From NCBI RefSeq assembly GCF_022201045.2, contig NC_068563.1, forward strand, positions 28,741,001 through 28,805,000: 64,000 nt of DNA, given 5' to 3'. The notes beneath the pieces are model-generated. The model ran no database searches, was not told the DNA's origin, and saw only the letters and a list, made by a program, of their open reading frames with translations. The position numbers and the translations under genes were made by a program. Each line of letters opens with the position of its first letter. The first letter of the stretch is position 1. Of this stretch, positions 1 to 64,000 are shown piece after piece. This DNA is from Citrus sinensis. Taxonomy: Eukaryota; Streptophyta; Magnoliopsida; Sapindales; Rutaceae.

Positions 1-1054
1 ATTGACACAGAGATGGGGCTTTCCTATAGCAGCAATTATGGTGCGTTTGGAGTATTATTCAGTAAAATATTAATTACTATTACTTGAAAAATATGTTGAT
101 ATAATTTTTTATTTATATTATAAATAAATTATTATATATTTAATAATTTTATTAAAATTATTATTGAAATTTTATATTTATTATACATTATTAATTTATA
201 TTTTATAATTATAATTTTTTTTTTCATAAGAGTACTCTAATCCCAAGGAGAGCGCCGAAACGGAAAAAGTGTACTGTATACAAAGCAAACCTTTCACGTG
301 AAAGGCACTGCAAAATAATGAAACAAAAAAAGAAAAGGTCGGGGAATTTTTCGAGAAAACAAGCTAAAGAGAGATTGGATTATTATTTGATCTTTACAGA
401 TTTGCACGGCATTTGCATCGCTCGCTGTTTTTGGCCCTCTCTTATCTGTAACTCTGCATTTCTCCTGTCACCCCTCTCTTTTCCCTACCGATGTAAATTT
501 AAATAATTACACTACAATATCATTCAAATTACTGTTCCGTTTTCGGCCCCAATACTGACATATTTTTTTTCAAAGCCACTAAAATGGAAATGGTTTGCTC
601 CCGTTAATTTAAAATTCGACTTTTGGCCTCTCCACTTTTTCAAATTCCATTTCCATCTTATAAAGTCTAGAATCTATTAGAACTTTAGATGCATAAATTC
701 ATGTTAGGACTTTAAATACATAAATTTATGGAGACTAGTTTTAAAATATACTCACACTAATAATAATGAAGAAAAATAATTTCTATTTTACTTTTTCATG
801 AAAAAAGAAAATATACCACACATCAAACTCATTACATTCCCATTCCAAATTGAATTGGAACTTACAAAACACACCACAACGTACAGACTGATGACACCCA
901 ACATGACACAAGCTCACATTGATCATTTTTAATTTCTCTTTTTAGTTACGAGATTAATTAAAAAGCAAGATACTGCTAATTGACGAAAACAAACACAACA
1001 ATCCTAAGCACTGTGAAGCTTGATGCTCCAGCTTATTATTATTCTCATGCTTCT
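1..1054. other. AT-rich intergenic DNA
   Basis: No convincing gene is seen. The right part must hold the 3' untranslated region of the thaumatin-like gene on the minus strand. The only open frames are short, lack family resemblance and lie in low-complexity AT-rich sequence. Confidence 0.6.
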
Positions 1055-1801
1055 CTAGTGACAGAAAATAACTTTTAGCTCACGTGGCGAGGAGCAGTCA
1101 TGCATGAGCGAAGGGCTGTCATGGGCATAAGTCATCGTGGCTGGACAAGCGTGCTTGAAGAACTCCGAAAAGCTCGAAGCCCGGCATGTCTGCGGACTGT
1201 TGTAATGGTTCCTACAACACAGCTCGTCCGTACCAAACGCCTCACACCCACTCTTACATGCCACCACGCGGCCGTGACCCGGCGGTGACCTCACCTGCAG
1301 GTTCTGAGGACACGTGGCTAGCAGGTCAGCGCGACAACCCACTACCGGACAGACGCCCTTGCCCTCGTGCGGGGTGACAGTCATGGGGACGTTGAAGCCG
1401 TCGACTAGAGAGACGCCGTAGGAGGAGAGGTCGTTGTGGCCGTGGTGGAGGCTGAACTGGGCCAGGGTGGCTGGAGTCGCCCCGCCGAGTCCGTTGCATT
1501 CCAAGCGGTGGCCGCAGTCGCCCGTGACGCAGGAGAATTTGCCGTGGGCGTAGGTGCAGCCGGTTCTGGCCCAGATCCGGCCCGACCAGTGCTGGGCCGG
1601 AGCGGGGAAGGAGCGGTGGGTGAGGCTATGGAGATAGAAGCCGCCACGTTCGAGGACTGGGTGGCCGGCGTTGGGCTGGATGGCCGGCCAGACGGGGAAG
1701 GGGCAGTTGTTGACTAGGGTCAGTATGAAGCTTGCTTTGGCGTAGGAGCTGAGGAGAAGAAGGATAGTTGCTGAAATGAAAATGGGCGAAGTTGAGGCCA
1801 T
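1055..1801 (-). CDS. Thaumatin-like protein (PR-5 family), secreted
   Basis: Single-exon gene for a 248-residue thaumatin-like/osmotin-like protein. The Met at 1801 is preferred over an in-frame Met ten codons upstream because it starts directly before a classic signal peptide (hydrophobic ILLLLSS, cleavage near AKA-SF). The mature chain begins FILTLVNNCPFPVWPAI and keeps 16 cysteines, as expected for eight disulfides. The thaumatin signature GKFSCVTGDCG is present, as are the usual CPVVGC and ELCCRNHYNSPQTC blocks, and the chain ends IFCH. Family members are secreted to the apoplast; some bind beta-glucan or have antifungal activity. Oddity: where acidic-cleft thaumatins read LAEF and FYDxSLVDG, this one reads LAQF and SYGVSLVDG, so two acidic residues of the REDDD cleft appear replaced. 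It most resembles the osmotin-like branch, but the exact orthologue is uncertain. Confidence 0.93.
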   Translation of the reverse strand: MASTSPIFISATILLLLSSYAKASFILTLVNNCPFPVWPAIQPNAGHPVLERGGFYLHSLTHRSFPAPAQHWSGRIWARTGCTYAHGKFSCVTGDCGHRLECNGLGGATPATLAQFSLHHGHNDLSSYGVSLVDGFNVPMTVTPHEGKGVCPVVGCRADLLATCPQNLQVRSPPGHGRVVACKSGCEAFGTDELCCRNHYNSPQTCRASSFSEFFKHACPATMTYAHDSPSLMHDCSSPRELKVIFCH

Positions 1802-1870
1802 TTTCGTTTTAAGAAAAACTAAAAACAACAAAAACAGGTGTTGTGAGAAGAGGAGTAGCGTTTCCCTTCT

Positions 1871-1878
1871 ACTTATAG
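1871..1878 (-). promoter_or_regulatory. Probable TATA box of the thaumatin-like gene
   Basis: On the minus strand this reads CTATAAGT and sits about 70 bp upstream of the chosen ATG, a normal distance for a plant TATA box plus short leader. Confidence 0.55.
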
Positions 1879-2349
1879 GGAAGTGAGGAAGTATGGGTAC
1901 GTTGTTTTCGTTTTTCTGCAGCGCATTTGATTTTCTAGGGGCTGAAATTACTCAATTACCACCCTTTTTTTTTTTAAACATTTGAAAAATGCTGTTTCTT
2001 TTTGCTGCAATAATGGTTGGAACCCTTACTCTCTTTTTTTTTTAATTGTTTTTATAAACATAAATAAGTTGTTCCTTTGCACCCAATAAGTCCCAAATCT
2101 CTTTTGCAATCACTGAAAACATCCTCCGATTATGAAGCTACATGTGCTACTCGAAACATAATTTTATTTGAATTGAGATATAGAGTTAATTTTTTTTTCA
2201 CATATCTTTTAATAATTTTATGTTGTGGTACTTGAGTCATTGTCCAATATTATAAGCGTGCACAAAACAATAACTATAATTTTGTGAGGGTATTTTACTT
2301 AACTATGACTATTAGGTGTTAGGTTAGGGGTTTGTTTTAATATAAATAG

Positions 2350-2531
2350 GAGAATTTTTAAAATACATTTGAAGTACCATGTCAATCATATAATAAATAA
2401 ATAATGACATTAACATGTATATATTTATTTGAAAAAATCATTATATAAGTGATAGTTATGTTAAATTTAACTATACATATTATATATGTATCAATTAATT
2501 ATAATACATCTGAAGTATTTTAAATTTTCTC
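2350..2531. mobile_element. 182-bp MITE, Mutator-like by target duplication
   Basis: Ends are inverted repeats: left GAGAATTTTTAAAATAC, right (reverse complement) GAGAAAATTTAAAATAC. Flanks are TATAAATAG (2341-2349) and TATAAATGG (2532-2540), a 9-bp duplication with one mismatch, as MULEs make. The interior is AT-rich with no coding capacity. Confidence 0.65.
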
Positions 2532-2540
2532 TATAAATGG

Positions 2541-4084
2541 ATGAAGTATATCCTTATTTGATAAAGTGCACAAGTATTGGGATAAATATGTTATTTTACA
2601 GCTTTCCATTGGTGTTTTTTTGAATGCTATTTTATACATTATCTTTCTCTCTCACCATTCAGAGAAATATTACTGGAAACTGCAGGGGTGCAGGTGTCAG
2701 AGCCAGCCCGAGGTGCAAACTGGCTTAGTTAAAGGGGCTTTGTTTGTATTTGAATTTTCAAAGTTCCCAATCCCAGCTAGTCAGCTACTGCGGGTTCCGA
2801 GGTCAGAAACGTCTTTGAAACAAATGAATAAAAAATTTACGCAAAGATTGCTGTGTTAAATGAAGTTTTCCTATTTCGTCATCCTTCCTGGTTGGATGTC
2901 GGCTTAAAAATGAGAAGAAACAAAAACTTGAAAAATGGTCCGCTCGGAGAGACTTTTTTTTTTTTTTTTTTTTTTAAAGGAAGGTTTTTTTATTTTTTTT
3001 AAATAATAAGGCTAACTATTTTTTTCTCAAAAAGAAAAAAAAGGCTTCAAATTTCACCCGACACTGGCTATCATTGTTTATTTAAAAAAAAAAAAAAAAG
3101 GTGCCAAGGAAATGTAAGAAAAGAGCTGAGGCAATCTGGCAAGTTTAAGTTTGCTTCTAGGGATACATGTAACTTGTAATAATTATGTGGGAGCAGAATC
3201 CCCAGATGTGGCCGAATCAACAATCTCGCCTAGACTGGTAAAAAGACAGCAGCTAAGGGCAAAGATATTGCAAAAGCGATTTCAAAATTATTCTTTAGAC
3301 TGTAGCGACACGTGCACCTTTTAAATAAAACTTTAAGAGGTGGGCTATAAAGTCCTTAATCTAAGATTATAGTCTTTGGCTGGAGCAGAATTGAAGCTCA
3401 ATTAATTAAATTATCAACCACTGTTTTAAAGACGCTTGATTCATTAACTAGGAATGGTCAAGTACAACATATAGATGCTCTTCTTAATCTTTAATGTATA
3501 AAAAATTTCAACGATCTCCTCATTGGTTGTCGATTTGTTCGTTGTGTACTTGTGCTTAAGATGCACGGAGCTTTCTTATTGCACGATGCGGAGAAGTTTC
3601 TCTATGGATGATGGTTGCTGGATTTGAGTCCTTAAGTAGTTAAACCTGGCTAGATTTCTCTTTAGTCCTATGTAATTAGGTTTTGATTTGATCTTTCGTA
3701 TTTTTTTAAAATAAGTCAAAATGTCCTATCTTGTTAATTATTATTATTTTTTTATATTATTTAATAATTGAGAGAGAACTAAAACTAACCCGTATAATAT
3801 TTTTATGGAGATTTGAATTCTTGCTCCCAGCATTATAAATACAAGAACTCTTTCACTGAACCAAAGGCTCATTAGTCTTTACTTATGAGTTTTAATATTA
3901 GTTTTTATTTTATTTTACTGTGATAACAATATTAACGTTGAACCTCGACAAAAGAATATAGTACAGACCTTTTGGATCATTTTGTGAAAAAACGAAATCA
4001 CCGATTGAGATTTGATGTGGGCTGAAAAAGAAAATTTATGTACCCCAAGTAAGTAACCCTTTCGTATTTATTAGGATTAGTAAA
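2541..4084. other. Intergenic DNA with homopolymer runs
   Basis: No supported gene. Contains a long poly-T tract near 2955-2975 and A-runs near 3085-3100. The small open frame at 2566-2859 has no recognisable family features. Confidence 0.55.
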
Positions 4085-4267
4085 TGGGAATTTCATAAAT
4101 TATATATACGAGGATTGCTAAATTCTTGAAATTAATATATACCACTTATTTTCTTATTATTTTTATATAGTGTAATTTTATAATACTACCTTTATTTAAA
4201 AAAACTTTTATTTATATTATTATAAATTAAATAAATCATATAAATAAAATTTCATAAATTATATAAA
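4085..4267. repeat. Partial tandem copy of the neighbouring TIR element
   Basis: The stretch from TTTCATAAATTATATA through AAATAAATCATATAAATA closely parallels the next about 175 bp, including the GAGGATTGCTAAATTC versus GGAGATTGCTAGATTC start. It is a partial head-to-tail copy of the element to its right. Confidence 0.6.
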
Positions 4268-4516
4268 GGGAGATTGCTAGATTCCCCGCTCCTAAAATCA
4301 ATATATATCACTTGTTTCTTTATTGTTTTCATAAAGCATAATTTTAGAGTATTACCCTTATTTTTTAAAACACTTTTATTTATATTTATTATAATTAAAT
4401 AAATCATATAAATAGAAATTAAAAAAATTAAGTACTAAATCTAAGAAAAATATGTTTCAATGTGAGTAAAAAATTAATAATAATAATAATAATAATATAT
4501 TTTTCAAACAAATTTT

Positions 4517-4568
<52 letters not shown>

Positions 4569-4591
4569 TTAAGAAAAATTGATAATCTCCC
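4268..4591. mobile_element. 324-bp TIR element (MITE) with microsatellites
   Basis: Left end GGGAGATTGCTAGATT pairs with right end (reverse complement) GGGAGATTATCAATTT. Flanks are TTATATAAA and TTATATAGG, an imperfect 9-bp target duplication. Inside lie a (TAA)n run and a long (TA)n run at about 4522-4565. No coding capacity. Confidence 0.5.
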
Positions 4592-4600
4592 TTATATAGG

Positions 4601-5980
4601 ATCACCTTACCAGTTTATGGTAGTAGTATTGTTAATGAAAAGAATTAGAATTATTATTCACGATTTATTGAATTTTAGCCAAAAAAAAAAAAGTAGCTTA
4701 ATGTTAAGTGTCGGAATTGGTTCATAAACAACATGGTTCACTCCACAGAATCTAATAATGCTTTCCCAGTTAAATGTAAACATTGTAGTAAATATTACAA
4801 GTTGAATTTCCATGGGGACCATATGTGTGTGTGTGTGTGACACAGGCTCTCTCGTCTCTAGGTCATTAGAACTTGGCCAATAGGGGTTTGCCTTGGTAGG
4901 GTTTCTGTCATGCGTGAAGTTGTAATCATCGAAACGGCGACGTTTGTGTGAAGTTCGAGGTGGTGGTGGGCGGCCACGAGAAACACGATGGATAAGAATT
5001 GTGTAAAGAAAGGAAGCCGCACCGCGTACGAGGTCCTTGTCGGTTTCTACATCTAATTCTAAATTAAGAGCGAAGACCAAACGGGAAACGGGAAACGGGA
5101 AACGGGAACGTATTTTGATTTTTGTCGGTGTGGACACTTTTTTTTTTTTTTTCTTAACCACGAGATATTTTAAAGAGAACTTTAATTGTGGGAGTTACCT
5201 TTAAACTCATACTATAACTTAGATTAGAAGTCTCCGCTCGAATCGAAAAGCACAGATTCTCCCAATAAAGGTGACTTTTCTGAGACTCAAACTAGAGAGC
5301 AAACTCAGTCGAGCCACTTAAGGGGACTTCGTTGTCAGTGGAGCCAACACTTTGTTGGCTTAGTTTGGACACTTTATTTCTCATGGTTTGCTACTCAATT
5401 CCACCTAGAGATGACCATGCGGTTTGATGGCCCGAGGCACGACATCCGCACAGTACGGGCACAAGCACATTTTCGTAGGACAAGCAGGCATGGCACAACA
5501 AGCACACAAGTTACGCTGAAAATTTTAACTTTTAAGTATGAGAGCTTTAAAAGTAACGTATAATTATAAATGAGTTATAGCACAACACATAAAAAATTCT
5601 CATAATAAGTACATTTTATTAGTAGGTTGGCAAGCGGTCAAAATATATTAAAATAAATTTTTTAATAAAAAATAAATATAAAATGTTATGATTTTTACAA
5701 ATAACTTGAAATTGAATCTTTTAATATATTTTATTAATGTAAGTTTTAAAAAATTAATTTAAGTTCTAATTCCAAAAAAAATTCTAATTGTTTTATATTT
5801 ATGATTAATTAAATGAATAAATGATATCATGATGGGTGGGGTTACGTATTTGAACTCAGTTTAGGGATGACAATAGGGTGGGGTGGAGGTGAGAAGGTCT
5901 ATCACATTCCCCACTTCATTAAAAATTTCGCCTTCATTCCCCATCGCCTCCATTTCCCATCCTCTCCCCCAATAAATTTA
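4601..5980. other. Intergenic DNA, no supported gene
   Basis: Contains a short (GT)n run at 4826-4840 and a 7-bp minisatellite. A 167-codon open frame on the minus strand (4658-5161) is low-complexity and is not accepted as a gene. A GC-richer patch at 5404-5510 with repeated GGCACGAC/GGCACAAC-like words resembles degenerate transposon ends. Confidence 0.5.
5081..5108. repeat. 7-bp minisatellite (ACGGGAA)x4
   Basis: Four consecutive ACGGGAA units. Not the plant telomere unit (TTTAGGG). Confidence 0.8.
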
Positions 5981-6814
5981 TGCCGCGTTTACATTTTGGA
6001 TTGGAGTGGAAATACTGAGGAGTGAGAATCTTGGAATTAGGAGTGTGGAGTGGGCGTGGTAGTAAGTTGTTTACTTATACTGGAATGAGAGCATAGAATT
6101 GGGAATAAATTATTTTAAATTACAATTTTATCCTTATTTAAAGAATTATAGTTTTTAATTACAAAATTAATAAAAAATAGATTTGAAAAATAAAATATTT
6201 ATTTTATTATATTTGTAAATTAATAATTATTCTTAATCTTCTTAATTATGTAAATAATTTTTTTATTAATTTTAATTTTAATTATGTAAAAAAAATTATT
6301 ATTAAGAGCAACACAAATGAAACATTATTATTAATAATATAATACAAAATTAATATTTTCTTAGAATAAAATATTTATTATTATTAATTACTAATATTAA
6401 ATAAATATAATACTATTATTTTTAAATAAATATAATAATATTATATTTTCAAATAAAAAGAGTATATAGTAATATTATTAATTCTCTATGAGTATAATAA
6501 TATTATTTTTAAGTAATTTTAACTTAGAATCAATATAAATTATTATTTTTAATAAGTATAATTTATAAAATAATATAATAATATTATTTAAATAAATATG
6601 ATATTATTTTATTTTATTAAACATTATTTATTTTATTTGATTAAATATAAAGATAAAAATGGAAGAGGGGGAGTGGGAATCCACTCCCCACTCAAAAAAA
6701 AAAAAATGGGTCCCACGGAGTGGGATTCCCACTCACTCCTTAAAATTAGTAAGTAAACACTGGAGTGGGAGGAATCTAGACTCCTCACTCCCACTCCAGC
6801 AAGTAAACACTACC
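5981..6814. mobile_element. 834-bp TIR element, PIF/Harbinger-like by TSD
   Basis: Left end TGCCGCGTTTAC followed by GGAGTGG; right end (reverse complement) GGTAGTGTTTACT followed by GGAGTGG. TTA lies on both sides (5978-5980 and 6815-6817), the 3-bp duplication used by PIF/Harbinger elements. The interior is extremely AT-rich and non-coding, so the element is non-autonomous. G-rich motifs (GGGTGGGGTGG) on both sides at 5876-5890 and 7248-7258 suggest it sits within an older repeat. Confidence 0.5.
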
Positions 6815-7781
6815 TTAATGGAGTGGAAATGGAGAATCTCTATGTATGGATGATTTTTTTATCCCCACCTCATTATACATTTACTTATTTTATAATAAGT
6901 ATGAATAAATTATTTTAGTAAGTTATAAATTAGAGATTTAAATAAAATCATTATCATATTATAAAAATATTTAAATTATTTAAAAAAATTTCAAAAGATT
7001 GAAACAATATCTTAAAATAATATTAAAACTAAAAAATGTCTGAAGAGAGTAGCACATTGAGATATTAAAGAAAATATAATTATGTTTTAAGGTTGAATGA
7101 GAATTATAATGTAGTGTTTTTTTAGTTATATTCTATTTATATTAGGTAAAAATAAAAAAAAAATTATTAACCAACACTGTAATTGATAAAATAAAATCAT
7201 TAAATAAAAATTAAAAAAATATATGTATATATAATGAAGATAGGTGAGGGTGGGGTGGAGAGTACAAAATCAATCGCCAGTCCATTAAGAATTTAAGGAT
7301 TGTTTTTTCTTATTCCCCAAACATTATTCAAAATGTACCTCATTTGGAGTAGGATCTCACGAGACTTCAAAATTATGGAGAATTTTATTATTTATAAAAT
7401 CCACTAAAATACTCATTAAACCCAAATTTTAAAATATTTTTTATTACTAGAAAACCTTGTGTGTGTGTGTGTGTAAAAGTAACGATAGTTAAATAAGAGT
7501 TTTACTCTTTGCACAGTCTTTAAACCCATTTCTATTGTTTCAAAAGAGATTTTTTTTTCCCAGTTTAATACTATTTCCCTCTTCAAGTAATATTGAGATA
7601 TTTTTGCTATAGTTAACTGATCTGCTATTTGCCTTCATTTTAGGACCTGATATCTTTGTTCTTGAATTTTAGGGCCGCACCACTCAACTATATTCAATCT
7701 TCTTTCTACTATGTACATAACAAATAACAAACTCAAAATATAAATAAATAAATAAATAAATTTTAATTTTATATTTAATTC

Positions 7782-7932
7782 TAACCAAATACGTATTTGG
7801 ACTGAAATGTTTAATTCTAAAATGTTTGGTAAGTCAGAGTTTAATTCTAATCCAGTCATCCTCTTCGTCTTTGTTAAGGAAAAACATCTTAATTCTTTCT
7901 CTGTTTTTTCAGTCCAAATACGTATTTGGTTA
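7782..7932. repeat. 151-bp foldback repeat with 26-bp perfect arms
   Basis: Positions 7782-7807 and 7907-7932 are perfect inverted copies containing CCAAATACGTATTTGG, separated by a 99-bp spacer. No clear target duplication was found. Confidence 0.75.
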
Positions 7933-7939
7933 GTTAAAT

Positions 7940-9570
7940 TTGAACATTTTAATTTTGTTCAATGGCTATAACCTTGCTTATTTTATTTTTTCATTAAAAG
8001 ATAACTGAAAAGTACCTCAATATTTATATTGATAAATCAAACGCCTAAATGGGTACATACATGAGTTTAACATGTTTACTTAGTAAGCATGCTGATGCAG
8101 TAATAATTTATTTTAGGCTATTTTGGGTATATAGGTAGGTTTATAAAATAAAATTTAAAAAATTTAAATTATATTAATGGATTTATTTAGAAAATAGGTT
8201 TAGTGAGTATTTTAGTAGGTTCAAATAGTCTCAACTTCCCATGGTTTTATTAAATAAAATTATACCAAATATCCTTGGCATAGTGAGTTTATGTCAGTAC
8301 ATGTCAAATTGTTTAACTCACCATCAAGACATAATTAACCTTATTCATTTACCTTATCCGTGGTTGTGATTAGTAAACCTTATTTTGTGATGAATAATCG
8401 ATATTTCATATTTTCGTTGTTTTGATTTATCGTAATCAGTATTTTGTATTGTTACAATAGACATCTCGTAGTTGTAACTTCTTATAATTGTTATTCTGTG
8501 CTTGTAATTTTTATTTTTATTGATCATTACCACGGTCTGTGGAATTAGATTTATGCATTGTTGTACTATAATCGGTTATTGTGAAAATTAGATAATATAG
8601 TTGTGTAATTGTGTTAATGAAATGTTAACTATTATATTTTAATTTAAAATTTGTAAGCATTAATGTTATTATAGTTTATGATTTATAACTCTATGTAAGT
8701 CCAATTTAACAAATTAAATGATAATAATAATAATAATAATAATAAAAAATTAAATGTTATAATAATAATAATTATTGTTATTATTATTGTTATTGTTATA
8801 AATGCATGGGCTAATGGGCTTGAAAAAAGTCACGTGCGTTTGAAAAAGAACACTAGAGCATGTGGGCTTGAAAAAAACTTACTAGATGTGTGGGCTTAAA
8901 AAAACCCGCCAAACACACTCTTTTTTTAAAAAGGTCGCCTTAGTGTTTTTTGGGTACAGCCCTGCACGGCATGCGGGCATCGTGCTGTGCGGCGTGCCCA
9001 ACCTAATAAAATTGAATACAGGGTAGTATGGCTCATTCATGTAGTAGGTTGTGCCGTACCGACCCACAGACCCTTATAGGCTTTGCTGTATAGATAATGT
9101 TGTGCTCTCTAAATACAAATTGAAATACACCAAAATAAATTTCAGCCCAGTAATATTTGCATGCACGGGCCCAGAAATCAATATTTTTTGTTACATAGAA
9201 ACACAAAGATTTTTAGAAACATGTGAATAATTAATGGGATATGAGTTCATCTGCTTGTTTCTCTTTGGGCTTCAACTTTTAAGGAATTTTAAAGTTCATC
9301 ATTTTTTTTTTCAATTAATCTCAATTGAGAGGGGTTGCTGAGATAGGAAAACTAATCTGGTCTTGTAAAAGGGGCCATAGGTAATTGAGTATATTTTTGT
9401 ATAGAACATAAAAATCGGTTTTTGCTTACGTCGATGGACAATGTTCACTCTAGTATAATGATTCTTTATCTTTCATACATTTTTTAATTCCTCATAAAAA
9501 TAAAATAGAAACACAAACATTATTATAGTTAATGAGACTAAATACTATAAACCACGATGTAATTCTGTAA
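7940..9570. other. Intergenic DNA, no supported gene
   Basis: AT-rich with a (TAA)n/(TTA)n patch at 8720-8800. A GC-richer patch at 8935-9075 carries words such as GGCATGCGGGCATCG and GTGCGGCGTGCCC that resemble the patch near 5.4 kb in inverted sense, probably decayed transposon ends. Confidence 0.5.
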
Positions 9571-9728
9571 GAGTAATGATATAGATCCCAACATTTAAGT
9601 CTCAATTGATATCATATTAATATGTTAGATGATAAAATAAAAACTTAATGAATTATGAAATTCACCATCTAATAAATGAGTGAAACATTGGATATGGAGT
9701 CAAAATATTGAGATATTTAACGTTATTC
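9571..9728. mobile_element. 158-bp MITE, Mutator-like by target duplication
   Basis: Flanked by ATTCTGTAA (9562-9570) and ATTCTGCAA (9729-9737), a 9-bp duplication with one mismatch. Ends are imperfect inverted repeats (GAGTAATGATATAGATCCC and, reversed, GAATAACGTTAAATATCTC). Non-coding. Confidence 0.6.
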
Positions 9729-9737
9729 ATTCTGCAA

Positions 9738-11608
9738 TGGTACAGTATTTTGTATAAAAATGGCATGTATAAGGAAATGGTAAACCCAATATTACATAAG
9801 AACAAAACAAAATTCAAATAAATTACAAAACTATAGCGTGTTCAGACGGCGGCACTGATCTATTCAAGTTGGGCTCATCCAGGAGAAATTAGGCTGTTTG
9901 AATCCAACATAGATTTGGGGCCAGGCAATGGAGCCCAAGTTGCAAAGCTAGTCACATCTGGACCTGTTAGACTCGGCAGATTTTCTTTGTAATTTTTTTA
10001 ATTATGGTTTATTTTTTGAAGACTTGAATAAGAAATCCAATCAGAGTGAGAACTGATTCACAAATTAATTGAACTGAACTTTGTTCGGTGGCTTGGGTAA
10101 ACATGCCTACCCCTACTCGTAGACTTGTGTAAATGATCTATCTACATCACAAGAAATCAATTATCGCAAGATTGTGTTGTGTTGTGGAATAATAAGGTAC
10201 GTTCTCCACGGGCATGAATCGTGAACTTGATCTAATCCATCTGGGCCACATTCTTCTTGTCTCGTAATCAAAAGCCGACATCTGGGCTAAAAAGTTGCAA
10301 CCAAGTTGACAGAATTCGTTGGTCATGGTTCGGCGATCAGTCTAATGCCATTAAAAACACTTTATTGAAACCAAATCAACTCCCCATCATGCATGATTTG
10401 ACCTTTTAACTTCACTGAGATTTTCATGCAATGATAATCCAAAAGCGCCAAAAATGAGAGTAAACCCCTTTTTTTATTTTAACTACAAAAGCTTCAACAG
10501 TTCACGTTTTGAAATCATTAATTAGTCGTTCATGAACCTCGGCTTTGTTTTTTGAACTTTTTATTCAAGCAATGGAACCCAACTTGTATTTTGCTGAAAC
10601 AAAAGCTCAGATTAAAAATGTAATGTAAGTGGAGGCTTTGCATGCGACTCTCATGGACTCTGACACTCTGTCAAAGCGAACGCAGTGACCTTGTAATCAA
10701 TGGTATTAAAATTCTAAGAATCCTGGAAAAGGAAAAACAAATCTCCATCTACACAACTTTCATTCATAATTTCTTTTTTTATGAAAAGTCTTCTAAGAGT
10801 TATAAGATTAAACTTAACCAAAACAAAAAGCCAAAAATTACATCAAATGAAATATAATTACAGACCCATATATATGTTATTGGATACTAGAGAATGAAAT
10901 AATGTTAAAATTGTGGATTAATTAAATAACAACACCTTAAAGTAAATTTCATGAATGATGTTAAAGATACTGATTAATTTAACAGAGGTATCGCGTAGTG
11001 TTGTCTCCATAACATAAGCAATGCCACTTAGTAAATCATTACTCAAAATTTGTGTTTGCAATAATAATATATCAAATCCAAATGGATGTCAAAAAAACTC
11101 TAAATTTTTCAAACAATGAGTTAAATGGGGTAAGATGCAAAAGACCGGTCCCTTATCAGTTAAAGCTAAAACGAAACGATGTTTCACCAATTACTACCAA
11201 GACCTCTTTGCAAAGATTTTGGTGGCCCGAATGGGACAAAATTTACTTATAAATAAGTACAACACAGCAATTTTGTCAACTAAGCAATTGAGATATTCAA
11301 TATGCACGGGCGGGTCCCCACACCGGTGCCGACAGCAAGGATCAAGCACTCAAAAGAGAAAGCAATATCAGCTACTTATAATTTTATCATGGAGGCAATG
11401 ATTGCAGAGTTAATGATAACAGTGAAGAAGTCAACAGCCACAATGAGGAGAAAGAAACCCCAGATTCTTGATTGATCTTCTCGTCAATTCGGATTTAACG
11501 GCATAGGATTCTCAAAAGCACTTTTAACAAACATTCCCGCTTTTTTTTTTTTTTTTCCAAGTTTGGTTATGATTACAATATAAATGTAACCACATATAAT
11601 GCTGCTTC
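9738..11608. other. Intergenic DNA upstream of the CLE gene
   Basis: No supported gene. Small open frames at 10642-10857 and 11052-11401 show no family features. The last few hundred bases should contain the CLE promoter; no TATA box is confidently assigned. Confidence 0.5.
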
Positions 11609-12126
11609 ATGGCTCCGAAAGCACTCAACAATACCCAAAGCACTTCTAGCACTAGCATGCACCACTTTAAGACCAAGATGAGAGGTCACTCTCTAGTCAC
11701 TATTCTCTTAGCATGGCTTCTGCTTTCAGCTTATCAACAGCATTACTCCAACAAAGTCGCGGTTCAGGCTGTTGAATCAGGTAAAATTTTATAAGCCTGT
11801 GGTCAATGCATAAAACTAAAATTCTAATGCGATTTTCATTTTCTATTGATGTCAAACAGTTGAATTTCAACCTGGACAAGTTGGCTCGAGGTCACAAACA
11901 AGAAAAGTATTGCCCACTTGGGTAAGACTTAACTACATGGAGCACAGTTATTTACATTCAAATCTCAAGTCCTTATTTATGTTACTTGATGCTAATGGCT
12001 TTGAGTCTTTGACCTTAAACTCTTTGCCATGCGATGAAAACAATGCAGGTTGAGAGGAAGAAAATTCGTAGAAGTCCGTCCGGGCCGAACCCCGTGGGGA
12101 ATCAGCACCCGCCATCGAGGCATTGA
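11609..12126 (+). CDS. CLE signalling peptide precursor (CLE46-like), three exons
   Basis: Proposed exons 11609-11780, 11860-11921 and 12049-12126, with GT-AG introns and matching phases (1, then 0), give a 103-residue precursor. The N-terminus holds a hydrophobic secretion signal (HSLVTILLAWLLLSA). Met24 is an alternative start closer to that signal. The C-terminus carries a 12-residue CLE domain, RRSPSGPNPVGN (12067-12102), followed by the short tail QHPPSRH. CLE peptides are cut from secreted precursors, hydroxylated on prolines and perceived by leucine-rich-repeat receptor kinases to control meristems and vasculature. The PSGPNP core followed by GN and a HPP-containing tail resembles the Arabidopsis CLE46 type, where the usual His at position 11 is Gly. 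The gene is easy to miss because the peptide lies in a 78-nt third exon. It converges on the downstream kinase gene. Confidence 0.85.
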
Positions 12127-12699
12127 AGGATTGGACGAAATCTCTTCAGCTGAGCAGCAGACATTCGATGATATTACTTCTTTTGTAGTAGTTGAAAGGT
12201 TAGATGTATTCATGCAGATTGGAAAAGCCCAGATCCTTAGTTTATTGTGGTTGTACAAAAATGGATTTTACTTTTAAGATTCATTTGTCTGAAATCGGTT
12301 GCCAAATAAAACAACTAGATTGGGGTACTTCAAAACAATGTTCTGTAAAACAAAATTCATCCTCATAGAGGGTACCTGAGATGGGTTGGTTCATGAGCAG
12401 CTTCAACAAACAACTTGAGCATTTTTTTTTCTCCTTATCTCTTAAATGCTGAGGACCTAGCGGGAGAAAAATGACAAGATAAACCAGATGCTCTCTTCAG
12501 ATGCGAAGTTGAGCTGAGAAAGGGCACTGAGATTATGTAAACACCTTTTGATCTGAACAAAAGTTTAAGATAAAACATTATATTTTCACAAAATTCGCTA
12601 ACTGTCATTTCGAGGACCGTTTCATTCTCTAAAGTAGGAACTATGTAATATTAACTGCATCTGCAATGTTTATTTCACATGAGGAAGAAAATGTACAGT

Positions 12700-15600
12700 T
12701 CACTTTGAATTTGTGACTGATGTCTTGCGAGGGGGATTAGTGTGTTTGATCCCTTGATGATGATGGTGATGATGGTGGTGATGATGTAGCTTAGCTGGTG
12801 GGGGTGTTCTTGGCATGTCCTGTGGGGTGTGGAGTTGCTCCAATGAGGTTAGAACATCAACCATTGATGGCCTATTCTTTGGATCCATGTGTAGGCACTG
12901 CAACACAACAGCAGCAACGGCTTGGGCTTCTTTCTTGGAGTACTGACCACCCAACCTTGTGTCCATGATTCTCAATACACGCCTGCTGTCTCTCAAGAAT
13001 GGGTCTGCCCATTCCACAAGGGTTTGTTCAGCAAGCCCACCTCTGTCTTCGTCCAGTGCCCGTCTCCCTGATAGCAGCTCTAACAAGACAACACCGAAGC
13101 TGTATACATCACTCTTCGGTGTCAAGTGACCTGCATCATTTCAACCAATTCATCAGGAGGAAACAATAACACATCAAGTCAAAGGAAATTTTGAGAAAAC
13201 TAAATTAAAGAAACCCATGCTCTCTTACATAAACTAATTTTGGGACTAAAATCAACCTGGATCAGTTAACCCGTCTTCCTAAGCTTGTGTATGCTCTTGT
13301 TTAGAATGGCTCCCAAAATCCCATTTTTGGAAGGCACAATACTAGATAACGACCAATTTTGAAGAAAGGAATCAATTGTTACAACGACACATAAATTCAT
13401 CTTAATTTTGAGAAAATTAAATCAAAGAAGCCCATATTCTATTAAGTTTAGTAATTTTGTTACTGACAGTATCAACCTCACAGGATCAGTTAGCCCGACT
13501 TCAAGAACCTGTGTAAGCACTAGTTTAGAATGGCTCCCAAGATCCTATTTTGGGAGGCACAATACTGAGTAATGACCGATTTTTGAAGAAAGGAATTGAT
13601 TGTTACAACAACACATTAATTCATCTTAAATTTTTGAGAAAACTAAATTAAGCAACCCATGCTCTGTTCCATTAAGTAATTTTGCTACCAACACTATCAA
13701 CACCACAGGATGTGTTAACCCCTCTTCTTAAGCCTGACTGTGCACTTGTTTAGAATGGCTCCCAAGATCCTATTCTGGGAGGCAAACACTACGTAATGAC
13801 CAATGTTTGAAGAAAGGAATTGATTGTTACAATCTCTCCCTTTCTCTGGATAAAACTTGTTAAAAGAAAACAGTCCAGCATTGGAGAGATATGCAGTGCT
13901 TGCCTGTTGCTACATATTCTGGTGCAGCATAACCTCGTGTTCCCACGATTCTAGTTGAAACATGAGTGTTATCTCCAGTAGGACCATCCCTTGCTAACCC
14001 AAAGTCTGAAAGCTTTGCATTGAAGTTCTGAAAAAGGTTTCACCCATCAGGCAATAATATTATTTTATACAGTTATGTTAGTTGATAAATAAAAATCCGC
14101 AAGAACTTCCAATGGTTCAGCATACCGAATCAAGTAGAACGTTTGAAGCCTTTAAATCACGGTAGATGACATTGGCATCTAAACCATGTAAGAAAGACAA
14201 TCCCCGAGCAACATCAATTGCAATTTTCACCCGTGTAGGCCAACTAATTGGTTGAACACCTTCTGCAGATAGGCAATACAATGGCTCAAGTATCAATATA
14301 TGCAGATGAGCCAAAATTATGAATGGATATACACAACCTCATGGACATTCCTTGAAGGCACACTATTAAAACGAGAAACAAAGATATTGAGAGCAATAAG
14401 GAGAATAAAAAGTATACACAATAAAGCAACAAGCCTATAGCCAACCTATAGCCAAATAGACATGCCTGGTAGTATACTTCATAAACAGTTCTTTGCTAAA
14501 AAATCATCTTTTGGAAAGTTTTCAGAAATGGCTCCAAGAATCCTTAAGTTCTACTATTCCATTAAGCAAAATAATTCAGCCCTCATGAAAAATTGACCAA
14601 CAATGCATAGTTAGCAAACAAATGCTAGTTTCTCCTTAGCTTATAAAAGAACAAATGTACCATAAATCCAAATTGTTTGTGTTTATGACCTGAGATAATA
14701 GCAGCCTCAGACCCTCAGTCATTGTTTAGTAACACTGCAAAGTAAAATAAAAATAAAAATAAAGAACAAAATTCTTAATTTCTGAGCATGGGAGTTTCTA
14801 ACTTAGCACAATATCCTCACGCAAAATTAAAATATTCTATAACAATAATCTCACTGATGTACAGTTTTTTTCCCACTCACTTTAGCAGATTATTCAGTGC
14901 TTAGCAAGAACGTATCTATGCCAATTGACATACTGTATAAAATTGGCTGTACTCTATTTTTGGTGCAAGGACATGGGAAATAACTTTTAACTATATCAGT
15001 ATGAAAATTAAAAAAAAAAAAAATGTAAGTCCACATAAAAAGAAATTCTTACTTCGAAATAAATGATTCTCCAGGCTTCCTTTTGGCATAAACTCATATA
15101 CTAAAAGTCTGTTATCTGATTCCGAACAGTATCCAATGAGTTTCACCAGATTTTCATGGCGAAGCTGGCCTAAATAGATTACTTCAGTCTGCCACATTAA
15201 CAGAATATTGAAAGACGATTAAGTTTGAATATTCACTAGAAGTAGAAAGGCCACACTAACAAGAAATCAACTTATAGGGATCCCATGGCACATACAAGCC
15301 ATTCCTTGTGACCTTGAAAACTTTCAGCTTTAAGTCTCTTGATGGCTACCACAATTCCGCTTCCAGGTTTAGTGGGAGCAAAAGTGTTTTGATCAATCCA
15401 CCCTTTGAATACACACCCAAATCCTCCCTCTCCGAGAAGATAATCCGAGCAAAAGTTCTTGGTGGCAATTTTGAGATCATTGAAGCTGAAGGATCTGACA
15501 TTGCTATTAGCAGATGCATTAGCTTTAGATGCTATTAGAGATTTGTTCAAACTTTCCAAAGACGTTTGCTGGCCGGAATGTGTAGAATCCTCCTGCTTTC

Positions 15601-16088
15601 CCTTATCTCGGGGTTTTGCATTTCCTGCGAGAGGCAATAACAGAAGAAAACTCATATTTAATACTTAGACAGTCGACACAGAAATTCGTGTCACAGCCGA
15701 AAGTAGAGAAAAAGAAAAGAATTATGTTCAAAAAGTGAGAACATGTAGCGAAGTATATATTCATTCATCCCAATCAACCTTGTACAAAGTTGTTTCTCCT
15801 ATGAACATGCATGGAATTAAACATACAGAGATAACGCAAAACGCAAGAGGAAAACCTCAGAGCTAAGTAAGTGTGATTTTACCATGTGAAGATAATCAAT
15901 TACAACACAATCTAACTCATTGTTCAAAGCAAATTTAATTAAAACTAGATTAATAGCACAAGAAGCCACTAGCTAGTTCAGACTGAGGTTGAATAAATAA
16001 ATACATAAAATAAAATAAAAAACGAACCGGAAAAATTAGACGAAGAAGCATGAGCACACTTAGCAGATCTTCCGCAGCAATTCCCCAT
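12700..16088 (-). CDS. Receptor-like cytoplasmic kinase, subfamily VII (PBL-type)
   Basis: Six exons (16028-16088, 15296-15624, 15053-15188, 14126-14262, 13904-14027, 12700-13130) join in frame to 405 residues. The start [11 protein letters not shown] is chosen because Gly2 and Cys4/Cys5 form the N-myristoylation/palmitoylation signal typical of RLCK-VII. Visible kinase parts: P-loop [11 protein letters not shown], catalytic Lys in VAIKRLK, catalytic loop [22 protein letters not shown], and [20 protein letters not shown] in the activation segment. All key residues are present, so an active Ser/Thr kinase tethered to the plasma membrane is expected, acting downstream of receptor kinases. The C-terminal tail has a run of ten histidines. 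Intron 5 starts with GC rather than GT and contains a threefold direct repeat. The exact PBL orthologue is not assigned. Confidence 0.93.
13170..13840. repeat. Threefold about 225-bp direct repeat inside kinase intron 5
   Basis: The block containing TTAGAATGGCTCCCAA begins its motif at 13301, 13525 and 13750, spacing 224-225 bp. Each unit also shares GAAGAAAGGAAT, TTGTTACAA and, except at the end, AATTCATCTTAA. The units are clearly diverged, so the array is not very recent. Confidence 0.85.
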
Positions 16089-17088
16089 TCCACGAAGATG
16101 ATGATGATATTGGGGAGCAATGAATCCTCTGGAACATCTTATTGAAGTCCAAGTCGATATCATCGACGGTCAATGGCGGAAACCTCCTTTCCTTTGAATG
16201 AAAATTTCAAATTCAACGCAAGCCTTATGGTCCCTACTCATTCATTCTTATTATTAATAAAAATTTGACTTTTCATTCAAACCTTATCCTCCTGCTTCAT
16301 TGCGTTACTATTTCCTACCAAATTTGACGCATTCAAAATTCAAAGAATTTAAAATATCTTACCACCAAACTTCATATATTACTAGCCAAATTTTCATGTA
16401 TAAAAATTTTAATACCAATTTCGGGTGAAAAAAAAAATTTAATACCCGAAATTATTATCTCTTTAAAACCTCATAAGAGATAACAGTTTCGAATTGTGAT
16501 CAATTCATAAAGGCGAGAAAAAAAGTACGTGCGGAGGCAAAAGTCGTCAGTTTTAATCATTTGATTCTCAGTCAGTTCACACTCACGGCACTGCACTTTG
16601 TTTTTCGCCTTTCGCGCGCTTAAAGCAGGCTGCCCAGTACGGTGGGTTGGATGATAAATGTGAAATTTCAAGGGTATTTTCTAATAGCTCCCTCATGTAT
16701 AGTAGAACATCAAATAAACCTATTTAAATTGAAAATATATCAAGAACTCGCTTGCTAGTTGCTATAAACAATCCACAGACAATATACAATATTAATGATA
16801 TTTTACAAGAAAGTAAATTTTATATAGATCAAAATAAATATATAATCATTGCCATCAAAAAAATTTTAAACCTTTATATTAGTAGATAATAACAAATCAC
16901 TTTTTAACACTTTTCTTCTCTTAATAGAAGAAATTTTTCCACAAATAGTCTTGTATGTTTGTTGAGAGTGTGTGTAGTTCTTTAATGTGGACGTTCTTAT
17001 TTTTTTATTAAAATATATTTTTAAATCATAGAGTTTAAAAATTTTTTTAACTACCTTAAATCGCACGGTTTAAAAATATGTCAACATT

Positions 17089-17151
<63 letters not shown>
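16089..17151. other. Kinase 5' flank and intergenic DNA
   Basis: Holds the kinase leader and promoter (reading leftwards). No other gene is seen. The segment 16980-17090 resembles, in inverse orientation, sequence near 63.6-63.8 kb. A (TA)n run occupies about 17094-17150. Confidence 0.5.
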
Positions 17152-17153
<2 letters not shown>

Positions 17154-17279
17154 CAAATGCTATGTTACAATTAATGTAACATACACACTCAACAACAACC
17201 ACATAAATTGTGTGAGCCCATTATTTGTGTGGTTGTTGTTGAGTGTGTATGTTACATTAATTGTAACATAGGAGCTTCC
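17152..17279. mobile_element. 128-bp foldback MITE in a (TA)n tract
   Basis: Two arms of about 48 nt starting TATGTTACAATTAATGTAAC are inverted with a single mismatch, around a short loop. The element is bounded by TATATATAA on both sides (17143-17151, 17280-17288), formally a perfect 9-bp target duplication, though the left copy lies in a TA repeat. Ends GGCAAATGCTATG and (reversed) GGAAGCTCCTATG match Mutator-like MITE structure. A transcript would fold into a long hairpin. Confidence 0.7.
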
Positions 17280-17731
17280 TATATATAAACACATGCACAC
17301 ACCCCGAGGGGTTTCTTCTGCCCACTCTAGTTTCTTCGACCCATTCTAGACCGACTGACATGTCCACGTTGCCACATCACAAAATTGATATATAGGACTA
17401 GGTGGCTGGAAATAGATTTATAACTAGAAACATCCACACATGAGATTTCCAACGGATGAAAATTGAGATGATGCACGAACAACTTCCTGGCTTAGCATAA
17501 CGCCCTAGGGCACTGATAGACTTGCTACATTGTTGCTCGATTTCAGAATGTACCGACACCACGTGTAACGTCTGTGTGATACGATACTTTTAATTTTCTC
17601 CATATTCTAATAAAAATAAGCCGACAAAAAATGGCTTGCTACATATTGATCAAAATTAATTTGGTTGAGAGATACAGCTGGACTCATATTAGACAACAAA
17701 CAAATCAGCAACGTATATTCTTTCGTTTTTG

Positions 17732-20700
17732 TTATACAGCACGCTTCCGCTTTGAACGCTTGCTTTTCCTCGGCCGTGAAGGATCAGGAACCTGTTTGCT
17801 CCTGTTGGAGGCATAAGCCTCTTCTAGAACCCCCTGGCCCTGGTAGAAAACATTAAGACTAGTTCAAAACTTTAGAATTTAAACCACAAAACAGTATCAG
17901 TGTTGGACAGCATAAACCCTCTACCACTGCCACAAGAACACAGCAAGATTATGACTTTGTAGCCATTTAAAATGCTGTGGGGTAATACATTTCAAATCTG
18001 TCTAAGATGACTGGCTTTTATCTTAGGCTTGATTATTCACTAATTTTTCTTTTGATGTTCCTACTTCACTGAAATACAAGGAAGCATGAATGTGGAGATA
18101 AAAGGCATTACAATGGTCCTTTCAGGCACAGGGAAACTTTAACATGCAAGGAAAGTTCAATGCTTCCAACGTGGTCCCACAAGAACTACTGTTGAGCCAC
18201 CATTAAGAGTGTTGAACTTAGATTGGTGTCTGCATTATTAAAAAACCAAGTGCATTTAACTAACTTGTACTCATAAGTCATATGGTACCATTTATGCCAT
18301 TGGCTTAGTGGGTTCCTCTGTCATGCTTGTGGGTACACTATAATGATGAAAACGTACAACTCTCAATGACAGAGAAACAAAATGTCCAAGAAATTGTAAA
18401 TTCCAGAACATACGATTCAGAAGAGCTATCTTATGTTAGTCTAACAGTCCTTAAATGCTTAAACTGAGAACTTTACCTTCTCTCCATCAGATTCCCCTTC
18501 AGAATCTGATGCAGAATTCATGGTTTGAACGTCTTCTGCTGGCAATGCCTTGTTCAACTTCTTCCCCTTCTCTTCTTCTTTTAATTGTCTAAATCTGTTA
18601 ATTGCCATTTTTATCAGCAGGACACTATTGAAGTAGCTGGAAGAAGTACAAGTGTCGAGAATCAGAAAACTGACCTATCACCAGCCCGGGATGGCTGAGA
18701 GACTGATCGCTTTGCACGTCCTGCAGTGATGATTTCACTCGCATTCTCAGTAACAACAGGCTTTGCACCACCAAGTTTTCGTAACCACACTTGTTGTGCT
18801 GTGCTGAGAACATTATTTGTGAACCTACAAATTGCATAGTGCATTTAACAAACTAATTTACAGAAAAAGAAAAGGCTCCTTAAATGAACAAATTAATGAT
18901 TGTACTAATACAAAGCCAAAGAAGAATGTTTCTTGCAATGCACTCTAATGGGGGGTGAGGGGAGCATGTATGTCTAAATAAAGTATGCGTACTACTGACC
19001 ACTGCAACATAGTATTGACCACCTCTTACCACAGATAAATATCCTTCATCAACAGCATAATGAGAAGGAACATAACCGAAGGCAGAATATGTTGTTAATA
19101 TAAAAAATGTAGTTGCTTCCTGAAGCATTGTACATATCAAAAGAATGCAAGCTATGGGCAGAATCACACACATAAATCACATGAATTCAGTTAACTGCTT
19201 TTAGTAAAATTGATATGAGAAACCAACCAGTAAATTGATAATCCCGATGGGACCGACAAGGAAAAGTAGCCAATCATGAGTGGAAGAAACTTGAAAACAA
19301 GAAGTGTGTTCTTTTGAGCTGGATCATCTGTCTGTCGAAGCAAACCAATTCAGGACTTCAACTTGTTTAGACAAGAAACAAACCAAAAGAAAATGGAAAG
19401 TAAAGAGAGTTCATTTTCTTGCCTGGGGAGGTTTCATGAGCTCCATTGAAGCATACTGTGAAACGACAAGAAGGACAGGTAAAACAAGGTATGCAGCAGT
19501 GTCATGCCAGCCCAATGGCGGATGGCCATCCTGCATGATGATTATAAGTTAGATAATTTATGTTTAATTGAAAAGAATAACGACTGATCAGTGCCTCATC
19601 AACTAAGAAAAGGAAACAAAAAATCAAAGTTGAAGGAGGTAGACATATCCTCAATTTTTTTAAGGAAAATTCAGCCTACATATTTCTATACATGCTTATG
19701 AACTATGATATCTTTTTTCCATACACAGAAACCATATTAAAGGACACTGAAAAACAAACATTATAAGCTGATACATGAAACTTAGCGCTAATGCCTAGCT
19801 TGCGAGGTTTTATAACTCACCTTTCTTTCCTTAAATTTACCAAGGATTATGTCTTGGTTAATGGTTTCTTATATTAATTTATAGCAAAATGCTTGTAAAC
19901 ATCATGTATCAGACCATGCAAAAGATTCAAAGAAACTGATTTTCAATCCACAAAAAATTGATTTTGAAAAACTCGTATGGGTCACAAAAGTTGAATGTAG
20001 GTGCTAATTGTTCAAACGCACAGTTACATGTTTAAATTAGTAGCTTCTTAAAGGCTTGGAAAGCAAGAGACTAAATTGTAGAGAATGAAGAAACATGTGA
20101 AAGAAACAATTGCTTCATGCATTTGGAGAACATAAAAAATATTACCACAAACGGTAAGAGCCAGGAAATGCCAGATCCACTTTGTCGAGCAGCAATCGTA
20201 GTTGGCCCAGACAATGAGGGTATCCAAAAGAAACCTTCTGTTAACAGACCCTTAAAATGAAAAGTTTGCAATTGTCAGCATACTGACATTACTTAGCAAT
20301 TAGGAGTGTATATCCATCAGTAAAAGTTATTAGTATCTAAACCCTCTTAATTACCTCATTTGCCACATTTGAAAGAGCTTGATAGAGACCTATCCAGACT
20401 GGTATAGTAGCCAATGTTGGCAAACAACCTACAGACCGATAGGGAGATGATAACGCACATCAGAAACTGAAGGAGATGTGCAATTTAATAGCGCCATAAT
20501 AAGTTTTAAAAAGGGAGTAGAAAGACAGCAACTGTAAGACCTCAAGAGAAATGAAGATGAACAAAAAACAAACTATAAATCAACATCAACTAAAGTACAT
20601 ACTGCCATGACATATGATGATTGCAATTTAGTCTATGAAACATGATTGGCATGTGAACTTTCTCATCCCGGAAAAAGTTGATATTGATTTGCAAATTTTC

Positions 20701-22298
20701 ACTCTAGATATTTCTCAATAGTCAACTCACAACTGCCAAACCTCTATCGCCATTAATAAAGAAGCAAAGAAAGAAAAAGAAAATAACCCCATAAGGTAAA
20801 AATGTAATTTCCAACTTATGGGGGAGGAAGCAAAACAAATGCAATGGCAAATGATCCTCTGAAAGAGAACCTGCTAATGGATTAACCCCAGCCTGCCGGT
20901 ATAAACGTGATGTCTCAAGCTGAATTCTTTCCTGGAAAGAGGTTAGAAGAAAAAGAACCATATTAACATTTAAAAAAAAAAAAAAGGAAGAAGAAGACGT
21001 TTGCTTTCAATCTCAGAATCTAATCAACTCTCTTCCTCACCTGATTGCCAGCATATCTTTGTTGAATAGCTTTGATCTTAGGTTGAAGGTTTTGCATTGC
21101 TAATGTTGATTCCACCTACATATTAATCAAAGTCATCACCTAACAACACCAACACTACCAAGGAAGCCAATTATATTACATTCACATTGGCGTTATAATC
21201 CACAAATACAATACATCAATCAATTTCAACTTAGACCAAAAAAAAAAAATGACAATTGGTGGCAAATATTTGCAAAACGTCACTTCCATGGCAAAACCTT
21301 ATTTTCATCAAGTAGCATAGTTGAATTTTCTTAAATTAAAACACTGTATGACTTGTAATAAAAGAAACAGCCTAATTACCCATATCATTTTCCTCGAAGA
21401 AGTGGAAGCAAAAACACTCACCTGTTTCTTTGTTAAAGGAAATGTGGCAACTTTAACAATAACTGTCAACAAAATTATTGCAAAGCCATATGAATACGGC
21501 ACATGAACAGCATCAATCCCATCCTTCAATATCTGGAACAGAATCCAAATGTAACAAAAATATAATCAATTATCAACATACATGCAATCTTTGCTCAACT
21601 AGTTAGCAACTTAAACTGTTATAAAAATTGACAAGAGTTTTTCGTGAAAGCACTTTCGGGGATTAGAAAAGCCCTTGGAACACTTGATAAGCATATTATA
21701 GTTGCATTTCGGCCACAACAGGAGTTTCTACAGTTTTGCTCCATTCCTTTCATAATATTTTTTTAAAAAATTTCAAATGCATTTCCTTTTTTTCCTCCTT
21801 TCGAACTTTTTTTTTTTTTTGGCGGGACAGATTCTCCTTTCTAACTATTATCAAATAACTAACTTCTTCACAAAATTCATAATAATTATCAACTAAAAAT
21901 ATAAACTTAAATAATAATAGTAATAATAACAAAAAAGGAACAAAAATTACCTTGAGAACGAATTCCATAGCTTCAGAGATAAAACCGAACCAGCCGCCGT
22001 TTTTCTGCGTAGCCCCATCAGCTGACGTGGAGGCAGCTCCGCCAGAAGCAGAATCAAGTGAAACGGCAGCGTCTGCCAGCGTGTAAAGCAAGCTCTCAGT
22101 TCGACTAAAAACTGAGTTGAGATCGATAGAAGAGTCGAGGGAGAGAATTGGAGGAATTTCTTGGAAGCTGAGTCTAACTCTGGTGGAGGCGAGTCTACGG
22201 TTAGGAAGCGGGTGGAGCCCGTGGCGAGAGAGTGACGATAATGGTGAAGGGAGTGGTGTGCCGACGAACGGTGGAGATGAAATCAGAGTTTTCGTCAT
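17732..22298 (-). CDS. ALB3: ALBINO3, chloroplast thylakoid membrane insertase (Oxa1/YidC family)
   Basis: Eleven exons (21951-22298, 21422-21532, 21041-21115, 20871-20931, 20355-20428, 20146-20250, 19423-19530, 19228-19331, 18675-18824, 18477-18594, 17732-17839) join with consistent phase to 453 residues, close to the usual 460 or so. Residues 1 to about 55 are Ser/Arg-rich and fit a chloroplast transit peptide. The Oxa1/YidC core follows: VPYSYGFAIILLTVIVKVA, the QPKIKAIQQRYAGNQ loop, CLPTLATIPVWIGLYQALSN, TAAYLVLPVLLVVSQYASM and LPLMIGYFSLSVPSGLSIYW, giving five membrane spans. The basic tail (RAKRSVSQPSRAGDR and SKRSKRKRAV at the end) matches the two motifs known to bind cpSRP43. ALB3 inserts light-harvesting proteins into thylakoids with cpSRP54/cpSRP43/cpFtsY. 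Intron 7 is a GC-AG intron (CCCAG|GCAAGA). Confidence 0.96.
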
Positions 22299-22338
22299 GG
22301 AGGGTGAATTTTTCTTTTCTTTTTTTTTTTTTTTATGA

Positions 22339-23711
22339 GAATTGAGCTCAGCTTCTCATGAATGGTGGAGATGAGGAAGCACTGGTAGGGGAGGATGCAA
22401 GAAAAGATTTTTTGAATTATCCGTAATTTTAATTTTGCGCGAGTGGAGTGTCAGCCTGTCAGGATCTCCGGGCGCGCTTCTCTGTTACATCCTCATTTGA
22501 GCCAATAGTTGAACGCCACGAAAATTAGGCTTTGTGGCAGTTTTGGTCCTACGGACATTGTAATTATTTAAATGCTCCTCGTCAGTCGGCTGGGCATAGA
22601 ACAATTTCAACTCCAGGCCGACGTGGCTTACATTAATTGGTCACTACTCATTGGTGCGTATTTAATTCGACAACGGGTCGTTTCTCTTTTGATAAGATGT
22701 TAGATTCATTTTGCAAATCGATGGGTATGAGTAGGTGAACTTTTAGGTCTGTAATGCAAAATATTAGTACGATTGTTGGAGCTTATAATTTATAAACTTA
22801 AGTACTTTTTTCCATTAATTAATATGGTATATAACTCAACGATCATTTTGGATGAAATTAGTCAATTACCACCGAATCTCAGTCATTTTGTTAGATATTA
22901 GTTATTCCATCGTTATATTTCAATAATTAGGGTTTTGACTCTAATATCACTTATTGGGAGATTGAGTCTAGAATTTTTAGATTTCTAATTTAAAAGATTA
23001 GTTTGTTAGATTGAGAGACGTATCCTACTTATAAACTAAAATAATTCTTTTTAAAAAACTAATATGAAACAGACTTCAATAATTAATATTCTTATTAATG
23101 ATTCAAATTTGTATTTAGAAAAAAAGAATAATTCAATTTTCATATATAAATTAATGTGTGATAGTAATTTATGAATTGCGTTAGTATACATATTCTATTT
23201 GATTAATAATTCTAATATTCTATGCCACAACAATTTATATAGAAAATGTATGTACATAAAAATTATAATACCAATATTATATCTTACGATCTTGTAAATA
23301 GTTTAGTGTTGATATTTTGTAATATTTATAACCTACATGCTTATCTCTTGGTATAATTATCAGGACATAATTGAACAAAAAAAAAGTTTTACTAAATGTC
23401 TATTTTTATTTTGATAGTTATCTTAATGATTCATAAAGATGGGTAAACCACCCAACTCGACTTTTGACTTGAATGATCCAACTTGAAATTTTTGGGTTTT
23501 AACTCAAATTTAAGGGTTAAGGGTTGGGTTAGGACTGATAGTGTGTTTATATTTCCGAAATCAAAATGAAAATAGAGGAATTGGAATAAAAAATTTGTTT
23601 ACTCGTTAAATTAAAATTAAGAATAGAAACAATATACATGGGACCCACACAAAATAAGAAGTGATTATGGAAATTCTAATTCCGATGGGGGAGTTGGGAA
23701 TCAGATCCCCA
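22339..23711. other. ALB3 5' flank, then repetitive AT-rich DNA
   Basis: The first few hundred bases must carry the ALB3 promoter. A dispersed repeat follows, and the last about 170 bp before the Mutator-like element look like one side of an older element interrupted by it. Confidence 0.5.
22730..23250. repeat. Dispersed repeat, copy 1 (about 520 bp)
   Basis: Runs collinear with 42905-43430: shared words include GGAGCTTAT..ATTTATAAA, TTGGGAGATTGA, AGAATTTTTAGATT, CCTACTTATAAACTAAA and ATATTCTATTTGATTAA, ending at GCCACAACAATT. No coding capacity and no clear terminal repeats; family unknown. Confidence 0.75.
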
Positions 23712-24156
23712 TTTCCCCTCGGGAAATTTACGAAAATAACCATTAATAGTTTATTATTTTCACAATTAACCGTCTCAACTTTTTTCTATCAACATTAGCC
23801 AAATACAAGCCTTTCTTCCCAAATTACCCTTTTTTACAGAACAAAACCAACATTGTTTCTCCCATATCGCCAAACCAAAAGCAGCTTTTCATTCTTGAAT
23901 CATCAGCCAACGACGACCGCAAAAGACAACGGTAAAAGTGATATCCGATCATAATCTATCCGGATCCAACACAAATCGACATCACTCAGTGGTATGAATT
24001 ATTTTCTGAACTTACTGAACTCAGTTGATGAATCTGAATCTGGCGACAGGCTGGCTGTCGCAACAAAACTTGGTGCGACAGGCACCTTGGAGATTTATTA
24101 AAACTGTATTATTTTAATAGAACTCAAATAATTTTTTTTTTATAATTTCAGGCTTA

Positions 24157-26741
24157 ATGGATTCAGTTGTACTTGAATTGTGTTACGATGGTTGGTGGGA
24201 GACATTAGAGAATGGCTGTATGGAGTACGTGAATGGTAAAAATCGAGCTTTTTTTGTTGGAAAAAATTACATTTTTGATCAGTTATTAGCAAGAATATAC
24301 GAGGTGTTAAAAATAATCCCTAATGACTATAGTATCACAATGAAGACAACTTTGAGGTCTAGTAACACATTATATCATATATGTGCAATGCCCATGGATA
24401 TATGTGATGATGAAATGGTGAGGGTTGTGTTGCATATGGCATCTGACGTAGCTAATTTTGGATGCATTCGTATATTCGTGACCACATCACCTCAAGTTCC
24501 GAGCGAAGGTATTGAGCCACATGTCGATACAGAAACTTCCTTTAGAGCAAATATGTCTGGCCCCGATAATGATGAAGAGGTGTTGCAAAGGACAATATCG
24601 CTGCAGCAATATTACTCTCCAATCTACAACAATTATGACAACATTGATGATAATGGCGTTACGTTACAGGATGTTGGAGCAACGGTATTTCCAATAACAA
24701 CGTCGTTGGAGCAACGATATTCTCTGTATCACAACAATGATTTTCGGGACAATGATGATTTTCATAATGAGACAGAGGGGGATAATGTTTGTGCAGAACC
24801 TTCTAATAATACGAGGCGGGGCACTCGTTTCAACATGAGGATGAGTGTGAAGACAATACTCCTGTGAATAACAGAGGCAATATACTTATTCCTTCTATGG
24901 TTCGATCGAGAAGGAGAATTGACCCCCTTACAAGTCTTGCTCCAACTTTACCTTCGAACATGGTTGCTCCAAGCTTTGTTAGCAGTTGTGATTCAGATGA
25001 TATTAGCGTGGGTAAGCTATTTGCTGAGAAGAATGAGCTTATATTACAACTACGCAAGGTGGCCTTTAGAGATAAGTTTGATTTCAAGATTGCACGGTCT
25101 ACTACGACACGGTTCGAGGCTCACTGTTGTTCAGAATCATGTAAATGGCGTATTCGAGCAACTAGAAGTTCGAACGAGCAAAATGTTCCTTGGGTAGTGA
25201 AGAGAATTGATAATGTACACACTTGTCATAATGAGGTATTGGTTGATGGACGTCATCAAGTAAGGAGCCGGGTTGTCGGTCATATTATCACAGAAAAATA
25301 TATTCAAGATAAGAGGATTTATACTCCCAATGACATAAGAGCAGATATGCAACAGGAATACGGTGTTCAGTTAACATACCAACAGGCATATAGGGCGAGA
25401 GAAGTTGGTCTTGAAATAGTTCGCGGCAACCCTGCAGGGTCATACAACTTGCTCCCTAAATACTCTCACGTACTAACTACAGCGAATGAGGGTACAATCA
25501 CTCACCTCGAGCAGGATGGAGATGGTAATTTCTTGTACTATTTTGTAGCACTCCGATCTTCCATCAAGGGGTTTATGCAGTACATTCGGCCGGTCATTAC
25601 TGTAGATGGTACTCATCTGAAGGGATTATATCGTGGAAGCATGTTCGTGGCAACATGTCTTGATGGTAATAATTAATTGTATCCGTTAGCCATTGGGATC
25701 ATGGATTCAGAAAATAATGATGCTTGGGAATGGTTTATGATGAAGTTACACGGAGTGATTGGTGATAGACCTGAGTTGGTAATTATCTCTGATCGATGCA
25801 CTGCCATAAGGAGAGCCGTTCTTAAAGTATTTCACAATGCAACTCATGGCGTTTGTTTTTACCACGTCAAAGGTAACATTAAGTCACAATTTAGAATGTC
25901 CAAAGCTCTTTGGGATGAATTTGAGCCTGCCTTTATTAATGCAGCAAAAATATATGGCCACGAGGAATTTAAGAGACAACTTGAAGGGTTGTGGATGATC
26001 CACTCGGGTGCGGCTGATTACCTAGAAAATAATGTCGGTACGTGTAATTGGGCAAGGTCTCAGTTTCAAGGTATGAGGTACAGCATTCTTACCACCAACA
26101 TCACGGAGAGTGTTAATGCTTTCATGAGGGAACCTCGAAAATTTCCTGTTACTCATCTTGTTGATCACTTCAGGAAAACATTGCAGCAATGGTTTTATGA
26201 TAGAAAAATTGTGGCTGAACCAATGACTACTCGGCTAACAACATGAGCGGATGAAATAGTCACTGAGAGCAGAACTATAGCTGAAAGAATGATAGTTCGG
26301 CCGGTGTCTCCGTATCTCTTTCAAGTTATAGGCGGTGGGCTTAAGGAAGGGTTGGTTGACTTGCAAAAGAGAACTTGCTCCTGCAGAGTGTTTCAGCTTG
26401 ATCAGCTTGTGTGTGCTCATGCAATTGCGGCGTGTCTAACACACCGGGTGGATTTTATTAACCTTTGCTCGGACTTTTACACTACAGAATCGTTGGCGAT
26501 GGCTTATGCACAACCAGTGGAGCCAGTTGGTGATGTGGCTAATTGAGAAGTTCCAGATGAAATTCAGGAGATGCAGGTATACCCACCAGTTGAGGCACCA
26601 CCACCTGGCCGTCGTAAAGAGCTTAGAATACCCTCGGCTGGCGAGGACGTTGACCGGCGGACTGTAAGATGCGGCCGGTGTCATGAACTAGGCCATAATC
26701 GTAAGCGATGTAAGAATCTTATTGCGTTGACTCGAAGTTAG
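24157..26741 (+). pseudogene. MURA-type MULE transposase, decayed
   Basis: Successive open blocks show, in order, an N-terminal PB1-like region (LCYDGWWETLENG), the MuDR DNA-binding domain (ISVGKLFAEKNELILQLRKV ... CCSESCKWRIRA), the MULE DDE transposase domain (TVDGTHLKGLYRGS; IISDRCTAIRRAV; THGVCFYHVKGNI), a SWIM zinc finger (CSCRVFQLDQLVCAHAIAAC) and a C-terminal zinc knuckle (CGRCHELGHNRKRC). The family protein catalyses cut-and-paste transposition. One frameshift near 24.84 kb and three in-frame stops (near 25.67, 26.24 and 26.54 kb) interrupt it. The three stops can each be explained by a C-to-T or G-to-A change in Gln or Trp codons. A cellular MULE-derived gene (MUSTANG or FAR1 type) is excluded by the flanking inverted repeats and by the decay. 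Confidence 0.92.
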
Positions 26742-26984
26742 TTGTATTTTGTGTGTTATTCGTTGGTTAAAACTATTATTATTTTTGTGTTACGTTGGTT
26801 AAAACTGTTATTGTTTTTTGTATTTCGTTAGTTAAAACTGTTATTGTTTTTTGTGTATTGTACACTTGTATTCATAAAACTTTATTTTATTTTAAAGTTC
26901 AAAATGTGAGGCATTAAAATTATATAAACTTAAGTGCGGAAATAAAAAAAATGCAAATTTCAACATTAAAATTACTACATAGGT

Positions 26985-29900
26985 CTACAATATAATATCG
27001 TCATTAAATATATCAACCGCAATCTTCTTTCTAAAGTACTCGACATAACTAGCGTTAAACTCTAATCTAAGCCCGAACATTAAATACATCGTAACCATCA
27101 ATACAAAAACACCGCAATCGCCAGTTCCGGGCTCTTGTTGTGGCGCGCTCTTAACTGCGATAACTTTCCACAGGTCTTCACTCCGCAACTCAGGTCGGAT
27201 ATTGTAGAAGCCAACATATTCCAACCATCGAGGGAATATAACTTCAAGTGGCTTGAATTTCAACTTGTACCTTTTGTCGTCGCGAAATGTGAGTAATGAG
27301 TCATAAATCCAGACTTTATTTTTCCGAAAGTCAACTCGTGCTAGTACCCAATGCGCGCCGTCCAAGTTAACATGGATGAGTAACTGCATATAAAAATTAA
27401 AAAACATGTTCGTTATATATGAAATTGAAATACAACAAAGAAAAAACAACAACTCAAATATTTTCATTATAGAGCATGTGAAATGTAATGAAATACATAC
27501 CATATCGACATCCGTCATTGATTTTGATATTGTGTGCTGTCGCCCACAAAGATAACTATTCAAGCGGTCGTCGAATACCATTGAATCGACTGCACAATTC
27601 CCGTTATTCCATAACTGATTCAAGAACACCTAGTACATAGATAACCAAGAAATGCATAAATTAATAAAACTTAAAGGCAATAATTAAACAAATTAAATAA
27701 TATTTATAAGTTTTGTCGGCACATTACCCAAAAAAATGTGTCAGTATGTGTGACACGTTGGAGTAAGGCATTTGGATACTGTCGTTGTTTCTCGCTAATC
27801 AAGCGGAGATACTCGTAAATATGCTGTAGAGAAACAGAAATATTACGATTTAAAAAAAAATTTATACACAAATCCACAACAGTATACATCACGAGGAAAA
27901 TATAAATACCTCATCGCCTAGCCATCCCATCGAAGTTGTCCCCAAAATTATTTGAAAGAATGACCGCGAGTGCTGGACTCTCCGGCGGACTCTGCTATCA
28001 CTAGTGAACCATCGATCAAACTCAGCAAACAAACTAGAGTCCTTCAATCCTCTCAGTGGATTTACATCCACACTCGTACTCATGTCAATCGCATGCTCCA
28101 TGATTTGGGGTCGAGGTAACCTTCGGACGTTCTGTCCTCGCCTGATCGGAGGAATCATGTAAGGACTGTTATAAACATACGACGGTATGTACGCGCGGCC
28201 GAACTTACTAACGCCCGGAGGCACCTCTGTGAACACCTGCACGCTCTCCCCACTAACATCCCCGTAGAAACTATACAATGACGTGGGCGTAGACAAATTT
28301 TCATTGCCCACGTCAGTATACACTCCATAGTCATCCGGGGCCTGTACATTCGCCAAAAAGAACATATTAAATAATTATCAAATTAAAAGTTAAACGAACA
28401 TAATTATTTAATTTAAATTAGCTTACCGCATACGAGCATTCAGTGGGAGAATCCTTATTTGAACGTTTAGAAAATGTGTCGATGAAGCCAACAACGGTTT
28501 CTTTAAAATCTTTTAATTCTGACTTTATTTCATACACGTTACGATCAATCTTATCCAGTCGTCGTCGTACGTAATCATTAAACTGCTTTGTCCTCGACTA
28601 TTACAAAAGAAAAAAATAAAACTTTAGAATAACAATAAAAAAAAATAATTTATAAAGGAAAAATATCGTATATTATTTATAACCTCAGAATCTCATGCGT
28701 CATCAGAGTTGTCTGTTTGCTGCTGGTGGTCATCAACAGCCACCTCATCCTCAAAAGTGTCATGACCCACCTCATCCTCAAAAGTGTCATGACGCTGCTC
28801 AAAAGTGTCATGACGCTGCTCAAAAGTGTCATGACACTGCTCAAAAGTGTCATGACGCTGCTCTGGTATTGGGTTTGGTATGTCGTCATGATCGTCATGC
28901 TCGTCCGATTGTCTTGTAACCGACGGCATCGCGTTGATTGAGTGTTGGTGCTGTATAAAGTATCATTTAAAATTATTAAATGAAAAGTCAAAAATTTCGA
29001 TAAAAAATTTTTTAGTACTTACAGTATACCGACCTTATGAACCCAGTCTGGAATGCTTGGCAAGTAATCCTTCGCAGAGAGCCAATATTTTCTGCTACTC
29101 TCCTTTGAATTTGGCTCAAGAGTTTGTAAAACGTCCGTCTGCCATAAATTCAATTGAAAAATTTAAGTAAGTATACCCAACTTAAATTTAGTAAAGTTAA
29201 AAAAATAAGTAATACATATTACTTACAAGACGAGATTCGTCGTTGAAGAACGAATAAACCTCCGCAAAGTTGATTCTCGAAGACGCCATGGGCTTCCATT
29301 GCAGAATGCGGGGAATCTTACTCTTCGTTTTGACGACCCATGTTGATGGCAACCCTCCGATTGCTTCGTAAATCCAAGCCTACAACAACCAAAGTGAAAA
29401 ATCAAATAAAACAACTATCAAATATTTAATACTATCAAATATTTAATACTATAAAACTTATTAATAAACAAAAAAAAGCACCTGCACCCCAGACGTAAAG
29501 CCGTAAAGATTGTATTTTTCAATATTATGATCTGGATTTTTCAACCGAGTCTTCTTAAATTTCTTGTCTTTCTCGAACAGTACATTGTCAAGACTCTCGT
29601 AAATCATTTCCCACGACAATAGACCCCATGGACGCTTTCAGAAGTACTGTATATCATCAACTTGGTCAAGCCAATCGAAATTAATTTGACAGTGATTTTT
29701 TCTTGCATTTAGTACTCTGTCTGCAAAATAAAACAGTGCAATCTTTAATGTGTCCATATCATCCATTTCCTTGAAATTCAACTCCTTAAATACTGCATCA
29801 AATTGCTTCACATTAATCTTATGATGCACACCACCAAAATACGTATTCCGTAGCCTCTGCTCCATTTCATCATTTTTTTCATTGGTATCAACACCAAATG

Positions 29901-30239
29901 AAAGTCCAGTAACCAAGCATCATTCGACAATTGACAAGCGAGTCAAATGCTTACCAATTTGAAACCATAACTGATCCTCACGGTTATCTCTTCATGGACC
30001 ACTTACCGCAGTAAAAGATTGTGCAAAATTACCCCACTAAATGGAAAACTTCGACACTCCAAGAAATGCCCAAATATATCCTTTTTGAACATACTCAACT
30101 GCCGCTTTGTTAATTTTTCCTCGATGGCTTTTACGACCGAAGATAACATACACATGCTCGAAATTCGACCAGGAAAGTGATCAGCATAACGAAAATACAT
30201 CTTGCCTACTTCAATATCCGGTGATTCTGATTTCGCCAT
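26985..30239 (-). pseudogene. DUF1985/Ulp1-like C48 cysteine protease carried by the MULE, decayed
   Basis: Read leftwards: an N-terminal block (MAKSESPDIEVG, FPGRISSMCMLSSV), a DUF1985-like region (RNTYFGGVHH ... LNFKEMDDMDTLKIALFYFA; PWGLLSWEMIYESLDNVLF; AWIYEAIGGLPSTWV), an acidic HDTF-repeat linker, and a C-terminal Ulp1 catalytic domain. The catalytic residues are visible: His in GAHWVLARVDF, Asp in VWIYDSL, Gln in PQQEPGTGDCG and the nucleophile Cys in GDCGVFVLM. Enzymes of this fold remove SUMO or ubiquitin-like modifiers; the function of TE-carried copies is unknown. Several exons and several in-frame stops are apparent in the N-terminal half, so the exon map is approximate. It converges on the transposase with about 240 bp between them. 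Confidence 0.85.
28750..28863 (-). repeat. 21-bp coding minisatellite (EQRHDTF repeats) in the Ulp1 gene
   Basis: Four near-identical 21-bp units (CTCAAAAGTGTCATGACGCTG) plus diverged flanking units. On the minus strand they encode a 7-residue repeat EQRHDTF or EQCHDTF, followed by two EDEVxHDTF-type variants. The length of 21 keeps the frame open. Confidence 0.85.
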
Positions 30240-30833
30240 GTATCTGTAATATTTATAAAATTATTACATTACATTTACAGAAATAAAAAATTCACTCGTT
30301 AAAAAAAAAACTCTAATTTTTTGGTACGACAGCGGGCCGCGCATGGGTGCGCGCTGCTGCCCAGCAATGGGCGCCGGCGCGTGCCCTGCCCCCCTCCCTC
30401 CCCACCCCAAAATTAAGCGTAATCACTCCAAAATCGAAAACAATACTCCCAAACACCACCAACCACCACAAACATCATCACCATCACTATTAATCTCAAG
30501 CTATAACTATTATTATTCTAAAATCTCATTTTAAATTAATGAAAATAAGAAAAATGACTAACCTAGGTTTTGTTGAAGGTTTTAGATCGTAGATCGGATG
30601 CCGGTGAGAGATGGAGCCGCCGCCGACGAGGGTTGATGTCGCCGCCGATGATGGGAGTTGGATCGGTTTGGGAGAGATGAGTGAAAAAGGAAGTGTTGGG
30701 GAAGAGATGAGGGAGGGGTATTTTGATCTCAAATGTTGTTTTATGGCTAATGTTGATAGAAATATTTTTGGGGGGTTAAGATGAAAAAAAGCAAAAATTT
30801 TTTAGTTATTACTGTAAATTTCTCTTTCCCCTC

Positions 30834-31249
30834 GTGATGAAAATATCTCCATTATTTTTTAATATTCCGACAATACTCCTCTTCCCATTTAAAAATATAA
30901 ATTGAAAAAGGAGACAAGACCGAAATCCTTAAGCAAGCAGCCGACCCATCTCATCTCCTTCACGTAGAAACGATCGGCAATCATAGTCATGGGCATCAGT
31001 CAACGGCCGGTTGATCGCTGATTGCAGTCTCTTGTCACCGATCGGCCAGTACCCGACTTCAGCGGTTGGTTTCTCTCTCTTCTCTTCTTCTCTCGCATCA
31101 CTCGCTGGCTAAGCCACTCGTCACCGACCAGCCACCACCTCCGACCACTTGGCTTTTCTCGCGTCACTCACCGGTCAAAGTCGTCGTCGATTGCAGTGAT
31201 TAACCATGAAGATGCAGAAACAAAAGCTCAATAAGCGTTTCCAAAAATT
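30834..31249. other. Short intergenic spacer between MULE and LTR fossil
   Basis: The first about 100 bp continue the repeat interrupted by the MULE. The rest is GC-richer and has an open frame at 31022-31234 with no recognisable domain. No gene is claimed. Confidence 0.45.
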
Positions 31250-32347
31250 CACTTCCTTTTATGACAATAATAATGATGATTGATGATGATGATTATTGAT
31301 GATGCAACTGTGGTGATTACGATGAAAATGATGCAATTGTGATGACGATCATGAAGATGATGTAATTGTGATGACGATGCAGATTGAGTATTTTCTAGTC
31401 TAGCTTCATGAGCTAACAACATAGAATAAGCTTCATTGATGCTCATCTTAAGAATGTTTGCCTCAATATACACCACAACAGGATAATAAGACTCACCTAA
31501 ACCTGAGATTAAGTCAGTAATAAAATTTAAAGAACTAACTGGACTACCAGCAATAGCAAATTCATCAGTTATAGATCTTAGTTTGCTGAAGTAATATGTA
31601 ACAGTTATGGATCCTTTCTTAAGATTATTCAACATCATTTTAAGATGAACCTTTTTAGCAGCAGTTTCAAATCCAAATTGCTGTTCTAAACTAGTCCAAA
31701 GTTCTTGAGAAATTTTAGATATTACCACAATACTGAGTATCTCGACATTAATGGAGGATAGAAGCCAGCTCAGCAACATTTGATCATGTTTCTTCCAGAT
31801 AGCATATGCTGGATTTTATTGTACAATATCATCAGCATATGAAGAATCACCAGTGAGAAATTGATCTGGACAAGCTCGCGATCCATCAAGAAGGCTTTCA
31901 AGCTCATTAACTTTGACTGAAGAGAAAACTTATGATTTCCAAATTGTATAGTTGGATTTGCCAAGTTTGATTGGTGTTATGAATGTAAATGTTGAGATCG
32001 AGGATGAAACATTAGTATTCAAGCTTAAGGAAGCCATAAGAGTTGTGATCAGTTGGCTCTGATACCAAATCAGAGTTTATTTTGTATTTCTTATTCTGTT
32101 TGCAACTTGAAGAGAAAGTTGATGAATGCTAGATTTTTATTCAATCCATATTGAATCTGAATATACAATCTGTATTTATACTAATGTCCAAAACTTTCTG
32201 TACACACGCTAGATGCATGAGCTAAAACGCAACTAATTAACAGCCTGAAAACAATTTGTAACAACCTTGCTTACTCTGCTGCCACATCAGCAGAGTTAGT
32301 TAACTAACTATTCTAGCTTACATACTGAGCTACGTTTATTCTTAACA
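31250..32347 (-). mobile_element. LTR/Copia retrotransposon fossil (one LTR, primer site, gag region)
   Basis: Minus-strand fragment. An LTR of roughly 260 bp begins TGTTAAG at 32347 and is followed by a primer-binding site TGGTATCAGAGCC (complement at 32054-32066), matching initiator tRNA-Met. A Copia-type gag-like region follows to about 31.4 kb. The pol region and second LTR are absent, so this is a truncated, broken relic. Age cannot be dated without an LTR pair. The family is judged from the primer site and gag resemblance. Confidence 0.8.
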
Positions 32348-32882
32348 GATGAAGATGAAACTGAATTTTAATGTTGACGATGAAGAAGAAGAAATGAAAT
32401 TGACAGGAGGAAGAAGAAGATATTTGTGACGATGATGATGTTGATGAAGAAGATGAAATTTACGATGGATGAGTAACGAGGAAACTGCAGAAGAGAGAGA
32501 AAAAAGAAAGAAGAAGAAAAGAAGAGGGGGAAAAAGGAAGAGATAAAATAATAATAAAAACTAAAAGAAGAAAAATTTGTTATTATTAAAAGTATTACTA
32601 TTATTAACAATAATTTTCTTAGTAGTAATAATAATAATCAAGTAATAAAAAATAAAAAATAAAAAATGTTTATAATAAATTAAGGATATTTTATAATTTT
32701 AATATAATTTATTCTGATTATAAAATAAAATAAAAATATTAATATTAATACATTCTGATTCTTAGCGTTGAAGAAAATCAAAAAAGTTAATTCTTAAAGT
32801 TAAAAGAAAATCAAAAAGTTAAAGTAAACCAAAAAGTAAGCGGGAGAGACTCCTTCGTCCAACGGCTCACACTTTACACTCA

Positions 32883-32914
32883 GAACTTTTCAGAAATCAA
32901 ACTCTATATTTATA
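32883..32914 (+). promoter_or_regulatory. HSP70 copy A promoter: degenerate heat-shock element and TATA box
   Basis: GAACTTTTCAGAA (32883-32895) matches nGAAnnTTCnnGAA except that the centre reads TTT. TATATTTATA follows at 32905-32914, about 130 bp before the ATG. The intact copy B has the canonical element. Confidence 0.65.
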
Positions 32915-33042
32915 GCCACGCCAATTCCCTTCATTCTCCTTACGGAAGCAAACTAAAAATCAATCGGTGAACCCTAAAGCTCGCAAATCATCTATGCTTT
33001 TTTCTTTTTTTATTGTTGATAGATTCTTGATTTTGTTAATCG

Positions 33043-36000
33043 ATGGCTGGAAAAGGCGAAGGTCCTGCTATTGGAATTGACTTGGGCACGACTTACTCTT
33101 GTGTCGGTGTGTGGCAACATGATCGAGTTGAGATCATCGCCAATGATCAAGGTAACCGAACGACGCCATCTTATGTGGCGTTTACGAATACGGAGCGTTT
33201 GATCGGTGATGCTGCCAAGAACCAGGTCGCCATGAACCCCACCAACACTGTTTTTGGTATGTTCCTTAACTCCGTTGAACCTGATACTACTGATTCTGTT
33301 TGCGATTAGTTCTTTGATCATTATTGTTTAAACTGATCTGTTTGGGGGGGAAGGAAATAGAATTCAAGCGAAAATTCATGAGAAAAGAATAATGTAGATA
33401 AAATGGGAGAAAGGAAAAGGAAAGTTACTTCGCAGTCTATTGAATTTGTATTCAATTTTATGTGTATTTTATATCCATGCATTTAAGGAATCATTGTTTC
33501 TGTTTTAGTTCTTTAACCGTTCTTGTTGAAACTGCTTTGTTTGGCCGTGGAGAAAATAATGGGAGGTTCTAGGAGTTATACTCTGTTGGAGAATTTTGAA
33601 AAAAAAAAAAAAACTGTGAACTCAGAATTGCATCCCGATTTCAGATTTTTTTTTTTTGTTTTCAAATATGAATAATTTACTTGATTTAATGGTTTTTAAT
33701 TGATTTCATTTACCACATCGGGTAGTATTAATATTTGGATAGAATGTATTAATGTAACTATAAATACATTCCCTACGGTTAGTTACTAGTTTAGTTGATC
33801 TTTAGTGGACTGTTTAAATTACTAAAATACAACTCCTGCCAAAATAATAAATTATTAAAGAAAGCTTTGAGAACCAATGGGCAACATCACAAAACATTTA
33901 TGCTCAGTCGAAATTTACTGAAATTGAAATGGGCTGGAATGTGAATGAATTGAAATGAAAATGAGGAATGGAGAATGGAGATTAGAATAAATTATTTATT
34001 TGAAAATTTTTTGTTTGACCAGTGAGAAAATAATGTGAGTGTTGTTGTTGTTTAACTAATAATAACATATGAATTATTAATAATAATTATATGAATGATT
34101 ATTATATCAGTATATTAATTAATTAATTATAATAATAATATATTAATTATTGTGATTATTTATTCAAAAACCATAATTATTAATAATTTTGTTAATAAGA
34201 TATTAATATATTAATTAATTATAATAATATATGAGTTAATTAATTAATTATAAATAAGGACAATATGGATATTTTAAATTTTGAGAGGATAAAATAGTTA
34301 ATCTTATAAATAGATTTCCATTCCCTTCTTTCTCCATGGGAATAAAAAATTTAGTAATCATTCTCAATTTCAGGTGGGATCCGTCACTTTAATTTCAGGT
34401 GGGATCCATCACAATAATTAATAATAATATATTAATTATTGTGATTATTTATTCAAAAACCATAATTATTAATAATTTTGTTAATAAGATATTAAATTTT
34501 GAGAGGATAAAATACCACTCCTGCCAAAATAATAAATTATTAAAGAAAGCTTTGAGAACCAATGGGCAACATCACAAAACATTTATGCTCAGTCGAAATT
34601 GACTGAAATTGAAATGGGCTGGAATGTGAATGAATTGAAATGAAAATGAGGAATGGAGAATGGAGATTAAAATAAATTATTTATTTGAAACTGTTTTGTT
34701 TGACCAGTGAGAAAATAATGTGAGTGTTGTTGTTGTTTAACTAATAATAACATATGAATTATTAATAATAATTATATGAATGATTATTATATCAGTATAT
34801 TAATTAATTAATTATAATAATAATATATTAATTATTGTGATTATTTATTCAAAAACCATAATTATTAATAATTTTGTTAATAAGATATTAATATATTAAT
34901 TAATTATAATAATATATGAGTTAATTAATTAATTATAAATAAGGACAATATGGATATTTTAAATTTTGAGAGGATAAAATAGTTAATCTTATAAATAGAT
35001 TTCCATTCCCTTCTTTCTCCATGGGAATAAAAAATTTAGTAATCATTCTCAATTTCAGGTGGGATCCATCACTTTAATTTCTATTTCATCCATTATTCAT
35101 TCCCACTGTCAATTAATAAACACACCATTAAAAGACCAAAATACTCCTCCATGTAAAGTAATTGACATTGCATATTATAAAAAAAAAATCCCTAAAACAC
35201 ATTTATTTCACGTAAGAGAATTTCACAATAATCAATCACAATTTAGTAAAAAACCAACAAGGCAATTTTGAAATCATATTTCATTTTCATTTTCTAATAT
35301 AATGAACATGCACATAAACTAGATCATATCCTAATTTCAAGTACATCTAAACAAACCTTAAAAACTCATCCAAAACGAAAAAAGTAAAAATAAAAATAAA
35401 AACATCTTCATCTAGTAAACTTAAAAGCCTAAACTAATTACTAAACAAATCGCATAACACGCAAATCCACTGACTAATGCAACAAACCTCATTCGAGAAG
35501 TAGACTTAGTGACAACCTTGGTACCCTCACAAATAGTGTGCTTAGCTATCTCAATAGGAAGCACAAATCTCACAAAGTTTTGAATTTCCCGAGATGAAAT
35601 CATCGGTTTTTTCTTGTACCTCGTCAGCCTTAAGCTTCCTAAGCAAGCTTCTCGGAAATATCGTTGATGAAACTGTTAATAATTCCCATGGCTTTGCTCG
35701 AGTTCCAGTATTGAGATGGACTTGCTTCAGGATTTTGAAGATGTAGATCTTGTACGTCTTGATGCTCTTCTTCGCGCACTTCTTCTTCTTGTCGCTAGAG
35801 GTGGCTTCCTTTCAAAGTTTCCTCCTAGTTTCGGCTTTTTCTCCGCTGCGTCTTCATGGAAGATTGGAGCCAACACCAAAATCTAAAGATAAAATCTTTT
35901 GTAATCTTGATTTCTTCACAACTTTAGACAAAAAAGATGAAAATGGTGTTAGGTTTTTGCTTGTCTGAGAGAGAAAGGTAAGTGCATGTTTTATTTAGTG

Positions 36001-38061
36001 GAAACTTTAGTTTTCTTTTGTCCACTAATTATTATCAAAGCTCTGATTAATAAGGTGTAGCAGTTATAACTTCTGAGCTTCACTTTGAATTATTTAAAAA
36101 TTTAAATATGGTTTTACACGTTTATCCTTTCAAATTAACGTTATATGTATTTTTATACAAATGACAGGGGAAGTATTTATAATTACATTAATATATTCTA
36201 TCTAAGCGTTAATACCTCAAACCTCAGGGGAGGTCCATGAAAATTACCCCTACTTCATTTAATGAACAAAACAGAGCATTCTTAGTTTGCGACGATAAAA
36301 GAAAGTTACTGTGATTTTAGAATTGTATGTTGATTGTGTGTTTTGTTTGTATGGTGATATGCAGATGCTAAGCGTTTGATTGGGAGGCGATTCAGTGATC
36401 CTTTAGTACAAAAAGACATGAAACTATGGCCGTTCCAGGTCATTGCTGGGGCAGGTGACAAGCCTATGATTGTTGTTAATTACAAATGCGAAGAGAAGCA
36501 ATTTTCTGCAGAGGAAATCACCTCAATGGTTCTAACAAAGATGAAGGAGATTGCTGAGGCTTATCTGGGCACTACTATTAAGAATGCTGTTGTCACAGTA
36601 CCTGCTTACTTTAATGACTCACAGCGTCAAGCCACAAAGGACGCTGGTGTTATTTCTGGCCTTAAAGTAATGCGTATTATTAATGAGCCGACAGCTGCTG
36701 CTATTGCTTATGGGCTAGATAAGAAGGCAGGTAGTACTGGTGAAAAGAATGTGCTTATTTTTGATCTTGGTGGTGGTACTTTCGATGTCTCGCTTTTGGC
36801 CATTCATCAGGGTATTTTCGAAGTAAAGGCTACTGCTGGTGATACCCACTTGGGAGGTGAAGATTTTGACAACAGAATGGTGAACCACTTTGTTCAAGAG
36901 TTCAAGAGGAAAAACAAGAAGGATATTAGTGGAAACCCCGGAGCGTTGAGGAGGTTGAGAACTGCCTGTGAAAGGGCTAAGAGGACCCTGTCATCAACTG
37001 CACGGACTACAATTGAGATTGATTCTTTATACGAGGGTATTAATTTCTACACAACCATTGCAAGGGCTAGATTCGAGGAGTTGAACATGGATTTGTTCAG
37101 GAAGTGTATGGAGCCAGTGGAGAAATGCCTGAGAGATGCTAAGATGGACAAGAGCAGTGTCCATGATGTGGTTCTTGTTGGTGGGTCTACTAGGATCCCA
37201 AAAGTCCAGCAATTGTTGCAGGGCTTCTTCAATGGAAAGGAGCTATGCAAGAGCATCAACCCTGATGAAGCGGTTGCCTGCGGTGCTGCTGTGCATGCTG
37301 CAATCTTGAGTGGGGAGGGTAATGAGAAGGTTCAGGACCTCTTATTGCTTGATGTCACCCCTCTGTCACTGGGTTTGGAGACTGCTGGTGGAGTCATGAC
37401 TGTGTTGATTCCAAGGAACACCACTATTCCAACCAAGAAGGAACAGGTGTTCTCCACATACTCTGAGAACCAGCCCAGGATGTCGATCCAGGTCTACGAG
37501 GGTGAGCGCACAAGAACCCGTGACAACAACTTGCTTGGAAAGTTTGAGCTCTCTGGCATTCCTCCTGCTCCAAGAGGGGTTCCACAAATCAATGTGCGCT
37601 TTGACATTGATGCTAATGGTATCTTGAAAATTTCTGCTGAGGACGAAACCACCGGACAGAAGAATAAGATAAACATGAGAAATGACAAGGGCAGACTCTC
37701 TAAGGAGGAGAGAGAGAAGATGGTACAGGAGGCGAAAAAATACAAGGCTGAGGATGAGGAACACAAGAAAAAGGTGGAGGCGAAGAATGCTCTTGAGAAT
37801 TATGCTTACAACATGAGAAACACAATTGAGGATGAGAAGATCAGTGCAAAACTTCCTGCTGCTGACAAGCAGAAAATTGAAGATGCTATTGAGCAGGCCA
37901 TCCAATGGCTTGATGGGAACCCGCTTGCAAAGGCAGATGAGTTTGAAGATAAGATGAAAGAGCTTGAGGGCATCTATAATGCCAAGATGTACCAGGGAGT
38001 TGATCTATGGATGAGGATGGTCCTTCTGCTGGTGCTGGTAATGGTATGGCCCAAAGTTTGA
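33043..38061 (+). CDS. HSP70-like copy A, C-terminal EEVD lost; probably decaying
   Basis: Exons 33043-33256 and 36365-38061 give an open frame of 636 residues with the cytosolic HSP70 start [16 protein letters not shown], the phosphate loop [11 protein letters not shown] and [10 protein letters not shown]. The intron sits at the conserved plant HSC70 site (NTVF/DAKRL) but is 3108 bp against 576 bp in copy B, because of a tandem repeat and an H2B retropseudogene. Changes at normally constant sites include YGAAV to [13 protein letters not shown] to KISAEDET and TITNDKG to NMRNDKG. Nine bases are missing near LEGIYNAKM, and a frameshift just downstream turns the tail into hydrophobic sequence ending WPKV. 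A remnant of the old tail (PKIDDL) lies about 90 bp downstream. Without EEVD it should not bind TPR co-chaperones such as Hop or CHIP. It could still be transcribed, but it looks like a pseudogene in the making. Confidence 0.8.
33834..35059. repeat. Tandem duplication (period 685 bp) inside the HSP70-A intron
   Basis: The block starting CTGCCAAAATAATAAATTATT occurs at 33836 and again at 34521. Both copies pass through CAATGGGCAACATCAC, GGGCTGGAATGTGAATG, TTAATTAATTATAATAATA and end near TCAGGTGGGATCC. Differences are few, so the duplication is fairly recent. The unit looks like an AT-rich TIR element: a right end (AATAAACACACCA) near 35.13 kb resembles ends seen elsewhere in the window. Confidence 0.85.
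35480..35874 (-). pseudogene. Histone H2B retropseudogene in the HSP70-A intron
   Basis: On the minus strand, H2B blocks appear in order: a degraded start (GGCTCC.. near 35874), the basic tail [39 protein letters not shown] and [15 protein letters not shown], then [16 protein letters not shown]. These match the H2B fold through alpha-C. Several frame breaks separate the blocks and the normal C-terminal FTSS is altered. No intron is visible, but plant H2B genes are usually intronless, so processed origin is inferred from the solitary antisense insertion within another gene's intron. Copy B of HSP70 lacks it, so insertion followed the segmental duplication or it was lost from B. Confidence 0.85.
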
Positions 38062-38949
38062 GGCGGTGGAGGTGATGCTAGTGCATCCGTGGATGAGGAA
38101 TGTCTTTCTGCTGGTGCTGGTAGCGGTGTTGCCCCTAAGATTGATGATCTGATCATTTTTTCCTTTTCTTGCTTCTATTACATGTGATATTGTTCGGTTG
38201 TGTTAGCATAAGATATTGTTATGCTTTTAAGTAATGTCCTGTTTTTCCTTCGATCAGTTTTATCTAGTTTTGTGATCTTTCTGCTTGTGCATCGCTAGAA
38301 AAGTATAGAATGCGATGAACTAGATTTAAAAAAAAAAAGGAATGCCCAAACTATAAAGCTAGCTGTTCATAACAAGCTGTTCTAATTTGTTGATATTATT
38401 TTGATGAACGCAAATTGGTCGGGGAAGTGATGACCATTTCAATCATTGGTTTTTCTGGATCCAAGTTTAACGAGGGTCCTAAGGTCGTATGATATAGTGA
38501 TATACATGCAAGAAATATTTAATGTAATTGACATTCAAGAGTACGGTAACTACCTATACGGTAACCGCATGGTACCGCTTCATAAAAAAATTGCATCTAT
38601 GTAGCTCACGTTTCTCCTCGAGAGGATATGCGAAGGCTGCAATAAACTATGCCTTGGAAGTCAGAAACTTGTCATTGAATTAGACGGGGTTATTTTCATG
38701 CATCCCTAAAAGTATACCTTTTAGAAATTGTGACAACATTCGTAAATGATTGTAATAAATAATGATTAATGAGAACTTTACAACCGATTGCTACAATAAT
38801 TTAATAAGGTAAATTACTTAAATGCATACAATAAATGATCAAAGCGATATTAATATAACTGAATCATCTGTAACTAGTGGTTCTAGGAGAAGTTGGAGAT
38901 GACCAATTTGATTGATTTACGGGGTTATATCAATTTTTTTCCCCAGCAA

Positions 38950-41050
38950 AGACAACGATGATGGCGTGGCGGGGGGAATAGATGAGACCTTTAATTGTAA
39001 TAGACCATCAAATAGTAAATAAATATAAAAGGGGACATAAACCAAAAACGTCTAAATTTAAGAGAAATAACAAAGTCATAACAATGCACCAAAGAATGAG
39101 AATCAACGTCAAACTAGCAAAAAATAAAAGAAAAAAAAATTATCTCCTAACACGAGGGGCCTCCTATACATCTAGATGAATGATACCAGACAAACCAATA
39201 GGCAAACCTGAATATTCATAAAATGTTGACGCACCCATTAAGTACAAGCCTAATTAGCCATGAAATTAGCTGTAAAGGGAGCCTCGCTAAAAACATGCCT
39301 GACAAACATAGAGGGAGAAGTAGACATAAGCCAGACTCGACTAAGAAGATAAATATATTCCCACTGCACAGAGCCGTGAGAAGTAATACACGAAACCATA
39401 GTTGCCGAATCAGATATCTAAATAGCAGATTAGTAAGCTAAGTAACAAGCCATGAACCCTCGCAAACAACCATCAACTTAGTATAAAATACAGGTTAGTG
39501 CCCAAGAAAAGAGATTAAAGCTACTAAAACAAGACCCTGATAGTCACACGAAACACCATGAACTACAGACAGCCGAGGATTGCCTCGAGTGCGTCCATCC
39601 ACCAAAAGCTTTGCCACCCAAAATGACGGCCGCAACCAGGATCCAACCTAAACAACCTTAGAATCAGTGCAATAACTTTCAATTCTTCCAGAAACTGAGA
39701 GCCTAATACCCCTTGCAACTAGGAAGGTGTAAAACCTAAGGCAGAACTAGCAAGCCTAAAGTCAGAAATCGCCCTATGAACAACAACATCTACAGAAAAT
39801 GACATAGAATCGAACCTGAAAGAAAGAATTACTACCCTTCCAAACATGCCACAAAATGAAGTATGGAAAAAGAACTCAAATATATCTTCGAGTTAGGGTA
39901 CACTGTCGCCAATGAACAAGTAAGGCATAAGGAGTCAGAAAAAAACTGACCTTAAACCATATATAATGAAAATAGAGCCAAACATATCTAAGTCGTGGGC
40001 AATTAAGAAACAGATCCCTAGAAGTCTCAATAGCCTGAGCACAAAAATACCAAGAAATCATATAAAAACCCTTCGAGCATAAAGCGTCATTAGTTGCCAA
40101 AAAATAATATGATAGCTGCTAAAGAAAAAAGAAAACCCGAAAAGGAATATGCGACTGCAAAATAAGCGGAAAAACCACATCCTAGGCCTAGAGCCACGCA
40201 CAAGCTCCCAAGCAATTTGCAACTAGAAATCACCATCACGAGCCAAATCCTACCAAATCAGATCTGAACCCACTCTAAAGATAAGAACCAATATAATCTG
40301 TTCAACAACCAAGAAGGCAAAATATTCTAAAGCTTTCCCCTATCCTAGACAGTACCCCTCCAATAAAGGAAATCAACATCGGGGATGTTGCACTAGAATT
40401 ATACAAAAACAAGGGGTAAGAATGCAATTAGCAATCATACAAAAAAACTATAGGCCGCACAATTAATCATCCAACACGCATGGGGGCTTAGTTGCACAAC
40501 GAATAGAATAAAAGACGTCTCAGAAAAGGAAAAGAAAAGTAATGAAATTAAACCATGCCCGGATGTTCAACTCTATTATATTTAGCGTTCATAAATGAAG
40601 CCTATAAAGAACATTGATCCCGAAAACGCCACCAAAGCTTTAGCTGAAGAGCCTCAGCCATATCAGCAAACAATCAAAAACCTAGATCACCTTCCTTAAC
40701 TGGACAACGAACCAAGGCCATCTACACCAATGAATCCTCCTTCTAATATCAGTATCAACTCATAGAAAAACGAGTGAAAAGCCTTCCTAGATGCTGAATA
40801 ATAGTCACAGGTGGCCGAAGAACATGAAATAAGTGCAAAGGATATAGGATAACATATGTTGAAGAAGCACTAGATTCCCACCAAGGGAAAGCAGCCGATT
40901 ATTCCAACCCAAAATCCTATATTCCTAACCTTTCGAATCATATCATCAAATAGGAAATCTTAAGATGTCCCATATAAACTGAGCATGCAAGATAAATAAA
41001 TGAAAACTGACGCTGTTGAAAACTGGTAATTAAATGAACAATGGCGTGGC
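38950..41050 (-). mobile_element. LINE (L1-like) relic in unit A, 5'-truncated
   Basis: Minus-strand remnant. Readable pieces are a zinc-binding zf-RVT-type block (ETSRDLFLNCPRLRYVWLYF near 40.0 kb) and, further 3', a degraded RNase H-like region that is clearer in copy B. The upstream end corresponds to the C-terminal part of reverse transcriptase. No long open frame survives. The same relic is at the matching place in unit B, so the insertion predates the duplication. Confidence 0.75.
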
Positions 41051-42170
41051 AAGAAGAAGAAAGGTTTATATCAATTTCATGCCATAGTATCATGCATGAT
41101 TTAAAATCTAATTAGATTGATTATTTAATGAATTACCAACTTTAAACATGATTTTAAATTTTAGGGGAGGATTGGCAAACACTCAATGGGAAGAAGACAA
41201 TTTAAGGGATTGGCAGGTCATATCCACCCGCACCAAACAAAAGTTATGTAACTTATTTTGTTCGTCAATAGAAGTTGCTTCAATGTTCATCCGAGCTTGT
41301 CATCTAATTAGTAGCACGCATGAATTAATATATTAATGAGATTTTTTTTTTTTTTGTCTACTATTCCATGAAGTCACAGTTCAATAAAGAAATGTATTTA
41401 GCAGAATCAACAGAAAAAGAGATCTTATATTTAGCTCGACTCTTGTTTTATTCTGGCTTTTGAACTAGTTTTGTTTTTATGCGAGTTTAACGACATTTTA
41501 CTACTAAAACATGAATTATAATGGTTTAGACTTTGTATTATATATCTTACAATTTTAGACAGTTTAAAATCATTTAATAGCGAACTGGTAAATTGTTGTT
41601 TGCATGAATAGAGATTCAAGTCTCATGTTATATATTAGAAAAGAATTAAACTTTTATTTTAGATATATATTCAAAAAATTTTATTTTATTTATTTTTTCT
41701 AAAAATTAGTAAAATATAAATTCGTCAAATGAAACTTCTTGAAAAAAAAAACAACCTGTCAAACTTTTAGAGACTATTTCAAATATTTAAAAGTTGATAA
41801 TAATAGCTTGCCGTAAGATCGATCTGTTACGAAAGGAAACCCTGAAATAAATACAAAGCGTGTTTAATTTGTTATTGATTTTCTTTTCAGATAAACAAAA
41901 AACAAATAAATAAAATAACACTGAAATATGTATGAATTGAGCTCCTTGAGTTGTGCTTTAGTTAAAATTGCTATAATTTATTTATTACTAAATCAAAATA
42001 GAGAAAGTAGGAACAGTCGTCTTAATTCCAGAGCCATCCATATCTCTACATTGCGATTGCTTAATTAGAAAGAGAAGAGGTAAAAAAAGAAAAGAAAAAT
42101 GAAACCACTAATTAAGAGAATTCGAATATCCTTGTTATTACAATTTTAACATCACTTTTGATTTAGATTT

Positions 42171-42891
42171 TCAGTCAGTTCTCTCACATCCTCGGCCAGA
42201 GAAAAAAATCAAAGAAGGGTTGATGAGTAGAACCCTTTTCAATGCGAGGAGTTACTGAATTCTCAAGAGAATTTGAAGGCAGCAAAGGAAAGACAGGCAA
42301 AGTTTCTTGATTACTGATGTCCGAGTTATTGATGTTACTAGTTTGCATCAAAACATTGCAATGCGGTTGCTCAGGATCATAGCCTGCACCCACATAACTA
42401 GTTGTGTTGTCCATTTCCTGATCAGTTTTTGCTCTCCTCTTTGGCCCACCAGGGATCCGGGATTGACACCTTGGTGCATTAAGGATAGAACCCTAAATCA
42501 TTCCTTGGTAAGTAATATGGCCCACAGACTACTGAAAATGAAAAAGGACAAATCCCACGTACGTTGGACTCTTTAGTTTTACGAAGTGATCAAATAAAAT
42601 GTTGAAGGGCAAAGAGAAGGAGATTGAAAGAATTAGGCAGCAAATCAATTGGATGGAGACGAGGCCTAGCAGTGAAAAATGCAAAAACAAAATGCTTCAC
42701 GCAATCAAACGGCTAAAACAATATCTTAAATACGTTACTAGAAAACGACCACTAGATAAGAGCCACTTTATGTTTAGTCTTCAACACAAGAATCGAACCC
42801 ATTTGCACCGTTTGTGGAAGAAGGAAACAAGAGGAGCAGGCTGATGAGTGGACTTGTGAAGGTAACGATTGATAAAATCGATTCTCTCTTG
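42171..42891 (-). pseudogene. WOX2 remnant (unit A), homeodomain missing
   Basis: Aligns with the intact WOX2 in unit B. Retained: exon 2 with [32 protein letters not shown] and QPFFDFF, the intron's right-hand part, and only the last about 25 codons of exon 1. The alignment breaks at TTCTCTCTTG (42891), so the whole homeodomain is absent. The WUS box is damaged (TLPLFPLHP in B reads TLPVFPLLP here, with the following residues deleted). An extra A in an A-run shifts the end frame, and about 190 bp around the intron donor are missing. It cannot make a WOX protein. Confidence 0.92.
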
Positions 42892-42904
42892 TATGTTAGA
42901 TGGA

Positions 42905-43430
42905 GCGATTGACCCAAAGGTGAATTTTTAGGTGTGTAATACAAAAGCTTAGTATGTTAGATGGAGCTTATCATTTATAAATTTAAGTAATTTTTTTTTC
43001 CATCAATTAATGTGGTATATAATTAAAAACATATTTTGGATGAAACTACCACCAACGATCAGTCCTTCCATTTGATACGCTTGAGTTATTCGATTATCAT
43101 ATTTCAGTTACCAGGATTTTAACTCTAATACTACTTGTTGGGAGATTGAATTTAGAATTTTTAGATTCCAAACTTAAAAAGTTAATTTATTAAATGGAGA
43201 GACCTACCCTACTTATAAACTAAAGTAATTCTCTTTTAAAAATTAATATGGAACACGATTTAATAATTAATATTCTTATTAATAATTCGAATTTATATTT
43301 ACAAAAAAAAAAAGAATAATTCAATTTTCCTGTAAAAATTAATGCATGACAATAATTTACGAACTGTGTCGGCATACATATTCTATTTGATTAAAACATT
43401 TATGCCACAACAATTAATAAAGAAAATTGT
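42905..43430. repeat. Dispersed repeat, copy 2 (about 525 bp)
   Basis: Same orientation and order as 22730-23250. It lies exactly in the gap between duplication units A and B, immediately after the WOX2 breakpoint, so it may mark the junction. Confidence 0.75.
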
Positions 43431-43760
43431 ATTTTTCATAAGCCGCTGCTCAAAGAAAATAAGATTAGTTTAATTACAGTGAAAATTGAAAAGAAAGTAT
43501 GGAAACGACTTGACGAAGGAACGCACAGACCACGCATTCCGTATTTTTTAAAAGAAACTAGAATCATCCAATCAGGCAACGACCCAGAGCCAGCATTAAC
43601 AAATAGTAAACGACTAACAAACCAATCACCGCAAAGATTCAAAAGAAAGCCTACGGCTAAGATCTTTTAACAAGACACGTTAGAAAGCTCTGGAACCCGC
43701 TAGAAACCAAAAGGGAAGCGGGAGAGACACCTTCATCCAACGGCTCACACTCCACAATCA

Positions 43761-43792
43761 GAACTTTCCAGAAATCAAACTCTATATTTATA
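43761..43792 (+). promoter_or_regulatory. HSP70 copy B promoter: canonical heat-shock element and TATA box
   Basis: GAACTTTCCAGAA (43761-43773) is a perfect three-unit GAAnnTTCnnGAA heat-shock element. The TATA box TATATTTATA follows 9 bp later at 43783-43792. This supports heat-shock-factor control, in addition to likely constitutive expression of an HSC70-type gene. Confidence 0.75.
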
Positions 43793-43926
43793 GCCACACC
43801 AATTCCCTTCATTCTCCCCCACGGAAACGAACTAACAATCAATAAGTAAACACTAAAGCTCGCAAATCATCCGTGCTTTTTTTCTTTTTTTTTTTATTGT
43901 TGATAGATTCTTGATTTTGTTAATCG

Positions 43927-46452
43927 ATGGCTGGAAAAGGCGAAGGTCCTGCTATTGGAATTGACTTGGGCACGACTTACTCTTGTGTCGGTGTCTGGCA
44001 ACATGATCGAGTTGAGATCATCGCTAATGATCAAGGTAACCGAACGACGCCGTCTTATGTGGCGTTTACTGATACGGAGCGTTTGATCGGTGATGCTGCC
44101 AAGAACCAGGTCGCCATGAACCCCACCAACACTGTTTTTGGTATGTTCCTTAACTCCCGTTGAACCTGATACCACTGATTCTGTTTGCGATTAGTTCTTT
44201 GATCATTCTTTTTCAAACTGATCTATTTGGCGGGGGAGAAAATAGAATTCAACCGAAAATTCATGAGAAAAGAATAATGTAGATAAAATAGGAGAAAATA
44301 AAAAGAAAGTTACTCCGCAGTCTATTGAGTTTGTATTCAATTTTATGTGTATTTTATATCCATGCACTTAAGGTATCATTGTTTCTGTTTTAGTTCTTTA
44401 ACCGTTCTTGTTGAAACTGCTTTCTTTAGCCGGCGAGAAAATAATGTGAGGTTCTAGGAGTTATACTCTGTTCTACTAAAAGGAGAATTTTGGGGGGAAA
44501 AAATCTGTGAACTCTGAATTGCATCCCGATTTTATTTATTTATTTATTTTTGGTTTTCAAATATGCATAATTTACTTGATTTAATGGTTCTTAATTGATT
44601 CTGTTTACGACATGTGATGAACATAGCAGAGCATTCTTAGTTTGTGACGCTGAAAGAAAGTTAGTGGTTTTAGAATTGTATGCTGACTCGTGTTTTGTTT
44701 GTATGGTGATATGCAGATGCTAAGCGTTTGATTGGGAGGCGATTCAGTGATCCTTCAGTACAGAGTGACATGAAACTATGGCCGTTCAAGGTCATTGCTG
44801 GAGCAGGTGACAAGCCTATGATCGTTGTCAATTACAAAGGCGAAGAGAAGCAATTTTCTGCAGAAGAAATCTCCTCAATGGTTCTAAATAAGATGAAGGA
44901 GATTGCTGAGGCTTATCTGGGCACTACTATTAAGAATGCTGTTGTCACAGTACCTGCTTACTTTAATGACTCACAGCGTCAGGCCACGAAGGATGCTGGT
45001 GTTATTTCTGGCCTTAATGTGATGCGTATTATTAACGAGCCGACAGCTGCTGCTATTGCTTATGGGCTGGATAAGAAGGCAGGTAGTACTGGTGAAAAGA
45101 ATGTGCTCATTTTTGATCTTGGTGGTGGTACTTTTGATGTCTCGCTTTTGACCATTGAGGAGGGTATTTTCGAAGTGAAGGCTACTGCTGGTGATACCCA
45201 CTTGGGAGGTGAAGATTTTGACAACAGAATGGTGAACCACTTTGTTCAAGAGTTCAAGAGGAAAAACAAGAAGGATATTAGTGGAAACCCCAGAGCGTTG
45301 AGGAGGTTGAGAACTGCCTGTGAAAGGGCTAAGAGGACCCTGTCATCAACTGCACAGACTACAATTGAGATTGATTCTTTATATGAGGGTATTGATTTCT
45401 ACACAACCATTACAAGGGCTAGATTCGAAGAGTTGAACATGGATTTGTTCAGGAAGTGTATGGAGCCAGTGGAGAAATGCCTGAGAGATGCTAAGATGGA
45501 CAAGAGCAGTGTCCATGATGTGGTTCTTGTTGGTGGGTCTACTAGGATCCCAAAAGTCCAGCAACTGTTGCAGGACTTCTTCAATGGAAAAGAGCTATGC
45601 AAGAGCATCAACCCTGATGAAGCGGTTGCCTACGGTGCTGCTGTGCAGGCTGCAATCTTGAGTGGTGAGGGTAATGAGAAGGTTCAGGACCTCTTATTGC
45701 TTGACGTCACCCCTCTATCGCTGGGTTTGGAGACTGCTGGTGGAGTCATGACTGTGTTGATTCCAAGGAACACCACTATTCCAACCAAGAAGGAGCAGGT
45801 GTTCTCCACATACTCTGACAACCAGCCCGGGGTGTTGATCCAGGTCTACGAGGGTGAGCGCACAAGAACCCGTGACAACAACTTGCTTGGAAAGTTTGAG
45901 CTCTCTGGCATTCCTCCTGCTCCAAGAGGGGTTCCACAAATCAATGTGTGCTTTGACATTGATGCTAATGGTATCTTGAACGTTTCTGCTGAGGACAAAA
46001 CCACCGGACAGAAGAATAAGATTACCATCACAAATGACAAGGGCAGACTCTCTAAGGAGGAGATAGAGAAGATGGTACAAGAGGCAGAAAAATACAAGGC
46101 CGAGGATGACGAGCACAAGAAAAAGGTGGAGGCCAAGAATGCTCTTGAGAATTATGCTTACAACATGAGAAACACAATCAAGGATGAAAAGATCAGCGCA
46201 AAGCTTCCCACTGCTGACAAGAAGAAAATTGAAGATGCCATTGAGGAGGCCATCCAATGGCTTGACGGGAACCAGCTCGCAGAGGCAGATGAGTTTGAAG
46301 ATAAGATGAAAGAGCTGGAGGGCATCTGCAACCCAATTATTGCCAAGATGTACCAAGGAGGTGGAGCTGATGCTGGTGCAAGTATGGATGAGGATGGTCC
46401 TTCTGCTGGTGCTGGTAGCGGTGCTGGCCCCAAGATTGAGGAGGTGGATTAA
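43927..46452 (+). CDS. Cytosolic heat shock cognate 70 kDa protein (HSP70/HSC70), copy B
   Basis: Exons 43927-44140 and 44717-46452 join in frame to 649 residues, the standard length. The start [20 protein letters not shown], phosphate loops, [11 protein letters not shown] and [13 protein letters not shown] define the ATPase domain. The substrate-binding domain follows ([20 protein letters not shown]) and then the helical lid. The C-terminus is a GA-rich linker ending PKIEEVD, the cytosolic hallmark that docks TPR co-chaperones. The single intron is at the family-conserved place between NTVF and DAKRL. The ATP-driven chaperone folds and refolds proteins with J-domain partners. A heat-shock element is present upstream. 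This is the intact member of the duplicated pair. Confidence 0.97.
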
Positions 46453-46968
46453 ATTTGAGGATTTATGCTTAATGTTGTTTAATGATTAGGGGTTGAGTTG
46501 GGAGTGTGATCTTTTCTTCCTTTTCCTGCTTCTGTTACATGTAAATACTGTTTCCTGGTGTATGCATAAAGATATTATGTTTTTAAGCAATGTCTTATTT
46601 TTCCTTCCATCAGTTCTATCGATTTTGTGATACTTCTGCTTCTGCATTGCTAGAAAATGCGATGAGCTTAAAAAAGAGAATGCAAAAACCATACAGCTAG
46701 CTGTTCATAATAACAAGTTGTGTTTAATCTGTTGATATTATTTTGAGGAACGCACATGGTCGGGGAAGTGACGTTTCGATCACTGATTTTTTGGATCCAA
46801 GTTTGAGGTGGGTCTGAAGGTCGTACGATACAGTGATATAGATTCAAGAAATATTCAATGTAATTGCATGGTACCGCTTCATAAAAAATTGCATCAATGC
46901 AGCTCATGTCTCTCCTCATAGGATCTGCGAAGACTGCAATAAACTATGTCTCCGAAGTCAGAAACTTG

Positions 46969-49900
46969 AAAACCTGAAAGAACAAGAAAACATATATTCT
47001 TTACCAAATTAATTCTAAGTTCTATAATAAATTGACTATATCAGTAATGAGGTGGCCATTGTCCTGAACGCTACTTAGCCATGAACTTTACACCAAGAAA
47101 GCTTAGAAGCAAACCAAAAACTTTTCAAATGCATGACATCGGGGCATCAAATTACCGATTAAAATCAAAAGTTGGAACTTGAAATAGAAAACAAAATTGT
47201 AGGGGAAAAAAGAAGCAACTTTCATAGCATAATCTTAAAATTTTCCTTCCTTTGATACAGAATAATGGCAAGTTGATGGCAACATCTGCTCTTACATTTC
47301 TCAATACCGTGTCAAGATAAGAGCAGCTCATTTGCACTGAGGTGCGGGCGAAGGCAAACACGTACCTCGTGCTCTTCTGGACCCACACGATGCTTAGGTA
47401 CCATGATTTCTAGACCAGTTCCTGTTTCATCGCCATATGCTTCTAGCTTGGCATCATCTGGAATCCGAGTTGGTAGTGGGATTTCTCTTATGAACTCTCC
47501 AGGAGGACAGTGCTCTGGAGATGGATCTGTCAGCTTGAATGTTCTATCATTTCTCTGGATATACGGCATACATGCTGTGCTCACAGATGATATCTTTACA
47601 ACACCATGGGTGAGATTATTCCACCAAGTAACTTTCACCCTTTTAAGATCAGCAAAAGGCAAACTGATAATTATTAGGTATCCTTGTTCATCCTCATAGA
47701 TGGTTTTTGCAGCTGTAACCGGCCCGTAAACATTCCTCATTACCCCAGTAAACTCGTGCAGCCAGGGAGGTTCTATGGGGTGCATTTCTGTATCCTGAAT
47801 TCTATCATTATGCTGATTGTTGAGTAAACAACACTCTTCATCATTCCCATGTAGAAACAAATCCTTCTTTCTCTTGTTGCAAACATGTGAAAGATCTAAT
47901 CCATCACCATTTGAATGGCTCACAGGACGTGTTGACAAATTCAAAGCAGACCCATTAAGCAATTTTTTTGGATGAGAATTTGAGTGAGTCTTTAGTGGAG
48001 GAAGAGGTCTATCAAGCTCGAACTCAGTGTTGGGGAGGTTTCTCCATGAAGAAAATTCACTTGCCTCAGGTGGGACTGAGAAATTTAGATCCCTACCTGT
48101 GAGTTCCATCCACCTTTTTTGCTCTTCCTCATCAATACCCTTGAGATTTGGAGATGAAACAACCTCAATCCCATGCACACACTGTGGATTTGAAAGACCT
48201 CTATAATGTTTCCGCTGCATTCTGTGAGACCGAACAAATCCCTTCTCAACACTAAATGGAAATGGACGCTCTCCCTGGCGTGAGTGCCCATTCATGTAGC
48301 TCCTGAGCTGCATCTTACCTAGAGCATTCTCAGGCCTTTCCTTAAAGACCCACATGTACATATTCTCCATATCATGCTGAACCAAGAACACCTCAAGCTC
48401 AAGATCTGTCTTATCAAACTCTAAAAACCCATTACTGTCCCTAATCACCTTGCACTTGGATTTCTCGTTCAACACAGGCTTAAAATAATAAGTAAAGAAA
48501 AACCAAGCACCCCATACACTATCTAATCTCTTTGCGCATTTTCGTCCGGATTTAGATGCATTGAGCAAATTATCGGACTCATTAACTTGGGGTCCAAGGC
48601 TAACATCTAGAATATCAAACGGGTCTGTACTCCATGATGGTGGTGGAGGACTACGCTCCGCAGATAAAGGAAGGTTAATATCAGGCGGTCTAGAGAGAAT
48701 CATCGATCGATTCATCTCCCGGTCTAGTTCCTCATTTGATACCCCGCTTGAATCCATGGATAAAAGCGTAGATGGGTGGTGATTCTCCATAGACAAACTT
48801 GTAAGCAAATCTTCACCCATTTAAACCTTATACACAAATTGGGTATTTGTATTTGGGTGTAAAAATCAAATATCCAATCCCTCCAAAGTCAACCAAAACA
48901 CTCGGATAACTCAACCTTGCTACAATCACCAAAGACCAAATTCCTCAAACAACACAAGTTTAAATCTTTAACTTCACAATTGATAAATCATGCACTCTAT
49001 TGATTAATACAGTGATAAAATATAAATCTTTCTTTCTTTTTCCTATGTCTAATAGTGATATAAATAATAAAAAACGTTACCCTACACCATAGAAAAAGGA
49101 AGGAAAGAAAAAAAGTCTAATTACAAATTAGAGTTTGACAAAAACAAGAAGGATCTGAGAGATTACCTTTTTATGGATTTGGCTTAGAATCCACAAAAAC
49201 TGAGATTTCTATTTTTTTTCTCTTGGCAAATCCTCATCCCTCCAATACGCAGAGCTAGAGAGAGATTTGATTGACGATGAAAGGGAAGGTAACGGTTTCT
49301 GTTAAAGAGATGGTCTAACTTGGACGGCGGAACCAGACGTTTGGTGACGGTAACAATTTTTGGGTATAGCCAGATTTTGTTTCAATGTGGTGAGCCTTAC
49401 CACCCAGATATCAAGAAAGGCTGAATGGTTTTGGGCCCAACCTGTTTGTTTGGATTTGGGAAATGAAGATTTTCCCCAAAAGAAAGTGGGAAAGTCGATG
49501 GCATTTTCATGCTTCCTATATCGTCTTGTTCCAAAAAAATTTCAATATGTTACCTCTAGGTGTGTTATTACTTTCTTTATTTCCAAGGTATGTTATTTGG
49601 ATCTGAATTCAGTGCTCAAATGAACTTTGTGCTGATCTTTTAAAAAGATACGATAAGTAATTATTGAATAAGAATAGAAAGTCAATTAAATATTAATTAA
49701 AATTACTATAAATACACAAATGATATAGGATTATGAAAAGTTAAACATAACTTATATAATATTAAATCTTAATTCATACTAAGAGAAAAAATGAAGACAT
49801 CTATTCCTAAATGCTAAATTAAGAGAAATTTGCTCATGTAGTCACATGGCCACAACCACAAGGAGAGACTTGAAGTCTTGAACCCCTTGATCAAATCGAT

Positions 49901-50403
49901 GATGAGGTAAGGAGGCATCATAGACCAAAATATTGTTTATAGAGAATTTGATTTCTATCATAACTATTAGTACATTTATATTGTAATATTAAGAGAAAAA
50001 AGCATATCTTAATAATAATTTTTTTTTTAGTTTTCTATTGTTATTGAAGATTCATAATGAAATTTGCTTTATTAAGGTCCAAATTTCAGCCTTCTTGAAG
50101 ATGCTTTCTAAAGTTTATTTTGTAACACTGAGAGCTAAAATATATGAAACTATTTAAAATAAAGCAAAAAATTAAGTGATTTTTAAGGTTATTGACGAGT
50201 CATCATTGTACCACTCAATAAAAGAAAAATTAAATTAAATTCATTTTTTGTTTTATATATTCACTAATTTCACGCAACATCAATTTACATTTCAAAATTT
50301 GGGACTTGATCTACGTAAAGCACTATTAGATGTACAATAGAAGTATATTAAATAAATAAAACACTTCACGTGAAAACACCCAAACATTCTTTAACGTCGT
50401 TTT
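46969..50403. other. Block present only in unit B (contains the HSP20-like gene)
   Basis: In unit A the sequence passes directly from GTCAGAAACTTG (ending 38671) to TCATTGAATTAGACGGGG, while in B the same two sides are separated by about 3.4 kb. No target duplication or terminal repeats are seen at the edges, so loss from A is more likely than insertion into B. The part from 48821 holds the HSP20-like gene's promoter and leader, then AT-rich DNA without a gene. Confidence 0.8.
47312..48820 (-). CDS. HSP20-like (alpha-crystallin-domain) plant protein, 502 residues
   Basis: Single open exon. The N-terminal 100 residues are polar and acidic with Pro-rich stretches (INLPLSAERSPPPPSW). A conserved central part follows (VWGAWFFFTYYFKPVL, FLVQHDMENMYMWVFKERPENALGKMQLRSYMNG). 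The C-terminal third (from about residue 350) has an alpha-crystallin-like beta-sandwich: GYLIIISLPFADLKRVKVTW, then GEFIREIPLPTRIPDDAKLE and GTGLEIMVPK, which parallel the end of small HSP domains. It lacks the terminal IxI motif, so it is an HSP20-like protein rather than a classical small HSP. A widely conserved plant family of unclear function (Arabidopsis FYD/At3g12570-like, from memory). A leader intron may lie upstream, since a GT donor occurs near 49.17 kb on this strand. The gene runs opposite to the HSC70 gene and their 3' ends converge. Confidence 0.88.
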   Translation of the reverse strand: MGEDLLTSLSMENHHPSTLLSMDSSGVSNEELDREMNRSMILSRPPDINLPLSAERSPPPPSWSTDPFDILDVSLGPQVNESDNLLNASKSGRKCAKRLDSVWGAWFFFTYYFKPVLNEKSKCKVIRDSNGFLEFDKTDLELEVFLVQHDMENMYMWVFKERPENALGKMQLRSYMNGHSRQGERPFPFSVEKGFVRSHRMQRKHYRGLSNPQCVHGIEVVSSPNLKGIDEEEQKRWMELTGRDLNFSVPPEASEFSSWRNLPNTEFELDRPLPPLKTHSNSHPKKLLNGSALNLSTRPVSHSNGDGLDLSHVCNKRKKDLFLHGNDEECCLLNNQHNDRIQDTEMHPIEPPWLHEFTGVMRNVYGPVTAAKTIYEDEQGYLIIISLPFADLKRVKVTWWNNLTHGVVKISSVSTACMPYIQRNDRTFKLTDPSPEHCPPGEFIREIPLPTRIPDDAKLEAYGDETGTGLEIMVPKHRVGPEEHEVRVCLRPHLSANELLLS

Positions 50404-50689
50404 GTCAATTATTAAACAATGTTATTTTCATGCATCCCAAATTATACCTTTTAGAAATTAGCTGGAAATTAACTTTGAAAATGAAAACATTCGTAAATGA
50501 TCATAACAAATAATGGTTAATGAGACCTTTAAAACCGATTGCTACAATAATTAATAAGTTAAATTACTTAAATGCATACAATAAATGATCAAAGTGATAT
50601 TAATATAAGTATAACTGTATGATCTGTAACCAATGGCTCCAGGAGAAGTTGGAGATTACCAATTTGATTGATTCACATGGTTATATTAA

Positions 50690-52800
50690 TTTTTCTTCCC
50701 CCAGTAAAAACAACCATGATGGTGGGGGTTTAGGCAAGATGTCTAACTATAATATAGATGATCAGATAGCAAAGAAATATAGGAAGAGACATAAACCAAA
50801 ACATCTAAGTCTAAGAGAAATAACAAAGACATAACAATACACCAAAGAACAAGAATCAACATCACACTAGAAAAAAATAAAAGAAAAGAAAAACTATCTC
50901 ATAACATGAAGGACATTCTGCGCATCTAGATGAATGATGCCAGACAAACCAATCGGCAAACCCTGAGTATCCATGAAATGCCGACCCACCCAATGAGTGC
51001 GAGCCCAATTAGCCATGAAATTAGCAGCAAAATTAAGTAGCCTCGCCAAAAACGTGCCTGCTATAGAGGGAGAAGTAGACATAGGTCAGACTCGACCAAG
51101 AAGATAAACATAGTCCCACTACACACATCCATGAGAAGTAATACAAGAAACCATAGTTGCCGAATTAGGCTCCTCAATAACATATTAGTAAGCTAAGTAG
51201 CAAGTCCCAAACCATCGTAAACAGCCATCAACTCAATATAAAGGATCGGTTGCTACCCAAGAAAATAGTCTGAAGCTGCTAAAATGACACCTCGATAATC
51301 ACACAAAACAGCACCAACTGTAGACAGCCCAAGATTGCCTCGAGTGCATCCATCCACTACCCAGATGGTGATCGCAACCAGGAGACCAACCTAAAAGGCC
51401 TCTGAATCGATGCCATTAACTCTCAATCCCTCCGCAAATTGAGAGCCCAATACCCCTCGCAACCAGAAATGTTTAAAATCAGAGGTAGAACTAGCAAGCG
51501 TAAAGTCAGAAACCAACCTGAGACTACTAATATCTACAAAAAATGGCATCGAATCAAAACTGAAAGAATTACAACCCGTTCAATCATGCCACAAAATGAT
51601 CAATCATGCCACAAAATGAAGTATGGAAGAAGAACCCAAATATATCTTTGAGTAAGGGCACATCGTCGCCAATGAACAAGTAAGGCATAAGGTAGAAAAG
51701 AAACTAACCTCGAACCATATATAATGAAAATGAAGCCAAATGAATCTAACCTATGGACAATTGAGAAACTGATCCCTAGAAGTTTTAGTGGCCTAAGCAC
51801 AAAAATATTGAGAAATTATGTAAAAATCCCTTAAGCATAAAGCATCATCAGTTGCCAAAAAATAACGTGACAGCTGCTAAAAGAAAAAGGAAACCCAAAA
51901 AGGAGTACGTCGCTACAAGATAAGCAGGAAAACTACGTCCCCAGGCTCCCATGTACTTTGCAATTGAAAATTGCCATCACGAGCCAAATCCCACCAAATT
52001 AGGTCCGGACCCACTCTAAAGATAGGAAACAACATATCTGGTCAACAACTGAGGAGGGTAAAATATCGTAAAGCTTTTCCTTATCCTAGACAGTACCCTC
52101 CAATAAAAGGAAACCGACACCGGTGATGCTGCACCAAAATTATACAAGAATAAGGGGCAAGAATCCAACTAGCAATCATACAAAAGTACAAGCCACACAA
52201 TTAATCATCCAACGTTTATAGGGCTCAATTGCATAACTAATAAAAAAAAGGCGTCTCAGAAAAGGAGAAGAAGAGTCAAAATTGAACCATGAATGATGCT
52301 CTGCTCTATAATATTTAACATTCATAAATGAAGCCCACAAAGAACGTTGATCCCGAAAATGACACCAAAGCTTTAGCTAACTCAAGATCCTCAGCCAAAT
52401 CAGTAAATGACCAAACACCTAAACCACCCTCCTCAACTGGAAAACGAACCAAAGGCCATCTACACCAATGAATCCTCCTCCTAATATCAGTATCAACCCA
52501 TATGAAATGAGTGAAAAGCCTCTCTAGATGCTGAATAACAGTTACAGGTGGCCAAAGAACATGAAATAAGTGTAAGGAATATAGGACAACTCATGCTGAA
52601 GAAGCACCAACTTCTCACTGAAAGAAAGCAACCGATTAGTCTAATCCAAAATCCCATATCTCTAACCTTTTGAATCATAGCATCAAAATAGGTAATCTTA
52701 AGACGCCCTATATAAACTGGGCACCCAAGATAAATAAAATGGAAACTGACACTGCTGAAAACCGATAATAGAATAAACAATGGCCTGGCGAGAAGAGGAA
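50690..52800 (-). mobile_element. LINE (L1-like) relic in unit B, 5'-truncated
   Basis: Better preserved than the unit-A copy. Minus-strand readable parts: reverse transcriptase C-terminal region (FHFIYLGCPVYIGRLKITYF; MSCPIFLTLISCSLATCNCY near 52.5-52.8 kb), a degraded zinc-binding block near 51.7 kb, and an RNase H-like end (LLNFAANFMANWARTHWVG near 51.0 kb). Many breaks are present and nothing functional remains. Confidence 0.8.
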
Positions 52801-53652
52801 ATGTTTATATTTATTCTATGCCATGATATCATGCATGAACAAAAGGGTTTTAAAATCTAATTAGATTGATTATTTAATGAATTTCGAACTTTAAACATGA
52901 CTTTAAATTTTGGGGGAAGATTGGCAAACATTCAATGGGAAGATGACAATTTACGAGATTGGCCGGTCGTATCTTCACACACCAAACAAAAGTTATTTAA
53001 CTTATTTTGTTCATCAATCGAAGCTGCTTTAATGTTCATCCGAATTTGTCACCCAATTAGTAGCACGCATGAATTAATATATTAACGAGATTTTCATTGT
53101 TCTTTTTTGTCTACCATTCCATGAAGTCACAGTTCAGTAAATAAATGTATTTAGTAGAATTAACAGAAAAGGTGATCTTATATTTAGCTCGACTCTTGTT
53201 CTATTCTGGTTTTTGAACTAGTTTTGTTTTTATGCGAGTTTAACAACATTTTACTACTGAAACATGAATTATAAAGGTATAGACTTTATATTATATATCT
53301 TAAAATTTTAGACGGTTTAAAATCATTTAATAGCGAACTAATAAATTATTGTTTACATGAATAGAGATTCAAGTCTCGTGTTGTATTAGAAAACAATTAA
53401 AATTTTATTTCAGATATATATTTAAAGTTTTTTATTTTATTTATTTTTTCTAAAAAATTAGTAAAGTATAAATTCATTAAATGAAACTACTTAAAAAAAA
53501 AAAACACGCTGCCAAACTTTGAGAGACTACAAATATTTTGAAGTTGATAATAGTAGCTTAGTGTAAGTTCGATCTATAATGAGAGGAAACCCATAAATAA
53601 ATATAAAGCGTGTTTAGTTTGTTATTGATTTTCTTTTCAGATCAATAAATAA

Positions 53653-55352
53653 GGGTCATTCTATGATGCCATGATTGCAATTACAGCATCAATACCGTAA
53701 TTAAACATAAATTGTATAAATAAAAAATAAAACTTGTAAATCAACATCAATTACAAAATAAAACATAAATTTTATAAATTAAACATAAGACTTGTAAGTG
53801 GAAAGTAAAACGAGTGAATTAATATAAAACTGGTAAATTGATGTATTATTAGTAAATAAAATAAAAACTTACAAATATAACATAAAACTCGTAAATTAAC
53901 ATTAAGTGCAAAATAAAATATGAATTTAAAAATTAAATATAAGATTCGTAAATTGAAGATGAAACAAATAAATTAATAGAAAACTAGTAAATTGATGTCC
54001 TATTAGTGAACGAAACAAAAAATTACAAATATAACTTAAAACTAATAAATGAACATTAACTGTAAAATAAAACATAAATTTTGAAAATGAAACAAAAGAC
54101 TATAAAGAAAAGGTAAAACAAGTAAATCACTTTAAAATTGATAAATTGATGTATTATTGATAAATAAAACAAAAATTTACAAATATAATATAAAACTAGC
54201 AAATCAACATTAAGTGTAAAATAAACATAAATTTTGGGAATGGAACATAAGACTTGTAAATGGAAAGTAAAATAAGTAAATTAATATTTTTATAGTAAAC
54301 AAAACAAAAATTTGTAAATATAATATAAAACTAGAAATCAACACCAACTGTAAAATAAAACATAAATTTCAGAAATAGAACATAAGACTTGTAAAAGGAA
54401 GATAAAACAAGTAAATTACTATAAAACTGGTAAATTGATGTATTACTAGTAACTAAAATGAAAACTTACAAATATAACATAAAATAAGTAAATCAACATT
54501 AAATACAAGATAAAACATAAATTTTGTAGATTATGCCTAAAACTTATGAATAAAAGGTAAAATAAGTAAATTAATATAAGAGTTACTACCAAAAATAAAA
54601 TAAAGTTCATAATTGTAAAACAAAAACTCATTCTAATGTTTATTACCTTATATTTTTTTATTTAAATTGAAGAATGCTAGTTTTGTATTTATGTAATAAG
54701 TGTGATGTTTTGTTAAGAATGAAATTTATTCCCATAATCATATTTTTAAAAAAATATTATTTTAATGTCTTTCATGATTGTTGTAAGATGAGATTATTTT
54801 GCATCTTTCTGCATTTTCTCAATAACAACTGTAAATGGTCTCTAAGTATAAGTAAAAAGTTTGAAACTACATGAAGTATACATAAGACTCAAAATTAGAT
54901 ATAATTTTATTGATATATCATATGTGTCTAGTAATATAAGATTTTTTTATTATTATTTTTTTGCTTGATCCATATCAAGATAAATAATTGTGCTTAATTA
55001 ACTTGTGTAATAAATAAATATTATTATAAAAAATAAAAGATATAAAAATGTCCTAGAATAAATTTAGAATTTATGGTTAAACCAATTAAATAACACTTAT
55101 TCTACTTTTTTCAGTATAATTTTTTATTTAATTAATGAGTAATTTTTTTGTTTAATTAAAAAAATTTGTAAATAAATAAAATATTTTTCACTAAAATTAT
55201 GTAGAAAAAATGTTAATTTTTTAAATAATTAATAATTTTATATTAATTTACTGATTTTATTTTATATTTATTAATTTTATATATAATTTATAATATTTAT
55301 ATTATTATGATATTAATGTCGTAATCTTTATTACGGCATTATAGAATTCTCC
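53653..55352. mobile_element. 1.7-kb non-autonomous TIR element (Mutator-like) with internal tandem array
   Basis: Left end GGGTCATTCTATGATGCC and right end (reversed) GGAGAATTCTATAATGCC are about 44-bp inverted repeats with roughly two-thirds identity. Flanks AATAAATAA (53644-53652) and AATAAATTA (55353-55361) form a 9-bp target duplication with one mismatch. Unit A keeps an unoccupied AATAAATAA at 41905-41913 in the matching context, which supports insertion into B after the duplication. The interior is AT-rich, holds tandem repeats and encodes no transposase. Confidence 0.78.
53760..54600. repeat. About 150-bp AT-rich tandem array (about six units)
   Basis: Each unit follows the order AAACATAAATTTT, AAGACT(T)GTAAA, AAAACAAGTAAATTA, GGTAAATTGATGTATTA, AAAACTTACAAATATAA, AAATCAACATTAA. 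Unit starts fall near 53760, 53925, 54068, 54223, 54356 and 54513. Divergence is moderate and one unit has an internal deletion. Confidence 0.85.
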
Positions 55353-55838
55353 AATAAATTAACAATGAGATTTGGTCTCCCATCAAAATTAGATAGGTGG
55401 CGCCCTTGCAAAGGATGCGAATTCTCTTTTACTTTCCAGATTCAACGTATACATTCCCCATGCAATTACTCGGTGGGGCAGTTAAAAACTCATTTCAACA
55501 AAGTTATTGGTGCATAAATAACGACATGAAGGTTACTAATTATACATAGGACCTTTGATTAATAAAATTAAAATATAAAAAAACACTAAAATATGTATAC
55601 ATTGAGCTCCTTGAGTTGTGCTTTTTCTAAAATTGATATAATTTATTTATTGCTAAATCCAAATAGAGAAAGTAGAAACAAACAGATTCGTCTTAATTCC
55701 AGAGCCATCCATATCTCTACATTGCAATTGCTTAATTAAAAGAAAAAAGGGTAAAAAAGAAAAGAAAAATGAAACCACCATTAAGAGCATTCGAAGATCC
55801 ATGTTAGTACAGTTTTAATATCACTTATGATTTTGATT

Positions 55839-57048
55839 TCAGTCAGTTCTCTCACATCCTTGGCCAGAGAAAAAATCAAAGAAGGGTTGATCAGCAGGAT
55901 CTTTTTCAATGCAAGGAGTTATTGAATTCTCAAGAGAATTTGAAGGCAGCATTGCATTAGTTTTTGCTTGTAAAATTCCAGTTGGGTGCAGAGGAAAGAG
56001 AGGCAAAGTTTCTTGATTACTGATGTCAGAGTTGTTGATGTTACTGGTGTGCATCATAACATTGCACTCCGGTTGCTCAGGATCATAGCCTGCACCCACA
56101 TAACTGGTTGTCTTGTCCATTTCCTGATCAGTTTTTGCTCTCATCTTTGACCCACCAGGGATTAACACCTTGGTGCATTGTGGATAGAACCCTAAATCAT
56201 TCCTTGGTAAGTAATATGGCCCACAAACTACTGAACATGAAAAAGGAAAAATCCCACGTTAGACTCTTTAATTTCTCGAAGTGTTCAAATAAAATGTTGA
56301 AGGGCAAAGAGAAGGAGATTGAAAGAATTAGGAAGCAAATCAGTTGGATGGAGACGAGGCCTGGCAGTGAGAAAAGCAAAAACAAAATGCTTCACGCAAT
56401 CAAACGGCTAAAACAATATCTTAAACACGTTACTAGAAAACGACCACTAGATAAGAGCCACTTTACGTTCAGTCTTCAACGCAAGAATCGAGCCCATTTG
56501 CATGTAAAGAAGACAGCTTGGAACAAAAATTATAACCTGACTAAAATAATTATTAATTAAAAGAAAGATACGAACTACGAAACCCAGGAGGAATTGAGAA
56601 ACAAAAAACTTAAAAAAATAAAAGCATATTCATAAATTCCGTGACCCAAATTCAATGTGTGTGTGTGTGTTTGTATATGTATATATAACTAACCGTTTGT
56701 GGAAGGAGGAAACAGAGGAGCAGGCTGATGAGCGGACTTGTGAAGGTAACGATTGATAAAAGCGGTTCTCTCTTGCTTCTGCTTCTGTCTTTGCCTAGCC
56801 TTGTGATTTTGAAACCAGTAGAACACATTCTTTCCTTCAATGTGACCATAAGCCCTAAGCCTAGTTGTTATTTGCTGTATCTGTTCAGCGCTTGGTGTCC
56901 TAATGCCTTGCGCATACAAGGATTCCAGCATGTTTATTTGCTCTTTTGTCGGGTTCCATCGTGAACTACTCGACAGAGTCGTTCCACCACCACCACCACC
57001 ACCACTAACCATGTCCATGTTATTATTATTATCACCATCACCCTCCAT
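55839..57048 (-). CDS. WOX2: WUSCHEL-related homeobox 2 transcription factor
   Basis: Two exons, 56694-57048 and 55839-56227, join across a GT-AG intron (phase 1) to 247 residues. A Gly/Asn-rich start ([10 protein letters not shown]) precedes the WUS-type homeodomain (about residues 27-92): [56 protein letters not shown]. Exon 2 begins with VCGPYYLP. The WUS box [11 protein letters not shown] lies near residue 185 and the end reads [10 protein letters not shown], as in WOX2 proteins. WOX2 is a nuclear factor that patterns the apical domain of the early embryo. The intron contains a (GT)n run and an antisense open frame that is not considered coding. It is the intact partner of the truncated remnant in unit A. 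Confidence 0.95.
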
Positions 57049-58553
57049 ATATATTAGGGTTACTGAAATAGGGACTTCAGAGAGAAATTAAAAACGAGAC
57101 TGATTTTTAAAAATGTTAGCTTGTGAGTTTTGTTTTCATTTTGCATGGGCTTTGGCTTTGTACTTTTTCTTTTTTTTTTATAGGCAAAAGGATTAAGAGT
57201 CAAACAAAAGGAAGAAAGAGAGTGAAAGTGTGTGTGTTTGTGTGTATTGACATGCGTATTGTTTTTGGTGCTGAGCATCTCTGAAAACACGGAGGGTAGC
57301 GGCTAAGGGAGAGAAAGAGTGAGAGGCCTTTTGGTTCAAAAACGAAGAGACCATGCAAAGACCAAAGTGCCCGCGTCCGCGTGTTTCTTTTCTCATTTTT
57401 GGCTTTAATTTTGTTTTTCGTATGTCTCGGGAATGACAGAAACTGACTGGCAAAATACGTAGGATACGCCATAGAAGGAAAGAAGGGTATAAATGTCATT
57501 TGCTTAGGGAAAAAGACAGCCGGTTGGGTTTGTAAGGTGTAGGTAAGAGCTAGGCTTTGGGAATTGAAGTGATTTCAGATTGTTGCAGAAGAAAAATGGA
57601 TGTGTATGTGTACGTTGAAGTTGAATCGTTTACAGTCCATTGTAACTTAGGTTACTGTGTAATCAAGCTTAATTAATTAATTAATTAATTAAAACCCTTA
57701 ATTATTCCCTTTTTAAAATATATGAAGGTATATGTCAACGAGCTATTAAAGGCCGCAGTCACACGGTTAATCAAATAGGGAGCAGGTTAGCCGATGAGAT
57801 CATTGTGCATGCAACTTAAATGCTGACTCTTGTGCATATGTTATGCTTTCCATTAATTATAGGTTATTATTTGAGGAACTATATTAATTATGAGGGAAGT
57901 ACTGCCGCCACCTTAAAGCGACGCCTCGTGAAGCACAACACCACCACCGCCACCACCCCCGGCCTATTCTCTGCTTTCACTTGGCATCAAATTCGATAGA
58001 GATTGCTAGCTAGCTGGTGTATCTCGCTCTCTCCCTCTATAGCTCGTAGGCTTCTCTTTTTTCTATCATCTTATCTTTTTAGTCGCAATACGACAATGCC
58101 TCTAACCTAATGCATTTGGCCGCTTCCGTTTGGGAAATTTTGGACCAACATTAAGATATGAAATTCGGGCAATTTTAAAGGAGTTTTTATGCATACTATT
58201 ATATTGGTGGGTATCTGAAGCTTCTTGCTTGTTACCGGTCAAGGAAGGTAATTACCAAAATAATATAATAAAATAATATTGAAACCAATTGGCGTGAAAT
58301 TTCCTTTTGAATTTCTCATGTTAGCTTCATATGCCATTGTTTATGTCAAGAATGTGCGTGTAGCCTCTAGAATTATGGAGACATGGTACGGGAAGCACCT
58401 GAACAAATTGAGTTATATTTTGTTGCAAAAAGTAAATAGACAAAGGTAGGAGTATGGCTTTGCATTTTGTCTTTTATGCTTTGAGGAAAAAGACATTTTT
58501 AGCTCTTCGCATGCTGCTTCTGATTGTTTCTAACTTTCTGCAGAAGTATGGAT
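57049..58553. other. WOX2 5' flank and intergenic DNA
   Basis: Should contain the WOX2 leader and promoter; a possible minus-strand TATA (TTTATAC) lies near 57487. A (TTAA)n patch occurs at 57669-57690. No other gene is seen. Confidence 0.5.
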
Positions 58554-58559
58554 AAAAAA
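58554..58559 (-). terminator. RNA polymerase III terminator of tRNA-Tyr
   Basis: Six T residues on the minus strand, starting 7 bp after the tRNA 3' end. Confidence 0.8.
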
Positions 58560-58566
58560 TAGAACC

Positions 58567-58657
58567 TCCGACCTGCCGGATTCGAACCAGCGACCTAAGG
58601 ATAGCCATCAGGATCACCCACTACAGTCCTCCGCTCTGCCAACTGAGCTAAGGTCGG
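58567..58657 (-). tRNA. tRNA-Tyr (GUA) with an 18-bp intron
   Basis: Minus strand. Acceptor stem CCGACCT pairs with AGGTCGG plus discriminator A. The D arm is GCTC AGTTGGCA GAGC, the anticodon arm GGACTGTAG then ATCC, and the T arm GCTGG TTCGAAT CCGGC. The intron (58603-58620) follows the base 3' of the anticodon, the standard place for nuclear tRNA-Tyr. The mature length is 73 nt before CCA addition. Internal A and B boxes fit Pol III promoters. Confidence 0.97.
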
Positions 58658-61606
58658 TTTGGCTATTGGAAACCCAGAAATATATTTTCTCACAACTCCC
58701 AAGAATGTGCAATTCGAAGGCACTTCCAATCGATAATTATCCGAGCATTAAGCCTCCAGAATGTAAGTTTACAAGTGTACCCTTTGATATCTTTGTTAGT
58801 TGTTACTGCTATCAGGAAAATCCAGCGCCCGTTGCTAGTAATTTTAAGAGACGTTGGGAGCAAATATGCAAAATATAAAATTTGTGCAACAATTATGAAT
58901 AACAAGCTTATTCAAATTACTTTCAATAAATTAGATTGTCTTTCTCAAATGGTAGAGAACATCATTCAAGCCAACCACTAATTAGCCCAATGATAGATAC
59001 TTACTCGTCATATCATGTGCTTGGCTTTGAATTTTAACTCTATAGATTAAGGTAAGTTCCGATAAATGTATGTTCCAACTATAAGTAAATTTAATGCAAT
59101 ATTAAAAAGAATGAGAAAGAGAGAGAGTCAGAATCATTGAAAAAAGTTATGATATGAAATTATGAATTATGACCATTCAAAATTACCTTCTTTTTTATTT
59201 TAATGGAACGAAAGCTTGTACAAAGACTTGACGCGGGATGGATCTTTTGAAAAATTAGATTAATGGGTTGGACTGGCGTTCCAAATCCAATCTAACGCCA
59301 GCCAATGATCAGTTCTGAGTCATGAAGAGTCATGATTAAATATTTCAGTAATCGTTGATTCATCACTTTTATGGGCCCACTAGATGTTACGTATGAGCCA
59401 TAAGATTCATATTTATTATTTTACTTAAGAAGAAATATGGCTCTCTAAGCCCGATTAATGAAAATATATTTGTATTTTCTTATTAGAAAATGAAAGTTAG
59501 TTTTGTAAAAAAGTAACTATTGAGAGCCAATTCTGAGTTTCCAGTTTCACATCAGCGTCAAGAAATGTTAAAATATTTTGGTAAACACCTTTAAAATTTT
59601 AAATTAACGATAAAGTTATTAAAAAAAAATTGTTCTAATGAGATTGATTAGTGAGATGTATATAATTTTTCATAATCATATTAGTAATTAGTCTTTTTAT
59701 AATCCTATTTTTTCTTTAATATTATTATTAATGCAGAAGTTAAGGCTTAACTCCATTAATAAAGAATGACTTTCTTAAATCTTGTATATTAGGTTGAGCT
59801 TTTACATTAATTATAATTAATATAAATATAATAAATATAAAAGGTTATTCGTTTTTATGTTTATGGAAAGTAGAGATCCCATATGCATCATGATCCTTTC
59901 AAGAAACAAAGAACAATGCATCTTACAAGTAGAACTTTATTCTTGTAAGAAAAGTACAAGCACTGACTTAATAAAAGAAGAACGAATATGAGTAAAAGCA
60001 TCTAAACACCTCTGCAAATGCTAAGTGCACCGTCAACCTTGGACCCTAGCAAACACACATGTGCTTGGCGATTTTCACAATATCTAATACCTCATATTTA
60101 TATTTATCACGAGACTTGTTTGGTACTTGGCAGTCTTTTTAGTAATGAGAGCAAGTGACTTACGATAATTTTTTTTTCCTTCCAAATATAATTTTAAACT
60201 ATATTATATTAAAAATAACAGTCTACTCAAATTTGAAATATCTAAATCTATACAATTATAACATAATTTAAGGATATTAAAAACAATCTATAAAATTAAA
60301 AGCATAGTTTAGAATAAATTGAGTATAACTCAAAAATGTACGTAAGTAAGATTAAAAGTTGTTTATTAAATGTTTAAGTGTGAAATACTATTAATTTTAG
60401 ACTTTTTTAAAGAAATTTATTTATTTGTTATTATAACAAAGAAATAATATGTCACTTATATTATGATATTAAAAAAGAAAAAGAAAAATAAGTATGCTGT
60501 TAAGATATTTATATTCAAATCCATTTAAACTTTAAAAGAAATTATGTCAATTTAATTTTTTTTTTAAAAAAATACAACCCTTCTAATTGAGTGGCACTTT
60601 TTAATAAATTTATTTATATTAATATAGTCATTTGATATACGTTTGGGTACTTTAATTGAAAAATACTTTAAATCTCAAGTTCTCAACATACATTCTCATT
60701 CGCAAGCATTTGTTTTTGTAGCTTGTTTGGCTGAGCATCAACATTAAAAGCACTTGCAAGCTTTACAAAAGCTTCGCCACTCCAGGTAGTCGTCGCATTC
60801 CACCGAGCAAATGAAAAAAAAAAAATACCCCCAGCTAGATCTTTATGGGCGACGGGTGTATTTTTTGGCAGGGTACTCTAACCCAATCAGATGACGTGGC
60901 AGCACCGCTTGGATGATGCAATGACCTGCCACTATTTTAATTTTATCATGCCAGTCTTTAATTTTTCTTTTTTTGTTTTTTAATTTGTGGCAAATTAAGT
61001 TATGAATATATCTTATGATTAAATGACACACACGCCCTAACAAACAAAGCCCATGTGAGCTTGCTCTGCTTCCAACCATAACACACACACACACACCACT
61101 CCAATATTTTGCCCATATCCCCAATCATATAAGCGTCTCTCTTTCAGCTCTCTTTGGTTTTTACTTTTTATGCCCAAATTTGAAAATTTATTTCTGCCTT
61201 TTTTCAAAATCTTTTTTCTATCAAAGGCTTTATCTTTTAATGAGCTGTACAATATGTGGTTCTGGGTTGCTGTTATTTTTTTCTTTTTTGTACTTGTAAG
61301 GTAAGTTGTTATATTGTATCGAAGTTTCCACGAGCGGTCGGATTCCCTTTGAGCGTGTGTTTTAGGCAATATTTATATTTATGGTGCTTTTCCTTTAACT
61401 TGAGGAATCTTAGAATGTGAATTTGCTCCCCAAAAAAAAAAAAAGCAGCAAAGTTCATTTGATCTTGTTTTTTGTGTTCTATCGTTTTCCCTTATAGAGA
61501 GAGAAGTTTGGTAATTTTTTGAATTCGGTACTTGGATTTCATATATTGAAGGTTTTAACCCAAGAGTTAGTATGTGTTGTTTTGATGTGAATTTTTAAGA
61601 CAAAAG
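58658..61606. other. Long AT-rich intergenic region
   Basis: No supported gene on either strand. Several poly-A/T tracts and a short (CA)n run at about 61081-61097. Open frames at 58666-58981 and 60843-61369 look random. The last about 400 bp should hold the leader and promoter of the next gene. Confidence 0.55.
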
Positions 61607-62551
61607 ATGGCGTCATTCAGTGGATTGGGTATTGGTCTGAGTCTAGTATTTGGTTGCCTGTTCTTAGCTCTTGTTGCAGAATTGTACTATGTGTTATGGT
61701 GGAAAAAGAGAATCAATCACAGACAAGAAATTGAAGATGAGTACGGCAACTATGCAAAGGAGTACTTCATTCAACTCTTCTGTTGGAAAAAGCCCTCATC
61801 TTTGCATAGCGACCACACTCAAGATCGTGAGAGAGGCCAAATTAATGCCAATGGCGGCCACGAACTAGCAGACCCAGAGTTGGGCACAAGCAAAGATTTG
61901 CTGCTTAAAGCTTTTGGAGATGAAAGCGAGGTGTCAGAGCTCATGAGACTGCACAATCTAGCGGGCCCACCAAGATTCCTCTTCACAATCAAAGAGGAAA
62001 CAAAGGAAGATTTGGAGTCTGATGATGGCAAATCTAGAGGAGGTGATAGAAGTGGAAGAAGGTCAAGAACCAGAAGTTTAAGCGACCTTATGGTAGCTAT
62101 CGACTCGCCTTTTTTAACCCCTTTGGCTTCTCCAAGAGTAAAGTCAACGACTTTGAATGCTTTGGATTCATATCACCACCTCGGATTCAATCCTCTCTTC
62201 GAATCATCGTCAGACGCTGACTTGAATTGGTTGAGATCTTCACCTCCTCCAAAGCTCAAGTTCTTGAGAGATGCTGAGGAGAAGTTGTTTAAGAGATTAT
62301 TGATTGAAGAAGCTGAGCAAAGGGTAACTAAAACAGAGGGTTCCGCTCTAGATTCAGGTGTTAAAACTCTTAACACATCATCAAATCTGGCCACTGAAGT
62401 GCTAGAAGGTTCTTTTCTTAAATTCATTGTTGGTCACCATCTACAGCAATATCCTTCCAGCACTTCTCAGGTGCTGCCGCTGGCTTCCTCACCTACAACA
62501 TTCAGCTTTCAGACCAGTAATAGACCCGAAGCCCACAGTACATTAGGTTGA
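61607..62551 (+). CDS. Plant-specific membrane-anchored protein of unknown function
   Basis: Single-exon open frame of 314 residues. Residues 5-31 form one strong membrane span (LGIGLSLVFGCLFLALVAEL then YYVLWW), followed by a basic KKRINHRQE stretch that favours an N-out, C-in single-pass topology or an uncleaved signal anchor. The soluble remainder is hydrophilic: an acidic/basic region (residues 135-160, SRGGDRSGRRSRTRSLSDL), an SPFLTPLASP block with candidate Ser-Pro/Thr-Pro phosphosites, and a Ser/Thr-rich tail. The pattern resembles small plant proteins loosely annotated as membrane lipoproteins or hypothetical proteins. No catalytic domain is seen and no function is proposed. Confidence 0.82.
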   Translation: MASFSGLGIGLSLVFGCLFLALVAELYYVLWWKKRINHRQEIEDEYGNYAKEYFIQLFCWKKPSSLHSDHTQDRERGQINANGGHELADPELGTSKDLLLKAFGDESEVSELMRLHNLAGPPRFLFTIKEETKEDLESDDGKSRGGDRSGRRSRTRSLSDLMVAIDSPFLTPLASPRVKSTTLNALDSYHHLGFNPLFESSSDADLNWLRSSPPPKLKFLRDAEEKLFKRLLIEEAEQRVTKTEGSALDSGVKTLNTSSNLATEVLEGSFLKFIVGHHLQQYPSSTSQVLPLASSPTTFSFQTSNRPEAHSTLG

Positions 62552-64000
62552 TTTTTTTTTTTGTTTATTCTTTCTATTTTTGCCAATTAATTATCAAGAT
62601 GGTTACTTTACTTGTGTATCTATCTAAAAGTGCTTTCTAATTTCTGAGGCAATTTTTATGTTTCTTTTCAAGTATTTGATTAACATAGCTGTGACTAATC
62701 TACAACATTGTTAAAATTCTGCAAATATTGATGTTTAATGCCTTATTAGTTACAAGTGGGGGAGTTTGTGGGGGCATTTTTTTGGTTTAATGGTCCATTC
62801 TACTTGTCTCCTTAGCTTGCTTAACTAATAATTATTCATCATACTTTCTGCTGCCATTAACTTCCATTCCAAAGGGGAGTTTTAATTATTATTAGTTCTC
62901 TGATTGTATGTTCAGACTTTTGTAATTACCGTAGAACACGGGCCATTGACGAAGATAATGCTAGAGCTTATTATTAAAATCTTAAACCAATCATAGAAGT
63001 GTGAATGTGTGAGTGTGACCTTACGCGCTGGATTTGATCAAATTGGTTTACAGCTAATGATGGATGGAATCCGGTTGTTAAAGCTTAATGTGGGCAAATT
63101 TGGGCTGGAAGCTTATGCGGTTCAACTTGAAAGTCGAAACCTTAAGCAGCAACCTTTGAAAACCTTTTCCTATTTTTCATTTGGCTGATTCGATTTGATA
63201 GAAAATTTGATGCTCTTCACATAACTTTCTTTCGTCCAAACGCGTGATTTGAAAGTGCCCCCTCAATGCCAGTCAGAAAAAAAAAATTGGCTCTTAAACC
63301 AATAACAAACCAATTGTTTCAAGTGAAATAATCTTTTTGAAGTAAAAAAGTCATAAAAGCCATGTGAAAGCCAAAAAAAGAAAAAGAAAAAAGAAGGAAA
63401 CAAAAGGACTCGAACTTGGTTTTTGTTTTTGCTTTTCAACTTATGATAAATGAATCAAAAAGTTGCAATTGAAATAAAATTTACGCGTGGAGAACTGAAA
63501 CTGATACTTAGTATGTTAAGGAAATTAAATTATCCAAAAACTTAAGCTGGTGGATAAAAGTTAACTATACGTCTTAAAGATTTAGTTGCTTATTTTCAGA
63601 TGCGAACGTATACAATTTATTTTAATACGTATACGTTCTTAAATCGTATGATTTAAGAAAATTATTTTTTAATAATTATAAAATTATGTAGTTTAATTAA
63701 TTCTATTAAAACTCACGATTTAAAAATATATTCATAAAAAAAATAAAGATGCCCGCATTAAAAAAGATTTCTTAAACTAAATAATTATTTACACGGATAT
63801 TTGATTTGCAGATGTTCAGTCAAAAAATTTGAGGGTACAAAAACTATAATTTTTATTGAACAGTAGGAGCTCTACACAGTAATTTGTAAATTATCTAGGA
63901 AAAAGAGAGAGAGAGAGAGCATACCTTAAAAAAAATTTAAAAAAAACTTGTAAAGAAAGGAGGCATTAAATATTTGCTTACACGAAAGTCATGATCAACA
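62552..64000. other. 3' flank and intergenic DNA
   Basis: Begins with the 3' untranslated region of the preceding gene. No other gene is supported. A (GA)n run lies at 63905-63920. The part 63610-63770 resembles, inverted, the sequence at about 16980-17090. Confidence 0.5.

Follow-up and report, generated by a model that had tools for sequence, protein, structure and literature searches.

An HSP70 gene and a WOX2 gene each occur twice in the 64,000-base window that was analysed, in two collinear blocks on the same strand. The blocks very probably trace back to one local duplication, in which block B is the parental copy, or its intact equivalent, and block A is a daughter whose three genes have had three different fates. 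The duplicated unit would have run from the HSP70 promoter through HSP70, a 502-codon gene and a retroelement relic into WOX2. Block A (32812..42891, +) is the decaying copy; its BLAST pieces cover 32826-42891, and its start was placed by eye at 32812. The homologous part of the intact block B covers 43690..56775 (+), with a BLAST start at 43704 and a start at 43690 also set by eye. Self-comparison of the whole window, in which pieces of at least 100 bases were considered among 26 self-matches, resolved the homology into four main pieces plus a short one at the end, all collinear and on the same strand. These pair A 32826-33718 with B 43704-44613 (90.4% identity), A 36256-38671 with B 44611-46968 (87.5%), A 38669-41902 with B 50402-53652 (80.9%), A 41899-42807 with B 55564-56502 (86.2%) and, at the end, A 42807-42891 with B 56692-56775 (94.1%). 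After realignment the two blocks are 88.6% identical (6,520 of 7,357 columns). The four main pieces score 3,072, 3,033, 1,240 and 1,144 bits, compared with a top score of 38 bits when 20 Markov-shuffled copies of A were searched against B. An earlier note on this DNA had described a direct segmental duplication with opposite fates of its copies and had proposed a self-comparison as a check. This comparison bears out the duplication and, together with the gene-by-gene results below, the fates, B being kept and A decaying; it places the outer limits within a few bases of the 32828 and 56775 given there.

The duplication took place at the DNA level, as intron 1 of HSP70, intergenic sequence and the retroelement relic all align between A and B. 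A retroposed origin of the HSP70 copy in A (HSP70-A) is contradicted by the intron 1 that it still contains. The gene order in B is HSP70, the 502-codon gene (-), the relic, a transposon-like insert and WOX2 (-). The order HSP70 - LINE - WOX2 reported earlier is thus right as far as it goes, but it omits the 502-codon gene, which is present only in B. The same note held that the duplication had linked a chaperone gene to an embryo regulator. Both blocks carry both genes in the same order, however, so that HSP70 and WOX2 were linked before the duplication. Nor is one whole unit decaying uniformly, as had been thought: HSP70-A is open over 616 codons and bears signs of past constraint, WOX2-A is broken, and the 502-codon gene is undetected in A.

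HSP70-B (43927..46452, +; exons 43927-44140 and 44717-46452) encodes 649 amino acids ending in EEVD, and its exon 2 frame matches the Pfam HSP70 family with an E value of 1.5e-228. A search for its relatives in viral contigs gave one pattern match and none that was confirmed. Exon 1 of HSP70-A (33043..33256, +) differs from that of B by a single residue. Exon 2 (36365..38061, +) stays open to gene codon 616; it aligns to B, with a 3-residue gap, up to AKMYQG, where a frameshift leads into a tail without EEVD; beyond this lies a second tail-like coding stretch, which is diverged. The loss of EEVD, found at residue 646 of HSP70-B, had been recognized correctly. Six landmark segments, which we take to be the ATP-binding signatures and the linker region, are identical in the two copies, five of them lying in the ATPase domain and one in the linker. 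Intron 1 of HSP70-A carries an A-only insert of about 2.5 kb (33719..36258), a single one where several insertions had been reported. Close to either end it carries an imperfect inverted repeat (33725-33774 and 36166-36215; 50 bases, 84% complementary), and it has an internal direct repeat of 574 bp (33823-34396 and 34508-35081; 99.0% identity). No clear target-site duplication of this insert was seen by eye.

WOX2-B (55842..57048, -) has a first exon (56692-57048) encoding the homeodomain (Pfam PF00046, E value 1.4e-15) and a 3′ exon encoding TLPLFPLHP, presumably the WUS box. Like HSP70-B it looks intact, as previously stated. WOX2-A is reduced to two remnants. The exon 1 remnant (42808..42891, -) is frameshifted and comprises about 28 codons, beginning right after the homeodomain. 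In the 3′ exon remnant (42174..42559, -), comparison with B reveals frameshifts and an in-frame stop, and 39 bp are missing inside its WUS-box region. With tblastn, no homeodomain was found for WOX2-A, the matches being to exon 1 residues 92-112 only and to the broken 3′ exon. The homeodomain had been thought lost in the course of decay. It is indeed absent, but the homology ends three residues past it. Since the block homology stops at 42891, beside the homeodomain, the gene may have been severed there, either when A arose or shortly afterwards. We regard WOX2-A as a dead fragment at the block border, probably broken at or near birth. The A/B differences fall on the three codon positions as 11, 4 and 10 in the WOX2 3′ exon against 22, 12 and 53 in HSP70, two distributions that contrast only weakly (p 0.07). 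A search of the literature for WOX2 and HSP70 together with tandem duplication or synteny found no report.

The third gene is intact in B, where it sits between HSP70 and the retroelement relic as a single exon of 502 codons (47312..48820, -) with no Pfam family. A tblastn search of the window with its protein matched once, in B, and did not detect it in A. Opposite the 3.4 kb of B that contain this gene, A has a junction at 38669..38671 with a shared TTG. Because of this shared TTG, and as the gene region has only weak inverted repeats and no clear terminal repeats, a deletion in A is simpler than an insertion into B. We infer that a 3.4 kb deletion at this 3 bp microhomology removed the gene from A. 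The gene may be FYD. An HSP20-like/FYD resemblance was not borne out by Pfam, searched at E values up to 10 with the entire protein and with its last 155 residues, nor by a search of these C-terminal 155 residues against sequences from solved structures; the predicted structure of the protein was useless (mean pLDDT 34). Relatives of the protein were confirmed neither in viral contigs (three pattern matches) nor in prokaryote genome contigs (eight pattern matches). In Arabidopsis, At3g12570 is named FYD (PMC3526319), and Hsp70-4 genes have At3g12580 as their orthologue locus (PMC6707343), consecutive numbers which suggest that the two genes are neighbours. The arrangement in B is alike in that the 502-codon gene, a putative FYD, adjoins HSP70.

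The relic occupies 38991..41070 (-) in A and 50750..52800 (-) in B, its limits being set by eye in both blocks. It is decayed and LINE-like, a name that rests on the B copy, where one of three frames, with stops read as X, matches RVT_3 weakly (E value 0.005; 17.1 bits, the cut-off being 21.6). When the relic was searched in pieces, one of seven B pieces matched RVT_3 (E value 0.031) and none of three A pieces did. The earlier note is thus right about an element shared by both blocks, and its LINE label is weakly supported, the RVT_3 match lying below the Pfam cut-off.

The relic also allows the unity of the event to be examined. As a reference we used 2,686 clean noncoding columns from the HSP70 intron, flanks, intergenic sequence and the WOX2 intron, over which the A/B distance is 0.117 and indels number 14.5 per kb. 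Transversions are about equally frequent in the relic (98/2,034, 4.8%) and in the clean noncoding set (114/2,686, 4.2%; p 0.36), the relic standing slightly and non-significantly higher. Transitions are 2.2 times as frequent in the relic (284/2,034 vs 174/2,686, p 1e-17). At cytosines, transition rates reach 0.32 (CG), 0.22 (CHG) and 0.16 (CHH) in the relic against 0.12, 0.15 and 0.10 outside it, the gap being largest at CG; in HSP70 exon 2 they are 0.17 at CG and 0.02 at CHH. Equal transversions together with the excess of transitions point to one event plus methylation-type decay. The simplest reading would be that the relic predates the duplication and that the excess reflects deamination of methylated cytosine. 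A separate date for the relic is unsupported, as the transversion levels are about equal. The Ks check on the HSP70 pair that the earlier note had suggested gave a dS of 0.10-0.12 by three methods, which agrees, as does the intron 1 distance of 0.10, with the clean noncoding 0.117. On the simplest reading, all parts of the block would share one date. At 2e-9 to 7e-9 substitutions per site and year, the distance of 0.117 places the duplication, very roughly, 8 to 29 million years ago.

For the HSP70 pair dN is 0.03 and the pairwise dN/dS is 0.24-0.30, which is high for HSP70. We polarised the amino-acid differences with Chlamydomonas HSP70A and human HSPA1A, comparing 37 of the 39 differing codons; the two left out are one in exon 1 and one after the 3-residue gap. 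Thirty changes fall on A, 5 on B and 2 are undecided (binomial p 2e-5). Where both references agree, 22 changes lie in A and 2 in B (binomial p 4e-5). Decay at the amino-acid level is thus one-sided. It is also slower than neutral: HSP70-A has undergone 30-34 changes since the duplication where 62-78 would be expected under neutrality, and none of 5,000 neutral simulations at each of three rates (0.099, 0.107 and 0.1255, which bracket the clean noncoding 0.117) gave 36 or fewer. On the A branch no indels were seen over 603 codons against about 13 expected (4.8-7.3 with lower indel counts), a deficit that is only indicative because coding sequence has fewer indel-prone runs. The absence of stops is weak evidence against neutrality, since 143, 305 and 242 of the 5,000 simulations run per rate ended with none. 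The deficits of changes and indels suggest that HSP70-A either evolved under constraint during part of its history or was corrected by B.

Correction by B would mean that HSP70-A owes its open frame to gene conversion between the copies and not to selection on A. Tandem HSP70 genes can convert each other, and dS falls to 0.021 in codons 232-308. However, the longest run without a synonymous change, 75 codons, is equalled or exceeded in 657 of 5,000 permutations, and the silent distances of intron and exons agree, so that we find this explanation rather improbable; as the main cause of the open frame it is unsupported by the permutation test. A cluster of 12 synonymous changes in codons 540-616, a number reached in 5 of 5,000 permutations for a window picked after seeing the data, argues against a single clock. 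Our preferred reading remains that partial constraint acted on HSP70-A through much of its history, and that it then would have lost its EEVD tail, gained the transposon in its intron and changed at conserved residues.

The upstream regions suggest why selection may have relaxed. B has a perfect heat-shock element, GAACTTTCCAGAA, at 43761..43773 (+); the corresponding element of A, at 32883, is mismatched at one core position. A TATA-like box is kept in both copies, 139 and 145 bases before the ATG. Further upstream, the region 43442..43689 (+) of HSP70-B, with an imperfect heat-shock element starting at 43683, is without a match beside A at E values up to 0.01. Because the 5′ flank of A is unlike that of B and its surviving heat-shock element is mismatched in the core, heat induction of HSP70-A is likely to have weakened, which would be the likely reason for its relaxed selection.

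The left flank of A also bears on how the blocks arose. To the left of A lies a copia fragment with a gag match and a perfect 12-base primer-binding-like site at 32056. Plain unequal crossing-over predicts that the left copy keeps the native left flank; that of A differs from that of B, which counts against the simple form of this mechanism, although the flank may have been replaced later. As judged from the sequence, A could have entered upstream of B already truncated, or it could have lost both ends later. The latter corresponds to a classical tandem duplication of a larger unit, with the whole of WOX2 and the whole promoter, whose ends in A were removed by deletion and transposon insertion. 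The copia fragment on the left fits this history, as does the repeat at the right end of A (42892..43441), between the two blocks, of which 42918-43441 is 78% identical to 22733-23259; the BLAST match starts at 42918, and by eye the likeness can be traced further back, to around 42892, where block A ends. Two further losses would be needed, one at each end of A, and the upstream region of HSP70-B has no match beside A. We regard this larger duplication as a serious possibility without favouring it. Assembly errors in which two haplotypes are placed in tandem do occur, but here one block has an entire gene that the other lacks, two large insertions also set them apart, and at about 0.12 their noncoding distance exceeds the usual heterozygosity several-fold, so that a misplaced haplotype is hardly credible. 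Under the favoured single local duplication B would be the parent and A the daughter. The direct orientation, the shared intron, intergenic sequence and relic, and the one-sided decay of A are those of local segmental duplication with pseudogenisation, from which the case differs in that the left flank of A does not fit plain unequal crossing-over. Taken as a whole, the event is of an ordinary kind, a local duplication of which one copy decays.

HSP70-A need not be dying. It has lost the C-terminal domain and kept SBD-alpha, and it lacks EEVD. These are features of the Type I genes of the T1 lineage, which have no C-terminal domain and belong to the plant cytosolic Hsp70 without EEVD described in PMC10687569. 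HSP70-A resembles these Type I members in keeping the nucleotide- and substrate-binding parts and in being close in sequence to full-length HSP70. It differs from them in how the loss came about, by a frameshift and a rearranged tail within a local duplicate, and in being a single copy where the same source has clusters of three or more. By these features it looks like an incipient Type I gene. As a functional Hsp70T of the T1 kind, HSP70-A would retain ATPase activity and substrate binding without hand-off to TPR co-chaperones. The 616 open codons, the fewer changes than neutral and the six segments identical to B speak for this, as does the wide occurrence of Hsp70T genes in plants (PMC10687569). 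Against it, 22 of the 30 A-derived changes hit residues common to Chlamydomonas, human HSP70 and B, the tail is frameshifted, the 5′ flank is unlike that of B, and T1 transcripts are reported to be hard to detect in the plants studied in PMC10687569. We consider such a function unlikely. Slightly less likely still is that HSP70-A is a young Hsp70T in formation, still selected without EEVD or native heat control and uncoupled from hand-off to Hsp90 and ubiquitin; if true, this would give a T1-type gene a dated origin.

Decay of A remains the reading that we prefer, and no function or principle emerges beyond the known decay of duplicates. Within a single event, the pair displays three routes by which duplicated genes may be lost, one being cut at the border, one deleted and one slowly relaxed. 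The relic in the same block serves as an internal control, with similar transversions and doubled transitions. The A/B pair could also show how plant EEVD-less Hsp70 genes begin.

The B-only stretch 53653-55567, which like the differing HSP70 5′ flanks was absent from the earlier note, starts with an element of about 1.7 kb (53653..55352) whose terminal inverted repeats are imperfect (28 of 41 bases) and which has a possible 9 bp target-site duplication and a tandem array of units of about 150 bp. A further 215 bp, up to 55567, are likewise found only in B.

The HSP70 copies of block A, the decaying unit of the duplication, and of block B, the intact one, show a synonymous divergence of 0.12 overall, which reaches 0.40 in codons 540-616 (about 37.8-38.0 kb in A and 46.1-46.4 kb in B). 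This high local value possibly reflects conversion from another HSP70, or chance. Self-comparison of the window revealed that the A-only insert in intron 1 of the block A HSP70 contains a 574 bp direct repeat (33823-34396 and 34508-35081); its copies are 99.0% identical, far closer to each other than block A is to block B.

Both blocks carry a decayed LINE-like retroelement. When its A copy (38991-41070) is compared with that of B, a T in A stands opposite a C in B at 160 sites, versus 124 with the reverse (p = 0.04). Judged from these base differences, the A copy may have undergone slightly greater cytosine loss. By self-comparison, the inverted-repeat element present only in B encloses a tandem array (53697-54580) with units of about 150 bp that are about 75-81% alike.

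Between the two blocks sits one copy (42918-43441) of a repeat whose other copy, 78% identical, lies at 22733-23259. Left of block A, a gag match marks a Copia-type fragment (31249-32350, minus strand) with a perfect 12-base primer-binding-like site (32056-32067) and an LTR-like stretch reaching, by eye, about 32349.

Domain matches at 24810-26546 (plus strand) and 26985-29919 (minus strand) comprise Mutator-type transposase pieces (DBD_Tnp_Mut, MULE and SWIM) and, adjacent to them on the opposite strand, an Ulp1 protease (Peptidase_C48) and a DUF1985 piece matched below threshold. This arrangement resembles an Ulp1-carrying MULE.

ARAGORN, run with its bacterial setting, called a 91-base tRNA-His (GTG) at 58567-58657 (minus strand). 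This label is probably an artefact of that setting, because by eye the sequence looks like an intron-containing plant tRNA-Tyr.

Self-comparison also detected a 145 bp palindrome (17143-17287) that matches its reverse complement at 86% identity and is possibly a small inverted-repeat element.
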